From NCBI RefSeq assembly GCF_030915465.1, contig NZ_CP133267.1:2696501-2760500 (forward strand): 64,000 bases of DNA, given 5' to 3'. Source of the DNA: Neobacillus sp. PS3-34 (GTDB lineage: Bacteria; Bacillota; Bacilli; Bacillales; Cytobacillaceae). Below, piece after piece: positions 1-64,000 of this stretch. Below the pieces are notes generated by a model, which was not told where the DNA came from, made no database searches, and was given only the letters and a program-made list of their open reading frames with translations. Every line of letters begins with the position of its first letter. The stretch's first letter is position 1. A program made the position numbers and the translations under genes.

Positions 1-49
1 TTCATTCTCGTCATTCAAACTACAATAATAAAATAATGAGGCAGCAACT

Positions 50-718
50 ATGAATTTAGACTTTGAAACGGTTATATGTAACCTTATTTACGCAAAAGAA
101 GAACTAGAATGTTCTAAAACTCCTTTTTTGTTAAATGAGCTTTTAGAGATACTCGAAAGGATTATTTATCTGGACAATGAATTTGAAATGCAGAGATCTA
201 ATACACATTCAAAACCAAATTTAAGTCTGTTAAAGAGAAATCCTTTAAAAGTAGAGAAAAAGTATGCAGACTTTGAATATATAATTGGCCAGCTTGAAGT
301 AACAGTAATTGAAATAGGCCATGCTCTTGATTGGTGGGAAGATGAGTGGTTGTGGGTGAACGATGAACTTGATGTAATTATTGATTCATTCATTAATTTA
401 CAAGATGACTTTATAGCTATAAAAAGGCTCGTTGATATCATTTCTGAATATAACCCTATTGAAAAGTTTTATGATTTGCTAGCTGTTTATAACCCAGGAT
501 ATAGAGAGATAATACAACAAATAAAAAAGCTCAATCTTCCTATTAAAAACTTTCAATACATCCCAGATCCTACTCAAAAAGAATTGCCTCGCCCTAAGAG
601 GGGTTCTTATAGGAGAAGCCGGCAGACATTCACAACCTATTCAACAGGTTCAAAAGCAATGTTAGTCCTTCAGGGAACACACCTGAAGGCAGACAGGTCC
701 CATTTGCCATTAAGATAA
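50..718 (+). CDS. hypothetical protein (222 aa)
   Basis: Not recognised. Start ATG 50 has only a weak purine-rich site upstream. The first ~175 residues are acidic and look helical, with a tryptophan-rich patch at about residues 95-105 (WWEDEWLWV). From about residue 180 (PRPKRG) the sequence turns basic and low in complexity. The same DNA in another frame reads GNTPEGRQVPFAIK, so the C-terminus may be a frameshifted remnant. The next gene (802-1365) is broken, and the pair resembles decayed toxin/immunity-type orphans, but that is inference only. Confidence 0.5.
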   Translation: MNLDFETVICNLIYAKEELECSKTPFLLNELLEILERIIYLDNEFEMQRSNTHSKPNLSLLKRNPLKVEKKYADFEYIIGQLEVTVIEIGHALDWWEDEWLWVNDELDVIIDSFINLQDDFIAIKRLVDIISEYNPIEKFYDLLAVYNPGYREIIQQIKKLNLPIKNFQYIPDPTQKELPRPKRGSYRRSRQTFTTYSTGSKAMLVLQGTHLKADRSHLPLR

Positions 719-801
719 TAATTTAATAGGGGCAATAGAGCTCCAGACCCTGCTACCAATCAAGGCAGCGTTTTTGTTTGAATAAGATGAGGAGTTTAGA
801 T

Positions 802-1365
802 ATGGTTACGGATATTAGCTTTAAATTTATGCCCTATTACGATGATATTGACGAGGACTATCACTACTTTGATATTTGGGGAAAACTGGGCATATTAATT
901 GACGGTGTCTGATTTTTTAGTAATTATGATTTTCATTAAAATGATGGACCTTTGGGAAGCTCATCAATGACCAAGGAGGGAGTTGTAGGACAGCTTAATA
1001 CTTTTCTTAGGGGTATATCTATGGTTCCTCAAGGTTTAATGGAAGAAGGTACATTTATTGTGGATGATGATGAAATTGATAAATGCCTTATTTTTTCCTT
1101 GAGTGACAATATCGTTACATTTGCCATCTGTAGAAATGAGTTTACGTTTCGTCCTTGGAAAAAAATAATATACTACGATGGTGTAACAGTATCTCAATCG
1201 CAACAAATTCCACAAACAAATAGGAATATGATTGATTTTGAACAATTTAAACAAGGGTTGAGAAAGAGTATAGGAACATTTTTAAAAGAACTTATTGAAA
1301 AAATCCCTAATATTAAAAATGATAATGACTTTATAGATATAAAAAGTAGAGTTGAGAGTATTTAA
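802..1365 (+). pseudogene. broken orphan gene with two in-frame stops
   Basis: ATG 802 follows a GGAG site at 791-794 and opens a reading frame interrupted by TGA at 910-912 and TAA at 937-939. It then stays open in the same frame to 1365. The joined product is about 187 residues (MVTDISFKFMPYYDD... GILIDGV*, FFSNYDFH*, NDGPLGSSS...). The acidic N-terminus and the C-terminal helix resemble small Bacillus orphan proteins of the immunity type, but no family is firmly recognised. Two nonsense codons in one frame without an indel point to real decay, unlike the GGCC frameshifts elsewhere in this window. Confidence 0.6.
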
Positions 1366-1400
1366 TATGCTCCCATATTAGTGGTGTCGAATTAGGATAA

Positions 1401-1431
1401 CTTTTTCTTATTGAACTAAAGGGAGTTTAGT
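1401..1431 (+). repeat. cassette-type element, right arm only
   Basis: TTTTTCTTATTGAACTAAAG followed by GGAGTTTAGTA matches the right arm of the element that separates genes at 9-28 kb. No convincing left arm is visible. It overlaps the stop codon of the small minus-strand ORF at 1416-1529. Confidence 0.6.
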
Positions 1432-1529
1432 ATACGAATGGCAGTTGAACTGCTAGCTGCTGTTGCTTTATCAAAAATTCCAAATATCATTATAAAAAGT
1501 GCCATGAATATAATTAGTAATTTCCTCAT
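1416..1529 (-). CDS. small secreted peptide or truncated gene remnant (37 aa)
   Basis: Minus-strand ATG at 1529 lies behind GAAGGGG. It encodes a lysine-arginine start, a strongly hydrophobic stretch (LLIIFMALFIMIFGIF) and an Ala-x-Ala-like cleavage site (TAAS), and stops after 37 residues. The stop falls inside the repeat arm at 1401-1431. It looks like the signal-peptide end of a secreted protein whose remainder was lost where the element begins. It could also be a genuine short peptide. Confidence 0.4.
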   Translation of the reverse strand: MRKLLIIFMALFIMIFGIFDKATAASSSTAIRILNSL

Positions 1530-1830
1530 TAATTCCCCTTCTTTTTTATTCCAATATTACCATTAAACTGAAAAATGGGGGAATGCAGGGATTTTGCAAG
1601 TGGCTGCTGTTTTTCTCTTATTCTGATTTATAGAAAAGAAGTCAGAGTGACTGGCTAAACTAGTTCTACTCAACAAGAGTAGAGCTTAGGAAACTGTTAA
1701 TTGAACGCATATTTTTAATGAAGCATAGGGATTTTACTAGATTGTTTTTCTAATAGGACATGTGAAATCCTTGGAGGCTTCCCACATTTGAGATCCAGAA
1801 GATAGAGTAGAAAGAACAGAAATAAGCGGG

Positions 1831-1867
1831 AAAGAGAACGGATTAATGGTATCCGTTCTCTTTTTTG
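1831..1867 (+). terminator. intrinsic terminator
   Basis: AAAGAGAACGGAT and ATCCGTTCTCTTTTTT form a 10-bp stem around a short loop followed by a T run. There is no clear gene just upstream. The stretch 1530-1988 otherwise shows no coding sequence. Confidence 0.75.
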
Positions 1868-1988
1868 CTAAAAACAGGAGTAAAGTATCACGAATTGGAA
1901 AAATTTGAACGTTGTCCCAATTTAAACTATTAACTTATTATGGAAGTAGAGAGAGAAACCAACACGATAAAGGGGAAAAGAGAACAAC

Positions 1989-3221
1989 ATGAAAAAACAG
2001 AAGCTTTATTCGTTGCTGTTAGCCACCTTCTTGTCTGCTTCGGCATTTTCAGTCTCTGCTCATGCGGAAAGTTTAGCTTATAAAGTGAAATCAGGAGAGA
2101 CCCTCACAAGTATTGCGAATCGTTATCACGTTTCGGTCAGCCAGTTAAAAACATGGAATCATCTTACTTCCGAAAAGATTCGTATAGGGCAAACGATCAC
2201 AGTATCCGTTCCTGAAGCAACCTACAAGGTGAAAAAAGGAGATCTTATCACCACTATCGCTAAAAATCATCACCTCCTGGTTGCGGATATTAAAATTAGC
2301 AACCATTTAACATCAGACCGTCTAAAAGTGGGACAAACGTTAAAGATTCCTTCCCATAAGGGAGTATACCTAACACATACGGTCAAAACGGGTGATTCGC
2401 TATCACTTATTTCAAGAGATTATGGTTTGTCCGTTTCCAATATTAAAAAGTTTAATAATTTCACAACAGATAAGGTTCGAATTGGACAAGTATTAAAATT
2501 AACGGCGAGTCCAGCTGCGCACACAATCCAAGCCGCCTGCTCCTAAACCAGTCAGTTCACCTGTAACTACACCACTTCCATCGCCAGGGAAGCCGGCAGA
2601 ACAAGAAACGATTCCAACTGCCACAGTACATACGGTACAGTCTGGGGAATATTTATCTCTTATTGCGAAAAAATACCAAACGACTGTTTCAGAGATTAAG
2701 AGATTGAACAGTTTAAGCAGTGACACTGTTTTTTTAGGACAAGAATTAAAAATAACTGAAGGATCTATTCCTGCACCTGCCTTTTTAGCAGATGGTATGT
2801 TTCCAATGGCCAAAGGGACTTATACTTCATTTCAGGATACTTGGGGAAATTCCCGCCAATTTGGTGGGAATCGAGTACATGAGGGAACCGATATTATGGC
2901 TTCGAAAGGTACACGACTGTATGCCGTAACGGATGGAACCGTAACGAATTACGGATGGAACGAACTGGGTGGATGGAGAGTTACCATTCGCACCCAGGAG
3001 GGATACTATCTGTATTATGCCCATTTAAACAAATATGCAGCGGGAATTGGATTCGGCTCCAAGGTGAAAAAAGGACAACTTGTTGGCTATGTAGGGAATA
3101 CTGGCTATGGGCCGTAGGAACGTCAGGAAAGTTTCCTTCCCATCTTCATTTTGGAATCTATGATTCAAGCGGAAAAGCTCTGAATCCCTATCATCACCTT
3201 CATTATTGGGAAGCGAAGTAA
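1989..3221 (+). CDS. secreted LysM / M23 peptidase cell-wall hydrolase (two frameshifts)
   Basis: Predicted secreted peptidoglycan endopeptidase of about 411 residues. Signal peptide at residues 1-27 (ends SVSAHA). Three LysM repeats (YKVKSGET, YKVKKGDL, HTVKTGDS) are in the first frame. A Pro/Ser/Thr linker, a fourth LysM (HTVQSGEY) and the M23 domain with the zinc motif HEGTD follow in a second frame. The HLHFGIY motif and C-terminus return to the first frame. Breaks lie near 2515 and at 3110-3113. The second is at GGGCCG, where one missing base restores GPVGTSGKFPSHLHFGIY. LysM repeats anchor the enzyme to the wall and M23 enzymes cleave peptide cross-links. The two breaks are probably sequence errors, but a true pseudogene cannot be excluded. 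Confidence 0.8.
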
Positions 3222-3237
3222 TCGCTTCTCTTTTTTT
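3209..3237 (+). terminator. terminator of the LysM/M23 gene
   Basis: AAGCGA-AGTAA-TCGCTT followed by CTCTTTTTTT overlaps the stop codon at 3219-3221, which supports the reading of the frameshifted gene through to that stop. Confidence 0.7.
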
Positions 3238-3304
3238 GTCTTTTGAAAGGTTGAAATCTATTTTTGAATAAAAAGGTCTCAACTAAAGGAATGAACAGTA
3301 TGCT

Positions 3305-3339
3305 TTTCTTCTTTAAGTAACGGATCGGTTTAAGAAGGT
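3305..3339 (+). repeat. cassette-type element, right arm
   Basis: TTCTTCTTTAAGTAACGG, then ATCGGTTTAAGAAGG. A diverged right arm lying just upstream of the DinB-family gene. Confidence 0.5.
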
Positions 3340-3397
3340 TATCTTCAACTAATAGAGAATTAATGACTTAATTATAAAATTGGAAGGAGATGTTGAT

Positions 3398-3922
3398 ATG
3401 TCTAATACTCATAATGAAATATCCTCTGAATATTTACGAGTGATTAAATTGCGGTTTAAAGAAATGAAAAGTACAGCTGAGAGAACGTTCGAACAACTTG
3501 ATGATAAAATGTTATTTTGGTTTCCAAATGAAAACTCAAATAGTATTTCTGTAATCGTGAAACATATGAGTGGCAATATGGTTTCCCGATGGACTGATTT
3601 CTTAATTTCTGACGGGGAGAAACCTTCTAGAGACAGAGATGAGGAATTTGAACAGACAATTTCAAATCGTAACGAATTATATGAGGTTTGGAATAAAGGG
3701 TGGAATGTTTTCATTAACGCATTGGATTATATAGAAGAGGAACATCTGCTAAGTGAGATATTCATTAGAAATGAATCTCATACACTTATTGAGGCAATTG
3801 AGAGACAAATGTATCACTATTCATATCATACCGGGCAAATAGTTTATATAGCTAAACAGTTAAAATCTGATGACTGGACGAGTTTAACCATACCAAAACG
3901 AGTGAACAAAAAAGATTCATAA
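3398..3922 (+). CDS. DinB superfamily (DUF1572) protein
   Basis: About 174 residues from ATG 3398, chosen because GGAAGGAG sits 9-15 bases upstream; an in-frame TTG at 3380 lacks a site. Four-helix DinB/YfiT-like fold is suggested by the N-terminal helix (RFKEMKSTAERTFEQL), the HMSGN segment and the C-terminal HYSYHTGQIVYIAK motif, the usual metal-binding His positions of DUF1572. The molecular role of these proteins is generally unknown; some DinB relatives are metal-dependent thiol transferases. It is flanked by element arms at 3305 and 3951, so it may be an outlying cassette of the 9-28 kb array. Confidence 0.8.
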   Translation: MSNTHNEISSEYLRVIKLRFKEMKSTAERTFEQLDDKMLFWFPNENSNSISVIVKHMSGNMVSRWTDFLISDGEKPSRDRDEEFEQTISNRNELYEVWNKGWNVFINALDYIEEEHLLSEIFIRNESHTLIEAIERQMYHYSYHTGQIVYIAKQLKSDDWTSLTIPKRVNKKDS

Positions 3923-3950
3923 TATAGAAAAGGATAAGAGATTCCAATAC

Positions 3951-3980
3951 CTCAGCTAACGAGGCAGCCTATTGGATAAG
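3951..3980 (+). repeat. cassette-type element, degenerate arm
   Basis: CTCAGCTAACGAGGCAGCC resembles the GCTAACGGGGCAG core of the gene-separating element. Only this core is recognisable. Confidence 0.35.
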
Positions 3981-4160
3981 ATTGAAAGATAAGACCATTA
4001 ATTTTAATGGTTTTTCTAATTCCATATTTTGATGAAGGCTCTTTTAGCAAGGATTGTTGTTTTCGGGACAAATTCTACTATTAGAGTTTGTTCCGAAATC
4101 CTCTGATTCGGACTTGATTGCCTTGCTTTGATAAAACCTGTCCGAATAAGGTGGACATAA

Positions 4161-4660
4161 GGTTGATGAAGACCGAAACGAATGTCTAAGGTGGAAGAAA
4201 CAGTCTTCATAAGCGAGGACATGGGGAAAATCCCAGCATAAAAGATACCCCAAGGAGCGATGAAGACCGAATGCCTCGGGAGCAGAAAATGGTCGTCATA
4301 AGGTTGATGAAGACCGAAACCCATGTCTAAGGTGGAAGAAACGGTCTTCATAAGCGAGGTCTTGGGCAAAAACCCATCAAAAAAGATACCCAACAGAGCG
4401 ATGAAGACCGAAATCCCTGCCTCGAGAGCAGAAAATGGTCTTCATAAGGGGAATGAAGACCGAAACGAATGTCTAAGGTGGAAGAAACAGTCTTCATAAG
4501 CGAGGACATGGGGAAAATCCCAGCATAAAAGATACCCCAAGGAGCGATGAAGACCGAATTCCCGCCTCGGGAGCAGAAAATGGTCGTCATAAGGTTGATG
4601 AAGACCGAAACGCATGTCTAAGGTGGAAGAAACGGTCATCATAAGCGAGATAAAGGCCAA
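4161..4660. repeat. tandem array, ~141-146-bp units
   Basis: About three and a half units start at 4161, 4302, ~4447 and 4593, each with GATGAAGACCGAAAC, TCTAAGGTGGAAGAAAC, a CTTCATAAGCGAGG segment, AAAGATACCC and GAGCAGAAAATGG. Units contain GATGAAGACC and its complement GGTCTTCAT, so they can fold on themselves. The strand and role are unclear. A related array lies at 32160-32470. Minus-strand open frames across it are products of the repetition. Confidence 0.9.
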
Positions 4661-4840
4661 AACCCCTCATTCGGACTTGATTGCCCTTGATTTGCTCACT
4701 TGATGAACATGGTTGCTCCAAAAGGCCTGACCGGGCTTCATTTTTGTGATTCGAAGGGTCAGGTTAGTTGGAAAAAACAATCATTCTTCAGAATAAAAAG
4801 AGTAATAAATTGGGAAAAGGTATCATTTTGAGTTCAAAAT

Positions 4841-4877
4841 AAAAAGTCACCCATTATATTATGGATGACTATTTTTT
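4841..4877 (-). terminator. terminator of the minus-strand gene at 4869
   Basis: GTCACCCAT / ATGGATGAC stem with T runs on both sides; in the minus direction it overlaps the stop codon and ends in TTTTTATTTT. Confidence 0.65.
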
Positions 4878-5270
4878 GTTGACCATAAGAAGTTTTGCTT
4901 TAGAAGGTGTCTCGTATTTTAAGAGGTTTGGGTTCATACCGGTACTCTGAACTACATAAAATCCGCCTCCGATACCGTAAAGTGGGACATATCCTTCGAA
5001 TGATTTTGTGGTGTATACTCGATACACTTCACCAGGATGCAGTTGCTTTACAGGATTGAAATGTACTGGTACAGAAGGAGTTATTTCGCCTTTTCGGATG
5101 TTATTATCAATTGAAAAGAGAGTAGTTTCTTTTAAAATGGTGATTTTTCCAATTTGACCAGGCTTTAATTCTGAAATTCCCCACATTACTTTTGTCGAGC
5201 TAGCCTCAGCTGGCATAGCAATTGCTATGATTATTGCAACTGAAAAAACTAATAAAATAATTTTTTTCAT
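4869..5270 (-). CDS. small secreted protein with KYETPSK domain
   Basis: 133 residues with a signal peptide (MKKIILLVFSVAIIIAIA, cleavage near PAEAS). The mature part is one domain: LKPGQIGKITILK, then LHPGEVYRVYTTK, then YGIGGGFYVV, then KYETPSKAKLL. The same domain forms the C-terminus of the 5'-nucleotidase at 29740-32097 and the N-terminus of the protein at 61201-62153. No family name is recalled. The PGE/PGQ-containing beta-rich pattern suggests a small SH3-like or wall-associated module, which is inference. The ~145-bp tandem array lies just downstream (4161-4660). Confidence 0.75.
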   Translation of the reverse strand: MKKIILLVFSVAIIIAIAMPAEASSTKVMWGISELKPGQIGKITILKETTLFSIDNNIRKGEITPSVPVHFNPVKQLHPGEVYRVYTTKSFEGYVPLYGIGGGFYVVQSTGMNPNLLKYETPSKAKLLMVNKK

Positions 5271-5542
5271 TACCTTATTTCACCTCTTTCCACAGTAAAT
5301 AGTAACACAGGGAAGTTTGTGGTGGTTCTGTTAAGTTATGGTAATTTCAAATGACCTTCCGCGCTAACCAGTCCGGGTGACATCATTAAGTTTTTTCGAC
5401 TAACAAGTCAGATTGGTTGAAGAATTGGATGGTTTAATTTATAGAGATTGGATGGTTAATTATTGCTCCAGTTGAGTTATTATTTAATTATTAAATAGCA
5501 CTATTTACAGAGAGTAAATTATAACATTTTAAGAGGTGCGGC

Positions 5543-5734
5543 ATGGATATTATGTTCGGTTTGGTTATTTTGATCTTAATTCTTTCTGTGGTTTCAACTC
5601 TATTATTAACGGGGAAGCCTGACGATAACTACAGTAGTTCCACAAAAAGAAATACGACCAACTTGACCTTAATATATGTGGTGATTATTTTTATAGCTTT
5701 AACTTCACTAGGGTTATACGTATGGTTAACGTAG
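5543..5734 (+). CDS. small membrane protein (63 aa)
   Basis: ATG 5543 follows AAGAGGTG. Two hydrophobic segments (residues ~4-23 and ~43-62) are separated by a polar Asp/Ser/Lys loop. Not recognised. It sits alone, upstream of the YfmQ-like gene; the 270 bp before it hold no other feature I can support. Confidence 0.6.
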   Translation: MDIMFGLVILILILSVVSTLLLTGKPDDNYSSSTKRNTTNLTLIYVVIIFIALTSLGLYVWLT

Positions 5735-5822
5735 TGAAAAAGCAGAACTTTTTAACCTTTTGTCCGACCATGTTAAAATAATAATTTAATAGTAATATAG
5801 AAGGTAATGGAGATGAAGAAAT

Positions 5823-6260
5823 ATGACATGGGCTGTGGTGATTTCGATAATTCTCATAAGTCTAGTTAAAATATTAATGACCTGTCTTCCAACTGGTGTT
5901 GTGGAATGGCTTACCAGCAAATTTGAAACACATTCAAAACTGAATGACGCCCTTGCCACCGTAACCCTTGACGGAAAACACTTGGATCGTAAAGAAAAAA
6001 CTCAAATTATTAATTATCTTAATGAGGCTACATTTTTAGAACGGCATTATATATGGCCAGGGAACGAGCATTTGTACTTAAATCCAGAGAACGGTGGGAC
6101 CCCAATCATTATTGATAGTAAAAGGGGTAAAAAGGATGTTCGGTTGTTTGTTTTCAGATACAACGATCACATTGATGTAGTCAAACAGTACAAGAAGAAA
6201 GTAGTAGCGTATAGTCTGCTTTCTGATAGTCTTCAAAAGCGATCTATGATTACAGGGTGA
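5823..6260 (+). CDS. yfmQ: YfmQ family protein
   Basis: 145 residues, close to the length of B. subtilis YfmQ. One N-terminal membrane segment (MTWAVVISIILISLVKIL) is followed by LPTGVVEWLTSKFE, VTLDGK and a soluble acidic/basic domain with YIWPG and LYLNPENGG. The function of the family is unknown. Start ATG 5823 lies behind GGAGATG. A 40-bp hairpin at 6295-6334 follows and may end its transcript. Confidence 0.6.
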   Translation: MTWAVVISIILISLVKILMTCLPTGVVEWLTSKFETHSKLNDALATVTLDGKHLDRKEKTQIINYLNEATFLERHYIWPGNEHLYLNPENGGTPIIIDSKRGKKDVRLFVFRYNDHIDVVKQYKKKVVAYSLLSDSLQKRSMITG

Positions 6261-6294
6261 TTTGCAATACTGCACTTCAAAACAGACCCCTTCG

Positions 6295-6334
6295 GTGACA
6301 GGCACCATCCAATTTTTTGGAAGGTGCCTGTCAC
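6295..6334. repeat. 40-bp GTGACAGGCACC hairpin, copy 1
   Basis: GTGACAGGCACCATCCA and TGGAAGGTGCCTGTCAC pair almost perfectly around a short loop and are followed by T6. One of five 40-bp copies in the window (6295, 29421, 34164, 48096, 61109). It may serve as a bidirectional terminator between converging genes. Confidence 0.85.
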
Positions 6335-6355
6335 TTTTTTCGTGGCAGCCCTGAC

Positions 6356-6704
6356 TTATTTTACGAAGTTGATTTCCTGATGGTATTTGGTACCTTTCTT
6401 TTTGGCGGACTTGACCATATCGTCATTTACTTCCACATTAATATTCTTAAGATTTGTCAGGTTTAAATTGCTTTTTGACACCATGACGCCGTCTTGCTGA
6501 TTTTGTACTGAACGACATCCGGCGGCATCACTGTGCCTACATTGTAGTTCTTATAAAAGGTTTTTCCAGCGTTCCCGATGCACCTTTCGTATCTGCCGAT
6601 GCAAGTGATCCAGCACTGGTTATCATCAATCCAAGTGATAGCATAGCTGCAAGGCCTTTTTTGCTTAATAGCTTCTTTGTTCTCCTGATACCTTCTAATT
6701 CCAT
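6356..6704 (-). pseudogene. decayed secreted-protein gene
   Basis: Minus strand, ATG at 6704. A signal peptide (KGLAAMLSLGLMITSAG, cleavage near ASADT) is followed by two frame changes. The three frames join as ADTKGAS, then GNAGKTFYKNYNVGTVMPP, then QQDGVMVSKSN, ending INFVK at 6356. Neither break lies at GGCC, so this looks like real decay. No family recognised. Confidence 0.55.
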
Positions 6705-6842
6705 ATTTTTATAAAAAATACTAATTGATAGTTCCCCAGAATACTACCTTTTGAAACTCCCTTTCTAAAAACGCTTCAAAAGTAACCTAGGAAAGCAATT
6801 CCAAGATATTCACACAAATGTAACTTTTTAAATGAAAACCTA

Positions 6843-6861
6843 ATTGACAATCATTATCAAT
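6843..6861. promoter_or_regulatory. Fur box 1
   Basis: ATTGACAATCATTATCAAT matches the Fur 7-1-7 consensus TGATAATnATTATCA with two mismatches. It lies 80-100 bp upstream of the ferric permease gene. Confidence 0.8.
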
Positions 6862-6890
6862 GTGGATAGAATATGAGATATATAGATGAA

Positions 6891-6909
6891 ATTGAAAATC
6901 GTTATCAAT
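6891..6909. promoter_or_regulatory. Fur box 2
   Basis: ATTGAAAATCGTTATCAAT, a second Fur-type inverted repeat 48 bp after the first. Two sites imply iron-repressed expression of the downstream efeU operon. Confidence 0.8.
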
Positions 6910-6941
6910 TAGAATGAGCAGTTTTCACCAAGGAGGATCTC

Positions 6942-8418
6942 ATGGTCAAAAATTTCATATTTAAGTTATCAATCCTTTTATTGATAATCGGACTTGGCAT
7001 ACATACTCCTGCATTGGCAGCAGGAAATTCAGATGAAGATATGAAAAAGGCGGAGGAGCCTGTTGATCGAGCCATCGTTTTTGCGTCTAAAGGAAATCTT
7101 ATAGAAGCAGAAAAGTCCTATAATCAATTTAATAAAGCTTGGCGGGAAATAGAAGAAGGGGTTAAAGCTGATTCGGCCACCGCTTATCGTGATATCGAAG
7201 CGAATATGGGAAAGGTGGTTTATGCCTTTACTATTAAAAAGGAGGATCAAGTGTTACAGGCCTGCAGGGTTTGAAAACCGTAAACGAAAAATTTTCCGCT
7301 GGCGGTTATCCAAAAGAGGCTGGATTCAAGAAAAAAGATATGTCTTTGGATGATTTTATTCTCATTCTTCAAAATACTAAAAAGGATATCAGTGAAAAAA
7401 AACAAACAGAAGCGATGGAAAGTATTAAGAACGCTAGTGACAGCTGGTTAAGTGTAGAAGGAGTAGTAGTGGCCAATCGGCTTCCGTATATAGTGACTCT
7501 GAAAGGGACTTGGTAACCATTCAAGCCATGCTTTCTGCAAATCCACCGAATTATAAAGCAGCTGGTGAAACAATTGATAACATGGTTGAGTATCTAACTC
7601 CTTTAGCTAACAAATCCGAGTACACCTATTGGGATGCAGCGATGATTCTCATTCGAGAAGGTTTAGAAGCATTGCTCGTAGTAATTGCACTTATGTCTTT
7701 TGTAAAAAAATCAGGTGAGGATAGGGGAAGAGGATGGATTTGGACTGGCGTTCTGTCAGGTCTCGGAGTAAGTATCATCCTTGCCCTAATCGTCAAGTTT
7801 GTTATTTCATCGGGTGCTTTTGGAAATAATAATGCCCTTATTGGTGGATGGACAGGGGTTTTTGCGGCAGTCATGTTATTGTATATGAGCTACTGGCTTC
7901 ACAGTCAATCCAATATCGCAGATTGGAATCGGTATATTCGTGAGAAAAGCCAAACTGCATTAACCACGGGTAAACTTGTTTCGTTAGGAGTTCTTGCCTT
8001 CCTTGCAGTGTTTCGTGAAGGGACCGAAACCGTATTGTTTTATATCGGAATGGCAAGCCAAATTAAAGTTCAGTCATTATTAATTGGATTCCTAATCGGA
8101 GCTGCAATTCTTGGGATCCTCGCTTATTTAATGGTATTTGTAGGTTTGAAATTACCGCTTCGTCCATTCTTTATGGTTTCTAGTGTCATCGTTTTTTATC
8201 TTTGTATTAAGTTTACGGGAATGGGTATTCATAGCTTGCAATTAGCAGGGTTAATTCCAACAACGAATTCACCAAGTATCCCAAGCATAGAATTTTTTGC
8301 ACTTTACCCTTCATGGGAAAGCACGCTTCCTCAGATAACTCTAGTTCTTGTTGCTGTCTTAATTCTTTTGTTCAAGAACATAAAAAGCAAAAAACTCATA
8401 ACGGCTAATAATAACTAA
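6942..8418 (+). CDS. efeU: FTR1-family ferric iron permease EfeU (two frameshifts)
   Basis: About 492 residues when two single-base gaps are repaired. Signal sequence at residues 1-28 (ends PALAAG). An EfeO-like helical region (KAWREIEEGVKAD) follows, then seven or so membrane segments with the two FTR1 iron motifs LIREGLEALL and VFREGTETVLF. The frame changes at GGCC 7259-7262 (repaired VLQALQGLKTVN) and at GGCC 7471-7474 (repaired YSDSERDLVTIQ), each by one missing base. This is the layout of B. subtilis YwbL. ATG 6942 lies behind AAGGAGG. Two Fur boxes upstream imply repression by iron. The next gene, 21 bp on, is a lipoprotein of the same system. Confidence 0.85.
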
Positions 8419-8439
8419 TTAAGAAAGTGGGAAATGATA

Positions 8440-8814
8440 ATGAAAAAATTAACATCAATGGTAGTAGCAATTGGTCTTGGAGGATCTTTACTTTTAGCAG
8501 GTTGTAGTTCCAATAATAGTAAGGTTTCCGATGGGGTAAATAAGATGTTGGACACTACAGAACAGTTATCTAAAGCAATCGATAATGGAGACCAAGCAAA
8601 GGTAAAAGAAGTAGGACCTAAATTAGAGGATCAATGGTCTTCATTTGAAGATGATGTAAAAAAGGACAATAAAGACCTTTATGAAAAAATAGAAAAATAT
8701 CTTGATCCGACAATAGCGGGTTCTGAAGCATCCCCTCTTGATAAAGAGGCATTAGGTACTTTAAATGACCAGCTTACTGATGCCTTGAAAGAATTAGCTG
8801 ACAAAACAAAATAG
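8440..8814 (+). CDS. small EfeO-like lipoprotein, iron-uptake partner
   Basis: About 124 residues. Lipobox LLLAGCS gives a lipid anchor at the cell surface. The mature helix-rich part (DQWSSFEDDVKKDNKDLYEKIEKY) follows the W-x-x-x-E pattern of the EfeO helical domain and resembles residues 60-90 of the permease just upstream. It is much shorter than full EfeO, which carries an M75/imelysin domain. Start ATG 8440 is preferred over ATG 8434, which is too close to GTGGGA. Probably co-transcribed with efeU and ended by the terminator at 8861-8891. Confidence 0.7.
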   Translation: MKKLTSMVVAIGLGGSLLLAGCSSNNSKVSDGVNKMLDTTEQLSKAIDNGDQAKVKEVGPKLEDQWSSFEDDVKKDNKDLYEKIEKYLDPTIAGSEASPLDKEALGTLNDQLTDALKELADKTK

Positions 8815-8860
8815 ACAGGATACTTAAAAATTACAAAGATATGAAATAAATAAACTTATA

Positions 8861-8891
8861 AACACCGACTTTTCAAAAAGGTCGGTGTTTT
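8861..8891 (+). terminator. terminator of the iron operon
   Basis: AACACCGACTTTT...AAAAAGGTCGGTGTTTT, a perfect stem with a trailing T run. Confidence 0.85.
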
Positions 8892-8989
8892 GACATTTTT
8901 ATTCTCAAATATTTTTTTCGCATGAAAATGGTTTCAATTTTATTAAAGGTTTGTGGCTTCTGCTTTACTAAAGCTAAGGTGGCATTTTC

Positions 8990-9076
8990 TTATTCTAATA
9001 ACGGATGCTTATGTTTAAGATGAGGTTGCGGCAGCGCCCCCTTTTTTTGCACTAACGGTGCAGTTAGTACAATAAA
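8990..9076 (+). repeat. cassette element 1 (first of the array)
   Basis: Left arm TATTCTAATAACGGATGC, centre GTTGCGGCAGCGCCCCC then T7, right arm GCACTAACGGTGCAGTTAGT. It marks the left boundary of the gene/element alternation. A further degenerate arm (CTAAGGTGGCATTTTCTTATT) lies just before it. Confidence 0.7.
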
Positions 9077-9158
9077 AAGGATAATGCACTTGGATGTCGA
9101 AGTAATACTTTATTACCACGAAATTACCATTTTCAAAAATATAAAGGAGCAATGTTCA

Positions 9159-9581
9159 ATGTTTCAGCTTGAGTTATAGAATGCAATCTGGTTATTTGTA
9201 ATAATATTTATGCTACATGATTTTGAGGAAATAATAGCAGTTGAGAAATGGGCTACTAGAACGGAACGTAAAATAATAAGTAATAACAAATGGTTAAACA
9301 AAAAGATTTGGCAATTTTGGAATGTTAATTCGTATTCCTTTGCAAAGAGAGACGTTTTTATATTCTTAACAATGTCTATTATAACTTTCATTAAAATTCA
9401 AAACTTAGAAAGTTCATGGAGTTCAATTTTATATCTTTCATTCTTGATATTTGTTTTAATTCACAATGTTGCCCATGTCTTGCAAACACTATTGTTAAAA
9501 ACATATACCCCAGGTCTCGTTACTGCAATATTGTTGGTGACTCCTTACACTATATATTTGTTAAACCGAGTAACATCTTAG
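9159..9581 (+). pseudogene. HXXEE domain membrane protein with early in-frame stop
   Basis: The frame opens at ATG 9159, hits TAG at 9177-9179 (codon 7) and continues in the same frame as NAIWLFVIIFMLHDFEEIIAV. HDFEE is the HXXEE signature at the end of the first membrane segment. Three further hydrophobic segments follow (residues ~50-65, ~75-95, ~105-120 of the continued frame). An ATG at 9210 could restart translation but would lose most of the first membrane segment. The family's function is unknown. It is the first gene of the element-flanked array. Confidence 0.65.
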
Positions 9582-9597
9582 AAATTCTATATTACTC

Positions 9598-9680
9598 CTT
9601 GTTCCACTAAAGGGTGTAAAAGTTGAAGAGTGGAGCTGTCATTGAGGTAGCTTTTCTTATTTCATGGGTTAGTTGAAAAA
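9598..9680 (+). repeat. cassette element 2
   Basis: Left arm CTTGTTCCACTAAAGGGTG, centre GAGCTGTCATTGAGGTAGCT then TTTTCTTATTTC, right arm ATGGGTTAGTTGAAAAA. Confidence 0.8.
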
Positions 9681-9763
9681 AATTCAGATATTCATATTCC
9701 AAAATTTGGGTTAAAATTGTTTATGAGATTATAAGCATTTCCGAATTTAGGAGTGAATTTAAA

Positions 9764-10273
9764 ATGAGGAAATACCTGCAAATATGTATATTTTTTCTTT
9801 TTTTAGTATTAATCCTTATACCAGTTGTTGCTTGCGGTAAAATTCAAGAACCAAAATTAACTATTAAAGCACAAATTTCAACGTTAAGTAAAAATGAATT
9901 TAATTATATTGATACTAAAGGTTTTGATAATCCTATCAGAGGAGAATTCAGAAAGTTCACATTTGATTTCGATATGGAACATTCAGATGACTCTCGGAAA
10001 ATTGATATTCCAAGTTTTTCTGATTTGGTAAATAAAAGAATTGATAATGCACGTGTTTTACATGCTACGGGCGTTGAACAAGATAACAAAGGTGAAAATT
10101 TTGCAAAATACACAACTGAGTTCGTTTTTTATTCCAAAGGTTTAAGTGAAGATGAAATAAGGGAAGCTTTTAGTTCTGATGTTATTACAGTATCTTGGAT
10201 TGCGAAAAATGGAAAACATATTACAAAAAGGTTTATTATTGGTGATTTAATTAAATTTATTAATAAGGATTAG
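9764..10273 (+). CDS. putative lipoprotein (169 aa)
   Basis: ATG 9764 behind AGGAG. Hydrophobic signal (ICIFFLFLVLILIP) with lipobox VVACG predicts a lipid-anchored surface protein. The mature part is acidic and shows no recognised domain (KFTFDFDMEHSDDSRKIDIP). It lies between elements at 9598 and 10274 as a single-gene unit. Confidence 0.65.
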   Translation: MRKYLQICIFFLFLVLILIPVVACGKIQEPKLTIKAQISTLSKNEFNYIDTKGFDNPIRGEFRKFTFDFDMEHSDDSRKIDIPSFSDLVNKRIDNARVLHATGVEQDNKGENFAKYTTEFVFYSKGLSEDEIREAFSSDVITVSWIAKNGKHITKRFIIGDLIKFINKD

Positions 10274-10364
10274 TTCTTCAACTAAAGGCTGCAAGAGTTG
10301 ATGATCGGAGCTGCCAGAAATGGCAGCTTTTTATTGAACTAAAGGGGCAGTTTAGTTGAAGAAG
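10274..10364 (+). repeat. cassette element 3 (best-preserved copy)
   Basis: 91 bp. Left end TTCTTCAACTAAAGGCTGC, perfect central hairpin GCTGCCAGAAATGGCAGC then T5, right part TTATTGAACTAAAGGGGCAG, end TTTAGTTGAAGAAG. The outer ends TTCTTCAACTAAA and TTTAGTTGAAGAA are exact reverse complements, so the whole element is an imperfect palindrome with terminator character. Confidence 0.9.
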
Positions 10365-10455
10365 AAAAAACGTTTAATGCGTATTTTTGAGCCAAAAAGC
10401 GAAGTAAAGGAAGCGTCGTAATGACGCTTCAAGTAGGGAACAATATTTAAATGTA

Positions 10456-11010
10456 TTACTCTTTAATGTATGTACCTTTACACTTATTAACAAATATTTT
10501 AATGGTTATTCCAAGTGCAATGTAGTAAAGCAAAGAGTACCAATATTTCCATCTTATATAATACACTAAATTCATTGCCTTACTTACAGGTTCACCGATA
10601 AATGCAAATAACAATGACATAATTAATAAGGCTATTATGTATGACTTCCATTTATTAAAAAATTGATACATCAACATATAGGTAACAGACACCATTGACA
10701 TATCAAATGCCATTGCTCTTGGAGCAACAGGGCTAAACTGTACTGGGTAAATCCAAAAACTTAAATCAATACCAATAGCATCTAAAAAAGTAGTAGGAAT
10801 CATTGCTAGTGTACCAATTAAAATAATTTCCAATAGTCTTTTTCGGTCGATTACCTTAAGCCATATAATCCATGGGAGTAAAGCAAAAGCAAACAGAACC
10901 CACCAATTCCAGGAAAATAATTCATATTTTAGCCAATGATTAAGGTCATTTTCAAAATTTTCGTGATGTAGTTCATGCATTTTTAATGCTGCTTTTAGAT
11001 TTTCATTCAT
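10456..11010 (-). CDS. CBO0543 family membrane protein
   Basis: 184 residues with about five membrane segments and the family's WIYPVQFSP and DMSMVSVTYMLMYQ motifs. The N-terminal ~35 residues are soluble and His/Glu-rich (MHELHHENFEND). Function unknown; such proteins are common in Bacillaceae. It is one of two minus-strand genes in the array, and the elements on both sides keep the plus orientation. Confidence 0.75.
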   Translation of the reverse strand: MNENLKAALKMHELHHENFENDLNHWLKYELFSWNWWVLFAFALLPWIIWLKVIDRKRLLEIILIGTLAMIPTTFLDAIGIDLSFWIYPVQFSPVAPRAMAFDMSMVSVTYMLMYQFFNKWKSYIIALLIMSLLFAFIGEPVSKAMNLVYYIRWKYWYSLLYYIALGITIKIFVNKCKGTYIKE

Positions 11011-11151
11011 AATGAAAACCTAACTTATTTAAAAAAGGACACTTCATATTTGGTTCACCTTTTTATAAGAATATTATTTAGTTTTTACTTGTAACAAAAA
11101 AACATTCAACAAAAAAATTATTACGTCGCACTGCGAGGATATTGTGTACTT

Positions 11152-11236
11152 CTTGTTCAACTAACGGGTGCGATGCTTCAATAACGAAGGATCCTTTTTT
11201 TATTCAGGAAACGGACCCTTTAATAATAGAAGAAGG
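11152..11236 (+). repeat. cassette element 4
   Basis: Left arm CTTGTTCAACTAACGGGTGC, centre AAGGATCCTTTTTTT, degenerate right arm TATTCAGGAAACGGACCC, end AATAATAGAAGAAGG. Confidence 0.75.
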
Positions 11237-11295
11237 GATATATAGTTTGGCAGACGAATATAAAATATTTAGGAAAACTTAGGGGGCGTACAACA

Positions 11296-11754
11296 ATGGA
11301 AAATGTAATAAATGGTATCAATCATTGGATACGTTTTTTACCAGAAGAGTTCAACCTGATGACAAAAAATGAAGTAACTAATCGACCATTACCACACAAA
11401 TGGTCTAAAAAAGAGATTTTAGGACATCTATGCGACTCAGCAATAAATAATATTGATAGGTTTATAAAGATTCAGTACGAAGAACTCCCATATGTTATAC
11501 AATCGTATAATCAAGACCAATGGGTATTACTTCAGAATTATCAAGATTGTCCACTTGATGAGATACTAAACCTTTTTTCTTCATTGAATAAGCAAATCAT
11601 AAATATAATATTGAATATTCCAAGACGGAGATTATCCAATCTTTGTGACATAGGAAATAATCAACTAAAAACATTAGAATGGCTCATAAAAGATTATCTT
11701 GAACATATGGAACACCATATTAACAATCAAATCCTTATCAAAAATAATGCCTAA
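11296..11754 (+). CDS. DinB superfamily protein
   Basis: 152 residues. ATG 11296 lies behind AGGGGGCG. DinB-like four-helix pattern: PHKWSKKEILGHLCDSAINN near residue 35 carries the first conserved His, and DYLEHMEHHINNQ at the C-terminus carries the last. Metal-dependent activity is possible for the fold but unproven here. A single gene between elements at 11152 and 11764. Confidence 0.75.
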   Translation: MENVINGINHWIRFLPEEFNLMTKNEVTNRPLPHKWSKKEILGHLCDSAINNIDRFIKIQYEELPYVIQSYNQDQWVLLQNYQDCPLDEILNLFSSLNKQIINIILNIPRRRLSNLCDIGNNQLKTLEWLIKDYLEHMEHHINNQILIKNNA

Positions 11755-11763
11755 TATTGATTA

Positions 11764-11850
11764 TGCTTATTTAACTAACGGCTGCTTATCTTCAATAAAA
11801 TATATAAATAAAAAAGCTTGGATCATAAAATTTGGTCCAAGCATTTTTTG
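11764..11850 (+). repeat. cassette element 5 (left arm plus hairpin)
   Basis: Left arm GCTTATTTAACTAACGGCTGC and a central hairpin GCTTGGATC...GGTCCAAGC then ATTTTTTG, which can terminate the upstream gene. The right arm is not recognisable. Confidence 0.65.
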
Positions 11851-12045
11851 TGCTAATTTTTCACCGAATTTTTGCACGCAGCCTAATTGGACAGTTATTT
11901 CAATTGCGAATTGAACCGCCAGTTGTGAATCTGTACTTCAAAATCAAACTCGTTACTAATATAACAACGGGTTTACTTGTAAGGTACAAAACGGTAAATC
12001 GCAGACCAAATCAAATAGCAAATCACATAAACTTCACAGTCAAAA

Positions 12046-12082
12046 AGGCTTAGAGATGCAAATATCTCTAAGTCTTTTTTTT
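12046..12082 (+). terminator. intrinsic terminator
   Basis: CTTAGAGAT-GCAAAT-ATCTCTAAG followed by a T8 run. No convincing gene lies upstream; 11851-12045 appears non-coding. Confidence 0.7.
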
Positions 12083-12149
12083 GAATTTTCTTTTTTTCAC
12101 TAAACCCCCGTAAGTTATACAAGTTCATTAGACGCTAAAGTGAGTTTGG

Positions 12150-12345
12150 TAAATAAACGGAGAATTTTCTCTTAATTAGAAAATAGCACTGAAAATAGCT
12201 TAAATAGACGGAGAGATTCCGACTATTGACTCGAAAAACGTGAAAATGGTTAATTTTGCTTTGCTTAATTGGAAAACCTCCGCTTATATACCCCGAACTG
12301 AGCTCTATTCTGCTGTCTAACCGAAAAATCTCCGCTTATTTTATA
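12150..12345. repeat. four degenerate TCCGCTTAT-type repeats
   Basis: AATAAACGGAGAATTTTC (~12152) and AAATAGACGGAGAGATTCC (~12201) face their inverted counterparts GGAAAACCTCCGCTTATAT (~12271) and AAAAATCTCCGCTTATTTT (~12325). This two-plus-two inverted arrangement fills most of the gap 12083-12450, which holds no gene. Confidence 0.5.
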
Positions 12346-12452
12346 TAGCACTGGAAACCAGCTAAGTCTGAAGTCTGATATAAAAATCAAGCTCAAGCAC
12401 AATTATGAAAGTATTTGAAAAAAGGTAATATGGAATCAAGATAACAACAAGA

Positions 12453-12467
12453 TACCCTACGGGGGTA
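12453..12467. promoter_or_regulatory. CsoR-type operator
   Basis: TACCCTACGGGGGTA matches the GC-centred operator of the copper repressor CsoR in Bacillus (TACCCTACGGGGGTA upstream of copZA). It lies about 130 bp before the DJ-1/PfpI gene, which would then be metal- or sulfide-responsive. No CsoR or CopA gene is in the window. Confidence 0.45.
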
Positions 12468-12598
12468 CAACGAAATTTTGCGGTAATACCCAAAAGAGTG
12501 CGGTTTTTATCATGTTCAAACTAAGTACAATGTGACACAAGGGTAGTCAATAACAAATAACCACATTTTGGTGGTAGAAAATTGAGGAGGAAAATTAA

Positions 12599-13998
12599 AT
12601 GAAAAGGTTAGTAGTACGTTTAGCTGTTTATGTATTGATTTTCGTTGTTTTTATGGGGGGGATCGGGCTGTATGGATTTAATCGTCATCAAAAAGATTTT
12701 TACTTAAACGTCCGCCATGAGCCAGTTCCTTCGCTGCAAGGTGTGAAAATACCTCAATACAATCCCGATAAACCTACAGTAGCAGTCGTATTGGCGGATT
12801 CAACCATACCCACCGAAGACTTCGATTTTCTTATTCCCTACGAACTGCTGTCGATGACAGATGCTTATAATGTATACGCTGTTGCACCGGACAAAAACGT
12901 GAAGTCATTATCAGGCGGGCTGGATGTACTACCACATTACTCTTATAAAGAACTGGATAACCTATTAAATAAAAGTCCGGATATTATTGTGGTCCCTTAT
13001 ATGCCCATAGATGTGTCCAAATTAGATGAAGTGAAATATCAACCAACTCGCAAATGGATTCAAAAACATTCCAGAAGTAAAACGACGACTTTTGTAAGCA
13101 TTTGTGGTGGGTCGTTGAATCTTGCCGATGCCGGTTTATTAAAAGGGAAGTCGGCCACCTCACACTGGCAGGCCTTACCTGGATTAATCAAGAAATATAC
13201 GGATACACATTGGAAAGAGGATGTGCGGTATGTTCATGAAGGAAACACCTTAACTTCAGCCGGTCAAAGTGCAGGTATTGATGCAGTACTTCATCTGATA
13301 TCTCAGCAACTAGGAGAACCCGTGGCTGCAAAAATATCTAAGGAAATTAGTTATCCTTCGTACCAATTCGTACAAAATCCAAAGGTGGCCCTTTTTACAG
13401 GGATATAAAATTCGCAACATATCTACTAAATCTTGGATTCCATTGGAATAAGAAACAGATGGGTGTCCTTCTGTATAAAGATATGGATGAGATAGCTTTA
13501 TCTTCTATATTTGATTCTTATGGTGACACCGGAACGACACAAGTCTTGACCGTTTCTAGTTCGGATGCACCAATTACTACAAAACATCATCTTAATATAC
13601 TGGCAAGGCATCAAGTATCTAATGCTCCAAAATTAGACAAAATGATCATACCAGGTGGCGACGCAAAATCACTGGCTGCAGCAGATGTAAGACTTTGGAA
13701 TGAAAAGGGTAATGCAAAAGAAACCCTCCTTATTCATAGTGATTCACCAAACAGATATGTATTCGAAGCGCCATTGGAAGATTTAGCTAAACAAGAAGAC
13801 CTTTTAACTGCCAAGCATGCTGTAAAACGATTTGAATATCGTGCGACTGGTATCCATCTTGAGGGCAAACCATTTCCTCTTGAAACTTACGGCAATGTAC
13901 TTCTAACCGGTTTACTAGCTTTGTTGGTAGCTTTCTGTATTGACAGACGATTCATTATGAAGAAAACAATTTTCAAATCGTATAAACAAGCCGGTTAA
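12599..13998 (+). CDS. membrane-anchored DJ-1/PfpI tandem-domain protein (one frameshift)
   Basis: About 466 residues once a single-base gap is repaired. One N-terminal membrane segment (LAVYVLIFVVFMGGIGLYG), a first PfpI/DJ-1 domain with the nucleophile elbow VSICGGSLNLADAG (Cys at about residue 178), a second PfpI-like domain without an evident nucleophile Cys (KMIIPGGDAKSL) and a C-terminal membrane segment (VLLTGLLALLVAFCI). The frame changes at GGCC 13387-13390; adding one C gives KVAPFYRDIKFATYLL. ATG 12599 lies behind GGAGGAAAA. Substrate unknown; related proteins act as amidase or glyoxalase-like enzymes. A CsoR-like site lies upstream. It is longer than other genes in the array. Confidence 0.75.
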
Positions 13999-14003
13999 TC
14001 ACT

Positions 14004-14024
14004 ACCGCCTGCGGGCGGTTTTTT
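14004..14024 (+). terminator. terminator of the DJ-1/PfpI gene
   Basis: ACCGCCTGCGGGCGGTTTTTT, a short GC-rich stem and T run six bases after the stop codon. Confidence 0.85.
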
Positions 14025-14097
14025 CCATTCTCACCATTAACGTCCGATAGCTGCCATTATAGTAAATTATAGAACCAGAAATACCTGAAATTCCGTC

Positions 14098-14125
14098 AAC
14101 TCCGCTATTCTGCCCGTTAGCCACC
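14098..14125 (-). repeat. cassette-type element arm in reverse orientation
   Basis: The minus strand reads GTGGCTAACGGGCAGAATAG, a right-arm core. It is the only copy in this orientation that I found. Confidence 0.5.
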
Positions 14126-14186
14126 CACGAATGAGTGCGTTTCATCAAGTTATAAGTGGCTTTTCTAATTTCACAAGAAAGATTGT

Positions 14187-14274
14187 GCTTAAAGTAACGG
14201 GTGCATTACTATAAGATCCAGCTGCCAATGGCGGCTTTTTGTTTTTTCAGCTAACGGGCAGGATACTTCCAATA
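14187..14274 (+). repeat. cassette element 6
   Basis: Left arm GCTTAAAGTAACGGGTGC, centre GCTGCCAATGGCGGC then T5, right arm TTTCAGCTAACGGGCAGG, end ATACTTCCAATA. Confidence 0.85.
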
Positions 14275-14388
14275 CATGGTATCATTGGTCTGTGAGATAA
14301 AGTAATAGACTGAAAAACAAAGTTTTTGACTGAGAAAATAAAGTTGCAGACTAGAAATAGTTCCTTTCAAAAAACAAGGAGGATTTTT

Positions 14389-14894
14389 ATGGTTAACAAT
14401 CTGAATCAATCGTTCGAATTTACGCGTGTATTCGATGCCCCTCGCGAACTCGTATTTAAAGCATGGACAGAGCACGGGCATTTCGCGAAATGGTGGGGAC
14501 CAAAGGGATTCACCCTCGAAGTCGTTATAATGGACGCTCGATCAGGTGGCCGGTTTTTAGGTTTTCTGACGTCTCCTAACGGAAATCTAGTTATGTGGAG
14601 AAAATTTACATACCAAGAGGTTGTCGAACCTGAGAAAGTGTCTTATATCCAATCCTTTTCCGATGAGCAAGGCAATACGGTCGGAGCGCCTTTTAGTGGG
14701 AGCTGGCCTCTTGAAATTATGAATGTCATAACGCTTGAAGATGACGAAGGTAAAACTGTTTTAAACTGAAAGGTTGGCCTGTGAACGCTTCCGCTGAGGA
14801 ACAAGAATCTTACAACGGTATGGCTCCAATGCTTCAACAAGATCTTGAGGGTACTTTCGATAAACTTGCCGACTATCTTGTCTCCCTGAATTAG
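14389..14894 (+). CDS. SRPBCC / AHSA1 domain protein (one frameshift)
   Basis: About 168 residues. ATG 14389 lies behind AAGGAGG. N-terminal FTRVFDAPRELVFKAWTE and KWWGPKGFT are hallmarks of the AHSA1-type START fold. The frame closes early at 14769 (EGKTVLN), while the next frame continues LKGWPVNASAEEQESYNG and LEGTFDKLADYL to TAG 14894. One base is missing in TTTTAAACTG near 14760. This break is not at GGCC, so it may be a real mutation or an A/T-run error. Members bind hydrophobic ligands or act as small stress proteins; the role here is unknown. Confidence 0.75.
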
Positions 14895-14950
14895 AATGCG
14901 ATAAAAAATTTAATCGGCGAAAAAACCTTAATCACTTTTAACGTTACAGG

Positions 14951-15040
14951 TCATTGAGCTAACGGGGGCGAGAGTTAAACAAGGTGTTGTGGCGGCAGCA
15001 TCATTTTCTTATTCAGCTACCGGGGCAGGTTAATTCAAAA
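14951..15040 (+). repeat. cassette element 7
   Basis: Left arm TCATTGAGCTAACGGGGGC, centre GTTGTGGCGGCAGCATC, right part CTTATTCAGCTACCGGGGCAG, end GTTAATTCAAAAA. Confidence 0.85.
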
Positions 15041-15070
15041 AAATTCCATTGATGAGGTGAGGCTTCAGGT

Positions 15071-15358
15071 ATGGAAGTGAGCAAGTTAAAACAGTGCATA
15101 GCAGTGTCAAAGGTTATATTATCTACTGATGTAATAAAAGAGGTAGAACATTACTTTAATCATAGTGAATATGAAATGGCTTTTGAGGGGTTATTAATCG
15201 AATTAACCAAGTTGGGAAAGTATCCATTAGGTTTTAATTTTCTTGAATGGAAAGCACTTGGAGAACATTTTAAACTTGATAAAGAATCGGTGTTTGATGT
15301 GTCTATTTGGACAAAATTCTTGAATTGGGGAAAAGATTACTTAGACCAATACAGATAA
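15071..15358 (+). CDS. hypothetical protein (95 aa)
   Basis: Soluble, helical 95-residue protein. ATG 15071 lies behind GAGGTGAGG. The middle segment HYFNHSEYEMAFEGLLIEL resembles small contact-dependent immunity proteins, but I cannot assign a family. Flanked by elements at 14951 and 15361. Confidence 0.55.
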   Translation: MEVSKLKQCIAVSKVILSTDVIKEVEHYFNHSEYEMAFEGLLIELTKLGKYPLGFNFLEWKALGEHFKLDKESVFDVSIWTKFLNWGKDYLDQYR

Positions 15359-15360
15359 AT

Positions 15361-15447
15361 GCTTATTGAAGTAACGGAGTGCTTTACTTCAAGAAGGAGT
15401 AAAGCCTTTTTCTTATTCAAGTAACGGAGCAGTTTAGTTACGATCAA
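15361..15447 (+). repeat. cassette element 8
   Basis: Left arm GCTTATTGAAGTAACGGAG, centre GCTTTACTTC...GGAGTAAAGC then CTTTTTC, right arm TTATTCAAGTAACGGAGCAG, end TTTAGTTACGATCAAC. Confidence 0.85.
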
Positions 15448-15469
15448 CTAAAATAAAAAACAAAGGAAG

Positions 15470-15979
15470 TTAATGAGTCCCCTTTGCTTTTTCTGATGAA
15501 TGTTGGGCATTTGAAATTAGATTAATTAAACCAACAAACCCTCTAATGTATAATTTTATTAAAAAAATTCCAATAAAGGAATGGTACCATTTCCATCCTT
15601 TTTTGTATTTAATGGTTCTTGTAAAACGTTCCATTAAAGCTTCCAAAACAACTTGTGGTGTAGTAAATAAAAATGTTTTCAATATGATTTCACTTAACTT
15701 TTTTATTTTTCGAGTGGACTGATAGTACCAAACAGTAATTAACGGACACAAAATACTATCGTATAAAAAACTCCCTTTCGTAAATTTACGTTCATTTTTC
15801 AGCCTAACTGGATACTCTAAACGGTCTTTTGAAACAAGGTAGTTATCTAAAGGTGTATTGAAAAAAGAACTTAATAAAAAAATGATTAAATGTTCTTTTA
15901 TTGGTTTTTTTAATAATGTAGGGAAAAGAAGTACCAATCCTAACACCCATAGGAATTTTAGTATTTTTCGGTCTGTCAT
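15470..15979 (-). CDS. CBO0543 family membrane protein
   Basis: About 169 residues from ATG 15979, chosen because GAGGAGAG lies eight to twelve bases upstream. Hydrophobic segments at about residues 8-22 and 28-45, the family's DNYLVSKDRLEYPVR segment, then SFLYDSILCPLITVWYY and a C-terminal amphipathic half ending in a Ser/Lys tail. Function unknown. Second CBO0543 gene of the array and again on the minus strand between plus-oriented elements. Confidence 0.7.
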   Translation of the reverse strand: MTDRKILKFLWVLGLVLLFPTLLKKPIKEHLIIFLLSSFFNTPLDNYLVSKDRLEYPVRLKNERKFTKGSFLYDSILCPLITVWYYQSTRKIKKLSEIILKTFLFTTPQVVLEALMERFTRTIKYKKGWKWYHSFIGIFLIKLYIRGFVGLINLISNAQHSSEKAKGTH

Positions 15980-16081
15980 TAAGAACACTCTCCTCTAATA
16001 TTATAGTTTGTGTATTTTTCATCTCTTTATAACGATAATTTGTTGAAGAATGTAGGTGTTTTATCATATTTGTGAAGTGTT

Positions 16082-16174
16082 TCACTTAAAGTAACGGGGT
16101 GCTTGAGTTGAAGATGGAGTTGCGGTGGCAGCTCTTTTTTGTTGTTCAACTAAAAGGCAGTTTAGTTCAACAAG
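16082..16174 (+). repeat. cassette element 9
   Basis: Left arm TCACTTAAAGTAACGGGGTGC, centre GTTGCGGTGGCAGCTC then T6, right arm GTTCAACTAAAAGGCAG, end TTTAGTTCAACAAG. Confidence 0.85.
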
Positions 16175-16248
16175 AATTATTTGATAAGAAGGATTTTATT
16201 GGACTCAATCGAACTCTAAATAGATAAATTGAAATGGGAGTATGGAAA

Positions 16249-16722
16249 ATGACAAATAATGAAATAATTATCGAAGCTAAGAGGCTTGTAGAAAGAATTA
16301 AGTTAAAATATCCCGATTTTGTTGGCAAAACGGCAACCGAAAGTGATTTAGCAAAATTAGAAAAAGAACTTAAAATAAAATTGCCAGAATGGTATATCGA
16401 ATTATATACAACCGTCCCTTTAATAGATGCAGAGTTCGGAATCCAAGAAGATGAACCTGATGAGGATTATGATGGGGTTTCATATATTATATGGGGAGGT
16501 GTGGATGACATAATTGATGAAAGCACTAAATATGAACCTGGAATATCGGTATTAGAAGATGGATATGTTTTTTCAGCAAGTTGTTCCCACGGAAGCGGTG
16601 ACCCTATATATATCAAACTAAGTTCAAAGCAGCTAAGCGTATTTCGAATATACCACGATGATTATTCTAAAAATCAATTAGCAGATGACCTTACTTCTTT
16701 GTTTAAGAATGCAATAATCTAA
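16249..16722 (+). CDS. SMI1/KNR4 (SUKH) family protein
   Basis: About 157 residues from ATG 16249 (an in-frame ATG at 16234 is possible). The N-terminal motif ATESDLAKLEKELKIKLPEW is the SUKH-superfamily signature, followed by an acidic stretch (EDEPDEDYDG) and FSASCSHGSGDPIYI. SUKH proteins are frequent immunity proteins against polymorphic nuclease toxins. No toxin lies beside it, so an orphan immunity role is inferred from family knowledge only. Flanked by elements at 16082 and 16741. Confidence 0.75.
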   Translation: MTNNEIIIEAKRLVERIKLKYPDFVGKTATESDLAKLEKELKIKLPEWYIELYTTVPLIDAEFGIQEDEPDEDYDGVSYIIWGGVDDIIDESTKYEPGISVLEDGYVFSASCSHGSGDPIYIKLSSKQLSVFRIYHDDYSKNQLADDLTSLFKNAII

Positions 16723-16740
16723 CCAGTTCGGTACTACCCA

Positions 16741-16836
16741 TCTTCTTCAATTAAGGGGGTACCTGAGTTGAAGGCTGGGCTGTTATTGTTGTCGGCTTTA
16801 CTCATATTGTGCTAACAGGCAGATTAGTGGAAGAAG
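16741..16836 (+). repeat. cassette element 10
   Basis: Left arm TCTTCTTCAATTAAGGGGG, centre GGCTGGGCTGTTATTGTTG, right arm TATTGTGCTAACAGGCAG, end ATTAGTGGAAGAAGG. Confidence 0.8.
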
Positions 16837-16900
16837 GAACTTGATAATAAGACTATCGTCTACGTTGAGGGGGCTAGTTCTTTTACTTAAGGAGGAACTA

Positions 16901-17746
16901 ATGAAGGCGAGTAAGGTTTTGTTTTTAATTTTTATTATTTTAATGGGATGCGATTTAAATGAAAACCAATTCCAAACTAAAGATAGACGGATTACATTCC
17001 AATTTAATAATAAGGCAAATGTATCAAATGTCAGATTAGATAAGATCAGGAAAGAGACGTTATCGACGTATGATGAAATTATGAAATTTAATACTGAATT
17101 TCAACCAGCAAAGAAAATCGTTATTGAAATTGAAAAAGGAAAAGGAATATCGACTGGTTATCGAAATGAAGTTAAATTATACTCTGTAAATACTGGCAAT
17201 TATCCTTTGGTTCACGAATTATCCCATACTCTTTTAGGTTATGGAAATGATTTTGATACAAATTGCGGCTATTTTACACAGGAAGGATTTGCAATATATC
17301 TTCAAAATAAGTTAGGAAAACCATACTTTCCAAACGAGACAGTTCCTATACAAAGGTTAATGAAAACCGTAGTAGAGTCTAATAAAAATATTCCATTACA
17401 TAAATTGATAGATCAGAAGACAGAACGATCGTTTTTTCGTGCCTCCGCAGATACAAGTGAGGGTTATACAATTCAATGGTTAAGTTATTTGGAATCGGGT
17501 TCCTTTGTAAGTTATCTAATTGAAAATTATGGAATAAAAAGATTTGAAAAGGTGTTTAATAAGAGGAAACTTGAGGAAAATCTATCAATGGTTTACGGAA
17601 AAGGCTTGCCCCAATTAGAAAATGAATGGCTTGATTCCTTAATAAGAGAAAAAGATCCGTCTCAACCTGAAATTAATGGTTTCAGTGACTATTATTCTCT
17701 AAGTGAAATGTTATTCTCATTAGATGAATCGATTTTTCAGAAATAA
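16901..17746 (+). CDS. HExxH metallopeptidase-like lipoprotein
   Basis: About 281 residues from ATG 16901, behind AAGGAGG. Signal with lipobox (IILMGCD) predicts a surface anchor. The zinc motif HELSH (in PLVHELSHTLLGYG) and a downstream EGFAIYLQ glutamate are arranged as in gluzincin peptidases. The C-terminal half has GYTIQWLSYLESGSFVSYLI and YGIKRFEKVF, typical of collagenase-like M1/M4-related peptidases where this segment closes the active site. Substrate unknown. Single gene between elements at 16741 and 17764. Confidence 0.7.
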   Translation: MKASKVLFLIFIILMGCDLNENQFQTKDRRITFQFNNKANVSNVRLDKIRKETLSTYDEIMKFNTEFQPAKKIVIEIEKGKGISTGYRNEVKLYSVNTGNYPLVHELSHTLLGYGNDFDTNCGYFTQEGFAIYLQNKLGKPYFPNETVPIQRLMKTVVESNKNIPLHKLIDQKTERSFFRASADTSEGYTIQWLSYLESGSFVSYLIENYGIKRFEKVFNKRKLEENLSMVYGKGLPQLENEWLDSLIREKDPSQPEINGFSDYYSLSEMLFSLDESIFQK

Positions 17747-17763
17747 ATAAACAAACTTTCATA

Positions 17764-17810
17764 AAAACTGCCTTTTCCTTATTCGACTAACGGACAGGAT
17801 AGCTGAATAA
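17764..17810 (+). repeat. cassette element 11 (right half)
   Basis: AAAACTGCCTTTTCC, then TTATTCGACTAACGGACAGG and ATAGCTGAATAAAAG. The left arm is missing or too diverged. Confidence 0.7.
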
Positions 17811-17834
17811 AAGTTGCAATCCAAGGGGAGTAAA

Positions 17835-18143
17835 ATGTCCAAATTAGATGATTTAGAACATACAACAGATAATTTGAAAAAGATGCTTAAAAAGGCATTA
17901 GAACATCGTCTTGTGCACAAAGAACTGGCTGATTGGTGTTATGAATATTGGAACAGTGAAGAACAATTAGAGAAATCAAGGTATAAGGGGGATAAAGGTC
18001 TTAAAGTTGCCGAAGAGATTGACACGCAATGGGAATTGTATCTAATTAACACATACTCTTTAACAGAACTTCAAAAATTGGATGTCTCTAAAATACAAAT
18101 TCCACGGGAGTGGTTACAAGATTGGTTGAATAGCCTCGATTAA
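17835..18143 (+). CDS. hypothetical protein (102 aa)
   Basis: Soluble, highly charged helical protein. ATG 17835 lies behind AAGGGGAG. Tryptophans in the second half (ELADWCYEYWN, IPREWLQDWLNSLD) give an amphipathic pattern. Not recognised. Single gene between elements at 17764 and 18149. Confidence 0.55.
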   Translation: MSKLDDLEHTTDNLKKMLKKALEHRLVHKELADWCYEYWNSEEQLEKSRYKGDKGLKVAEEIDTQWELYLINTYSLTELQKLDVSKIQIPREWLQDWLNSLD

Positions 18144-18148
18144 ACAGT

Positions 18149-18229
18149 CTTATTGAAGTAACGGGTGCGATGCTTTAAGAAGGCATCGCCTTTTCCTTAT
18201 TCGACTAACGGGCAGGTTTGTTGAAGAAG
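18149..18229 (+). repeat. cassette element 12
   Basis: Left arm CTTATTGAAGTAACGGGTGC, centre GATGCTTTAAGAAGGCATCG then CCTTTTCC, right arm TTATTCGACTAACGGGCAGG, end TTTGTTGAAGAAG. Confidence 0.9.
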
Positions 18230-18298
18230 GATTCTGCAAACGAACCCTTGAATATATTAATCAAATACACTTAACAAAAGGAAATTGGTGGTGAAAAA

Positions 18299-19018
18299 TT
18301 GATTAAAAGAATTTTTGTAGCTTTTATATCTACTTTGGTATTTTCCTTGGGATTATCTATTTATTCTTACACCCCAGAGTCGGAAAGTATTCAAGGCACC
18401 TATTCCTTTGGCGTAGGAGCAACATTCTTTTTGAATTGTATATATATCACCCCTGTGTACTTGCTTATAGGTGTACCGATTTCCTTTATGATTGATAAAT
18501 GGTTTAATCACTGTTCTCAAAGTATTGGGATTAAGACATATTTGTTAAAAGTAGGAATGTACTCTATTGCAAGTCTGATCCCAACGATAATCTTTTATTT
18601 TCTTTTTAATGGTTGGTCCTCATACTCTCCCTTTGAAGATTTTGTAGCGATGTTCATACTAAGTGTAATTGCCTCAAATTTGTTCTATCTCTTCTTGATA
18701 CTAGTACATAAAATAACTCTTAAAATTTCTAAGTTATATTTTCGGGAATATACGTCTAAAAAATTTAACATTATTAAAGAAGTAATTGACGAATGGGATC
18801 CTTTTAACTTTTTACCACACACACCAGAAGATGAGTATGATTCTGAGATAAGTGATATAACCAGTGCCTTACCTGATGTTAAATCAGTTGAACAGCTTGC
18901 ATATGTAATACACAAGGTATTTGTTAAGTGGTTTGGAGAAGATGCCGTTGATGCAGAAAAATACTCGGTAGAAAAATGTTATCCTGTTGCCGAAAAGATT
19001 TGGGAAAAGTTGTTTTAG
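18299..19018 (+). CDS. membrane protein with acidic soluble tail
   Basis: 239 residues from TTG 18299. Four likely membrane segments (residues ~4-22, ~38-60, ~78-100, ~110-135) precede an acidic C-terminal domain (EDEYDSEISDITSALPDVKS, then LAYVIHKVFVKWFGEDAVDA). The tail reads like a small bacterial helical domain in its own right, so this may be a membrane-tethered effector or immunity protein. No family assigned. Flanked by elements at 18149 and 19023. Confidence 0.55.
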   Translation: MIKRIFVAFISTLVFSLGLSIYSYTPESESIQGTYSFGVGATFFLNCIYITPVYLLIGVPISFMIDKWFNHCSQSIGIKTYLLKVGMYSIASLIPTIIFYFLFNGWSSYSPFEDFVAMFILSVIASNLFYLFLILVHKITLKISKLYFREYTSKKFNIIKEVIDEWDPFNFLPHTPEDEYDSEISDITSALPDVKSVEQLAYVIHKVFVKWFGEDAVDAEKYSVEKCYPVAEKIWEKLF

Positions 19019-19022
19019 CAGG

Positions 19023-19056
19023 TTATGCAGCTAACGGGGAGGTTTGTGAAAAAAAA
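19023..19056 (+). repeat. cassette element 13 (right arm)
   Basis: TTATGCAGCTAACGGGGAGG, then TTTGTGAAAAAAAA. Only the right arm is recognisable. Confidence 0.6.
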
Positions 19057-19130
19057 GGTAATTTCCATTCGGTAAAGAACTAATGTGATTAAGAATAAAA
19101 ACTAATCAAGTTGTGGAGGGAGAGGATTTA

Positions 19131-19319
19131 ATGTTTTGGGGAATTGTGTTTTTCATATTAAACATTGCAATAATTTTTTATGTTATTTTTAGTCTTTCAA
19201 CTATTAAATATCAATTGAAATTGATTTCTAAACATTTAAACGTTAAGGAGGAAGAAATAGAAAAGCTGAGTAATGAGGAAATTGAAAAAGAATTAGAAAA
19301 TAATAATAAGGGTAATTAA
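19131..19319 (+). CDS. small membrane protein with coiled-coil tail (62 aa)
   Basis: ATG 19131 lies behind GGAGGGAGAGG. One N-terminal membrane segment (IVFFILNIAIIFYVIFSL) is followed by a charged helix (EEEIEKLSNEEIEKELEN). It resembles the short YrzO/phage-type anchored peptides, but no family is certain. Flanked by elements at 19023 and 19328. Confidence 0.6.
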   Translation: MFWGIVFFILNIAIIFYVIFSLSTIKYQLKLISKHLNVKEEEIEKLSNEEIEKELENNNKGN

Positions 19320-19327
19320 ACAATTCA

Positions 19328-19422
19328 ATTATTTAACTAAAGTGGGCGAGAGTAGTATATGGTTCCGGCGATTATCGGCAGGTTCTTTTCTTCTTTGATT
19401 AAAGGGGAGGTTAGTTAAACAT
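19328..19422 (+). repeat. cassette element 14
   Basis: Left arm TTATTTAACTAAAGTGGGCG, centre GGTTCCGGCGATTATCGGC then TTCTTTTCTTC, right arm TTTGATTAAAGGGGAGG, end TTAGTTAAAC. Confidence 0.85.
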
Positions 19423-19542
19423 TAATTTGGTTAAATAATATTTCATTTGAACGAGCGAACCGCTTGGTTCGGATATGCGGATTGGTTGTCGTAGATAATA
19501 TTAACTGGAAATGCAAAGACTAACGGTAACGAATTTACAGGA

Positions 19543-19971
19543 GTGAGCATTCTGAAAAAAGTTATTGTTTTCTTTGCAATTTTATTAATGTTTGCCACAG
19601 GTAACTTGGTTTATGCTAAACCTCTAGAACCAAATGAAATTAAACCATATGCAGAAGACTGGTATGTAACACCAGAGGATATTATTCTGGATATTATATT
19701 CCCAGCTATTGATAAAAGGGTAATAAAAGAGTATGGAGGAAAAGAAGCTTCTGGTTTTGGCTGGCAGCAACAGAGGATTGTTAATATTGTTTATAACAAC
19801 AATCATTCTTATGATATTTCCTTGAAAATTCAAGTTCCAGGACAAAACAATGGACCAATTGGGTATAGAGAAGACTTAGTTAAAGTGAGAGTTTCGCCTT
19901 CTTGTGATAGTCCTAAAATTGGATGTAGTCACGGCTTTAGTGTAGAAGTATTAGATTACGAACATAAGTAA
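19543..19971 (+). CDS. secreted DUF3888-like protein
   Basis: About 142 residues from GTG 19543; a CTG ten bases later could be the true start since AGGAG overlaps the GTG. Signal peptide (VIVFFAILLMFATGNLVYA). The mature part has EDIILDIIFPAIDKRVIKEY and a beta-rich tail (YDISLKIQVPG), resembling DUF3888 proteins of Bacillus, whose function is unknown. Two cysteines late in the chain (CDSPKIGCSHG) may form a disulfide. Flanked by elements at 19328 and 20021. Confidence 0.6.
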   Translation: MSILKKVIVFFAILLMFATGNLVYAKPLEPNEIKPYAEDWYVTPEDIILDIIFPAIDKRVIKEYGGKEASGFGWQQQRIVNIVYNNNHSYDISLKIQVPGQNNGPIGYREDLVKVRVSPSCDSPKIGCSHGFSVEVLDYEHK

Positions 19972-20020
19972 CGGGAAAAGGTGTTGTTGCCTTTTATGGG
20001 TAGAACGTTTTTTAATCGAC

Positions 20021-20110
20021 CTTGTTCAACTAACGGGGGCGAGAGCTTATGACCGGCTATTATTGGCCGGTTCTTTTCTTATTCTACTGAAGGGAGTTTA
20101 GTGGAATAGC
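20021..20110 (+). repeat. cassette element 15
   Basis: Left arm CTTGTTCAACTAACGGGGGC, centre GACCGGCTATTATTGGCCGG then TTCTTTTC, right arm TTATTCTACTGAAGGGAG, end TTTAGTGGAATAG. Confidence 0.9.
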
Positions 20111-20161
20111 ATTTGTATTGAAGCTTGATCCTATTTGCCCAGCAAGGAGGTATTTATTAAA

Positions 20162-21037
20162 TTGACCGACGATAATAAGTATTTTATTACCACTGGAGAA
20201 AAAAATTCCGGAGACTGTTTAGTCTTAACTGGTAATTGGGATGAGAGTTTTAGAAATATTTTGCTTAAAAAAGAAATTAATAATCTTAGACTTAGTAGAT
20301 CTGCTGGTTGGAAAGATAATGATTTATCTTTTTTAAAGACACTACCTTTCCTGAAAGGAATAGAAGTCTACGCAGATGATATTAGAGATTTAAGTGTAAT
20401 GAATGACTTGAAATTATTAGAACATCTAGGTTTAGGTTGTAACTTATCACTTGATTTAGATTTTAACAATTTTGAGAATTTAAAAACGTTTCAAGGTAGG
20501 TGGAATAAGCATTTAATAAATATATTTAACCTTTCTTCAATTGAGAATTTGAATATTATTAACTATCCATATGAAGACTTGGTTGCCGTTAATAATTTTT
20601 ATAACTTAAAAAGGTTACAATTAACTTCAACCAAGTTAAAGACTCTAAAAGGGATAGATAATCTAATTAATTTAAAAATTATTGATTTATTTGGATGTAC
20701 TCAACTGGAATCACTTGAATCGATTGATCGTCTGGAATTATTAGAAGAAATAGAAGTTGAAACTTGTAAAAAATTAAATACCCTTGAGCAATTGAGTAAT
20801 TTGACAAATTTAAAAACATTATTAATCATAAATTGTGGAAAGATAGAATCTATAAAACCGCTCCACAAGTGTCTAAACTTGATAAAAATTTTTTTAGGAG
20901 GGGATACAACAATAATAGATGGTGATATTAAAGTTGTTCTTAATCTTTCAAATTTAAAAGATCTGTGGTTTGTAAATAAAAAACATTACAATATAAAAGT
21001 TAGTGAAGCTAAAGCAATATTAGAAAATAAACATTAA
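20162..21037 (+). CDS. leucine-rich repeat protein
   Basis: About 291 residues from TTG 20162, chosen because AAGGAGG lies 12-18 bases upstream. Tandem 20-24-residue LRR units in the middle and end (LLEHLGLGCNLSLDLD, LKRLQLTSTKLKTLKG, LINLKIIDLFGCTQLES, LTNLKTLLIINCGKIES). No signal peptide, so probably cytoplasmic. LRR arcs bind proteins; the partner is unknown. Flanked by elements at 20021 and 21144. Confidence 0.7.
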   Translation: MTDDNKYFITTGEKNSGDCLVLTGNWDESFRNILLKKEINNLRLSRSAGWKDNDLSFLKTLPFLKGIEVYADDIRDLSVMNDLKLLEHLGLGCNLSLDLDFNNFENLKTFQGRWNKHLINIFNLSSIENLNIINYPYEDLVAVNNFYNLKRLQLTSTKLKTLKGIDNLINLKIIDLFGCTQLESLESIDRLELLEEIEVETCKKLNTLEQLSNLTNLKTLLIINCGKIESIKPLHKCLNLIKIFLGGDTTIIDGDIKVVLNLSNLKDLWFVNKKHYNIKVSEAKAILENKH

Positions 21038-21143
21038 TTACTTTAGAGTAGAAAACTTATTAAAAGCCTTGAAGGACTCAGTCTTTCAAGGTTTCACTTT
21101 GATGAAATAATTTATAAGACAATCGGAAACGGCACATAAATTC

Positions 21144-21236
21144 CTTGTTCCACTAACGGGTGCATTACATAAATAACCGACAACCACTACCTGCTAATTT
21201 TGTTCTTAAAGCAAAGGGGCAGTTTAATTCAAGATT
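21144..21236 (+). repeat. cassette element 16
   Basis: Left arm CTTGTTCCACTAACGGGTGC, centre with little symmetry (CCGACAACCACTACC), right arm TTCTTAAAGCAAAGGGGCAG, end TTTAATTCAAGATT. Just before it, CCTTGAAGGACTCAGTCTTT and CAAGG (about 21070-21094) form a hairpin that may end the LRR transcript. Confidence 0.8.
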
Positions 21237-21814
21237 CTTTAGCTAAAGGAGTAATTTCCATATTTTTGTTGGTGTGGAATTTACTGACCAGAGTTATATT
21301 TATTTCACCTATGTTTTTCTATGGAATTTTATTAGAGGTGGATAATATTATGGGCATTCTACTGGTACTTTCCATAGTTCTTTCAATGTGGATTTTGCGA
21401 AGGTATTTAAGAACTAAAGGTCCTTTTACTTTAAACGGTTACCGCGAAAGAGAAACAAAATTATTCGTTCAAAAAGGGTGGAAGGAATTAATAAATTTAT
21501 CGAAAGAAAAAATGGAAAAATTCCAATTAGATGAAAGTGAAAGAGCCATAACTAACCTAACCATTGGTCATAGTTATTTTATGCTAAATTTGTATGAATC
21601 AGGTTACCGATATTATCAGGAAGGAATTAACATTTTAAATGTTGCTGAATTACCGTTTATTAGGACAGACACCTTTCAAGAATTAATGGATTTCTTAATA
21701 AAAGAAAGGCAAATATTAATTGCAAAAAAACTGTACATTGAAGTAAAAGATTTAAAACTTCACAAAAAGGATTTAGACACATTAAAAAAATACGAATACT
21801 TAATCAGTGTATAA
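21200..21814 (+). CDS. membrane protein with TPR-like tail
   Basis: The frame is open from 21200, inside element 16, but translation more likely starts near TTG 21266 behind AAAGGAG at 21245-21251. Two membrane segments (FLLVWNLLTRVIFISPMFFYG and ILLVLSIVLSMWILRR) are followed by a soluble helical part (ELINLSKEKMEKF, AITNLTIGHSYFMLNLYESG, YYQEGINILN) with the spacing of tetratricopeptide helices. Function unknown. Confidence 0.55.
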   Translation: MFLKQRGSLIQDSLAKGVISIFLLVWNLLTRVIFISPMFFYGILLEVDNIMGILLVLSIVLSMWILRRYLRTKGPFTLNGYRERETKLFVQKGWKELINLSKEKMEKFQLDESERAITNLTIGHSYFMLNLYESGYRYYQEGINILNVAELPFIRTDTFQELMDFLIKERQILIAKKLYIEVKDLKLHKKDLDTLKKYEYLISV

Positions 21815-21835
21815 AAGAAAACTCATTTTAGTATA

Positions 21836-21900
21836 GACGTTGCTGCCATTTTAGGTGGCATTTTTGTTATTAAACAAACGAAGCAGGTTAATGTAAGAAG
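21836..21900 (+). repeat. cassette element 17 (centre and right arm)
   Basis: Centre GTTGCTGCCATTTTAGGTGGC then ATTTTTG, diverged right arm TTATTAAACAAACGAAGCAG, end GTTAATGTAAGAAGG. Confidence 0.65.
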
Positions 21901-21957
21901 GATTTGTTTTATTCAGTAGCGAATTTAGGAATCTAAAAAGTTAAGGAGGTTATTGTA

Positions 21958-22377
21958 TTGCAATCACTAAAAATGGCTCAATTAATTGATTTAGATAATA
22001 TAGTAAAAATTGATGAAGAAGTAATCGGTAACAATAGCAGATGTGAATATATTAGGAAAGCTATTGAAGAAGAGAGATGTATAATTGCTAATGATAAGAA
22101 TCTTATCGTTAGTTTTTTAATATTTGATACTCATTTCTTTGATTGTAGCTTCATTTCACTGATAATCGTTAAACCAACTGAAAGGCGAAAAGGATACGCT
22201 ACATCACTTATTAAGTATTTTATAAACAGTTCGCCAACAAAGAAAATTTTCTCTTCAACCAATAAATCAAATCAAAGAATGCAAGAAGTTTTTAAAGTAA
22301 ATGGATTCATAAAAAGTGGGTTTATTGAAAATTTAGATGAAGAAGACCCTGAGATAATTTACTTTAAATCTAAATAA
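21958..22377 (+). CDS. GNAT-family N-acetyltransferase
   Basis: 139 residues from TTG 21958, behind AAGGAGG. The acetyl-CoA loop ERRKGYATSLIKYF matches motif A (R/Q-x-x-G-x-A), preceded by strand FISLIIVKP and followed by FKVNGFIKSG (motif B). It acetylates an unknown amine; small GNATs of this type act on amines, antibiotics or protein N-termini. Flanked by elements at 21836 and 22381. Confidence 0.8.
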   Translation: MQSLKMAQLIDLDNIVKIDEEVIGNNSRCEYIRKAIEEERCIIANDKNLIVSFLIFDTHFFDCSFISLIIVKPTERRKGYATSLIKYFINSSPTKKIFSSTNKSNQRMQEVFKVNGFIKSGFIENLDEEDPEIIYFKSK

Positions 22378-22380
22378 GTT

Positions 22381-22475
22381 CTTGTTCGACTAACGGGTGC
22401 TTATGTTAAGTAAAGGTGTTGCTGCTGCGGCATCTTTATTCTTATTAAGCTAAAGTGGCAGTTTACTTGAAGAAG
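22381..22475 (+). repeat. cassette element 18
   Basis: Left arm CTTGTTCGACTAACGGGTGC, centre TTGCTGCTGCGGCATC, right arm CTTATTAAGCTAAAGTGGCAG, end TTTACTTGAAGAAG. Confidence 0.9.
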
Positions 22476-22530
22476 TATTACCAATAGAATAATTGTAAGA
22501 AACTAAAAATTTTCGAGGAACCAAAAGGGT

Positions 22531-22818
22531 GTGGTCGAATTGGTGTACTGGCTGATAACTTTTGTGATTATGGTTTTCATTTCCTTTATCGGCATCAAAA
22601 AAGGCAGATGGACAAAGATGGATGTGTTTCTTTTTACCTTTTTTTATTTTTTCCTCTACGCCTTAAGCAAACTTCTGCACAGTGAATGGTTGGCACCGAA
22701 CTTCGATGACGGCAATCATCACGTCATCAGCTTTATCGGGATTTTTCTCTGGTTTCTCTGCATTATCACGGCGAAGTTCCTTCTTCATTTTCGACAAAAA
22801 AGAAAGCGAAGAACCTAG
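22531..22818 (+). CDS. small membrane protein (95 aa)
   Basis: GTG 22531 (an in-frame GTG also lies at 22543). Three hydrophobic segments (WLITFVIMVFISFIGI, VFLFTFFYFFLYALS, VISFIGIFLWFLCIITA) and a basic tail (RQKRKRRT). Its codon use is visibly richer in G and C than its neighbours, suggesting a different source. Not recognised. Flanked by elements at 22381 and 22832. Confidence 0.55.
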   Translation: MVELVYWLITFVIMVFISFIGIKKGRWTKMDVFLFTFFYFFLYALSKLLHSEWLAPNFDDGNHHVISFIGIFLWFLCIITAKFLLHFRQKRKRRT

Positions 22819-22831
22819 GGGTGATACTTTT

Positions 22832-22872
22832 TATTTATTCAAGTAACGGGGGCGATAGTTTAACAATTAGAC
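22832..22872 (+). repeat. cassette element 19 (left part)
   Basis: TATTTATTCAAGTAACGGGG then GCGATAGTTTAACAATTAG. The right arm is not seen; the sequence 22873-23061 is non-coding with a repeated GCTTYGGCAGT motif near 22990-23030. Confidence 0.65.
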
Positions 22873-23061
22873 CATAACAACGTGATATTTATTACCATTC
22901 GACTTATAGAAAATCTATTTACACTATCAGGAAAAAAGAGGTTTAATAGAGAGGCAACACGGAATGGAGTGGGTTCTACTTTTGGCTTTGCTTCTGCCCT
23001 GCTTTGGCAGTAATCCTGGGTTCTGCTTCGGCAGTGGTCCTACCCTCTTCAAAAGGATGAA

Positions 23062-23166
23062 ATGAAAATGGAAATCAAGATGTCTATACGAATCAAAATT
23101 TCAAGTGAGGTTGTCGGACTAGTGACGGCGTTAATTAACCTTGCGGTAAATCTGCTTAACCTGTAA
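23062..23166 (+). CDS. possible short hydrophobic peptide (34 aa)
   Basis: ATG 23062 behind AAAAGGATG encodes MKMEIKMSIRIKISSEV followed by VGLVTALINLAVNLLNL, a basic start and a single amphipathic-to-hydrophobic helix. The stop codon lies inside a strong terminator (23154-23183). Size and layout fit a small type I toxin-like or holin-like peptide, but it matches no family I know. No antisense RNA could be confirmed. Confidence 0.4.
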   Translation: MKMEIKMSIRIKISSEVVGLVTALINLAVNLLNL

Positions 23167-23183
23167 TGGGTTAAGCTTTTTTA
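23154..23183 (+). terminator. intrinsic terminator
   Basis: GCTTAACC-TGTAAT-GGGTTAAGC followed by TTTTTTA. It overlaps the 3' end of the short ORF at 23062-23166. Confidence 0.8.
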
Positions 23184-23256
23184 CTTCTTTGAACCAATAT
23201 AGAAACGGCACTGATCCGTCTCGGAAGTCTTGCAAAAATTAGGAGGGGGTGGAGAG

Positions 23257-24006
23257 TTGAGATTGTCAGAATACGATTCTTCATTTAAAAATAAGTTTAT
23301 GTTTTTAAAATTCATGGATGATCAAAGTCATGTAGAAAGCCTTCAAAACGGTAATTTAAGATGTGGTACTGCTAAAATTTATAAAGATTTTGAGAAAAAA
23401 AAAGGTAAAAAAGGCATAGGGGATAGATACGATTCATCTTTGGTCATTGTTCCACAAAAAGTTAAGTTTCACCTTTCCGATACTATTAAACTTGAAGCTA
23501 AAGCTAATAAAGTAAGTCTTGATGATGGTGAAATTGATCACATGCCTGTATTTTGCCTATATGGACTAAATGGTGACTATTTAGAAGTTGAAGATCAGGA
23601 TGATGAATATTATTATACAAGGACTGTCTTTGATGAAGATGACAAAATTCTATTACAAAAAGACTTTGGGGAACATGCTTTATTAATACATCCGATTTTT
23701 TTAGAAAGAGTTGCTCAACGAATGAAAGAGCAAGAGATTAAAGTCACGCACGACTTTGTTACATATCATGATCTTTCAAATAATGATTTAAAAAAATATA
23801 TTTCTTACGAACAAAATAAGCTAAATGTTGTGTTTCAAAAAGATAAATCTTTTATACATCAAAAGGAATATAGACTTTTATTACATACTCAAATAACAGA
23901 CTACAAATGGTTTGATATTGGAGATATACATGATTGCTCTGGTTATATAACAAGAGAAAATTTATTTACTGAAGGATTTGAATTGCAAGTAGTTAAGAAT
24001 GCTTAA
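23257..24006 (+). CDS. hypothetical protein (~249 aa)
   Basis: TTG 23257 is chosen because AGGAGGGGG lies just upstream. The N-terminal FMDDQSHVESLQNGNLRCG reads like proteins that begin with an F-x-x-G-x-L-x-x-x motif followed by a charged region, and the C-terminal KSFIHQKEYRLLLHTQI resembles their 'K-x-x-E-[YW]-R' motif. Such proteins often occur in phage and defence islands, but their activity is unknown and the match is by eye only. The middle is very acidic (EVEDQDDEYYY). Confidence 0.55.
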   Translation: MRLSEYDSSFKNKFMFLKFMDDQSHVESLQNGNLRCGTAKIYKDFEKKKGKKGIGDRYDSSLVIVPQKVKFHLSDTIKLEAKANKVSLDDGEIDHMPVFCLYGLNGDYLEVEDQDDEYYYTRTVFDEDDKILLQKDFGEHALLIHPIFLERVAQRMKEQEIKVTHDFVTYHDLSNNDLKKYISYEQNKLNVVFQKDKSFIHQKEYRLLLHTQITDYKWFDIGDIHDCSGYITRENLFTEGFELQVVKNA

Positions 24007-24210
24007 TGTTTTCAAAAAGATAAAAAAGGAAGACACTCTTTAACTACCATGAAAATAGGTTTCTTCAAGATTAGAAAAATGACAATACTTAAGAAGACCC
24101 TGCTCAATCGATAAAAAAGAGGAGAGCGTTAATTAATAAGTCTATGGATTGGGGTGGACTGGATTAAGGTCAGTATCAGTATTGACACTTCCTACCCATT
24201 TTCATTCTCT

Positions 24211-24270
24211 GTGGTGCAGCACTGATTTTGTGCTGCATGGATGGCTAAAGGGGCAGGATAGTTCAATAAT
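24211..24270 (+). repeat. cassette element 20 (centre and right arm)
   Basis: Centre GTGCAGCACTGATTTTGTGC with TGCAT, right arm ATGGCTAAAGGGGCAGG, end ATAGTTCAATAAT. The sequence 24007-24210 shows no gene. Confidence 0.7.
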
Positions 24271-24314
24271 GTATTATGATAAAATAAATGGAAAATTAGT
24301 AGAGGTGGGTTGAA

Positions 24315-24803
24315 ATGAACACCATTTTAGATGATTTTTTAGAGTTGAAAGAAATACTAAATTCGTTCAACGGACTCGAAAAAAATTATAATTGGCTACT
24401 AACTGACCTTGATTGGTCTTACCCTGAGAATTATCTTGATTATTTTGAAGAATATCGAGAATTTGAAGAAAGTGCTACTGCTCTTAATAACTATTGGATT
24501 ACAGGCGAAAACCTAACTAAACTTGCTAAAAATAAAGACGTTTATTTTATTTGGGGTGTATTTTCAGCATTTGAAAAGAATGAGAAAATTGATCTAAATG
24601 AAATTAAAGTGGAACCTTATGCTGATGGAAATCCAAATTTTTGGATTGATAATCCTAAAATTCAACATCCAAAGGCTGTTGTTGAATTAGTCCTGTGGGA
24701 CTCTTCATCAATTCTCCTTCTTAGTAAAGATAATGTATTATCAAATAAATTTAGAAACACTTTTGAAGGTTGGAAGGATTTAAATGAATACAATCAGAAG
24801 TAA
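24315..24803 (+). CDS. hypothetical protein (162 aa)
   Basis: ATG 24315 behind AGAGGTGGG. Acidic soluble protein rich in Trp and Tyr (NYNWLLTDLDWSYPENYLDY, VYFIWGVFSAF, PNFWIDNPKIQHP, GWKDLNEYNQK). The composition suggests a small immunity-type protein, which is inference; no family recognised. Flanked by elements at 24211 and 24809. Confidence 0.6.
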   Translation: MNTILDDFLELKEILNSFNGLEKNYNWLLTDLDWSYPENYLDYFEEYREFEESATALNNYWITGENLTKLAKNKDVYFIWGVFSAFEKNEKIDLNEIKVEPYADGNPNFWIDNPKIQHPKAVVELVLWDSSSILLLSKDNVLSNKFRNTFEGWKDLNEYNQK

Positions 24804-24808
24804 ATTTT

Positions 24809-24886
24809 CTTCAACTAACGGGGGCATTACTGAAACAACGGTAATGCTTTTTCTTATTCAAGTAAAGGGCAGGTTAGTTTAACAAG
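24809..24886 (+). repeat. cassette element 21
   Basis: Left arm CTTCAACTAACGGGGGC, centre GCATTACTGAAACAACGGTA with ATGCTTTTT, right arm TTATTCAAGTAAAGGGCAGG, end TTAGTTTAACAAG. Confidence 0.9.
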
Positions 24887-25008
24887 AAATTGTTATAATG
24901 TTATTAAAAGTAGTCGAGATATATATGAAGGGATCTAAGGTCTTCATAAACACAAGTTATTCAAAGCAATCATAGTTACTCAAAAGTTTTGAAAGTGAGG
25001 AAAAGATA

Positions 25009-25851
25009 ATGTCTGCCTATGAAATGACACCAGTTCCTAACGCCATTACTCTTGTTGGTTTTTATGAAAAAGGGGAAATGTTTGAGAAACCTAATTATAT
25101 AGAGGAATTAGAGCTATTGAGTAATAAACTAGGCCGTCCTGTGACGAAAAAGTTTTATGTAATATATGACGATGACGCAACCGCCAACTTTATAGGAGTA
25201 GAAAAGGACGCTGCTTTTGATAATGATTGGCTAACTGAATTTATCATACCGGAAGGGATCTACCTAAAGGTACAAAGTGAATCATACTATCCAACCTTTG
25301 CCCATGAATGGCTGAACGATTGGGTGTTTGGTGAGGATAAAATATATGAAAACTCTCTTTTCTTTGAAGAGTTTTCAATTGAGAATGGTGAACGATACAT
25401 CTATTTTCCAGATGTTGATCCCATTGTCAATGCAAGCTGGCGGGAGTACCGTCCTTTAGGTAATTCAAAAGAGATGATTAAAGAGCTGACTGAACAGTTT
25501 ATTTCTGCTGAAAGTGAAGGATATATATGGGAATCCACATTTGCCATAAAGAATAAAGTGGTAGGACTAGATAACTTATCAAAACTGATCAAGCCCTTAC
25601 CAAACCTGGTCTATCTCCTGTTGGATGAATCAAACGCGATTCTCCCTGTTTCACATGCCAGAAGTGCAGTTTATGAGGTGAAAACGGAGGAGTTAATTAA
25701 TGAGATTGTCGAGGAAGTAAATGATAATTTACCAAGTGATTGCTGCATATTTGATAAAACTTATGAATGGTTTATTATCACATCTCATGAAGCACTGGAT
25801 GAGAATGACAACCATTATATAGTGGGCGGAAAACTGTTAGAATATCTTTGA
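25009..25851 (+). CDS. two-domain protein, GyrI-like N-terminus
   Basis: 280 residues, ATG 25009 behind GTGAGGAAAAG. Residues 1-145 look like a GyrI/effector-binding fold (LVGFYEKGEM, KKFYVIYDDDATANFIGVE, GIYLKVQSESYYPTFAHEW, ENGERYIYFPDVDP). Residues ~160-280 are a separate domain (ESTFAIKNKVVGLDNLSKLI, YEVKTEELINEIVEEVN, DKTYEWFIITSHEALD) found alone in many small Bacillus orphans. Ligand and role unknown. Flanked by elements at 24809 and 25891. Confidence 0.6.
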   Translation: MSAYEMTPVPNAITLVGFYEKGEMFEKPNYIEELELLSNKLGRPVTKKFYVIYDDDATANFIGVEKDAAFDNDWLTEFIIPEGIYLKVQSESYYPTFAHEWLNDWVFGEDKIYENSLFFEEFSIENGERYIYFPDVDPIVNASWREYRPLGNSKEMIKELTEQFISAESEGYIWESTFAIKNKVVGLDNLSKLIKPLPNLVYLLLDESNAILPVSHARSAVYEVKTEELINEIVEEVNDNLPSDCCIFDKTYEWFIITSHEALDENDNHYIVGGKLLEYL

Positions 25852-25890
25852 TATAGAAAAGAACAAAAAATCAAAACAAGTATGAGTGAC

Positions 25891-25930
25891 CTTGTTCAGC
25901 TAACGGGGGCTTTAAGTCAATAAATGGAAA
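25891..25930 (+). repeat. cassette element 22 (left arm)
   Basis: CTTGTTCAGCTAACGGGGGC then TTTAAGTCAATAAATGG. A degenerate right arm (TTATTGAAGTAACACAACAG, TTTATAAG) may be present at 26076-26101, after the terminator at 25983. Confidence 0.65.
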
Positions 25931-25982
25931 AGTTTAGAAAATGTTTAGTTTTTGGAAAATAAAAGGATGATAAAATGGAAAA

Positions 25983-26018
25983 AACAGCGTTTCTGTATTT
26001 AAGCAGGAACGCTCTTTT
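25983..26018 (+). terminator. intrinsic terminator
   Basis: AGCGTTTCTG-TATTTAAG-CAGGAACGCT followed by CTTTTG. Confidence 0.8.
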
Positions 26019-26111
26019 GCTATAAAGAGAAGATTTGGGAGAGATAAATGTGGAGAATCATTTTTATAAGAAGTTTATTGAAGTAACACAACAGTTTATA
26101 AGGGGAATCAA

Positions 26112-26417
26112 ATGAAACCAAGAAATAATTGGATAGTTATTATTATCTTCAATTTACTTTTATACGTTATTTCCTATTTCTCTACAAAAACCTTATTGTT
26201 AACACCGGAAGCAAGGACGTTTCCGAACTTGAAATTTCTTTTGGTGTTATTACTAACTATACTTTTAGTGCTTTCATTAGGAGTTGCCATCAGAAGATAT
26301 ATTTTAACTTATTTGAATGATGAAAATGAACGGAATAATTTTAGGAGAATTTTGCTATTTACTGCCCCTTTGACCCTTTTATTGTATATGACTTTATTTT
26401 TAAATTATTTTCAATAA
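26112..26417 (+). CDS. small membrane protein (101 aa)
   Basis: ATG 26112 lies behind AAGGGGAATC. Three membrane segments (WIVIIIFNLLLYVISYF, FLLVLLLTILLVLSLGVAI, ILLFTAPLTLLLYMTLFLNY) with basic residues between. Not recognised. Flanked by element arms at 26076 and 26523. Confidence 0.6.
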   Translation: MKPRNNWIVIIIFNLLLYVISYFSTKTLLLTPEARTFPNLKFLLVLLLTILLVLSLGVAIRRYILTYLNDENERNNFRRILLFTAPLTLLLYMTLFLNYFQ

Positions 26418-26522
26418 AATAAATTCTAACTTCGGTGATTTTTATTGTGACCGGAGACCAACCCTGGTTTAATACTGGTCTTTATATTGATTGGTTTTCT
26501 AATAAATCTTACTATCTCTCTG

Positions 26523-26598
26523 TGCAAGAGATGAAGAACGGAGCTGTCATTGAGGCGGCTTTTCTTATTGTGCTAACGGGCAGTTTAGTTTAAGAAGG
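26523..26598 (+). repeat. cassette element 23
   Basis: Centre GGAGCTGTCATTGAGGCGGC then TTTTCTTATTG, right arm TGCTAACGGGCAG, end TTTAGTTTAAGAAGG. The centre is nearly identical to element 2 at 9598. Confidence 0.8.
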
Positions 26599-26685
26599 AA
26601 TTTTTAAATTGAAAAAAGAATAATTTGGAATAGTAAATTGTTAAAATTACGGCTGAATTTGTTTAATGAAAGGGGAAAAGACTTG

Positions 26686-27597
26686 ATGACTGAATTTACT
26701 TCTAAACATTTTACACTTGAGAAAATAAGTAAAGGTATTTATGCAGCAATCGCAAAAGATGGTAGTGGATCAGTTGGGAATGCGGGATTTATAGATTTAG
26801 GTGGAACAACAATTATTTTTGATACTTTTAACACTCAACAAGCAGCAGAAGATTTAAGAAATTTAGCCGAAAACATTACAAATCAACCTGTTTCTTGGGT
26901 TATCAATAGTCATTGGCATGGTGACCATATTAGAGGTAATCAGGTATTTAAAAAATGTAATATATTATCTAGTCAAACAACTCTTCAAAAAATGAAGGAA
27001 AATCATCCACAAAGAATTGCCAAACAAAAAGAAGATATAACAGGTTTAAACAATTATATTGAATCACTAATTGAACAAAGGAAAAGCTCCACTGACATAA
27101 ATTTAGACAATAAAATTAATTTTCTAAGAGAGATAGCAATTTCGCTGCCCACCCTAGAATTAGTTTTACCACAATACGCTTTTAACACAGAATTTACTAT
27201 TTATGGAACAAAACGTACTGCTATACTGATGGCACTTGGGGGAGGTCACTCATATTGTGATTCTATTCTTTATATACCTGAAGATGAAATTATCTTTATG
27301 GCTGACCTTTTATTTGTCAAGACTCACCCATCATTTTTCCCCGAGTCTAATCTAATACATTGGGAAAGTATTTTAAACAAAGTTAAGAGCTTTGAGATAC
27401 AAAAAGCAATCCCTGGACATGGACCAATTGGAACAAAAGAGGATATTACAAAGTTAATTAACTACATAAAAGAATTAAAGATTATTTCAAATGAAAACAA
27501 TAATCTAGATGAAGTTCCAATTCCTGATAAATATAAAGAGTGGGCATCCCCTGAATTGTTTATTCAGAATTTAAAAATTTTAAAGAATCCTAACTAG
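26686..27597 (+). CDS. MBL-fold metallo-hydrolase
   Basis: About 303 residues from ATG 26686; the in-frame TTG at 26638 lies further from the GGGGAAAAG site. The metal-binding motif SHWHGDH (HxHxDH) at about residue 80, GGGHSYCDSILYIP with the next His, MADLLFV with the bridging Asp and PGHGPIG with the last His give a complete dinuclear zinc site. A long helical insert (~residues 110-155) separates the halves. Substrate unknown; relatives include quinolone-degrading and lactonase-type enzymes. It is the last large gene of the array. Confidence 0.8.
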   Translation: MTEFTSKHFTLEKISKGIYAAIAKDGSGSVGNAGFIDLGGTTIIFDTFNTQQAAEDLRNLAENITNQPVSWVINSHWHGDHIRGNQVFKKCNILSSQTTLQKMKENHPQRIAKQKEDITGLNNYIESLIEQRKSSTDINLDNKINFLREIAISLPTLELVLPQYAFNTEFTIYGTKRTAILMALGGGHSYCDSILYIPEDEIIFMADLLFVKTHPSFFPESNLIHWESILNKVKSFEIQKAIPGHGPIGTKEDITKLINYIKELKIISNENNNLDEVPIPDKYKEWASPELFIQNLKILKNPN

Positions 27598-27635
27598 CTT
27601 GGTGACCCATAACAAAGAGATATAACAAACTCGAT

Positions 27636-27717
27636 CCTTATTAAACTAACAGAGTCGATTCTTTAACAAGGCATCGCTTTTTCCTAATTTAATTGGCAAA
27701 TCAGATTGTGAAGAATT
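27636..27717 (+). repeat. cassette element 24 (degenerate)
   Basis: Left arm CCTTATTAAACTAACAGAG, centre TCGATTCTTTAACAAGGC and ATCGCTTTTTCC, right arm TAATTTAATTGGCAAATCAG. Confidence 0.65.
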
Positions 27718-27752
27718 CTACTTAAAGTAACGGCTGCTTTACTGGAATAAAC
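27718..27752 (+). repeat. cassette element 25 (left arm, last copy)
   Basis: CTACTTAAAGTAACGGCTGC then TTTACTGGAATAAACC. The last copy found; none occurs from here to 64000. Confidence 0.65.
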
Positions 27753-27766
27753 CATTAATAAAATTA

Positions 27767-27796
27767 AAACGCTCAGAGCTGACTCTGAGCGTTTTT
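27767..27796. terminator. bidirectional terminator
   Basis: AAAACGCTCAGAG-CTGA-CTCTGAGCGTTTTT, a perfect stem with A and T flanks, between the end of the array and the minus-strand MFS gene. Confidence 0.85.
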
Positions 27797-27912
27797 GCGT
27801 ACTATTTTCGAGTGGGGAAATGTATACTATTTCCCTCTCTAATTTCAGTGCAGCAATTTTGTACTTTAAAACAAAACTGATTAGCCCAATGCGTCCAGTT
27901 TCTAACCTATTG

Positions 27913-29247
27913 TTATGCTGCCATCCTTTTTTCCTCTGCTGTGTTCTTCTGAATCAGGAAGGATGTTAGTAATGCAAAGATACTTCCGATAAAACCATAC
28001 AGGAACAAATGGTGTATTCCTTGCATGAAATTGGTCCCGTTTGTTAAGAGGGCTCCCATGATGGTGACTCCAATCGCTGTGCCCATATTACGACAGAACA
28101 TGAAGAAGGAGGTGGATATTCCTCTTTCGTGGCCGCCAACTAGCTGTTGAACGCCAATCATGCCGACAGTGGTAAGCAGGCCGAATGCCAATCCCTGAAC
28201 GATCATGACAAGAAATACAAACCAAAAACCATGGCTTGGATTAAGCTGGGTTAATAATGCACCCGTGAAAAATAATAAAATATTCCCGATGATTAACAGA
28301 ATACGGTATCCATATTTCAGAATCCATTTCCCTGCAGGTACAGCGGCAGCCATCCAGCCAATCGCGGTGCCAAGTAAGGCCACTCCACTCATAAATAGTG
28401 ACAGTCCGGCAATATTTTGCAGGAATAGTGGGACAAAGCTGGCTGTACCGAATAATGCGGTCGTTCCGATAAAAGCATTGATGTTAATCCGTGAAATCAT
28501 CTTGTTTTTAAACATGGAAAGCGGAACGATAGGCGACGCTTGTTTTTTCTCGAAAAAGTAAAAAACAACGAGAAAGACGGCTCCAACAATAAAGAAGAGT
28601 ATCTTATTGTCCTTAACGATCGTATCTAATAGAAGGAACGTAACACCGACAGCGAATAAAATCGCTCCGATATAATCGACCTTCGCTTTTTTGGGCTGAT
28701 AATTTTCCTTATATGGAAGCAGGGTGAAAAACGAGACTAAGCATATTGGCAAGTTGACAAAGAAAATCCATCTCCAAGTCATATACTCAACGAAAAAGGA
28801 GCCGAGCAATGGAGCGAGGACGGCTGATAAGCCCCACATCGCGGTAAATAACGCTTGGATTCTTCCCCTTTTTTCAACTGAAAACAAATCCCCGGCGATA
28901 ATCGCAGGGAACGGCATCATGAATCCTGCTCCAATTCCCTGAACAGCACGGAAAATGACTAATTGGACCATTGACGCGGACAATCCGCAAAGAAGGGATC
29001 CTATTAAAAATAATAAAATACCAAATCCAAATACTTTTTTCCTCCCGAACAAATCGGATAATCTGCCTGCCACAGGTGAGAGGATCGTGCTGGCAATCAT
29101 ATAGGACGCAAACGACCATGCATACAAGTCGAATCTGCCCAGTTCTTTTGCGATAATCGGCATGGTTGTATTCATGATTGTCGCATCCATTGACGCTACC
29201 AGCATGGCAAGAACAATACTAATCATTACGGTCGTTCTGCTATTCAT
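27913..29247 (-). CDS. MFS multidrug exporter (DHA2/EmrB type)
   Basis: 444 residues with the MFS loop motif GRLSDLFGRKKVFG after the second membrane segment and motif C-like FRAVQGIGAGFMMPFPAIIAG. MDATIMNTTMPIIAKEL at the N-terminus is the D1 signature of the DHA2 drug:H+ antiporters. The length implies about 12-14 membrane segments. It likely exports small amphipathic compounds by proton antiport. ATG 29247 lies behind AAGGAG. No regulator gene lies beside it. Confidence 0.85.
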   Translation of the reverse strand: MNSRTTVMISIVLAMLVASMDATIMNTTMPIIAKELGRFDLYAWSFASYMIASTILSPVAGRLSDLFGRKKVFGFGILLFLIGSLLCGLSASMVQLVIFRAVQGIGAGFMMPFPAIIAGDLFSVEKRGRIQALFTAMWGLSAVLAPLLGSFFVEYMTWRWIFFVNLPICLVSFFTLLPYKENYQPKKAKVDYIGAILFAVGVTFLLLDTIVKDNKILFFIVGAVFLVVFYFFEKKQASPIVPLSMFKNKMISRININAFIGTTALFGTASFVPLFLQNIAGLSLFMSGVALLGTAIGWMAAAVPAGKWILKYGYRILLIIGNILLFFTGALLTQLNPSHGFWFVFLVMIVQGLAFGLLTTVGMIGVQQLVGGHERGISTSFFMFCRNMGTAIGVTIMGALLTNGTNFMQGIHHLFLYGFIGSIFALLTSFLIQKNTAEEKRMAA

Positions 29248-29420
29248 TTATAATTCTCCTTTTATATAGGTTGTTTACTATTTTTGCTTTCATTAAATAG
29301 GTAGAAACCCCACATAGGAAAGCTTTGTTTTGGCTGTTTTTCGTAATTGGAAAATCTCGAACTTGAAGAATATTAAAGCAAATAGACTCTACTGTCAAGA
29401 GTTGGATTTCGTGCCCAAAG

Positions 29421-29460
29421 GTGACAGGCACCTCCCAGAAAATTGGGAGGTGCCTGTCAC
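29421..29460. repeat. 40-bp GTGACAGGCACC hairpin, copy 2
   Basis: GTGACAGGCACCTCCCA and TGGGAGGTGCCTGTCAC are perfect reverse complements (17 bp) around GAAAAT. It sits in the gap 29248-29739, which holds no other feature apart from the promoter region of the nucleotidase gene. Confidence 0.9.
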
Positions 29461-29739
29461 TCGGTTTGTTAGGAAAAAGTTAACAATTATTCAGAAAGAC
29501 AGAATTAGCAGAAGAATCTTCCGTTTCTAAATTTTATATTATATAATGTTCGAGGGGACTATATGTCACGAATTACAAGTTTAAGATAAATAGATTACTA
29601 TTTTCCTTGCTTGTAATAAAAGTGCCATAGATTGCTCTGTCAATAAGAGCCTTCACTCTAAAGTGGCCATATAAATGGATCGTCTTTGGAGGATCGTGGG
29701 ATTCTTAAAATTTTAAGAAAAGGACAGGTGTTAAACCGA

Positions 29740-32097
29740 ATGAAGAAAAATAGTTTCGGTATTATCAGCAAGTTAACTGCAGCAGCCTTACTGGTTGGTA
29801 CAATTGCTTCACCTATTGGATCATTCCAAGCGAAAGCAGCAACTACAGATAGCACGGTAAAACTTCGCTTCCTTGAAACAACAGATCTCCACGATAACGT
29901 AATGGATTACGATTACTTCAAAGATGCACCCACGATTGATTATGGTTTAGACCGGACAGCACAGCTCATCCATCAAGCGAGAACAGAACTAGCAAATCCT
30001 GAAAACTCTATGTTGTTTGATGCTGGGGATTTACTGCAAGGAAATCCAATGGCGGATTACGTTGCAAGGGTTAAAGGATTAACGGCAACTGATGTCCATC
30101 CAATGTTTAAAGCTATGTCTATCTTAAAATATGATGCTGGTATTCCAGGAAACCATGAATTTAACTATGGTTTAGATTTCCTTAATACTGCATTGAAAAA
30201 TGTTCCTTACAATTTTGTAAATGCGAATATCTATAAAGACGATAAAGATAATGATTCTACAAACGACCAAAATTACTTCACACCTTACAAAATCATCGAT
30301 AAAGTCGTAAAAGATGAAAATGGTGTGGACCAAACGATTAAAGTCGGCGTCATCGGCTTTGCTCCTCCACAAATCATGCAGTGGGATTATGATAATCTGC
30401 ATGGAAAAGTTATCGCGAAAGATATGGTAGAAACAGCTAAAAAATTCATCCCTAAGATGAAAGAAGAAGGCGCAGACATAATCGTTGCGATCGCTCACTC
30501 TGGCTGTGACGTTGCACAAGCCGATCAGCAGGACGCAGAAAATGCGGTTTATGCTTTGACGAAAGTTCCAGGCGTTGATGCTCTTCTTTTTGGACATGCG
30601 CACGTGAACTTCCCTGGTGATGCACAATTTAACAACAATAGCACAATCGATAACGTAAATGGACATATCAACAATGTTCCTGCCATGGAAGCGGGCTTCT
30701 GGGGAAATAATCTTGGTGTTATGGACCTTGAGCTTCAAAAAACAGATGGCAAGTGGACGGTAACTAGCTCTAAAGCTGCTCTTAAACCGCTTGTTACAAA
30801 AGATGCAAACGGAAATAAAGTTTCAACAGTTGACGGTCCTGACCAGGAAATCGTTGACGCTGTAAAAGAAACTCACCTAGGTACACTTGACTATGTACGT
30901 GGAAAAATTGGTACAACATCTGCACCTTTGTACAGCTTTTTTGCACAGGTACAAGATGACCCTACGATCCAAATCGTTAACAATGCCCAAACAGATTATG
31001 TGAAAAAATGGATTGAAACAAAGAGCCCTGAATTGAAAGGTATTCCGGTTTTATCAGCCGGCGCACCGTTTAAAGCGGGTGGAAGAAGTGGCGTATCTTA
31101 CTATACAAATATCCCTGCCGGCGAACTGTCTATCAAGAGTGCCAATGATTTATATTTGTATCCAAACACGCTGAGAGCAGTAGAAGTAACAGGTGCTACT
31201 GTTAAAGAATGGTTGGAAATGTCTGCTGGACAATTTAATACAGTGGATACGACTAAAACAGACGCTCAAAATATCGTTGATGATACATTCCCTTCCTTCA
31301 ATTTTGATGTGATCGATGGAGTGAAATATCAAATTGATATCACGCAAAAACCTAGATATGACAAAAATGGTGTTGTCATTAACCCTGATTCTCACCGAAT
31401 TGTGAATTTAACAATGCCTGATGGAACACCAGTTAAAGATGATCAGCAGTTTATTGTTGCAACGAATAACTACCGTGCAGGCGGTGGCGGTAACTTCCCT
31501 GGCCTTAAAGGCGGAATCGGCAAGGTAGTCATCAGTTCTCCTGATGAAAGCCGCCAGGTATTAATCGACTATATCGCTAAACAAGGAACAGTAAATCCTT
31601 CAGCTGATAATAACTGGAGCTTCCTGCCTGTTAAGGGCGATGCAAAGCTTGTCTTTAATTCATCACCTGATGCAAAGCCATATGCAGAATCATCAAAAAA
31701 TATTAAAGACCTTGGAGCAAATCCAGATGGTTCTGGTTTTGAGCAATATTCATTAGATACCACTGTTGTACCAGCACCAGTGCCGACACCAACACCCGTA
31801 CCGACTCCAACTCCTAAGCCAGCTGGCCCGGTATTCTGGAAAGGTACAGTATTAAAGCCAGGACAAACTGGTATGATCACAGTTATCAAGCCAATCAACC
31901 TTTGGAAGCGTGTAGGCCACAAACTTGTTCCAGTACGTGTCCTTAACCCAGGACAAGTATTCCGCGTTTACAACTTTGACGGGGAACATGGTGGTCAATA
32001 CGGAGTTGGTGGAGGATTATTCATCACGAACATCAAGTCCCTCATCAAGTATGAAACACCTTCAAAAGCAAAGCTTCAACAAGCTAACGGCAAATAA
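29740..32097 (+). CDS. secreted 5'-nucleotidase / 2',3'-cyclic phosphodiesterase with KYETPSK domain
   Basis: About 785 residues from ATG 29740 behind AAAGGACAGG. Signal peptide ends near SFQAKAA. The calcineurin-type metallophosphatase domain shows ETTDLHDNV, LFDAGDLLQG, IPGNHEFNYG, IAHSGCD and LFGHAHVN, with all metal ligands present. The 5'-nucleotidase C-terminal domain follows (FKAGGRSGVSYYTNIPAG, NNYRAGGGGNFPG). A Pro/Thr linker (VPTPTPVPTPTPKP) leads to a ~75-residue end domain (LKPGQTGMITVIK, LNPGQVFRVYNF, YGVGGGLFI, KYETPSKAKLQ). It salvages nucleotides outside the cell, as YfkN-type enzymes do. The end domain may tether it to the wall (inference). Confidence 0.85.
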   Translation: MKKNSFGIISKLTAAALLVGTIASPIGSFQAKAATTDSTVKLRFLETTDLHDNVMDYDYFKDAPTIDYGLDRTAQLIHQARTELANPENSMLFDAGDLLQGNPMADYVARVKGLTATDVHPMFKAMSILKYDAGIPGNHEFNYGLDFLNTALKNVPYNFVNANIYKDDKDNDSTNDQNYFTPYKIIDKVVKDENGVDQTIKVGVIGFAPPQIMQWDYDNLHGKVIAKDMVETAKKFIPKMKEEGADIIVAIAHSGCDVAQADQQDAENAVYALTKVPGVDALLFGHAHVNFPGDAQFNNNSTIDNVNGHINNVPAMEAGFWGNNLGVMDLELQKTDGKWTVTSSKAALKPLVTKDANGNKVSTVDGPDQEIVDAVKETHLGTLDYVRGKIGTTSAPLYSFFAQVQDDPTIQIVNNAQTDYVKKWIETKSPELKGIPVLSAGAPFKAGGRSGVSYYTNIPAGELSIKSANDLYLYPNTLRAVEVTGATVKEWLEMSAGQFNTVDTTKTDAQNIVDDTFPSFNFDVIDGVKYQIDITQKPRYDKNGVVINPDSHRIVNLTMPDGTPVKDDQQFIVATNNYRAGGGGNFPGLKGGIGKVVISSPDESRQVLIDYIAKQGTVNPSADNNWSFLPVKGDAKLVFNSSPDAKPYAESSKNIKDLGANPDGSGFEQYSLDTTVVPAPVPTPTPVPTPTPKPAGPVFWKGTVLKPGQTGMITVIKPINLWKRVGHKLVPVRVLNPGQVFRVYNFDGEHGGQYGVGGGLFITNIKSLIKYETPSKAKLQQANGK

Positions 32098-32107
32098 GGA
32101 AATAGAG

Positions 32108-32137
32108 AAGGAGGCGCAAAATTGCGCCTCCTTTTTT
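32108..32137 (+). terminator. terminator of the nucleotidase gene
   Basis: AAGGAGGCGCAA-AATTGCGCC with TCCTTTTTT, a perfect stem and T run 11 bases after the stop codon. Confidence 0.9.
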
Positions 32138-32159
32138 GTTAACTTGTAGGTGAAGCGTA

Positions 32160-32470
32160 AAACTGTTCTTCATAAGCGGTGTCATGGCCAAAAACCCATC
32201 AAAAAAGATACCCAAAGGGGCGATGAAGACCAAAAGCCCTGCGTCGAGAGCTGGAAATGGTCTTCATAAGGTGGATGAGGACCGAAACCCCTTCTGGAAA
32301 TGCCAGAAACGGTCGTCATAAGCGGTGTCATGGCCAAAAACCCATCAAAAAAGATACCTAAAGGGGCGATGAAGACCAAAAGTTCTGCGTCGAGAGCTGG
32401 AAACGGTCTTCATAAACGGGATGAAGACCAAAATGCCCCTGTAGAAGCGGAAAACTGTTCTTCATACCTT
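32160..32470. repeat. tandem array, ~147-bp units (relative of the 4161-4660 array)
   Basis: Two units start near 32164 and 32311: TCTTCATAAGCGGTGTCATG, GCCAAAAACCCATCAAAAAA, GATACC, GGGGCGATGAAGACC, GTCGAGAGCTGGAAA, GGTCTTCATAA. A partial third follows. The AAACCCATCAAAAAAGATAC segment is shared with the unit at 4370-4390, so both arrays belong to one family. Confidence 0.9.
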
Positions 32471-32531
32471 GTATGAAATATTTCCGTGAATGAAGTAGTG
32501 GGAAATTTACAAATGTACTAGTGGATTTAAC

Positions 32532-32630
32532 TTGTAATTTGTTGGCGTGGACCCCAAAGTGATTCCATTTATGAAAGGATGGGATTTTTGCGTTGCAAAA
32601 ACCAATTTCCACGCCAAGCAGGTTGTAATT
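32532..32630. repeat. MITE-like palindromic insertion
   Basis: Direct repeats TTGTAATT at 32532-32539 and 32623-32630 flank an 83-bp stretch whose ends carry the inverted repeat TTGGCGTGGA (32542-32551) / TCCACGCCAA (32608-32617). An inner hairpin TTTTTGCGTTGCAAAAA lies inside. No coding capacity. It looks like a small non-autonomous element with a target duplication. Confidence 0.5.
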
Positions 32631-32698
32631 CTAACTGCTAATCTGAAAAACACCTTAAAACGGAACCATTTATGAATCCAAAGCATGCCATTAAAGTT

Positions 32699-33978
32699 TT
32701 AGCGGAAAATATGAACTTGGTTCCAGTGGACGCCGCCATCTGTTGTGGTATACATCACACTTGTTTTTACATTTTCAGTTGTGATCCACCAGCCATGATT
32801 CGCATCTGCTATTGCCAGATAAGTGTCACCGTATCCATCAAACGCGACTTTGCTGTTCACCCATGTTGTACCTGCATCTTTCGTCCATCCGATGGAATTA
32901 GGATGATCGCAAGCAGGGCAGGATCCACCCATGAAAGCTACCTTTGGATTTACCACATATAGAGGTCCGGGTTTCGAACCTTTATTGGAATGTCCATTAT
33001 GATACTCTGTGCTGAATCCAGGTGCTGGCCCTCCGCCTGCCGTTGAATTGGCGATGACTGTCTTCCACGACTTTCCTCCATCGGCGGTATGGAATAGGGA
33101 GTAGGAGGTTTGCGTCATTCCGGTGCCTCCAATTAGTTCGACCCAGCTATCATTTGTTCCAGCCGAGCGGATCAAGCTGCCAGCCAGAGGTTCGATAAGC
33201 TTTTTGGTCATGACAGTGCTCCACGATTTCCCTCCATCAAGTGTTCTTTTTACATACATTACTTTATTGCTTTGAATTACTGCCCAACCGTTTTTTGCAT
33301 CGTGAAAATAAGCATCACCGACAATACCTTTTGGTACAGGCAGTGAATGCCATGTTTTCCCGCCATCCTGTGAAATAGAATTTCCACTTAAAGCCGTTGT
33401 TTTTGAAGTGAAATGAAGGAAGGCTTTATTTGGCATTGTGCCGATAGCTGTCCAGTGCTGGCCGCCATCTCTGGAATGAAGGAGCTTCGCATTGACGTCT
33501 CCCTGATCCAAGGTTGCCCAAACATCTGAACGGTTTAATGCTGTAATTTGCTTTACTGTTCCTTTTCCTTGAAAAACAACACTCCAGCTTTTACCCGCGG
33601 TGGCTGTTTTAGCGATCCAGCCATTGCCGCCGGCCAGCCTGTATTGAAATCGGCTAATCGAACAGCGGTGACCGTGCTCATATTGATGCTATTGTGTTGT
33701 GTGGCAGTTGTTGTTGGAGGTGGGGCAGGTGGTTTTGAAGAGGTATTTTTGGGATTCGCTGTTGTTTTAGCAGAATCGCTTGATACGGAAGTTGAGTTTT
33801 CAGATGATGAGGCTGAGCTTGTTGAAGATGCTGAATTTGCTTGGCGATGACTAGATTGCTTGTTGATTGTTTTGGCTGAATCGTTCGCTTGGCCTGCTTG
33901 TTGGCTATCCGCAATTCCGCATCCAGCGAGTGCAATGGAAACACTCAAAACCATAACGCTGATTTTATGTTTAAACAT
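32699..33978 (-). CDS. BNR/Asp-box repeat lipoprotein, YCF48-like (one frameshift)
   Basis: About 426 residues. Signal with lipobox SIALAGCGIA. A Ser/Ala/Thr linker with a PPAPPPTTT stretch spans residues ~25-95. A beta-propeller then follows, built on Asp-box motifs: SRDGGQHWTA, QDGGKTWHS, DGGKSWSTV, DGGKSWKTV, KDAGTTWVN, TDGGVHWNQ. The frame changes at GGCC 33632-33635, where one added G reads TGWAGGNGWIAKTATAGKSW. Such surface propellers bind glycans or assist folding; the ligand is unknown. The promoter region and a 40-bp hairpin separate it from lacI. Confidence 0.8.
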
Positions 33979-34086
33979 TATCTATTAATCCTCCCATCAT
34001 AATTATTGTTACCTTAATTAGACTGTTTTTTTTGCAGAATGTTACACTTTGATTTATTTTTTTTAGTGACTGTCTCGTCTCGAAAT

Positions 34087-34118
34087 TTGTCGGAAAATAG
34101 TTAATCAAACGTTTGATT
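34087..34118. repeat. 32-bp palindrome-containing repeat, copy 1
   Basis: TTGTCGGAAAATAG then TTAATCAAACGTTTGATT. The copy at 61051-61082 differs at only two positions. The end is a perfect palindrome (AATCAAACGTTTGATT), like a TetR- or LacI-type operator. Both copies precede a 40-bp GTGACAGGCACC hairpin. Confidence 0.75.
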
Positions 34119-34163
34119 GAATGGGCGTAAGAGTTTGGTATATATGAATTTAAAGAATGAAAA

Positions 34164-34203
34164 GTGACAGGCACCTTCCAGAGAACTGGAAGGTGCCTGT
34201 CAC
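34164..34203. repeat. 40-bp GTGACAGGCACC hairpin, copy 3
   Basis: GTGACAGGCACCTTCCAG and CTGGAAGGTGCCTGTCAC are perfect reverse complements. It abuts the lacI stop codon and probably ends that transcript. Confidence 0.9.
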
Positions 34204-35219
34204 TATTTTCTTTCTGCGGTTGACTCTCTGACGATTAATTTGGTTGGCAGGAGGATTTCGTGTATTGGTTCGTTTTTGTGGTCGATCCTCCAGCAGAGCT
34301 GCTCGACTGCTTTTGTGCCGAAGTAGGTTAGGTCGATGTCCATGGTTGTGATTTTAGGTGTTGCGATTTGTGACAGTTGTCCATTGTCAAAGCTGCAAAC
34401 AGAGGCGTCTGCAGGTACCTTGAAGCCTTTTAGCTGCAGGACGGAGTTGACGATGAAGCCGTGGCCATCGTTCACGCAAAACCAGGCGGAAGGCATCGTT
34501 TTGAGATTTTCGATATTCTGGTTCATTTCCTCCTGAACTTCCTTTGCGCTTGTAAACAGGAATTCTTGAGTTGGTTCAATTCCGTGCTTTTTTAACGCGA
34601 GAAGGTAGCCCTCAAACCGTTCCTGGTAGCTTGGAGAAAAATCTATATCACCTACAAAGGCAATGTCACGATGTCCCAATCCGATTAAGTGCTCGACAGC
34701 TGTGAAGGCGCCGTAACGGTTATTCGTCAGAATCGAATCGGCCTGCAAATACGGTGAGTGGTGATCGATCAGGACCGTGGGAATACCTGTGTTGATGATT
34801 TTTGAAATGTAATCTGTACTGATATGAGACAGAATTAAAATTCCATCGATTTGATGATTGGTTAACAGAGAAGGCAGAATCAATTTCTCCTTTGATTCGC
34901 TGTTTATCGATTCGATAAATAAATTCATGCCACGTTCCCTGAGCTCTTTTTCAATACTTAAATAAATTGCGCCGAAGAAGCTTTTAAGAGAAAAAGCAAA
35001 TTCAGAAGCGATCAAGGCGATATTTTTCGGTGCTGTTTTTTCCAATTGCTTTTGCTTGCGGCCAGTTGCATATTGGTAACCCAATTCATCGGCTGCTTGT
35101 TGGACAAGACGCCTTGTTTCCTCGCTAACCCCCGGCTTTCCCGACAATGCCTGGGAAACAGAGTTCTTTGAGATATTGAGCCGGTCTGCTATATCCTGCA
35201 TCGATACTTTCTTTTCCAT
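34203..35219 (-). CDS. LacI-family transcriptional regulator
   Basis: 338 residues. The N-terminal helix-turn-helix (VSMQDIADRLNISKNSVSQAL) and hinge (ETRRLVQQAADELGYQ) are typical. The effector-binding core has the family's IDGILILSH, RDIAFVGD and CVNDGHGF segments. Divergent from the ABC importer operon, so it probably represses the mannoside cluster and is released by a mannoside or sugar phosphate. ATG 35219 behind AAAGGGAG. Palindromes at 35278, 35424 and 35514 are candidate sites for it. Confidence 0.85.
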   Translation of the reverse strand: MEKKVSMQDIADRLNISKNSVSQALSGKPGVSEETRRLVQQAADELGYQYATGRKQKQLEKTAPKNIALIASEFAFSLKSFFGAIYLSIEKELRERGMNLFIESINSESKEKLILPSLLTNHQIDGILILSHISTDYISKIINTGIPTVLIDHHSPYLQADSILTNNRYGAFTAVEHLIGLGHRDIAFVGDIDFSPSYQERFEGYLLALKKHGIEPTQEFLFTSAKEVQEEMNQNIENLKTMPSAWFCVNDGHGFIVNSVLQLKGFKVPADASVCSFDNGQLSQIATPKITTMDIDLTYFGTKAVEQLCWRIDHKNEPIHEILLPTKLIVRESTAERK

Positions 35220-35277
35220 CTATATTTTCTCCCTTTATATGAAGTAAACTTATTTGTCATCTTGTAATGTAATTATA

Positions 35278-35291
35278 TTGTAACGTTACAA
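35278..35291. promoter_or_regulatory. candidate LacI-family operator
   Basis: TTGTAACGTTACAA, a perfect 14-bp palindrome with a central CG, the LacI-family operator pattern. It lies 59 bp upstream of the regulator's own start. Related half sites (TTTGTAACGTAAAT at ~35404) recur towards the importer operon. Confidence 0.6.
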
Positions 35292-35423
35292 CATTGACAT
35301 TACAATAGCGCTTTTATTTTAAAATCACGGAAATTTTTCGTTAATAATGTTAATTTTTCATGAATTATCGTTTGACATTACGGAAATAAGGTGTAATAAT
35401 GTGTTTGTAACGTAAATAAACAC

Positions 35424-35444
35424 ATTACAAAATATATTTGTAAT
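35424..35444. promoter_or_regulatory. candidate inverted-repeat operator
   Basis: ATTACAAAATATATTTGTAAT: ATTACAAA and TTTGTAAT arms that resemble the half-sites of the 35278 palindrome. Confidence 0.4.
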
Positions 35445-35513
35445 TATAGAATAGCGCATTGGTTTTTTCAAAAAAGAAACTCTATCTATTATTTTACTTT
35501 TTTTAAAAGAAAA

Positions 35514-35527
35514 TGATAGCGCTATCA
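35514..35527. promoter_or_regulatory. cre-like / LacI-type operator
   Basis: TGATAGCGCTATCA, a perfect palindrome that fits the CcpA cre consensus TGWAARCGYTWNCW at 13 of 14 positions. It lies 92 bp before the importer lipoprotein start and could mediate carbon catabolite repression or bind the local LacI protein. Confidence 0.6.
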
Positions 35528-35619
35528 ACTATTTCTTTTTAGTAGATTCATATTTTTTAGCTGCATTGCTTCTTCAGCTTGAAGAATGGGAAAGATATTC
35601 ATATTCGGAGGGATTTAGG

Positions 35620-36945
35620 ATGAAAATTAAAAAAGTGACATCCATGCTGTTTGCGGCTTCACTTACTGTCTCTGGGCTAGCTGGCTGTTCGACAGGAAAT
35701 GGTGATTCCAATACTGCAGGCACCAAAAACGGTGTAACAACGATTGAATTCTGGGCTGCTCCAAACCCGACACAGCAGGTATATTGGAAGGAAGTCGCGG
35801 ACGAATTTACAAAGGAAAATCCAAAAATCAAAGTAAATGTAAGCCCAATGAAGGAAAGCCCAACATCTGAGGCAGGCATCCAATCCGCAATCGCCGGAAA
35901 AAGTGCTCCAACGATGTCTGAAAATATCAACCGTGGTTTTGCAGCACAATTATCCGATAGTAAAGCGCTTGTCCCATTAGACACATTAGATGGATGGGAT
36001 AAGGTGAAGAAAGCCCGTAATATGGAAAATACAATGAAGGGCTGGAAGTTTGCTGACGGCCACCAATATGTATTGCCAATCTACTCAAACGCGATGTTGT
36101 TTGGCTGGAGACTCGACATCCTGAAGGAGCTTGGATTCAACGAGCCGCCAAAAACATACAGCGAAATGCTGGACGTAGCGAAGAAATTGAAAGCTAAATA
36201 TCCTGACAAATATGTTTGGGCAAAAGCGGATCTTGCTGACCCGACTGCATGGAAGAGATGGTTTGACTTCTTCATGCTGTATGATGCAGCATCAAACGGC
36301 AACAAGTTTGTAGAAGGAAGCAAATTCACTGGTGATGATAAAGCAGGGAAACAGATTCTTGGCTTCGTCGATGACCTTCGCAAGGAAGACGCTTTGATGA
36401 CTAGACAGGCAAAGGATCCGTTTGAAAGCGGACTTGGAATCTTCTCTGATATTGGCCCTTGGACAATTGGCTACTGGAAAGACAAGTTCCCAAATATGAA
36501 ATTGAACGAAACGTATACATTGGCATTGCCGCCGGTTCCAGATGGCGCGGATACTACTAATGTTCATACGTTTGCAGATACAAAAGGATTAGTTATTTAT
36601 GCTTCAGCAACAAAGGAACAGCAAAAAGCAGCGATGAAGTTCATCAACTGGGTATACTCAAATCCTGAAAACGATTTGAAGTGGCTTGAAAAGACGAATC
36701 TGCCGCCTGCCCGTGATGATTTGACAACTAACGACTCATTTAAAGCGTTCTTTGATAAAAATCCGGCATTGCAGCCATATGCTGCAGCAGTACCAAATGG
36801 AATTCCGCCAATGGATAACTCGAAATACAATGATCTTCAAACTCTAATCGGCCAACAGGCATTCAATCCAGTTGTTAAGGGTGAAAAGGATCCGAAAACC
36901 GCATGGAAGGATATGCAGAAGGCAATTGAGGGGGCTCTCAAGTAA
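35620..36945 (+). CDS. sugar ABC transporter substrate-binding lipoprotein
   Basis: About 441 residues from ATG 35620, behind GGAGGG; an in-frame upstream extension has no signal peptide. Lipobox VSGLAGCS anchors it outside the membrane. Family 1 solute-binding features: TTIEFWAAPNPTQQVYWKEV, LPIYSNAMLFGWRLDILKEL, GLGIFSDIGPWTIGYW, WLEKTNLPPARDDL. It heads an operon with two permease genes (36945, 37810). The downstream enzymes suggest a mannooligosaccharide or mannosyl-glucose ligand. Confidence 0.85.
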   Translation: MKIKKVTSMLFAASLTVSGLAGCSTGNGDSNTAGTKNGVTTIEFWAAPNPTQQVYWKEVADEFTKENPKIKVNVSPMKESPTSEAGIQSAIAGKSAPTMSENINRGFAAQLSDSKALVPLDTLDGWDKVKKARNMENTMKGWKFADGHQYVLPIYSNAMLFGWRLDILKELGFNEPPKTYSEMLDVAKKLKAKYPDKYVWAKADLADPTAWKRWFDFFMLYDAASNGNKFVEGSKFTGDDKAGKQILGFVDDLRKEDALMTRQAKDPFESGLGIFSDIGPWTIGYWKDKFPNMKLNETYTLALPPVPDGADTTNVHTFADTKGLVIYASATKEQQKAAMKFINWVYSNPENDLKWLEKTNLPPARDDLTTNDSFKAFFDKNPALQPYAAAVPNGIPPMDNSKYNDLQTLIGQQAFNPVVKGEKDPKTAWKDMQKAIEGALK

Positions 36946-37823
36946 TGAGACCAAAGAATGGAAGGTTGGGCTGGCTTTTTGCCAGTCCTTATCTTATATA
37001 TGCACTCGTTTTTTTCTTAATACCGCTTATATGGTCGCTTTTTCTATCGATGACAGATTGGAATTTAATCGCACCAACCTTTAATTTTACAGGCTTGAAA
37101 AATTATATGGATGCTCTTCATAGCCCTGGGGTACAGGCAGCATTTTTCGTCACCTTTAAATTCATGGGGGTATTTGTTCCGTTGGTTATTGCGTCATCAC
37201 TAATAGTGGCGTTAATCATTCATGGATTACCGAAATTTAAAGGATTGTTTTTAATCGGCTTTTTCCTCCCTTATTTAGCATCAGGCGTTGTATCGTCGCT
37301 AATCGTAAAAGGGATTTTGTCTTACAACAGCCCGGTAAATGAATTTTTACGAAAATCGTTTGGGCTGGACATTGACTGGCTTGGAAAGCCATTTGCCGCA
37401 CTATTTGTGGTAGCGTTGATTATCGCCTGGAAATTCACAGGCTATTACGCGCTTATTTTAACATCCGGCTTTGAAAGCATTAGTACGGAAGTATATGAAG
37501 CAGCGATGATTGATGGGGTAACCCCAGCACAGCGTTTTTGGAAAATTACCCTCCCGCTTCTATATCCGGCTTTATATACAGTGTTGATTTTATCGATTGG
37601 TGTTACGTTTGGTATTTTCACCGAAGTGTACCAATTGACTGGCGGGGGACCAAATTTTGCAACGAATACATGGCAGATGGAGATTTTTACCCGTGCCTTC
37701 ACGAATCTTCAGGCTGGCTATGCTTCAGCCGTTGCTATTATCGCTTCTGTCGTGACGTTTATTTCAATTTTTATCATTCGAAAACTGTTAGAAATGTGGG
37801 GGAAACGAAATGGCTGGGTCTAA
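36945..37823 (+). CDS. sugar ABC transporter permease (MalF type)
   Basis: 292 residues, ATG overlapping the preceding stop by one base, so translation is coupled. Six membrane segments and the EAA loop EVYEAAMIDGVTPAQRFWKI TLPLL that docks the ATPase. Forms the channel with the next gene. No ATPase gene is present in the cluster, so a shared MsmX-type ATPase is expected. Confidence 0.85.
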   Translation: MRPKNGRLGWLFASPYLIYALVFFLIPLIWSLFLSMTDWNLIAPTFNFTGLKNYMDALHSPGVQAAFFVTFKFMGVFVPLVIASSLIVALIIHGLPKFKGLFLIGFFLPYLASGVVSSLIVKGILSYNSPVNEFLRKSFGLDIDWLGKPFAALFVVALIIAWKFTGYYALILTSGFESISTEVYEAAMIDGVTPAQRFWKITLPLLYPALYTVLILSIGVTFGIFTEVYQLTGGGPNFATNTWQMEIFTRAFTNLQAGYASAVAIIASVVTFISIFIIRKLLEMWGKRNGWV

Positions 37824-38639
37824 GAAAAAGGGATTATGGTTTCGCTACCTGTTAGCGATTGCTCTCTTACTCATTATGATTTTTCCCTATCTATATATGG
37901 TACTAAGCTCGTTTGCTGTTTGGGACCAAGTCGATAAGACGCTGATTCCGACACATTATAGTTTGAAATCGTATCAATGGCTTTTGAGCGGTGGAGAATC
38001 GGTGATTCCAAGGCCGTGGATCCATGCGTTTTTTAACAGCTTTGTCGTGTCAGGTGTTTCTACTTTATTAATGATGGTCACCGGGGTAATGGTTGCCTAT
38101 GCCCTAGCAAAAATGCCGTTTAAAGGAAGAGATACAGTCAACAACGTGATTTTATTCCAGATGTTCTTCCCGGCGATTATCCTGTTGATTCCAACGTTCC
38201 TTGTGATTCAAAGACTTGGAATGTACGACTCTTACTGGGGAATGATTTTGCCAAAGGCGATGAGCTTATGGGCGGTCTTCATGTATACGAACTTCTTTAA
38301 GGGAATCCCGGATACATTTATTGAAGCGGCCAAGCTTGATGGTGCGAGTGATTTGCAGATTATGTTCAAAATCGTTCTGCCAATGTCTAAATCGATTACG
38401 ACTGTCATTTTCCTATTCCTGTTCATGGAAAGATGGACAGAGCTATTGTGGGATATGTTAGTGACGAAGAGTGATGGCATGTTGACGCTGAATGTTCTAC
38501 TGTCACAAATGTTCGGCCCATACGGCGGCTATCCAGGCCAATGTACGCTGCATCCGTGTTATTGACACTTCCGATTATCATTATCTTCTTGATTTTCTCG
38601 AAGAAATTCCAGGAAGGCATGCAGTTTACGCTTAAATAG
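37810..38639 (+). CDS. sugar ABC transporter permease (MalG type, one frameshift)
   Basis: About 276 residues when repaired. Overlaps the MalF-type gene by 14 bases. Six membrane segments and the EAA loop FIEAAKLDGASDLQIMFKI. The reading frame changes at GGCC 38536-38539; adding one base after GGYPG restores MYAASVLLTLPIIIIF and the usual C-terminus KKFQEGMQFTLK, ending at TAG 38639. A GGCGA-repeat tract follows immediately and separates it from the enzyme genes. Confidence 0.8.
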
Positions 38640-39545
38640 GTTCTTGGGAATAGGTAGGGTTCTCGATCTGCGAGGTCCGGCGAAATTATGATGGAATCCC
38701 GCGAGAAAAATCGTGAAACTGGCGAGATTAATCTGGATTCCGGCGAGATAAGTGGAGATTTCGCGTGACGAACAGTGAATTTGCGGGTGTTCGGCGATAG
38801 AAATCGAGAATCCGGCGAGAATATCCGGAGATCAAGCGAGATCCGGCGCTGATATTCGCTCACGTTGTTAGAAGCCGAGTTCACTACACTTATTTTCGGA
38901 AAAAAACCATAATTGCTGCCCTTCCAGCTGCGCATGGAAGGGTTTCAGCCAAAACTTGGCCCGGACGAGAGATATGAACACGAAACGGGTAGGGAGAACG
39001 CAATATGCTACCTTTGCCACCGGGCCAAGCAGGTAATCGGACCTTGAAAAGGTGCTCGGGCGAAATAAGTGGTGATTCAGGCGAAATACATCGTGAATCC
39101 GGCGAGATAAATCGTGAAACGCGCGAAATAAATGTGGATTCCGGCGAGATTAGTTGGGATTTCGCTCGTTGAATAGTGAATCTGCGGGTGTTCGGCGAAA
39201 TACATCGTGAATCCGGCGAGATAAATCGTGAAACGCGCGAAATAAATGTGGATTCCGGCGAGATTAGTTGGGATTTCGCTCGTTGAATAGTGAGTCTGCG
39301 GGTGTTCGGCGAAATACATCGTGAATCCGGCGAAATAAATCGGAAAACCCGCGAAATAAATCGGAAAACCCGCGAAATAAATCGTGAAACCCGCGAAATA
39401 AATAAGAAAACCGGCGAAATCCGTGGGCATCCCGCTCGTTGAATAGTGAATCTGCGGCGGTTCGGCGAAATAAAGCGTAAATCCCGCGATATAAACAGGC
39501 AAACCCGCGAGATAATTCGAGAATCCCGCGAAAAAACACAAAACG
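38640..39545. repeat. degenerate GGCGA/GCGAAATAAATCG repeat tract
   Basis: Units of about 18-20 bp (CCGGCGAGATAAATCGTGAA, CCCGCGAAATAAATCGGAAA) fill 38640-38880 and 39058-39545. A higher-order unit of about 117 bp containing GGCGAAATACATCGTGAATC, GATTAGTTGGGATTTCGCTC and GAATCTGCGGGTGTTCGG is tandemly repeated at ~39075-39310. On the minus strand it reads as IYFAGF-like protein repeats, which are a by-product. 38881-39057 holds a different, hairpin-rich segment. The tract sits inside the mannoside gene cluster. Confidence 0.85.
38955..39029. other. 75-nt stem-loop of unknown type
   Basis: CTTGGCCCGG (38955-38964) pairs perfectly with CCGGGCCAAG (39020-39029) around a 55-nt loop that contains an inner stem GGTAG/CTACC (38988, 39008). 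A further small hairpin, CCCTTCCA...TGGAAGGG, lies just before (about 38920-38942). It could be a structured RNA or another small repeat; no riboswitch class fits. Confidence 0.35.
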
Positions 39546-39589
39546 AAGATAGTTAAGAAGCAAAACCTCGAAGCTGGGAGTTCTGATAC

Positions 39590-41172
39590 ATGGCTAAATG
39601 GTGGCAACAATCGGTTTTTTATGAAATTTATATGCCGAGCTTTATGGACGGCAATGGTGATGGGATCGGCGATTTTGCCGGGATTACCTCGAAGCTCGAT
39701 TATTTAAAGGGTTTGGGGATTGATGGACTGTGGCTTACTCCCTTTTATCCATCTCCGAAAGTGGATAATGGCTATGATATTGCCGATTACAATGAAATCG
39801 ACGCCGATTACGGGACGATGGAGGATTTTGAAACTTTTATAAAAGAAGCTCACCAGCGTGGCATGAAGGTGATTGCCGATTTGGTCCTGAACCATACGTC
39901 TTCTGAGCATCGGTGGTTCCAGGAGTCGAGGTCCAGCAAGGATCATCCGAAGCGGGATTGGTATATCTGGCGTGATGAACCGAATAATTGGGAATCGTTC
40001 TTTGGCGGTACGGCATGGGAATATGACGAGGCGACAAACCAGTATTACTACCATGCGTTTGCGAAGGAACAGGTCGATTTAAATTGGCCAATCCTGAAGT
40101 GAAGCATGCCATGTTTGATGTGATGAAGTTTTGGCTTGAAAAGGGAGTTGACGGCTTCCGCCTTGATGTCATCAATTTCCTAAAGGTAAATGATTCGTTT
40201 ATTGATAATCCTTTGGATGAGGAAAAAAATGAACAAAACCATTTGTACGATAAAGACCAAGAAGGAATTTTAACGATTATTGAAGAGATTGCGGAGTTTG
40301 TCCATCAATATCCTGATAAATTCCTTGTTGGCGAGGTGGGTTCGGACGATCTTGAGATTCTAAAGCAATATTCTGGCCTTCATAAACTGGATGTAGTGTT
40401 TAATTTTAATATCGGAAGTATCGGCGAGTTCGATGCTGATGTGCTTTATCAGCAGTTGCTGGCGACGGACGAAAACTATGATGAACATCAAGTGCCGACA
40501 TTGTTCTTCTCCAGCCATGATATGTCGCGGTTTATATCCCGGTTTGGCGGAGATGAGGACCGGGCTAGACTGGTTGCGGCCTTGATGCTTACGGCTAAAG
40601 GCGTTCCGTTCTTATATTATGGCGATGAAATCGGGATGAGAGATTGGATTACCGACGATATCGAAAAAATGAAGGATGTCCAGGGGCTGATGGGGTATCA
40701 ACTGGCGCTGGAATCCGGAAAATCGCATGAAGAAGCATTGGTGATCGCCAATGAAAAGAGCCGTGATAAGTCCCGGACCCCGATGCAATGGAATTCGGGA
40801 AAACAGGTTGGTTTTTCAGAGGGAACGCCGTGGATTACGATTCCGGATGGTGCTGTGAACGTGAATGTGACGGACCAGGAAAATGATCCGGAGTCGATGC
40901 TTTCTTTTTATAAAAAATTGCTGAAGCTTCGGAAGGAACATGCTGCGTTGAGCATGGGTGAGTATGAGTATTTACGGAATGATGAGGGTATGATCACTTT
41001 CGTTAAAAAAGATCAGGATGAAAGAATACGAGTTATGTTGAATTTTAGTGACCAGCCGCGAGCTCTGGAGGTTAGTCCGGATGCAGAGCTGTTGCTAGCG
41101 ACCAAACAGACGAGTTTTGAGAGCGGGAAGATATTCGAGAATGAAGCGATGATTATAAAGGAGGACTTGTGA
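39590..41172 (+). CDS. GH13 alpha-glucosidase / glucanohydrolase (one frameshift)
   Basis: About 527 residues when repaired. N-terminal WWQQSVFYEIYMPSFMDGNG and GYDIADYNEIDADYGTMEDF place it in GH13 (oligo-1,6-glucosidase-like). Catalytic residues are visible: GFRLDVINF (nucleophile Asp), FLVGEVGSDD (acid/base Glu), FFSSHDMSRF (third Asp). The frame changes at GGCC 40086-40089; one added G gives VDLNWANPEVKHAMFD, the conserved GH13 segment. No signal peptide, so it cuts imported oligosaccharides. A mannoside context suggests a glucosyl-mannose substrate, which is inference. Confidence 0.85.
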
Positions 41173-41173
41173 G

Positions 41174-42112
41174 ATGGCCGTTTTAACGAAGGGGAAGGTT
41201 AAAACCTGCGAACAGCTTTTAGAGGAATTCACCGCAACACCTGCTAATCCAGAGAAAATTGTTTTCTCCGGGATTGGTGAAAGAGATGTCTACAATATTT
41301 CGGCACCGTTTGAAGATGAAGGGGAGCTTGTGATCGCGGGACGCGTTGAATCACGTGACAGTGAACACTCCGATGTATACTTCTTTGTTGAGCGTGACGG
41401 TGAGTGGGTTCCGAGAGAACAAGCACCTGTTTTCGCCTTGCAGGATCCATTTTTCACCGTGATAGCAGGGGAGCTTGTTTTGGGAGGAGTGCAGATTTTT
41501 CCTCACCCAACGCAAGAAGGAGCACTTGGCTGGAGAACGGTGTTTTATAAGGGGAAATCCATTTCCGGCTTGCAGGAGTTTGCAAAGGGTCCGGACGGAA
41601 TGAAGGACCTGCGCCTGATTGAGCTGAAGGATGGAAGCATTGGGGTGCTGACAAGGCCGCAAGGTGAAAAAGGCGGCAGAGGAAAAATCGGCTGGACGCG
41701 AATTTCTTCGTTGGCGGGGTTGACGATTGATGTGATCGACGAAGCGCCATTGCTGGAAGGGCAGTTTATAGAAGAAGAATGGGGCGGAGCAAACGAGCCA
41801 CATCTGTTAGCAAATGGCCTTGTTGGAGTGTTAGGGCATGTTGCGAATTTTGACAGTGAAGGCAACCGTCATTATTATCCAATGGTATTTGCGCTTAATC
41901 CGGAAACTGGGGAATTTTCCGATATCGAGTTAATTGCGACAAGAAGCCATTTCCTACCTGGTCCATCGAAGCGCCCTGATTTAATTGATGTGGTGTTTAG
42001 CGGCGGCTTGGTACGGAAGCCTGATGGGACGGCAGATATGTATGCAGGAATTAGTGATGCTGAAGCACAGAAAATTACGATAAACGATCCGTTTTTACAA
42101 TACGAGCGGTAA
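41174..42112 (+). CDS. DUF1861 family protein (GH130-like propeller)
   Basis: 312 residues, starting one base after the GH13 stop (GAGATGG). Matches the DUF1861 pattern: KIVFSGIGERDVYNISAPF, IAGRVESRDSEHS, DPFFTVIAGELVLGGV, HFLPGPSKRPDLIDVVFSGG. These proteins are five-bladed propellers related to GH130 and usually sit beside mannoside phosphorylases. Activity is not established here. Co-transcribed with the neighbouring genes. Confidence 0.75.
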   Translation: MAVLTKGKVKTCEQLLEEFTATPANPEKIVFSGIGERDVYNISAPFEDEGELVIAGRVESRDSEHSDVYFFVERDGEWVPREQAPVFALQDPFFTVIAGELVLGGVQIFPHPTQEGALGWRTVFYKGKSISGLQEFAKGPDGMKDLRLIELKDGSIGVLTRPQGEKGGRGKIGWTRISSLAGLTIDVIDEAPLLEGQFIEEEWGGANEPHLLANGLVGVLGHVANFDSEGNRHYYPMVFALNPETGEFSDIELIATRSHFLPGPSKRPDLIDVVFSGGLVRKPDGTADMYAGISDAEAQKITINDPFLQYER

Positions 42113-42127
42113 AGGGGAGCATGCAAA

Positions 42128-43192
42128 ATGAATGTATACAGATATGAACAGAACCCATTGGTCACACCGGCAGATGTGAAGCCGCACCGGGCGGATTTTG
42201 AAGTCATTGGCGCCTTCAATGCAGGGGTTACAACCTATAATGATGAAATCATCATGCTTCTTCGTGTGGCGGAGCGCCCGATTAGCGAGGATGCGAATGT
42301 GGTTAAAGCACCTATCTATAACCCACAGACAAATGAACTTGAGATTCTGGAATTTAACTTGAATGACACGGATTATGATTTTTCTGATCCGCGTGTGATT
42401 AGGGAAAACGGCTCGACACAGGGCTTTAAGTATTTAACTTCCCTATCGTATTTGCGTATTGCACGAAGCAAGGATGGCCACCAATTCACGATTGATGAAA
42501 AGCCGTTTATTTATCCGTCTAATGAGTTAGAGACTTTTGGTATTGAAGACCCGCGAATTACGAAAATAGAAGATACGTATTATATCTATTTTAGTGCCGT
42601 TTCACCGGTGGGGGTTGGGGAATCGATGGTTTCCACAAAGGACTTTGTGGCGACCGAACATCTTGGAATGATTTTTGCGCCGGAAAATAAGGACGTGTTA
42701 ATTTTCCCGGAAAAAATAAATGGGATGTATTATGCGATCCACCGTCCGGTGCCGAAAAGTACGGGCAATCCGGAAATGTGGATTGCGGAATCTCCAAATC
42801 TTTTACATTGGGGAAATCATAAATTTTTACTAGGCTTGCGTGACGGTATGTGGGATAGCGGCCGCATGGGCGGAGGAGCTGTTCCGATCAAAACGGAAAA
42901 GGGCTGGCTTGAGCTTTATCATGGCGCATCGAAGGATGATCGCTATTGCATGGGCGCTGTGCTGCTGGATTTAGAGGATCCAACGAAGGTACTTGCACGC
43001 ACAGATAAACCGATTCTTGAACCGGAAGCTGATTATGAAGTGGAAGGCTTCTTCGGAAACGTCGTCTTTTCATGCGGCGCGGTTGTTGAAGGCGATGTTG
43101 TTAAAATGTATTACGGTGTAGCCGATACGTCCATGGCCTGTGCTGAATTAAGCCTGCAGGAAATATTGGATTCATTGACTTATCTAAAATAA
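42128..43192 (+). CDS. GH130 mannoside phosphorylase
   Basis: 354 residues, ATG 42128 behind AGGGGAGC. GH130 signatures: RYEQNPLVTPADVKP, FNAGVTTYNDEIIMLLRVAE, DFSDPRVI, FGIEDPRITKIEDTYYIYFS (with the catalytic Asp) and GGGAVPIKTEKGWLELYHGA. The family phosphorolyses beta-mannosides to alpha-mannose-1-phosphate, saving ATP. Specificity (mannobiose, mannosyl-glucose or mannosyl-GlcNAc) cannot be told by eye. A terminator follows at 43207. Confidence 0.85.
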   Translation: MNVYRYEQNPLVTPADVKPHRADFEVIGAFNAGVTTYNDEIIMLLRVAERPISEDANVVKAPIYNPQTNELEILEFNLNDTDYDFSDPRVIRENGSTQGFKYLTSLSYLRIARSKDGHQFTIDEKPFIYPSNELETFGIEDPRITKIEDTYYIYFSAVSPVGVGESMVSTKDFVATEHLGMIFAPENKDVLIFPEKINGMYYAIHRPVPKSTGNPEMWIAESPNLLHWGNHKFLLGLRDGMWDSGRMGGGAVPIKTEKGWLELYHGASKDDRYCMGAVLLDLEDPTKVLARTDKPILEPEADYEVEGFFGNVVFSCGAVVEGDVVKMYYGVADTSMACAELSLQEILDSLTYLK

Positions 43193-43206
43193 AGAACTTT
43201 TTGAGT

Positions 43207-43237
43207 GCCAAAATCAGGTTGACGATTTTGGCCTTTT
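43207..43237 (+). terminator. terminator after the GH130 gene
   Basis: GCCAAAATC-AGGTTGAC-GATTTTGGC followed by CTTTTATC. Confidence 0.75.
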
Positions 43238-43271
43238 ATCTTCATTTAGAAATAAGGCAGGTGAGGTTTCC

Positions 43272-45782
43272 ATGAAACTGAATGACAACTGGAAATTACG
43301 GCAATTTGATGTAGGGGCGGCCGGGACCTTGAGGTGGCTTCTCTTGAGTATATTGATTATTTTTGGATGACCGCCTCTGTGCCTGGTGATGTCCATTCAA
43401 CCTTGATTGATCGAAAGCTGATTGAAGATCCCTTTTACGGACACAATGACCTGAAATGCCAATGGGTGGAGGAAAAGGTTTGGTGGTATCGCAGCACGTT
43501 TGAATTCAATGAAGATATTCATAAAAATGATCGCTATGAGCTGATTTTCGAGGGATTGGATACGTTTGCTACTGTTTATCTGAACGGTGTCGAGCTTGGA
43601 TCCACGGAGAATATGTTTATTAGCCACAGCTTTGAAGTAGCCCGTGAGCTGAAAAAGGGGAAAAATGTCCTGGCAGTAAAATTTGACCCGGTCCATGTTC
43701 ATGTGAAGGATAAAGTGCAATATTACTGGTCGGGGTTTAGCAAAAAACGAATCTGGACGCGGAAAGCCCAAAGCCATTACGGCTGGGATTGGGGCCACGC
43801 TTGGTTGCGGCAGGGATTTGGAAGGATGTCCATTTAGAGAAACGGACACTTGCCAAAATTGATCATGTTTTTGCGAAAACAGTATCGATTTCTCCTGACA
43901 AAGCGATTGTAGAAGTGGAGATTGATATTGAGAAGTTAAATAGAGAAATGACTTTTGAAGTCTGTGCCAGCCTAATGTACGGGGATGAAAGTTTTTGGCC
44001 AGGGTAAAAGTGGACGGCAAAAAAGCAACCGCTGTGCTGGAAGTGGTAGATCCAAAGCTATGGTGGACACATGATATTGGAACGCCGCATCTTTATGAGC
44101 TTAAAGTGGAATTGTTTGCTGATGGCGAAGTGGTTGAAGATCGTCGTGAAGATTTTGGTATTAGAACGATTGAAGTAAGGCAGACGGATGAAGCGGGGAA
44201 TCACAGCTTTACGTTTGTTTTAAATGGAGAAAAGGTGTTTGCGAAGGGTGCCAATTGGATTCCGATTGATAGCTTCATAGGAGCCGTGCCGGATTCCCGC
44301 TACAAGCATTTAATCAGGATGTCAAAGGACGCCAATATGAATATGCTGCGCGTCTGGGGCGGCGGAATCTATGAAAAAGATGTGTTTTATGAAGAGTGCA
44401 ATCGGCTTGGAATACTAGTCTGGCAGGATTTCATGTTTTCCTGCGCCCTTTATCCAGACTACAATAAAAACTTTATGGCGAACGTCCGCGAGGAAATTAC
44501 TCATGTCGTAAAGCGGCTGCGCAATCATCCTTGCCTGGCATTATGGTGCGGAAACAATGAGAATGACTGGCTCTATGAAGCTCTGGCTTCTTCAGGGGAA
44601 ATTCCGCATCCTTTTTACGGCGAAAAAATCTATCATGAATTGATGCCGGAATTATTGCAGGAACTCGATCCGACCCGGCTGTTTTGGCCAAGCTCGCCAT
44701 TTGGCGGGAATGACCACAACTCAAGGGAACAGGGTGACTCGCATAACTGGCAGGTATGGCATGGGAATATTGAGCCGAGGGTGTTCGGCGAGCCCCAGAA
44801 CGTCAACTATAGTATTGAAGGCGTGTCCTTTAAAAATTTTAAAAATGATACAACACTCTTTGCCAGTGAGTTTGGGATGCATGCTTCCTCCAACCGCTAT
44901 ACATTGGAACGAAATATCCCGCAGGAACAATTTTTCTGGGGAAGCGAAGAAATGGCGTACCGCAACAAGGATATCCACCATCCAAAAGGAATACTGTTGA
45001 TGGAAGGGTACACGGGAACTCCGAAGGATTTGGATGAGTACATTTCTTTTTCGATGTTAACGCAGGCAGAGGGATTGAAATATGGAATCGAGCATTATCG
45101 CAGGAATAAGCCGCATACGAGCGGGGCGTTGTTTTGGCAGCTGAACGATTGCTGGCCGGGCACAAGTTGGTCGGTCATCGATTATTATTTATTGCCGAAG
45201 GCTTCCTATCATTATGCAAGAAAATTCTACAGTCCGGTTCTATTAACGCTTGATCATGAGCCTGGAAAAGAAATCAACGTCTGGGTTGTGAATGACCGAT
45301 TAGAATCGTATCAGGATGAAATTGAACTTGCTGTATACCATTTCAGCGGCGAAAAAGTGTTTTCAAAGCAATGGCAGGTTTCAATCGAAGCCAATGTAGC
45401 GAAGCAAGTCGCTGCCGTCCTGGAGGGAGAAGCGTTAAACGGGCTTCCGCCGGAAGAGGCTGTTATGGCCATCCGTTCAAAAGACTATGAAAATATCTAT
45501 TATTTCCGTGACCAAAAGGATTTAAGATTTGGAGAAGCGGAATTGCGGGTGGAGGTCAACCGCGAGAGTAACGAACTGTCCGTTTCTAGCGATGTGCTGG
45601 CGCGAATGGTCACGATTGAAATGGATATCGAGCAGCTGGTGCTAGAGGATAATTTCTTTGATTTGCTGCCGGGTAAGACGAAAATTTTGAAGGTTGAGCA
45701 AGCGCAAGGGAAGGACATTCCGTGGGATTCATTAAGAGTAAAAGCGATAAATAGCGTGAATACGATTTTGGCGGAGGGATGA
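43272..45782 (+). CDS. GH2 beta-mannosidase (three frameshifts)
   Basis: About 837 residues when repaired, normal for the family. ATG 43272 behind GGTGAGG. N-terminal WKLRQFDVGA and MTASVPGDVHSTLI, then GLDTFATVYLNG, FSKKRIWTRKAQSHYGWDWG, and the catalytic core LRVWGGGIYE, CGNNENDWLYEA (acid/base Glu in NEN) and FASEFGMHA (nucleophile Glu). Frames change at GGCC 43319-43322 (repaired AARDLEVASLEY), 43793-43796 (repaired DWGPRLVAAGIW) and 43997-44000. All three are single missing bases. It cleaves terminal beta-mannose inside the cell. Three lesions in one gene with an intact core argue for sequence error. Confidence 0.85.
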
Positions 45783-45787
45783 TTCGG

Positions 45788-46783
45788 ATGAAAGCAGCGG
45801 TTTTGCAAGGAACGAAGCAAATGGAGGTATTGGATTGGCAATATCCCATTGCATCTTCACAGGAAGTCATCGTAAAGGTAAAAAGCTGTGGGATTTGTGG
45901 TACGGACCAGCATATTTATCATGGCCATCCGGGTTCAGCCGAGGTTCAGCCGCCGATCGTCCTTGGACATGAATTGGCTGGAGAGGTAGTCGAAATAGGT
46001 TCGGAGGTTTCAAGCCTGCAAAAAGGGGATCGAGTTTCGATTGATCCGAACATCTATTGTGGAACATGCCAGTATTGCCGCAGCAATCGAGTTCATTTAT
46101 GCAGTAATCTGCAGGCTGTCGGTGTGACAAGAGATGGCGGTATGGGGGAGTACTGCAGAGTGCCCGCTGCTAATTGCTACCGAATTCCAGAGGAGATGAC
46201 CTTTGAGGAGGCAGCTCTTGTGGAGCCTTTGGGCTGTGTGTTACATGGCATTAAAAAAATTCACCTGTCTTCATTAAGCAAGGTGCTTATCATTGGCGGC
46301 GGTTTTATTGGGCAATTGTTTTTACAATTAGTGAAACATCAAAATGTCGCTTCCATTATGGTAAGTGAACCTGCCGAAAACAAAAAAGAGCTTCTTTATA
46401 AGCTGGGTGCCGAAGAAGTGGTCCATCCCATGAATGTTTCTTCGGTTGAGGCCGACGTGGTGATTGAGTGTGTGGGCAGACCAGAAAGCATGGAGCTTGC
46501 TGTGAAGTCAGCGGTAAAGGGCGGCCAGGTGTTGCTTTTTGGCGTAGCTGCACCGGAAACGACCATTTCGGTTTCGCCGTTTGACATTTTTTCAAAGGAA
46601 CTTACGATCAAGGGATCATTTATTAATCCGTATACCCAGGAAGAAGCGATTGCGCTGATTGCGAAAAAGGTAGTGGATGTCCAGTCGCTTATTTCGCATC
46701 GGTTTACGATCGAGGAATTGCCTGAGGCAATGGGTGATTATCCAAATCTTAGAGTTTCAAAAGCTGTTATTAACTACTCGTAG
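45788..46783 (+). CDS. zinc-dependent medium-chain alcohol/polyol dehydrogenase
   Basis: About 331 residues from ATG 45788 (GGAGGG upstream; ATG 45779 overlaps the mannosidase stop). Catalytic zinc motif CGICGTDQHIYHG and GHELAGEVVEIG, structural zinc cysteines CGTCQYCRSNRVHLC, and NAD-binding LIIGGGFIGQ. Relatives include sorbitol and threonine dehydrogenases. In this cluster it could oxidise a sugar or polyol released from the oligosaccharide, which is inference. Confidence 0.8.
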   Translation: MKAAVLQGTKQMEVLDWQYPIASSQEVIVKVKSCGICGTDQHIYHGHPGSAEVQPPIVLGHELAGEVVEIGSEVSSLQKGDRVSIDPNIYCGTCQYCRSNRVHLCSNLQAVGVTRDGGMGEYCRVPAANCYRIPEEMTFEEAALVEPLGCVLHGIKKIHLSSLSKVLIIGGGFIGQLFLQLVKHQNVASIMVSEPAENKKELLYKLGAEEVVHPMNVSSVEADVVIECVGRPESMELAVKSAVKGGQVLLFGVAAPETTISVSPFDIFSKELTIKGSFINPYTQEEAIALIAKKVVDVQSLISHRFTIEELPEAMGDYPNLRVSKAVINYS

Positions 46784-46859
46784 TAGAAAGGGGGCAAGGT
46801 TCTTTACACGGATTGTCCCTCATAGTGGGAGTTCCTTCCCGAAAAAGGAGAATTAATAG

Positions 46860-48074
46860 ATGTTTCTTACTTTTAAATCCTTTTCCACAGAATTGAAGTA
46901 TTATCTGCTGATGAATACCTTTTTTTGCTTTGGCTCTGCCTTGTCAGGTGTGTTTCAAAGTGTCTTCCTGTGGAAATTGGATAAAACCTATTCATTACTG
47001 GCTTATTATAGCCTGTATTGGTCTATTTCCATTATTATTAGTTTTGTAGTGTGTTCATGGGTGGCAAGGAAGACAAGCCCGATGATTACGATGCGTTTAG
47101 GATTTATCTTTTATCTCCTTGCTTACTTGATTATCCTGATTTTTCATGGAACTCTAAGTAATCATATCATGCTGCTGGGAGTCTCGATGGGCTTGGCGAT
47201 GAGCCTCTACTATACCGGTGTGCATATGGCTGTTTTAGATTTGACCACGAATGATAAACGAGATTCATTTTTATATATACAAGGAGTTTTAAATACAGTT
47301 GGAGGGGTCGTTGCCCCGCTTCTGGCTGGGATTTTAATCTCGCAATTTGATGGAATGATTGGGTATTATGTTGTATTCGTCGCAACCTGTGTTTTCTTCT
47401 TCATCTCATTTTTAGTTTCGTTAAAAGTGAAGGGAAACCCGATTGCCCCAAAAAGCTATTTTTGGGATGTCATTAAACATCCATCACGCGAATGGAAAAA
47501 AATGTACCCCGTTATGTTCGCCGATGGTATAGTATCGGGAGTGTATTGGACCTTTTTGGTGACGATGATTACCTTCAAAGTGGCTGGTGGAGAATTGAAC
47601 CTTGGCATTTTTAATACTGCCGCTGAAATTGTGTCGATTCTTGCTTTTACGATACTTGCGAAATTTTCCAGTCCTGACTATCGGATTCGTATTTTTGCGA
47701 TTGGCGCTGTTAGTATATTTTTGAGTTCGCTGCTGTTATCAGCACTGCCTGTATTTATTTCGTTAATTGTTTTTGGAATCATCCAGCCGTTGGCTTCGAA
47801 TATGATTAACACGTCGATGAATGCGATGATCTATGCGTCGATTGAAATGGATCCTGATTACAAGGACAAACGCCTGGACTACATCATCATTCGAGAAATC
47901 CCGCTCGGTATCGGAAGGGCGATCGGCGTATTTATATTCCTGGCGATGAGAAAATACTTTAATATAGATGATCTATTACCCATATCGTTCAGTTTTTTTC
48001 CGTTTGTGTTTGTGTTGATGATACCGACATTGTATGTGGTTTGGCGGAAGAAACCGGGGACGGTGCGTGGGTAG
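46860..48074 (+). CDS. MFS transporter
   Basis: 404 residues with about 11-12 membrane segments (e.g. YYLLMNTFFCFGSALSGVF, IILIFHGTLS, SIFLSSLLLSALPVFISLIV). Weak MFS loop motif (VARKTSPMITMR). ATG 46860 behind AAAAGGAG. Placed inside the mannoside cluster between dehydrogenase and kinase genes, so it probably moves a mono- or disaccharide in or out; direction and substrate unknown. Confidence 0.75.
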   Translation: MFLTFKSFSTELKYYLLMNTFFCFGSALSGVFQSVFLWKLDKTYSLLAYYSLYWSISIIISFVVCSWVARKTSPMITMRLGFIFYLLAYLIILIFHGTLSNHIMLLGVSMGLAMSLYYTGVHMAVLDLTTNDKRDSFLYIQGVLNTVGGVVAPLLAGILISQFDGMIGYYVVFVATCVFFFISFLVSLKVKGNPIAPKSYFWDVIKHPSREWKKMYPVMFADGIVSGVYWTFLVTMITFKVAGGELNLGIFNTAAEIVSILAFTILAKFSSPDYRIRIFAIGAVSIFLSSLLLSALPVFISLIVFGIIQPLASNMINTSMNAMIYASIEMDPDYKDKRLDYIIIREIPLGIGRAIGVFIFLAMRKYFNIDDLLPISFSFFPFVFVLMIPTLYVVWRKKPGTVRG

Positions 48075-48095
48075 GACTTGGAAGATAATTGGAAG

Positions 48096-48135
48096 GTGAC
48101 AGGTACCTCCCAGAAAAATGGGAGGTGCCTGTCAC
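48096..48135. repeat. 40-bp GTGACAGGCACC hairpin, copy 4
   Basis: GTGACAGGTACCTCCCA and TGGGAGGTGCCTGTCAC; one mismatch in the stem (T for C). It lies between the MFS gene and the ROK kinase gene, in the same direction, so it may attenuate the operon. Confidence 0.85.
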
Positions 48136-48153
48136 CAGAGGAGGTTTGTGTAA

Positions 48154-49020
48154 ATGTTAGGTGCGATTGAAGCAGGGGGTACGAAGTTTGTTTGTGCTGT
48201 CGGAGATGAGTTGGGCAATATTATCGAGCGGGTTCAGATTCCGACAACCGTGCCAGAGGAAACGATGCCGAAAGTAATTGACTTTTTTAACCAGTATGAT
48301 ATAAAAGCAATTGGGATTGGTTCGTTCGGTCCGATTGATGTGAACCCGGAAAGCCCAGCATACGGAAATATCACTTCTACACCTAAACCAGGGTGGAGGG
48401 ATTATCCGTTTGTGAAATCGATGAAAGATGCTTTCCCTGTACCAATCGGATTTAATACTGATGTCAATGCTGCGGCATTGGGAGAGGTGACGCTTGGAGC
48501 GGCGAAGGGTTTGGATAGCTGCCTGTACATAACGGTTGGAACGGGAATTGGGGCAGGTGCCGTTGTGCAAGGAAATCTGCTTCAAGGCTATTCGCATCCT
48601 GAAATGGGGCATATCCTTGTCAGGCGCCATCCGAATGATGAGTATCAAGGAAAGTGTCCTTATCATCAAGACTGCCTGGAAGGCCTTGCTGCTGGTCCGG
48701 CGATTGAAGAACGCTGGGGCGAAAAAGGGATGAATCTTGTAGACCGGGCTGAGGTCTGGGAAATGGAAGGTTACTATATTGCCCAAGCCCTCATGCAGTA
48801 TGTTTTGATTCTTTCTCCGAAAAGGATTATTCTTGGCGGCGGGGTCATGAACCAAACGCAGGTATTTCCTTCTATATATAAGTATTTGCAGGAGTTTGTT
48901 AACGGGTATGTTACATTGCCTGAGCTTTCTGAGTACATTGTCGGTCCTGGCTTAGGGGATAATGCGGGGATTACGGGATCGTTATTGCTTGCACAGCGAG
49001 CACTTCAAGAGGAAAACTAA
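48154..49020 (+). CDS. gmuE: ROK-family fructokinase
   Basis: 288 residues, ATG 48154 behind GAGGAGG. ATP-binding GAIEAGGTKFVCAVG, ROK motif (TVGTGIGAGAVVQG, then PEMGHILVRRHPND) and zinc-site residues CPYHQDCLEGLAAGPA. Phosphorylates fructose or mannose with ATP, as GmuE does in the B. subtilis glucomannan operon. The gene pair with mannose-6-phosphate isomerase (49043) supports this role. Confidence 0.8.
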   Translation: MLGAIEAGGTKFVCAVGDELGNIIERVQIPTTVPEETMPKVIDFFNQYDIKAIGIGSFGPIDVNPESPAYGNITSTPKPGWRDYPFVKSMKDAFPVPIGFNTDVNAAALGEVTLGAAKGLDSCLYITVGTGIGAGAVVQGNLLQGYSHPEMGHILVRRHPNDEYQGKCPYHQDCLEGLAAGPAIEERWGEKGMNLVDRAEVWEMEGYYIAQALMQYVLILSPKRIILGGGVMNQTQVFPSIYKYLQEFVNGYVTLPELSEYIVGPGLGDNAGITGSLLLAQRALQEEN

Positions 49021-49042
49021 AGTAAGGCTGGAGGTAAAAAAC

Positions 49043-49987
49043 ATGCAACCATTATTTTTAAAACCTGTTTTTAAAGAACGGATTTGGGGCGGAACGGAAT
49101 TACAAAAGGAATTCGGCTACGATATTCCGAATGATAAAACGGGGGAATGCTGGGCGATTTCCGCTCATCCAAATGGACCATCCATTGTTGAAAATGGACC
49201 ATATGCCGGCATGGCATTGGACGACCTTTGGCGCATACACCCCGAGCTTTTTGGAAATCCGAAGGAAGAGGTCTTTCCTCTTTTAACAAAAATCCTGGAC
49301 GCAAATATGGACTTATCCGTCCAGGTCCATCCGGAAGATTCCTATGCGAAGGTTAACGAAAATGGAGAACTGGGCAAAACGGAATGCTGGTATATCATCG
49401 ACTGTAAAGATGACGCTGATATGATCTTCGGCGACAATGCCAAAACAAAAGAAGAATTAATTGAGCAGATTAATGAAGGAAAATGGAATGACCTGCTGCG
49501 CAGAGTAAAGATCAAGCCGGGGGACTTCTTCTATGTTCCTAGCGGTACCATCCATGCACTATGTGAGGGTACGCTTGTGCTGGAAACACAGCAAAGCTCT
49601 GACACAACCTACCGGGTTTATGATTATGACCGTCGCGATGACAGTGGAAACCTGCGCGATCTTCACCTCGATAAGGCGATTGATGTAACAATAGTTCCGC
49701 ATCAGGACGTATTGAGCGCCCCTGAAATTGAGGAAAAGGAAAATGCCACGATCACAACCTACGTTAAATCGGAATTTTTCTCCGTTTACAAGTGGGATGT
49801 GAAAGGGGCTGCTGAGTTTTCTTTTGATGATAAGTATCTGCTGTTGAGTGTCATTAAAGGTGAAGGATCACTTAAACATAATGGTGAAAGCTACTCCTTG
49901 GCGAAGGGAACACACCTCATCATTCCGGTTGGATTTGGAGAATTTGAAGTGGATGGGGAATGTGAATTGATCGTTTCTCACACGTAA
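49043..49987 (+). CDS. manA: mannose-6-phosphate isomerase, class I
   Basis: About 314 residues from ATG 49043 behind CTGGAGG. Type I PMI pattern: FKERIWGGTELQKEFGYDIP, GECWAISAHPNGPS, LSVQVHPEDSYA (two zinc ligands), GKTECWYIID (zinc Glu) and YVPSGTIHALCEGTLVLETQ (last His). Interconverts mannose-6-phosphate and fructose-6-phosphate, feeding mannose into glycolysis. Equivalent of B. subtilis GmuF/ManA. Last gene of the cluster, ended by the terminator at 50014. Confidence 0.9.
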   Translation: MQPLFLKPVFKERIWGGTELQKEFGYDIPNDKTGECWAISAHPNGPSIVENGPYAGMALDDLWRIHPELFGNPKEEVFPLLTKILDANMDLSVQVHPEDSYAKVNENGELGKTECWYIIDCKDDADMIFGDNAKTKEELIEQINEGKWNDLLRRVKIKPGDFFYVPSGTIHALCEGTLVLETQQSSDTTYRVYDYDRRDDSGNLRDLHLDKAIDVTIVPHQDVLSAPEIEEKENATITTYVKSEFFSVYKWDVKGAAEFSFDDKYLLLSVIKGEGSLKHNGESYSLAKGTHLIIPVGFGEFEVDGECELIVSHT

Positions 49988-50013
49988 TAATATGTTCTAT
50001 TTTTTGCATGATA

Positions 50014-50062
50014 TTAAAAAAGCGTTAAAGGCTCTGAGTTTCTAGAGCCTTTAACGCTTTTT
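50014..50062 (+). terminator. terminator of the mannoside cluster
   Basis: AAAAAAGCGTTAAAGGCTCT pairs with AGAGCCTTTAACGCTTTTTT, a perfect ~20-bp stem with T run. Confidence 0.95.
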
Positions 50063-50073
50063 TATTGGCTAAA

Positions 50074-50240
50074 GAAGTTGATTGGAGCGGAAGGTGCGAG
50101 ACTCCGGCGGGAGCAGCGGGACAGGTGAGACCCCACAGGCGCTGTGCGCCGAGGAGGCTCACCGCCCGCCCCGCGGAAAGCGAGCATCCTGGAGTGGAAA
50201 TCAACTACTCCTTTTATAGCAACAAGTATACGAAAACAGT
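50074..50240. repeat. GC-rich interspersed repeat, copy 1
   Basis: Begins GAAGTTGATTGGAGCGGAAG, contains GCGGGACAGGTGAG and CTCACCGCCCGC as a foldable pair, and ends AACAAGTATACGAAAACAG. The same type of repeat is common between genes in Bacillaceae. The second copy (55606-55832) is in the same orientation; the two flank the regulator, PLP-enzyme and importer genes. Confidence 0.85.
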
Positions 50241-50285
50241 TTTTTTATTTTAAAGTCATATTTGATATTTTTCAGAATAGAATTT

Positions 50286-50300
50286 ACCTATCAGATAGGT
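50286..50300. promoter_or_regulatory. candidate operator of the GntR regulator
   Basis: ACCTATCAGATAGGT, a perfect 15-bp palindrome 49 bp before the regulator start. FadR-subfamily proteins bind short palindromes of this kind, often in their own promoters. Confidence 0.5.
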
Positions 50301-50348
50301 TGACAGCCATAAAGCAGGAAAATAAGACCACTAGTAGGTGACAGATTC

Positions 50349-51026
50349 ATGAAAAGTATAAAAAAGTTTTCCTTGCATGAAATGATTGCAGAAGAAATCA
50401 AAAGATATATAACCGCTCACCAATTAAAAAGGGGAAACAAACTTCCTTCTGTTGCTGAATTAACTAGTATTCTAGGTGTCAGCCGATCGAGTATACGCGA
50501 AGCCTTGCGATACCTTGAGGGAATAGATGTGATAGAGGTTAAAAACGGTAAGGGTATTTTTGTTAAAGAAGGCGGGTCCTTAAAAATAGAAGCGAAAATT
50601 GAAGTCGAGCAGGAAAAAAATTATTTATTACATATAAGCGAGCTGCGAAGAGCACTTGAGGGAAAAGCAGTGGAGCTAGCCGCACTTAGGGCGACAGATA
50701 AGGAGATTCAAGAAATGGAGAAACTTCTAACGGAGATCATCTCCCTTAAGGAGGCAGGGTTTGATCCATCTGAAGAGGATTGGGCATTCCACAAAGCTAT
50801 TTATAAAGCTTCCAATAATCCTCTTTTGGAAAGTGTCGCTGAATCTGTCTCAGACACATTTAATAAGCTTTGGAGCAAGCCTTTTGGCATCGACCATATT
50901 TTTGTAGATACCCTGCCATTTCATCGTACCATGCTGGATGGCATTGTACAGCGAGACCCAGCTTATGCATTAAAAGAGTTTAATAAAATAATAGACACCG
51001 TAGAAAATACTGTTCGAAAAATATAA
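50349..51026 (+). CDS. GntR/FadR-family transcriptional regulator
   Basis: 225 residues, ATG 50349 behind AGTAGGTG. Winged helix at the N-terminus (LKRGNKLPSVAELTSILGVSRSSIREALRYLEGIDVIEVK) and an FCD ligand-binding domain (ELRRALEGKAVELAALRAT, AFHKAIYKASNNPLLESVAE, FHRTMLDGIVQRD). It likely controls the rhamnose cluster that follows, responding to a pathway intermediate. B. subtilis uses a DeoR-type regulator for rhamnose instead. Confidence 0.85.
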   Translation: MKSIKKFSLHEMIAEEIKRYITAHQLKRGNKLPSVAELTSILGVSRSSIREALRYLEGIDVIEVKNGKGIFVKEGGSLKIEAKIEVEQEKNYLLHISELRRALEGKAVELAALRATDKEIQEMEKLLTEIISLKEAGFDPSEEDWAFHKAIYKASNNPLLESVAESVSDTFNKLWSKPFGIDHIFVDTLPFHRTMLDGIVQRDPAYALKEFNKIIDTVENTVRKI

Positions 51027-51042
51027 GAAAGAAGGTACGAGA

Positions 51043-52227
51043 ATGACTAATCATTTATTTTCAGATGAACATGTTTGCACACACTTAGGCGACGAGTATG
51101 AACGCTTTCATGGTGCCGTTGTTCCCCCAATCTATCAAAATTCGCTTTTTGTGTTTGAAAGCTTCGAACGTCTTACAGAAGCAATGAAGGACGAGCAAAG
51201 CAGCTATCTATACTGGCGCGGGACAAATCCAACCGTTGAAATTGTCGAGAAAAAAATCGCCGCACTTGAAAAAGGTGAGAAGTGCAAATTATTCTCTTCA
51301 GGGATGGCAGCAATCTCGTCGGCGATTTTAACATTTTTACAAGCAGGTGATCATGTTTTAAGTGTCAGTAATATTTACGGGCATACGACTAAATTCTTCT
51401 CCTATATTGAAAAATTCGGAGTTTCCCACACGAATACGCCGAGTACAGATTTAGATGTCATTGAATCACTGATTCAACCGAATACAAAGGTCATGTATTT
51501 AGAAAGCCCGACGACCATGACTTTTAAACTCTTAGACTTGAAAGCGGTTTCATCCTTAGCGAAAAAATACGGGATTAAAACCATTATTGATAACACATGG
51601 GCGACGCCGGTGTTCCAGAATCCGATTACCTTTGGAATTGATATCGTGGTTCATTCTGTTTCCAAGTATTTAGGGGGGCACAGTGATCTGGTCGGCGGTG
51701 CCTTAATCACAAGTAAGGAAATCATGGACCATCTGTTCTACCATGAATTTCAATTATTGGGCGGAGTGATGCCACCCTATGAAGCATGGTTAGTAATGCG
51801 TGGGCTCCGCACCCTCCCACTTCGAATGAAAGCACATCAAGAAAGCGGTTTGAAAATCGCCACCTTCTTAGAAAATCACACTTCTGTAAAAAAAGTTAAT
51901 TACCCAGGTCTAAAAAGTCATCCAGATTATGAACTTGGAAAACAGCAATTAAAGGGCTACTCGGGCTTAATGAGCTTTGAACTAACCAATAATTCCTTCG
52001 ATTCAGTTAGAAACGTCATCAACAGTTTGAAACAATTCCAGATTGGCGTTTCCTGGGGTGGATTTGAAAGTTTAGTCATTTCGCCAAATTACGGATATAA
52101 CACCGAGCAATTAATCAATAGCGGGATGGACCCAGGTTTGATTCGGATTTCTGTTGGTTTAGAAAATGTTGATGAACTAATGGAAGACCTGGACGCGGCA
52201 TTGAAGCTGAAGGCACGGTCGGTATAA
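51043..52227 (+). CDS. trans-sulfuration-family PLP enzyme
   Basis: 394 residues, ATG 51043 behind AAGAAGGTACG. Cys/Met-metabolism PLP fold: PPIYQNSLFVFESF, RGTNPTVEIVEKKIAALEKG, KLFSSGMAAISSA, TIIDNTWATP and the PLP lysine in HSVSKYLGGHSDLVGGA. Family members are cystathionine gamma-synthase, beta-lyase or methionine gamma-lyase. The placement between a sugar regulator and a sugar importer is unusual and does not reveal the substrate. Confidence 0.8.
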   Translation: MTNHLFSDEHVCTHLGDEYERFHGAVVPPIYQNSLFVFESFERLTEAMKDEQSSYLYWRGTNPTVEIVEKKIAALEKGEKCKLFSSGMAAISSAILTFLQAGDHVLSVSNIYGHTTKFFSYIEKFGVSHTNTPSTDLDVIESLIQPNTKVMYLESPTTMTFKLLDLKAVSSLAKKYGIKTIIDNTWATPVFQNPITFGIDIVVHSVSKYLGGHSDLVGGALITSKEIMDHLFYHEFQLLGGVMPPYEAWLVMRGLRTLPLRMKAHQESGLKIATFLENHTSVKKVNYPGLKSHPDYELGKQQLKGYSGLMSFELTNNSFDSVRNVINSLKQFQIGVSWGGFESLVISPNYGYNTEQLINSGMDPGLIRISVGLENVDELMEDLDAALKLKARSV

Positions 52228-52284
52228 AAGGGCTCCGTACCTTTTATATAAAAAAGAAAAGCATATCAAAGGGGATGAAATTTC

Positions 52285-53598
52285 ATGCTTTATCTCAAAA
52301 AGGGATTTGTTATTTTTGTGTTAGTAATGACGTTTTTGGGTATTATCGCAGGCTGCAGCTCAACAACGAACAAATCCGTAAGCAAAGATGGAACGATCAA
52401 GCTGCGGATGGTTGAGAGTATTACAAGCCCGGCAAGAACCAAGCTGTTAAGAGGAATGTTAGACAAGTTTGAAAAGGAAAACAAGAAAATTAAAGTAGAG
52501 TTGATTTCGCCTCCACTACAAAGTGCTGATGATAAAATAAACCAGATGCTGATGGCGAAGGAGGACATTGATGTACTGGAAGTACGTGAGCAAACGGTCA
52601 AAAACTTCTCCAATAATAAATTTATCGTGGATCTATCCCCATATACTAACAAGTGGGAGAACTGGAATACATTAACCGAAACAATCAAGCACGGAGCTAC
52701 AGCTGTTGACAATAAACCTTATTATATTCCGTATGGCGTATATGAAAAAACGTTGTTCTATAGGAAGGATTGGTTTCAAGAGGCAGGCTTAGAAGTTCCA
52801 AAGACGTGGGATGATTTAGTTAATGCTGCTATTAAACTAACAGACCCTGCCAAAAACCGCTATGGTTATAGCTTCAGAGGCGGTGCCGGATCACCAGACT
52901 ATATCGAATTTATGACATGGTCCTATCTTGGCAAGAAAATAAATCCAAAGGATGCTTATTTCACACAGGATGGAAAGGTGATATTTGATACACCTGAAGC
53001 TAAGCAGGTGCTAGACACATTAGTAAAATTGTACAAAAAAGCTTCCCCTCCTGATTCTATTAGCTGGAGCTATCCGGAAATGGTTCAGGGCTTCACGTCT
53101 GGAATGACGGCGATGCTAATTCAGGACCCAGAGGTAATTGTGACGTCAGAAGAAAATATGAAAAAAGGAACCTGGGCTACTGCACCAATTCCAAAAGGAA
53201 CGCCATCTGGTGTAGCACAGCAGCCTGCAGGTACAGCTGGATGGGGAATTGGAGCTTTTTCTAAACATAAAGATGCAGCATGGAAGCTTGTTTCTTTCTT
53301 ATCAAGCCCTGAAGAAAATCTATTTTTCGCAAAAAATAATTCTTTAATTCCGATTCATTTGAGCGCAGGTGATGACCCATATTTCAAGGAAGGCTATTTC
53401 AGCTCTTATATTGAAATGAATGCCAAGCCAGATGAGTTCTTAATTGCAGATCGTCCTGTTGAATATAAGGGCTATGCTGACTACCGGGCATTCGCAGTAA
53501 AAGATATTCAGTCTCTCCTATTAGGTAAGATGTCAGAAGAACAAGCCTTAGCAAAATGGACTGATTTTTGGAAAAAAGAAAAAGAAAATAAAAAATAG
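52285..53598 (+). CDS. sugar ABC transporter substrate-binding lipoprotein
   Basis: 437 residues, ATG 52285 behind AAGGGGATG. Lipobox GIIAGCS. Family 1 solute-binding features: TIKLRMVESITSPARTKLL, DIDVLEVREQTVKNF, YGVYEKTLFYRKDWFQEAG, PAGTAGWGIGAFSKHKDAA. With the rhamnose genes downstream, the ligand is probably rhamnose or a rhamnosyl oligosaccharide. First gene of a three-gene importer without ATPase. Confidence 0.85.
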   Translation: MLYLKKGFVIFVLVMTFLGIIAGCSSTTNKSVSKDGTIKLRMVESITSPARTKLLRGMLDKFEKENKKIKVELISPPLQSADDKINQMLMAKEDIDVLEVREQTVKNFSNNKFIVDLSPYTNKWENWNTLTETIKHGATAVDNKPYYIPYGVYEKTLFYRKDWFQEAGLEVPKTWDDLVNAAIKLTDPAKNRYGYSFRGGAGSPDYIEFMTWSYLGKKINPKDAYFTQDGKVIFDTPEAKQVLDTLVKLYKKASPPDSISWSYPEMVQGFTSGMTAMLIQDPEVIVTSEENMKKGTWATAPIPKGTPSGVAQQPAGTAGWGIGAFSKHKDAAWKLVSFLSSPEENLFFAKNNSLIPIHLSAGDDPYFKEGYFSSYIEMNAKPDEFLIADRPVEYKGYADYRAFAVKDIQSLLLGKMSEEQALAKWTDFWKKEKENKK

Positions 53599-53669
53599 GC
53601 CGATTGGGGGCAGTGCCATTCTGCTGCCCTCCTTTCTTTTTGGGTGGGAATGAAAGGAGTAAATGAAAC

Positions 53670-54602
53670 TTGAAAACGCAAACAGAAACCGTCACAGAGC
53701 GAAGCTTGCCATCGTTTTCTATCTCTAGACATGGTCTTTTTATTTTCCTTTGCTTACTGCCAGCATTATTACTAGTAACCGTATTTATTTACTACCCTTT
53801 GTTCAAAGGGGTCGTTATGGCCTTTCAAAGTTATTCGTTATTTGATTTATCTAACATCGAGTTTATCGGCCTGGAAAACTTCAAAACCGTTATGGCTGAT
53901 TCTGCCTTTAAAGAGTCGCTTATTAATAGTTTTTATTGGGTCTTCTTTTCATTGCTTCCGCAGTTCTTAATTGGTTTTATCGTTGCATTGTTATTAAGAA
54001 GGAAGTTCCGGGGCAGAGGGATTTATCAGGCCTTCATCTTTTTCCCATGGGCGATGTCCGGTTTTTTAATCGGTTTGATTTGGCGTTGGATGTTAAATGG
54101 CCAAGCTGGCGTGATCAATGACCTTTTGATAAAGCTGAACATCATTGATACTGCGATCCCTTTTTTAGCCGATCCAACCTGGGCTATGGTTTCTGTCATT
54201 GTAGCAAATGTGTGGTACGGAATTACCTTTTTTGCCATCATGATTTTAGCCGCTTTGCAATCTATACCGGATGAATTATATGAAGCGGCGAAGATTGATG
54301 GGGCCAACTATATACAACAGCTTTTCAAGGTGACCATTCCATATATTCTGCCCACCCTTATTGTTACAACATTACTGCGTGTTATTTGGATCTTAAACTT
54401 TCCGGATTTGATTTATTCTCTCACGAATGGCGGTCCTGCTGGTTCTACACATATTCTCTCGACCTTTATGCTGGAGAAACTAATATATGGGCAAAACTAT
54501 GGGCAGGCAGCTGCAGTCGGTGTCATTTTGATTTTCATTCTACTCTTCTTTTCTATTTTTTATCTGTTAGCAACAAAATTCAATAAAGCGGGTGATTTTT
54601 AA
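53670..54602 (+). CDS. sugar ABC transporter permease
   Basis: 310 residues from TTG 53670; AAAGGAG lies 13 bases upstream. Six membrane segments, EAA loop ELYEAAKIDGANYIQQLFKV. A GC-rich hairpin (GGGGGCAGTGCC...CTGCTGCCCTCC) in the gap after the binding-protein gene may set the ratio of lipoprotein to permease. Confidence 0.85.
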   Translation: MKTQTETVTERSLPSFSISRHGLFIFLCLLPALLLVTVFIYYPLFKGVVMAFQSYSLFDLSNIEFIGLENFKTVMADSAFKESLINSFYWVFFSLLPQFLIGFIVALLLRRKFRGRGIYQAFIFFPWAMSGFLIGLIWRWMLNGQAGVINDLLIKLNIIDTAIPFLADPTWAMVSVIVANVWYGITFFAIMILAALQSIPDELYEAAKIDGANYIQQLFKVTIPYILPTLIVTTLLRVIWILNFPDLIYSLTNGGPAGSTHILSTFMLEKLIYGQNYGQAAAVGVILIFILLFFSIFYLLATKFNKAGDF

Positions 54603-55435
54603 TGGCGAGGCAAATAAATTGGCAGCTGCTGTTCAAGGTTGTTTTTTTATCCTTATTCCTTGTCTTTACCGTGTTCCCGCTTTACTGGATTTTCATTACT
54701 TCCTTAAAACCCACCAAGGATATGTTTTCTCTCCCAATTCACTATTCGCAGGAAACTATAACATTTGAAAACTATATTAATATTTTCAAGATTTCTAATT
54801 TCGATATTTATATCATGAATAGTTTAATCCTATCCATCGTCGCAGGATTTTTCTCTCTGATCATTGCGACACTGAGCGGATATGTTCTTGCCCGTTTTGA
54901 ATTCAAGGGTAAAACACAAGTGATTTTTGCGTTTTTCATAACACAAATGATCCCCTTATTTATTGGATTGGCGCCCTTATATTTATTAATGTCCAAGCTT
55001 CAGCTGCTTAACAAACTTCCATCTCTAATGCTCATGTATTCGGTGATGATGGTTCCCTTTTGTACCGTTATTATGAAAGGCTTCTTCGAACGGATTCCAT
55101 CGAGTCTTGAGGAAGCGGCAATGATTGATGGTTGTTCGAGAATGGCTGCTTTATTTAAAGTCATCATTCCTGTCATGCTTCCGGGAATCGCTGCGACATT
55201 CATTTTCGCCTTTGTGCAATGCTGGAACGAATTATTTCTAGCGATTATGTTTATCGACAAAGAAGAGGCAAAAACGATTCCTGTTGCTATGAATTCATTT
55301 ATCACTAAATTTGATATCGATTGGGGGGCGATGTCAGCCGCCACTGTTTTATCGGTGATTCCAACGCTGATTTTGTTCGCCTTCGCTCAAAAATACATTG
55401 TGGAAGGCATGACACAAGGCTCGGTTAAAGGGTAA
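54602..55435 (+). CDS. sugar ABC transporter permease
   Basis: 277 residues; ATG overlaps the previous stop by one base, indicating coupling. Six membrane segments, EAA loop SLEEAAMIDGCSRMAALFKV and C-terminus QKYIVEGMTQGSVKG, the usual MalG-type end. Followed by a terminator at 55462. Confidence 0.85.
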   Translation: MARQINWQLLFKVVFLSLFLVFTVFPLYWIFITSLKPTKDMFSLPIHYSQETITFENYINIFKISNFDIYIMNSLILSIVAGFFSLIIATLSGYVLARFEFKGKTQVIFAFFITQMIPLFIGLAPLYLLMSKLQLLNKLPSLMLMYSVMMVPFCTVIMKGFFERIPSSLEEAAMIDGCSRMAALFKVIIPVMLPGIAATFIFAFVQCWNELFLAIMFIDKEEAKTIPVAMNSFITKFDIDWGAMSAATVLSVIPTLILFAFAQKYIVEGMTQGSVKG

Positions 55436-55461
55436 AAGCAGGGACTCAAAAAGTCTGTCTT

Positions 55462-55497
55462 AAAAAACGAATCCGTTTCAATACTGGATTCGTTTTT
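55462..55497 (+). terminator. terminator of the importer operon
   Basis: AAAAACGAATCC-GTTTCAATACT-GGATTCGTTTTT. Confidence 0.85.
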
Positions 55498-55605
55498 CAA
55501 TGTACTAACAAAATCTCGAAGAGCTTCTGCTGCTTTTTAAAAAAGTCTGTTTTCTAAAAGATTGTTGTTTTGTAAATAGGTTTTAAAAAGCAAATCGTTG
55601 AAATA

Positions 55606-55832
55606 GAAGTTGATTTGAACGGAAGGTGCGAGCTCCTCGAAAATGCTCTCGCATTTCCTTCGTGCGGTGTTGATTCTAAGGAGCTGATTCAACGTCCTGC
55701 GGGAGCAGCGGGACAGGTGAGACCCCGCAGGCGCTGTGCGCCGAGGAGGCTCACCGCCCGCCCCGCGGAAAGCGAGCATCCTAGAGTGAAAATCAACTAC
55801 TCCTTAAATAGCAACAAAGTATACGAAAACAG
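55606..55832. repeat. GC-rich interspersed repeat, copy 2 (with ~60-bp insert)
   Basis: Same start (GAAGTTGATTTGAACGGAAG) and same core and end as copy 1 at 50074, but with about 60 extra bases (CTCCTCGAAAATGCTCTCGC ... AAGGAGCTGATTCAACGTC) after GGTGCGAG. An open frame runs through it into rhaEW, but this is accidental. Confidence 0.85.
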
Positions 55833-55866
55833 CCTTAAAAAAAGAAAATCAAACGGAGGATTTCGG

Positions 55867-57936
55867 ATGGTAAAGAGTTACTGGGATAGTGAAATAGCTT
55901 CACAAGTTTTAAATGGAGTAGAAGAATTAGTTTATCGTTCGAATTTGATTGGCTCAGATCGTACCGTATGTAACTGGGGTGGAGGCAATACTTCCATGAA
56001 GACGATGGAAAAGGATTTCCGCGGCCGTGATATGGAGGTTATGTGGGTAAAAGGAAGCGGCTCTGATTTAGCGACAATGCAAGCTCATAATTTTACTGGC
56101 TTGAACTTAGAAGATATTCGTCTATTATTTGAGCGTGATGAAATGACGGATGAAGATATGGTGGCATACCTTTCTCATTGTATGATTGACAGCAAACACC
56201 CGAGAGCATCCATTGAAACATTATTGCATGCTTTCCTTCCTTTTAAGCACGTCGACCATACACACCCAGATGCGATAATAAGCCTTTGCTGTGCGGACAA
56301 TGGCAAGCAGCTTGCGGAAGAGATTTTTGGAAATCGTTTTGTTTGGGTTCCATATGTACGCCCTGGCTTTACATTATCAAAAATGATTGCAGAAGGGGTA
56401 AAAAACAATCCCAATGCAGAGCTTGTGTTAATGGAAAAGCACGGACTTGTTACATGGGGAGAAACCTCAGAAGCGTCCTATGCGAAAACGATTGGAATTA
56501 TTAATGAAGCAGACCAATTTATAAATGAAAGAATGAATGAATCATCCGCATTTGGCGGACAAAAATATGAATCTCTTTCTGAGGAAGAGGCGACAAGCAT
56601 CCTGGCAAAAGTGATGCCAATTATCCGAGGCGCGGTGAGCGATGAAAAGAATATGCTCTTAACCTATGACCGTGGTAAAGATGTACAGCAATTTGTTAAT
56701 AGCTATCAAGCACCAGAACTATCACAAGTAGGTGCTGCATGCCCAGACCATCTTGTCCACACAAAACGTTTACCTCTTTTTATTAATTGGGATCCGCAAA
56801 CAAAGGACGCAGTAGCGTTGATTGCGAGTGTAAAAGAAGGAATTGCGAGATTCAAAGCGGAGTACAAAGAATACTTTGATCGTCATAAGCATGAAGGCGA
56901 TAAAATGTTTGAACCTGCACCAAGGGTCATTCTTATTCCGGGAATCGGGATGGTGAACACTGGTAAGGATGTTAGCAGCTCCAGAGTAAGCGGTGCCTTA
57001 TATCATCGTGCGATTTCGGTCATGAAAGGCGCAACAACATTAGGAAGCTTTGTTTCTTTGAGTGAAAACGAATCCTTCAATGTGGAATATTGGCCTCTGG
57101 AACTATATAAATTAACTCTTGCGCCAGCTGAAGCAGAATTCTCTAGAAAAGTTGCTTTTTTAACTGGCGGTGCGGGTGGAATTGGAAGTGAAACCTGCCG
57201 TCGCCTTGTATCCGAGGGTGCTCATGTTGTAATAGCAGACTTGAATGTTGAAGGTGCGGAAAAAGTGGCTGTTGAAATTAATGAAAAGTACGGTTCTGGA
57301 CGTGCCCTTGCAATAAAGATGGACGTAACGAAGGAGGATCAAGTTCAAGCTGCCTTCGATCAAACGGCACTCACCTTTGGAGGAGTGGACATCATTGTAA
57401 ACAATGCCGGTCTTGCAACATCAAGTCCAATTAACGAAACGACTCTTCAAGAATGGAATTTAAATATGGATGTGTTAGGAACTGGCTATTTCTTAGTTGC
57501 CCGCGAAGCCTTTAAGCAAATGAAACAGCAAGGCATCGGGGGAAATATGGTATTTGTCGGTTCGAAAAACTCCGTTTATGCCGGGAAGAATGCCGCCGCT
57601 TATAGTTCTGTCAAAGCCCTTGAATCACATTTGGCCAGATGTATTGCAGCTGAAGGTGGGGAGTATGGGATTCGCGTAAACTCTGTCCTTCCTGATGCTG
57701 TTCTCCAGGGCTCAGCAATTTGGGGCTCAAGCTGGCGTGAAGAACGTGCTGCCGCTTATGGAATCCATCCTGATCAATTAGAAGAGCACTATCGTAAACG
57801 GACAGCATTGCTTGTTAACATTTATCCAAAGGATATCGCTGAAGCAATCGCATTCCTTGCTTCATCAAAATCAGATAAAACCACTGGATGTATGTTGACC
57901 GTTGACGGCGGCGTACCGGCTGCGTTTCCAAGATAA
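55867..57936 (+). CDS. rhaEW: bifunctional rhamnulose-1-phosphate aldolase / lactaldehyde dehydrogenase
   Basis: About 689 residues from ATG 55867, behind ACGGAGGATTTCGG; longer upstream starts would lie in the repeat. Residues 1-~430 are the class II aldolase (NWGGGNTSMKTMEKDFRGRD, WVKGSGSDLATM, HVDHTHPDAIISL with zinc His residues, LMEKHGLVTWGE). Residues ~430-689 are an SDR (FLTGGAGGIGSETCRRLV, NNAGLATSSP, YSSVKALESH). The aldolase splits rhamnulose-1-phosphate into DHAP and lactaldehyde and the SDR oxidises the latter. Equivalent to B. subtilis YuxG. Confidence 0.95.
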   Translation: MVKSYWDSEIASQVLNGVEELVYRSNLIGSDRTVCNWGGGNTSMKTMEKDFRGRDMEVMWVKGSGSDLATMQAHNFTGLNLEDIRLLFERDEMTDEDMVAYLSHCMIDSKHPRASIETLLHAFLPFKHVDHTHPDAIISLCCADNGKQLAEEIFGNRFVWVPYVRPGFTLSKMIAEGVKNNPNAELVLMEKHGLVTWGETSEASYAKTIGIINEADQFINERMNESSAFGGQKYESLSEEEATSILAKVMPIIRGAVSDEKNMLLTYDRGKDVQQFVNSYQAPELSQVGAACPDHLVHTKRLPLFINWDPQTKDAVALIASVKEGIARFKAEYKEYFDRHKHEGDKMFEPAPRVILIPGIGMVNTGKDVSSSRVSGALYHRAISVMKGATTLGSFVSLSENESFNVEYWPLELYKLTLAPAEAEFSRKVAFLTGGAGGIGSETCRRLVSEGAHVVIADLNVEGAEKVAVEINEKYGSGRALAIKMDVTKEDQVQAAFDQTALTFGGVDIIVNNAGLATSSPINETTLQEWNLNMDVLGTGYFLVAREAFKQMKQQGIGGNMVFVGSKNSVYAGKNAAAYSSVKALESHLARCIAAEGGEYGIRVNSVLPDAVLQGSAIWGSSWREERAAAYGIHPDQLEEHYRKRTALLVNIYPKDIAEAIAFLASSKSDKTTGCMLTVDGGVPAAFPR

Positions 57937-57968
57937 ACAATTACTATATCTCACGTGAGGTGATGATG

Positions 57969-58295
57969 ATGGCGAAAAGTAACAAATACGCTTGGTCTTG
58001 GGAAATTAAAGAAGAGCATTTAGAAGAATATATCAATCTGCATTTAAATCCGTGGACAGAAGTTCTTGAGGAGCATAGCAAGGCGGGAATAAAGAATTAC
58101 TCTATCTTTCAAAATGGAAACCAATTTTTCTATTGCTTCGAATGTGACAATGTGGAAGCAGCGTTTGACTATATTGCCAAAAGTGATGCCTGCAGCCGGT
58201 GGAATGCTATCACTTCAAAAATGGTAAAAGGCTCTTTTGATTTTAATGAACCAAATCCAATCAAGCCACTTCGGGAAGTGTTTTATCTGAAATAA
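57969..58295 (+). CDS. rhaM: L-rhamnose mutarotase
   Basis: About 108 residues from ATG 57969 (several in-frame ATGs upstream; GTGAGGTG fits this one). RhaM motif: WSWEIKEEHLEEYINLH, GIKNYSIFQNGNQFFYCFE, WNAITSKMVKGSF, PLREVFYLK. Interconverts the anomers of rhamnose to speed isomerisation. Standard place between aldolase and kinase genes. Confidence 0.9.
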   Translation: MAKSNKYAWSWEIKEEHLEEYINLHLNPWTEVLEEHSKAGIKNYSIFQNGNQFFYCFECDNVEAAFDYIAKSDACSRWNAITSKMVKGSFDFNEPNPIKPLREVFYLK

Positions 58296-58335
58296 ACCCG
58301 TCCATTGATAGTAAGATAACTGAAGGGTGATGGTA

Positions 58336-59750
58336 ATGACAAAATACAGTGTTGCCGTCGATATCGGTGCCTCAGGTGGAAGGCTCATTTTAGGGTACCT
58401 TGAGAATGGGATATTAAAGTTAAGCGAAATTAATCGCTTTGAAAATAAGATGGTTAAAAAAGATAAGACGTTTTGCTGGGAGCTAGATCAGCTTTTTCAA
58501 GAAATTAAGAATGGTCTTAAACTATTTAGTGAAATAGAAATGAAGCCGGACAGTATCGGGATTGACACTTGGGCGGTTGATTTTTTGTTATTGGATGAAG
58601 AAGACTGTCCATTAACGGAAGCTGTTTCCTACCGCGACCCACGGACGGATGGCGTGATGGAAGAAGTCTTTAAGCTTGTCTCTAAGGAAAGGCTTTATTT
58701 AGAAACGGGCATCCAATTTCAAAAATTTAATACCATTTACCAACTCTTTTCTATCAAACAAAGCAATCCTGAAATCCTTGAAAAAGCAAAATCCTTTTTA
58801 ATGATCCCAGATTATTTCCATTTTTTATTAACAGGAAAGAAAGTAAATGAATATACGAATTCCACTTCAACACAGCTAGTGAATGCTTTTACGAAAAAGT
58901 GGGATTATCAGCTAATCGATTTACTAGGATTGAATAATAAGATGTTTAAAGAGATCCAATTGCCAAAAACCATTCTCGGAACTTTAGCACCAGAATTAGT
59001 TTCAGAACTCGGCTATGATATGAAAGTTATCCTTCCAGCAACACATGATACAGGCTCGGCTGTCCTTTCCGTTCCTGAAGAAGATGCGATCTACATCAGT
59101 TCTGGTACATGGTCATTGATTGGTGTGGAGAATGATGATCCAATTTGTACCGAGATGGCAATGGACTGTAATTTTTCCAATGAAGGCGGGATGGATTATC
59201 ACTTCCGATTCTTAAAAAATTGTATGGGTCTTTGGATGATCCAGGAAGTGAAGCGAAACTACAATGATAAATATTCCTTTGCCGAGCTCGTTGAATTAGC
59301 CAGAGAAGCAAAGGACTTCAGTGGAATCGTCAATGTGAACGATGATTGTTTCTTAAAACCTGACAACATGATTGAGGAAATCATGAATTATTGTATGAAG
59401 ACGAAACAGGCGATACCTACTGTGCCAGGGGAAGTGGCAAAATGTGTATTTAATAGTTTGGCAGCCAGCTATAAGACAGCGGTAGCTGAAATTGAAGGAA
59501 TTTTTGAAAAGAGATTTGATAAATTGAGTGTCATTGGCGGCGGCTGTCAAAATGAACTGCTCAATCAACTAATTGCCGATGTAACCAAAAAAGAGGTATA
59601 TGCAGGCCAGTCGAAGCAACAGCCATTGGCAACATTGTTGCACAATTAATTGCTCTAGGTGAAATTCGTGATATGAAGGAAGCCCGCTCAATCATTCAAA
59701 AATCATTTAAAGTGAAAAAATATTTACCTGCCAAATCTATAACAAACTGA
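58336..59750 (+). CDS. rhaB: rhamnulokinase (one frameshift)
   Basis: About 471 residues when repaired. FGGY kinase features: [93 protein letters not shown]. The frame closes early at 59649; at GGCC 59605-59608 one added C restores [20 protein letters not shown] and the C-terminus ending KSITN at TGA 59750. Phosphorylates rhamnulose with ATP. Start ATG 58336 is preferred to GTG 58327 and ATG 58330 by spacing to GAAGGG. Confidence 0.9.
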
Positions 59751-59766
59751 TAAGGGGGAAGGGGAA

Positions 59767-61020
59767 TTGTCCATACTTGAAAGCTATGAACTTGCCAAAC
59801 ATGCCTATTCAAAATGGGGTATTCATGTTGATGAAGTAGTGGAAAAGTTGAAAAATGTACCGATTTCTATTCATTGTTGGCAAGGTGATGATATCCGGGG
59901 ATTTGAAGTGAATCCAAGCGAATTATCAGGCGGTATTGATGTGACAGGAAACTATCCAGGTAAGGCAACCACTCCTGAAGAGTTAAGAAGTGACCTGGAA
60001 AAGGCGCTTTCATTGATACCGGGAAAGCATCGCGTCAATTTACATGCTATTTATGCGGAGACCAATGGCGAAATGGTGGAAAGAGATGAGCTTGAACCAA
60101 AGCATTTTGAAAACTGGGTGAAATGGGCGAAGGATAACGGACTTGGTTTGGATTACAATCCCACATTATTCTCCCACCCTAAAGCTGCAGATGGTTTGAC
60201 ACTTTCACATCCTAACGATGAAATTCGCGAATTCTGGATTCATCACTGTATTGGCAGCCGGAAAATTGGCGAGTATTTCGGAAAAGAGCTTGGTACACCT
60301 GCATTAACAAATATTTGGATTCCGGATGGCTATAAGGATATTCCGAGTGACCGCCTTGGTCCCAGACAAAGATTAAAGGATTCATTGGATAGGATCTATG
60401 CAGTTGAAGTAGATGAGAACTATAACTTGGATGCTGTGGAAAGTAAGGTGTTCGGCATTGGCTCTGAATCCTATGTAGTCGGATCTCATGAATTTTATCT
60501 TGGCTATGCTTTAAAAAATAAAAAATTGTGCTTACTTGATACAGGGCATTACCATCCAACGGAAAAGGTATCTGATAAAATTTCCTCGATGCTTCTTTAC
60601 AGCGATAAGCTTGCCCTGCACGTGTCAAGGCCTGTTCGCTGGGATAGTGATCATGTTGTTATTCTTGATGATGAATTAAGGGAAATCGCACATGAAATTG
60701 TTCGAAATGACGCGTTAAATCGTGTCATCATTGGGCTTGATTTCTTTGATGCCAGCATCAATCGTGTGGCAGCATGGACAATCGGTACACGAAATATGAT
60801 TAAAGCCTTGCTTTATGCGATGTTAGTTCCAAATGAATATCTAAAGCAATTGCAGGAGAAAGGTAATTTTACAGAAAGATTGGCGCTTATGGAAGAATTC
60901 AAAACCTATCCATTTGGAGCCGTTTGGGATTACTACTGCGAAACTACGGGTGTTCCAGTAAGAGAATCGTGGATAGAAGAAGTAAAAACGTATGAGCAAG
61001 AAGTTTTGTCTAAGAGATAA
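59767..61020 (+). CDS. rhaA: L-rhamnose isomerase
   Basis: 417 residues from TTG 59767, behind AAGGGGGAAGGGG. Typical motifs: [59 protein letters not shown] (metal-binding Asp and His), [14 protein letters not shown]. Converts L-rhamnose to L-rhamnulose, the first step of the pathway. Last gene of the operon. Confidence 0.95.
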
Positions 61021-61050
61021 TAACGATTCCCTGCCGCCACCAACCAATAA

Positions 61051-61082
61051 TTGTCGAAAAATAGTTAATCAACCGTTTGATT
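61051..61082. repeat. 32-bp palindrome-containing repeat, copy 2
   Basis: TTGTCGAAAAATAG then TTAATCAACCGTTTGATT; two differences from 34087-34118. The hairpin at 61109 follows 26 bp later. Confidence 0.75.
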
Positions 61083-61108
61083 AATTGGATTTACGTCGAG
61101 CACTTTGG

Positions 61109-61148
61109 GTGACAGGCACCTTCCAATTGTCTGGAAGGTGCCTGTCAC
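61109..61148. repeat. 40-bp GTGACAGGCACC hairpin, copy 5
   Basis: GTGACAGGCACCTTCCA-ATTGTC-TGGAAGGTGCCTGTCAC. Confidence 0.9.
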
Positions 61149-61153
61149 CCCTG

Positions 61154-61203
61154 AAAAGAACCGGTCCTCCAGCACAATTGCATGGAGGACCGGCTCTTTT
61201 TTA
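61154..61203. terminator. bidirectional terminator between rhaA and the minus-strand gene
   Basis: AAAAGAACCGGTCCTCC and GGAGGACCGGCTCTTTTTT, a strong GC-rich stem reaching the stop codon of the minus-strand gene. Confidence 0.9.
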
Positions 61204-62153
61204 TTTAAACACTTTATAAGGTATTTTTACTTCAGGCATTCCGGCAGCATACGGGGCAACCTCATATTCCTGGAATATGATTGCGATGCCGTTTGAGGTG
61301 AAGTAGAATGGGCGGTTATTGTTTATTTCCATTTTGTTCAGATCACCAGTGAAAATTCCTTCGCCTCGTTTTGCACGATTCATAAGGTCTGCGATGGCAT
61401 ATTTTTTGATTTTGTTAAAGCCGGTTGTGCTTTGCGCAATATCTCCCAATTTCAGCTGCTGGCCTGTTAGCACATTGAAATTATAGGAAGTCACAATTTC
61501 CATTCCATGGGCCCCGCCGGTATATATATAGTCGTATACAAGAAGACTGAGTTGGTTGTTTTCATTGTACTTGACCTGATAGGTTACATCATATTCATAG
61601 CTATACATATAGTCCTCATCTTTAGGAACTGGATAGCCATGCTCATCCAAATACTTCTGCCGATCCTCTTTTTCCTGTGCTTCTAGTCGAAGTAAAGCCG
61701 TATAAGAATCATTGATGTGCTTTTTTAATGTCACGTTTATTTTATCCTGGGCCGCTTTGCTGAGCAGATTGGTCACCTGGGGATAATCAAGGACACCTTG
61801 GTATTTAATTTTGAGGACTGTTACTCCTAATGCCTGCAGCTTTTCCTTCGATGGAGTCTGGTATTTGATGCGGCTGTCACGGTCAATAAAATAGCCTGCG
61901 CCCAATCCCAGTTTTCCCGGAAGGAAGTTGTAAATGCGATACACTTCACCAGGGCTTAATTTTTTTACAAAAGTCTTTGTGACTCCATTCATCATATAAA
62001 GGTTAGTCTGCTTCAATACCGTCAATTGGCCGATTTCGCCTTTTTCAGTTCTGCACCGTTCCAGATTACCTTTGCCGAAGCGTTTTGAGGGAGGGAAGCA
62101 ATCAGAAGAAACGCCATGAAAACAATCAAACGAATGAATTTCTTTTTCATCAT
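61201..62153 (-). CDS. secreted KYETPSK-domain protein with DUF4163/DUF3298 (one frameshift)
   Basis: About 317 residues when repaired. Signal peptide (FIRLIVFMAFLLIASLPQNA). The N-terminal ~80 residues are the shared domain: WNGAELKKGEIGQLTVLK, KLSPGEVYRIYNF, LGLGAGYFI, KYQTPSKEKLQ. The rest is DUF4163 (LKIKYQGVLDYPQ) and DUF3298 (YIYTGGAHGMEIVTSYNF, FTSNGIAIIFQEYEVAPYAAGMP), as in PdaC and RsiV. The first frame ends at a stop after LKKAKSAN; one added A in the A run near 62045 restores KKGEIG. ATG 62153/62150 behind GGAGG. Function unknown; the layout suggests a wall-associated protein. Confidence 0.75.
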
Positions 62154-62241
62154 AACCTCCAGTAATCCATGCCTAATACGGCACGATTTATATTAAGCTC
62201 GCAATTTATATGGTATTCATCACTTCTGATTCTATGACTTT

Positions 62242-64000
62242 TTATTCGGCTCCAGCATCAACGCCACCGTTATCATCGGAAAATCCCACGTCGCTTGAAG
62301 AGGAGCTGCTTTCCAGCGGCACAATCCATTTCCAGGTATTTTTAAAAAATTCGCCAGGTTCTTGCCTGAAACGATCAGATAGGAGAGCGGCGCTGACGCG
62401 GCAGTCGCCGTATCGAAATGGATTGCCTTCATGTATCTTTTTGGCTGTTTCTTTCCTTTTAGCAAAAGGGACCGGACCATCCATTTTTCAAGCTCCCTGT
62501 ATAACGCTGTTTCCGGGATTCCTTCACGTTTTATATGTTTCGTAAATTCTCTTATAGTTGCTTTGATCGAAGCTGCCTTTTCGGTGAGTGTTAGCCTTGG
62601 TGTCAAGCAATAAAGAAGGCATGACAGGATAATGGGTGAAGCGAGCCCACGGATTATATGGGCATCAGTCAGCAAAAACGTTGCCGTCAGGGAAACGGTA
62701 AAGAAAAGTACGACACGCCAGCGCTGCTGGGGCTTGAGCCATCCCAGAACCAGAAGCGTACCGGCTAATGTTGCATAAAAAATAGTCCAAAATAAAGTCA
62801 CGGAGTCCAGGCTATAAGCATAAATAACAGCCGGGACCACAGCAGGCATCAGCGTCCTCGCCCGCAGCCGTATCCGTTTATCACTCAGAATGCCCGCTTC
62901 CTTCATTTCGCTTAGGACACTGGAAAACCATTCTTTTTCATCAGCCTTAAACAGCTGCCGCTCTGTTGTCTTATCCCGTTTTGTGGCTTCAGCAATATCG
63001 CTCATAAAAAAGGAGAGATTCCCGTTTTGGTCCTTGCACCTGAAGAGCCAGGACACAAGCTTTTGCTCAGAGGGGGACAGGCTGCTTTCCGGAACTTTCA
63101 ATGAAAAATAAAGCATCTCGTTCGGCGTGTGGTGTTCATTTTCAAACCTTGTTTTCATTTGTATTGCTCTGACCTCGGCCTTGCCTTTTTCAACCAGTGA
63201 ATATAAGCCAGCGAGAAGCGAATTCGAATTCTTTTTTCCACGGCAGTCGACCATATCCATGAGGAGAGGGTCACTCATTAGCCATTCGCTTGGATGGCTG
63301 GCTGCTTTCGATTGTGTTAAACGACGAAACAATATGGCCAGACAGGCGAGCCCAAGCACCGCAGCCGCTAGGTAAAGAAAATTCCCGTAGGTTTTTTGTT
63401 GTTCTTTTTTAGCCGCAGCTGTTTTTATCAGCTGTTTTTCCTGTGCGATGGCTTCTTTTAATGAAATCGGAGCCTTCGTTTTTTTCTGTTTAGCCATCAC
63501 AATTGAAGGAAACAGTAATCGGGCTTCTGTTAAAGTGTGCCTTTTGGAAACGGGTGTTTTTAACGTAACACCTCCAAACTGCTGATTCACTGTTTTTCCG
63601 AGCCCATCATGAATAAACGGATAGTATTCGTATGGATTGACTAAGTCAGGAAAGATAAAATCGATTGTTATGTTGTTTATGTCTGTATCATGGCTACCGC
63701 CTTTGCCAAAGATGGGTACCGTCAAGTCGCTGTAGGAGTGGTAGGACTTTACTGCGCCCTTTAATACATAGTAATAGAAGATGGTTTTCTTACCGCTTTT
63801 TGCTTGGGTATCACTCTTGAAGGTATACCCCTTCACATTAACTTGAAGAGGGTGCAAGTCCTTATCTTCAATATTGTAAATTTTTGCGTTTGGCTTAGAA
63901 ACTTCATAGGCAAAAAAATGATCTATCCCTTTATTGTACTTTTTAGAGAAAGTCCGTGTCACATTTTTAAAACTTCCATCAACCGTGTAGCTGTACAGTT
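62242..64000 (-). CDS. DUF2207 membrane protein (partial, cut by window edge; one frameshift)
   Basis: The frame is open past position 64000, so the N-terminus and signal peptide are missing. Extracellular DUF2207 domain first (VNVKGYTFKSDTQAKSGKKT, FIFPDLVNPYEYYPFI), then a membrane segment (FLYLAAAVLGLACLAILF), a cytoplasmic region (PSEWLMSDPLLMDMVDCRGK) and two to three more segments (VVLFFTVSLTATFLLTDAH). At 62353-62355 one missing base, assuming GGCC read as GGC, restores SGKNLAEFFKNTWKWIVP and a Ser/Gly-rich tail ending GGVDAGAE at 62242, the usual low-complexity end of this family. Function unknown. Confidence 0.75.

What the first reader, a model, noticed from the sequence alone, without database searches (positions are those of the whole stretch)
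8990..27752. Integron-like array: about twenty single genes, each separated by a copy of one palindromic element
From 9.0 to 27.8 kb almost every gene is alone and is followed by a copy of the same ~80-95-bp element (25 copies listed, 14-16 of them essentially complete). Gene content is what mobile cassettes carry: GNAT, SUKH, DinB, SRPBCC, MBL, LRR, small membrane and lipoproteins and many unknowns, with no metabolic theme and mixed codon use. The one-gene-one-site pattern is the hallmark of integron cassette arrays. However, the sites are not canonical attC and no integrase lies in the window. I know of no described cassette system in Bacillaceae that uses this element, so this could be a new gene-capture system.
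Basis: partly seen in the sequence, partly recalled or inferred. Interest (0 to 1): 0.95.

Follow-up and report, generated by a model that had tools for sequence, protein, structure and literature searches.

The report
Bacillus gene-cassette arrays with own recombinase
Bacillus-family bacteria carry long arrays of unrelated single genes separated by copies of one 34-bp palindromic site, and these genes are likely swapped as cassettes by a recombinase whose own gene sits as a backwards cassette inside many of the relatives' arrays, which would make this a gene-capture system separate from classical integrons.

Summary
Window 8,988-27,752 is one array of about 23 single-gene units in a Bacillaceae chromosome with about five such arrays, each of one orientation. 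The ~90-bp element is two tandem copies of one 34-bp site (CTTnTTnAACTAA-CGGGNGCN-TTAGTTnAAnAAG) around a short, mostly terminator-like spacer. Cassettes shared between arrays lose identity at TAACGG^ in the site core: 52 of 192 endpoints within 8 nt, 2.9 expected. This genome has XerC, XerD and a 41-aa remnant of the recombinase that relatives carry: a 279-aa Xer-like enzyme inside the arrays, antisense, itself bounded by sites. It occurs in 21 of 61 genomes, all with at least 5 elements, and in none of 27 with fewer. Of its 80 best loci in GTDB species, 68 have mainly antisense elements nearby; 77 testable viral-contig homologues (34-71% identical) have no sites. It works like an integron, but IntI, attC boxes and attC fold were tested and not met; neither was likeness to dif. 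Recombination itself is inferred, not observed. Ten literature searches found no description.

The parts
8988..27752 (+). cassette array: about 23 single-gene units separated by 34-bp sites, sites read on the + strand
8989..9076 (+). site pair, cuts after 9004 and 9058
9598..9682 (+). site (cut after 9613), terminator-like spacer, degenerate second site
10273..10363 (+). site pair, cuts after 10288 and 10345
11152..11232 (+). site pair, cuts after 11167 and 11214
11766..11799 (+). single site, cut after 11781
14185..14275 (+). site pair, cuts after 14200 and 14257, terminator-like spacer
14950..15041 (+). site pair, cuts after 14965 and 15023
15362..15445 (+). site pair, cuts after 15377 and 15427
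16082..16174 (+). site pair, cuts after 16097 and 16156
16742..16836 (+). site pair, cuts after 16757 and 16818
17778..17811 (+). single site, cut after 17793
18149..18229 (+). site pair, cuts after 18164 and 18211, with a terminator-like hairpin between (18167-18189)
19022..19055 (+). single site, cut after 19037
19328..19423 (+). site pair, cuts after 19343 and 19405
20021..20109 (+). site (cut after 20036), terminator-like spacer, weaker second site
21144..21235 (+). site pair, cuts after 21159 and 21217
21836..21901 (+). degenerate element (22.2 bits in model R1)
22381..22474 (+). site pair, cuts after 22396 and 22456
22834..22867 (+). single site, cut after 22849
24806..24886 (+). site pair, cuts after 24821 and 24868
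25891..25924 (+). single site, cut after 25906
26522..26598 (+). element with degenerate first site; second cut after 26579
27637..27751 (+). last two sites of the array, cuts after 27652 and 27733
9210..9581 (+). cassette gene, HXXEE protein (PF13787)
11296..11754 (+). cassette gene, DinB_2
12599..13408 (+). cassette gene, DJ-1/PfpI family, probably continued in 13459-13998
14326..14769 (+). cassette gene, AHSA1/SRPBCC
16234..16722 (+). cassette gene, SUKH-1 (SMI1_KNR4)
16757..17769 (+). cassette 98.7% identical to one in a second array of the same genome (2,083,655-2,084,667); upstream end breaks at the site core, downstream end 17-24 nt short of one
18299..19018 (+). cassette gene with DUF1871
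19400..20040 (+). cassette 97.8% identical to one in a second array of the same genome (2,081,336-2,081,977); breaks at the core downstream and, by eye in the alignment, upstream
20135..21037 (+). cassette gene, LRR protein
21958..22377 (+). cassette gene, GNAT acetyltransferase
26638..27597 (+). cassette gene, metallo-beta-lactamase superfamily (Lactamase_B fold family)
10456..11010 (-). cassette gene on the opposite strand, no Pfam family found
15470..15988 (-). cassette gene on the opposite strand, no Pfam family found

Best explanation
The array is a chain of single-gene cassettes, each bounded by copies of one palindromic site, and whole cassettes likely move by strand exchange inside the 8-bp core of that site (TAACGG^GNGC), predicted to be catalysed by a dedicated 279-aa Xer-like tyrosine recombinase found in the arrays of relatives but only as a 41-aa remnant in this genome. 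Shown: junctions enriched at one place of the site, the clustering and common orientation of strong sites, the linkage of recombinase and sites across genomes, and the recombinase gene itself being, in most testable loci, next to such sites on one or both sides and antisense to them. Inferred: that this enzyme cuts this site, as a loxP/dif-like double-stranded site of two 13-bp arms and an asymmetric 8-bp spacer that sets orientation; that cassettes excise as circles carrying one restored site and re-enter at another; and that the short spacer units, mostly terminator-like, insulate neighbouring genes. The window's own array would then be sedentary unless the enzyme is supplied in trans, for example by a plasmid.
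For: Junctions: alignments of eleven shared cassettes show left arms travelling with the gene upstream and right arms with the gene downstream, most ends breaking in the core. Of 96 true breaks between different loci, 52 of 192 endpoints lie within 8 nt of a cut, expected 2.9, maximum 11 in 500 rotations. Recombinase cassettes: on the start side pairwise identity is about 0.9 up to TAANGG, 0.33 at the next base and about 0.3 beyond the arm (42 of 496 pairs, chosen for at least 75% identity inside); on the stop side the drop is blurred by the conserved core (23 of 1,326 pairs). In relative G013, cassettes P and Q adjoin in one array and are 4.1 kb apart in another, with both junctions in the core. 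Linkage: arm sequences correlate within a spacer unit (z 10.3) far more than across cores (z 0.9 and 2.8). Recombinase: 21 of 61 genomes, all with at least 5 elements, 0 of 27 with fewer, p = 8e-8. Of 80 loci, 68 have more antisense than sense elements (53 of them three or more; 465 antisense to 16 sense in all); 58 of 74 testable loci have a flanking site on at least one side, 37 on both; 0 of 77 testable viral-contig homologues do. 50 of 53 site-flanked recombinases fall in the best-separating clade, of 54. Own-genome remnant at 650.0 kb.
Against: No recombination was observed and excised circles were not sought. Of the 96 breaks between different loci, 50 have neither side within 25 nt of a cut, 19 one side, 27 both; IS copies, other repeats and divergence within genes explain some, but I did not resolve each. 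25 of 46 element-bearing genomes, the window's own among them, lack the recombinase by my 55%-identity line, and several of the 21 carry only broken or partial copies. 16 of 74 recombinase loci show no flanking site, and 12 of 80 have no antisense element; below 75% identity only 1 of 8 bacterial loci has a site, so the viral control differs in identity as well as in host. The remnant at 650 kb has no site within its 3.1-kb locus. One window cassette ends 17-24 nt short of a site.
Confidence: 0.85

Rival explanations
1. The arrays are diverged clusters of integron attC sites without integrase (CALINs), formed by a true IntI on folded single-stranded attC sites.
For: One gene, one site, one orientation; no recombinase in the window; a tandem site pair could fold like attC with outer and inner arms paired. 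attC-type boxes, though rare, are commoner than in shuffled arms (8.7% against 3.4%, 9.3% against 1.7%), since both have GTT/AAC in the arms.
Against: The array recombinase scores 92.7 bits against the integron-integrase cut-off of 265. GTTRRRY and RYYYAAC boxes occur together in 1.1% of 1,161 sites. Arms do not covary overall in the attC-like pairing (394 elements, z -0.8 and -0.6, one position pair within the spacer at z 6.9). Single half-sites act as junctions.
Confidence: 0.05
2. Host XerC/XerD move the genes as dif-module-like cassettes.
For: XerC and XerD are the only tyrosine recombinases found over the Pfam cut-off in the window's genome, and the inverted-arm layout suits a tyrosine recombinase.
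Against: Sites match the genome's own dif no better than shuffled sites (12.0 against 12.9 of 28, best single site 17). A dedicated recombinase tracks the sites across genomes, whereas recombinase matches of any kind, down to about 30% identity (Xer-like), turned up in 60 of 61 genomes, site-bearing or not.
Confidence: 0.05
3. The elements are ordinary intergenic repeats or terminators, and gene exchange is by homologous recombination between repeats.
For: Spacers look like terminators in 283 of 491 cases against 26-41 when shuffled; sites are palindromic and repeated; 50 of 96 breaks are not near a cut.
Against: Clustering of strong copies in five regions with fixed strand, breakpoint excess at one core position in sites that are only about 60% alike, and a recombinase that is itself site-bounded.
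Confidence: 0.03
4. IS110-family transposases (bridge-RNA recombinases) move the cassettes.
For: Copies of one IS110 family lie in the core, between TAA and CGG, within 3 nt of the cassette crossover (8 left ends; 9 of 16 right ends printed); a second family, seen twice, lies in the same core a few bases off.
Against: They carry only their own transposase and look like insertions into sites; they do not explain a site-bounded tyrosine recombinase restricted to site-bearing genomes. I did not test IS110 co-occurrence across genomes.
Confidence: 0.02

Closest known systems
Integrons (sedentary chromosomal integrons and CALINs)
   Same: Long arrays of unrelated single genes, mostly in one direction, each followed by a recombination site; a tyrosine recombinase gene antisense to the cassettes; genomes with arrays but no enzyme.
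   Different: Enzyme is not IntI by the curated model; sites are palindromic 34-bp units mostly without attC R boxes and without fold covariation; the recombinase gene is itself site-bounded and often among other cassettes (at least two elements on each side in 20 of 42 loci); no separate attI platform seen.
XerCD dif modules (pdif modules of Acinetobacter; listing and abstract starts seen, otherwise recalled)
   Same: Genes bounded by short tyrosine-recombinase sites made of two inverted arms and a short central region.
   Different: Sites unlike the genome's dif; a dedicated recombinase; long one-direction arrays.
loxP/FRT-type sites (recalled)
   Same: 13-bp inverted arms around an asymmetric 8-bp spacer.
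   Different: Used here as cassette borders repeated many times with strongly varied sequence; enzyme is Xer-like.
IS1111-attC elements (recalled, not looked up)
   Same: IS110-type elements that target a cassette recombination site.
   Different: Here the target is the core of the Bacillales site, not attC.

Membership tests
Integron | integron integrase IntI (TIGR02249) | tested here: not met
   Array recombinases of two genomes score 92.7 and 93.0 bits, cut-off 265; own genome has only XerC/XerD and a 41-aa remnant of the array recombinase
Integron | attC sites with R boxes GTTRRRY / RYYYAAC | tested here: not met
   Right-arm box 8.7%, left-arm box 9.3%, both 1.1% of 1,161 sites; shuffled arms 3.4% and 1.7%
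Integron | attC recognised as a folded single strand (conserved pairing) | tested here: not met
   No overall covariation in attC-like pairings over 394 of 491 elements, except single position pairs within a spacer; single-strand use is not excluded by experiment
Integron | attI platform with the integrase at one end of the array | tested here: inconclusive
   In 42 loci with 9 kb on each side, 145 elements lie on one side and 150 on the other, at least two on each side in 20; both borders are ordinary sites where seen. Arrays longer than the loci were not followed to their ends
Integron | arrays of single-gene cassettes with one-direction sites | tested here: met
XerCD dif module | sites resembling dif | tested here: not met
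   12.0 of 28 matches against 12.9 in shuffled sites
Tyrosine recombinases (Xer-like) | PF00589 catalytic domain with R, K, HxxR, H, Y | tested here: met
   PF00589 133 bits; R138, K162, H228, R231, H254, Y263 in alignment A3, assigned by recalled comparison with XerD; one of nine copies (L121) has lost R231
XerC / XerD / XerA | curated equivalog score | tested here: not met
   L067 copy: XerD 203.7 of 329.6; XerC 203.5 of 335; XerA-type NF040815 211.1 of 220, a near miss
This system | recombinase acts on the site | not testable with these tools
   needs a bench assay

The most novel reading that the evidence does not exclude
Bacillales possess a second gene-cassette capture system, evolved independently of integrons: a Xer-derived recombinase that is itself a cassette shuttles single genes between chromosomal and plasmid arrays through double-stranded, loxP-like 34-bp sites, without attC folding and without an attI platform.
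Probability: 0.75. Interest if true: 0.95.

Novelty: new variant of a known kind. Interest (0 to 1): 0.92.

Why it matters
Integrons are rare in Firmicutes: IntegronFinder 2.0 reports one complete integron there, in Limnochorda pilosa, and a few CALINs (PMC9024848, passages read). How Bacillaceae acquire their many lone accessory genes is therefore open. This system would give a mechanism that can be tested directly, explain long stretches of 'hypothetical' genes as one mobile cassette pool shared across genera and plasmids, and provide a comparison case for how cassette systems arise, here with the integrase as one cassette among many. It may also yield a new recombinase with many natural variant sites.

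Tried and rejected
Considered and dropped: true attC/CALIN; XerCD dif modules; REP/HUH-type palindromes (the crossover lies in the palindrome centre, not beside it; no HUH family search was made); serine recombinase (one small resolvase found, 735 kb, outside the arrays); IS110 as driver; an RNA family (Rfam: two sub-threshold hits only); phage-borne cassettes (no phage record matched the one element tried; viral-contig homologues of the recombinase lack sites). Folding first led me to an attC-like model of the whole element; the covariation and linkage tests went against it, although the linkage table also shows a weak L1-L2 correlation (z 2.7) that I do not explain. A search for A-B against A-X-B pairs gave 8 candidates. 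I looked at four: one is clean (L064/L062), one involves what looks like an IS110 insertion, and two are unclear. The other four were not examined. PADLOC found no defence protein in the 20 cassette proteins given, of 23 units.

Limits: the genome shows frameshift-like breaks in both xer genes, so gene intactness in this assembly is unsure. The 55% identity line for the array recombinase was set after seeing the list, and that list is cut at its weak end. In the tree, 21 of 160 recombinases were left out because of stops, frame breaks or truncation, and the clade was picked as the one that separates best. Record titles of a few loci (Chryseobacterium, L171; Paenibacillus, L138 and L145) look misnamed.
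Full report
WHAT IS THERE. The window is bases 2,696,501-2,760,500 of a 4.90-Mb single-contig chromosome. Relative G001, of the same genus, has a contig of the same length as one of Bacillus sp. cl95, so the genome is taken to be Bacillaceae; this is inferred. Between 8,988 and 27,752 about 23 single genes alternate with a repeated element. Sixteen near-complete elements align at 60% mean column identity. Each element is two tandem copies of one palindrome. The consensus over 1,161 strong sites is TTnTTnTTnAACTAACGG GnGCnTTAnTTnAAnAAnG, that is 13-bp inverted arms around an asymmetric 8-bp core. Over 112 array loci and 1,841 sites, 478 of 1,729 successive distances lie at 40-69 nt and 1,076 at 200-3,000 nt. 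Short spacers hold a terminator-like hairpin on the array strand in 283 of 491 cases, against 26-41 in five sets of shuffled spacers and 87 on the other strand.

NOT SCATTERED. A sequence model of the element (R1) gives 132 matches in the whole genome at E up to 1. Those listed below 1e-5 lie in five regions, each with one orientation. Eight control stretches of the same genome, 91 kb, have 3 sites on both strands together. Plasmids have them too: 9 of 72,556 records matched one element; a 40-kb part of pG25-68 of Peribacillus muralis has 34 sites on one strand amid mostly lone genes, and a 6-kb P. simplex plasmid has 6. No phage record matched that element.

JUNCTIONS. Cassettes found in different contexts were compared. 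In eleven pairs aligned by eye the left arm of a site stays with the gene before it and the right arm with the gene after it; most ends lose identity in the core TAACGG^GNGC, in either site of a pair. Counted without choosing cases: 173 alignment ends, 128 of them true breaks, 96 of those between different loci. 52 of their 192 endpoints lie within 8 nt of a cut, against 2.9 expected by rotation and 11 at most in 500 trials. Both sides are within 25 nt in 27 breaks, one side in 19, neither in 50; many of the latter are IS110 copies, other repeats or gene-internal divergence, but I did not resolve each. In relative G013, cassettes P and Q are neighbours in one array and 4.1 kb apart in another, with both junctions in the core (L064 at 6,366; L062 at 10,984 and 15,140). 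Two cassettes of the window recur at 98.7% and 97.8% identity in the array at 2.08 Mb of the same genome; three of their four ends are in the core, one is 17-24 nt short of it. Between this genome and G003 one cassette is 95.9% identical over 825 nt, while the single flank gene compared is 75% identical in DNA.

THE RECOMBINASE. The window's genome has one XerC and one XerD, both broken by frameshift-like interruptions, and no other tyrosine recombinase over the Pfam cut-off. A 41-residue, 73%-identical tail of the array recombinase remains at 650.0 kb, with no site near it. Fourteen array-bearing relatives were searched for tyrosine recombinases, and one family lies inside the arrays, opposite to the sites. 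It is 279 aa, with all six catalytic residues in eight of nine aligned copies. It is close to Xer and archaeal XerA models but under their curated cut-offs; its best sequence matches among solved structures are XerD and XerA-like proteins. At 55% identity or more it occurs in 21 of 61 genomes, some with broken or partial copies only. All 21 have at least 5 elements, and none of the 27 genomes with fewer has it (p = 8e-8). The protein search found 950 clusters at E up to 1e-60. Of the 120 listed, those with names have generic ones (tyrosine-type recombinase/integrase, XerD); one, from Paenisporosarcina, is called 'site-specific tyrosine recombinase/integron integrase', the name of model NF040815. 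The GTDB scan found it in Neobacillus, Peribacillus, Mesobacillus, Cytobacillus, Psychrobacillus, Paenisporosarcina, Lysinibacillus, Oceanobacillus, Virgibacillus and others. Eight plasmid records encode a relative of it (50-86% identical).

THE RECOMBINASE IS A CASSETTE. Of the 80 kept loci, 68 have more antisense than sense elements nearby, 53 of them three or more (465 antisense and 16 sense in all); 12 have no antisense element. Of 74 with room to test, 37 have a site on both sides, 16 only past the stop, 5 only before the start, 16 neither; typical distances are 55 nt past the stop and 85 nt before the start. At 75% identity or more 57 of 66 have a site, below that 1 of 8. The negative control is 77 testable homologues on viral contigs, 34-71% identical, none with a flanking site; they are also more distant, so the control speaks for a clade rather than for phages as such. 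Identity between recombinase cassettes falls after TAANGG on the start side. Its place is often inside the array: at least two elements on each side in 20 of 42 loci, 145 and 150 elements in all. Of 53 site-flanked recombinases in a tree of 139, 50 fall in the best-separating clade, of 54 (support 0.83).

HOW IT LIKELY WORKS. Inferred: the recombinase binds the two arms of a double-stranded site, exchanges strands in the core, and thereby excises, inserts or exchanges a cassette bounded by cores; the asymmetric core keeps cassettes in one direction. The double-stranded reading rests on two tests. Arms do not covary overall within a site or in the attC-like pairing (394 of 491 elements; z -0.6, 1.9, -0.8, -0.6, with one position pair inside the spacer at 6.9). 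Arms of the same spacer unit are correlated (z 10.3), while arms across a core are less so (z 0.9 and 2.8), the two left arms weakly (2.7) and outer arms not at all (-0.5) (319 de-duplicated elements). This genome's arrays would now be idle unless a plasmid brings the enzyme.

COMPARISON. It works like an integron but fails features that define one: IntI, attC R boxes, attC fold; an attI platform was not seen, though arrays were not followed to their ends. It also fails the site test for dif modules. Copies of one IS110 family lie between TAA and CGG of the core, much as IS1111-attC elements (recalled) use attC. Ten literature searches (listings and abstract starts seen, plus passages of PMC9024848) showed no description. 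The library lacks most subscription papers and all bioRxiv preprints, so a published account may exist.

Noticed in passing
window 11961-12354: Non-coding repeat of about 390 bp, 88-90% identical to copies in L024, L028 and (in part) L031 of the same genome, lying inside the array between two sites.
   Followed up: no
window 4156-4649 and 32152-32466: Tandem repeats with a 146-bp unit at two places of the window; related DNA occurs elsewhere in the genome (L028, L029).
   Followed up: no
window 39059-39537: Tandem repeats of a 21-bp unit (GCGAAATAAATCGTGAATCCC type), over about 480 bp.
   Followed up: no
G000 860.4-861.3 kb and 3842.4-3843.3 kb (L019, L018): XerC and XerD reading frames are interrupted by frameshift-like breaks, possibly assembly indels; the window's DJ-1/PfpI gene (12599-13998) and SRPBCC gene (from 14326) look split in a similar way.
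   Followed up: partly
L031:10770-12416, L068:6672-8316, L014:10240-12041 and others: Two IS110-type lineages inserted repeatedly in the core of the cassette site; one lies exactly between TAA and CGG in the copies printed.
   Followed up: partly
L121:9113-9949: An otherwise intact array recombinase has lost the arginine of HxxR (HPHQLGHS) and is probably inactive.
   Followed up: no
G000:C1:4482384-4482411: The likely chromosomal dif site lies at 4.48 Mb, which suggests that the contig does not start at the origin.
   Followed up: no
L210-L289 (viral contigs): Homologues 34-71% identical to the array recombinase occur on viral contigs without the sites; they may show where the enzyme came from.
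   Followed up: partly
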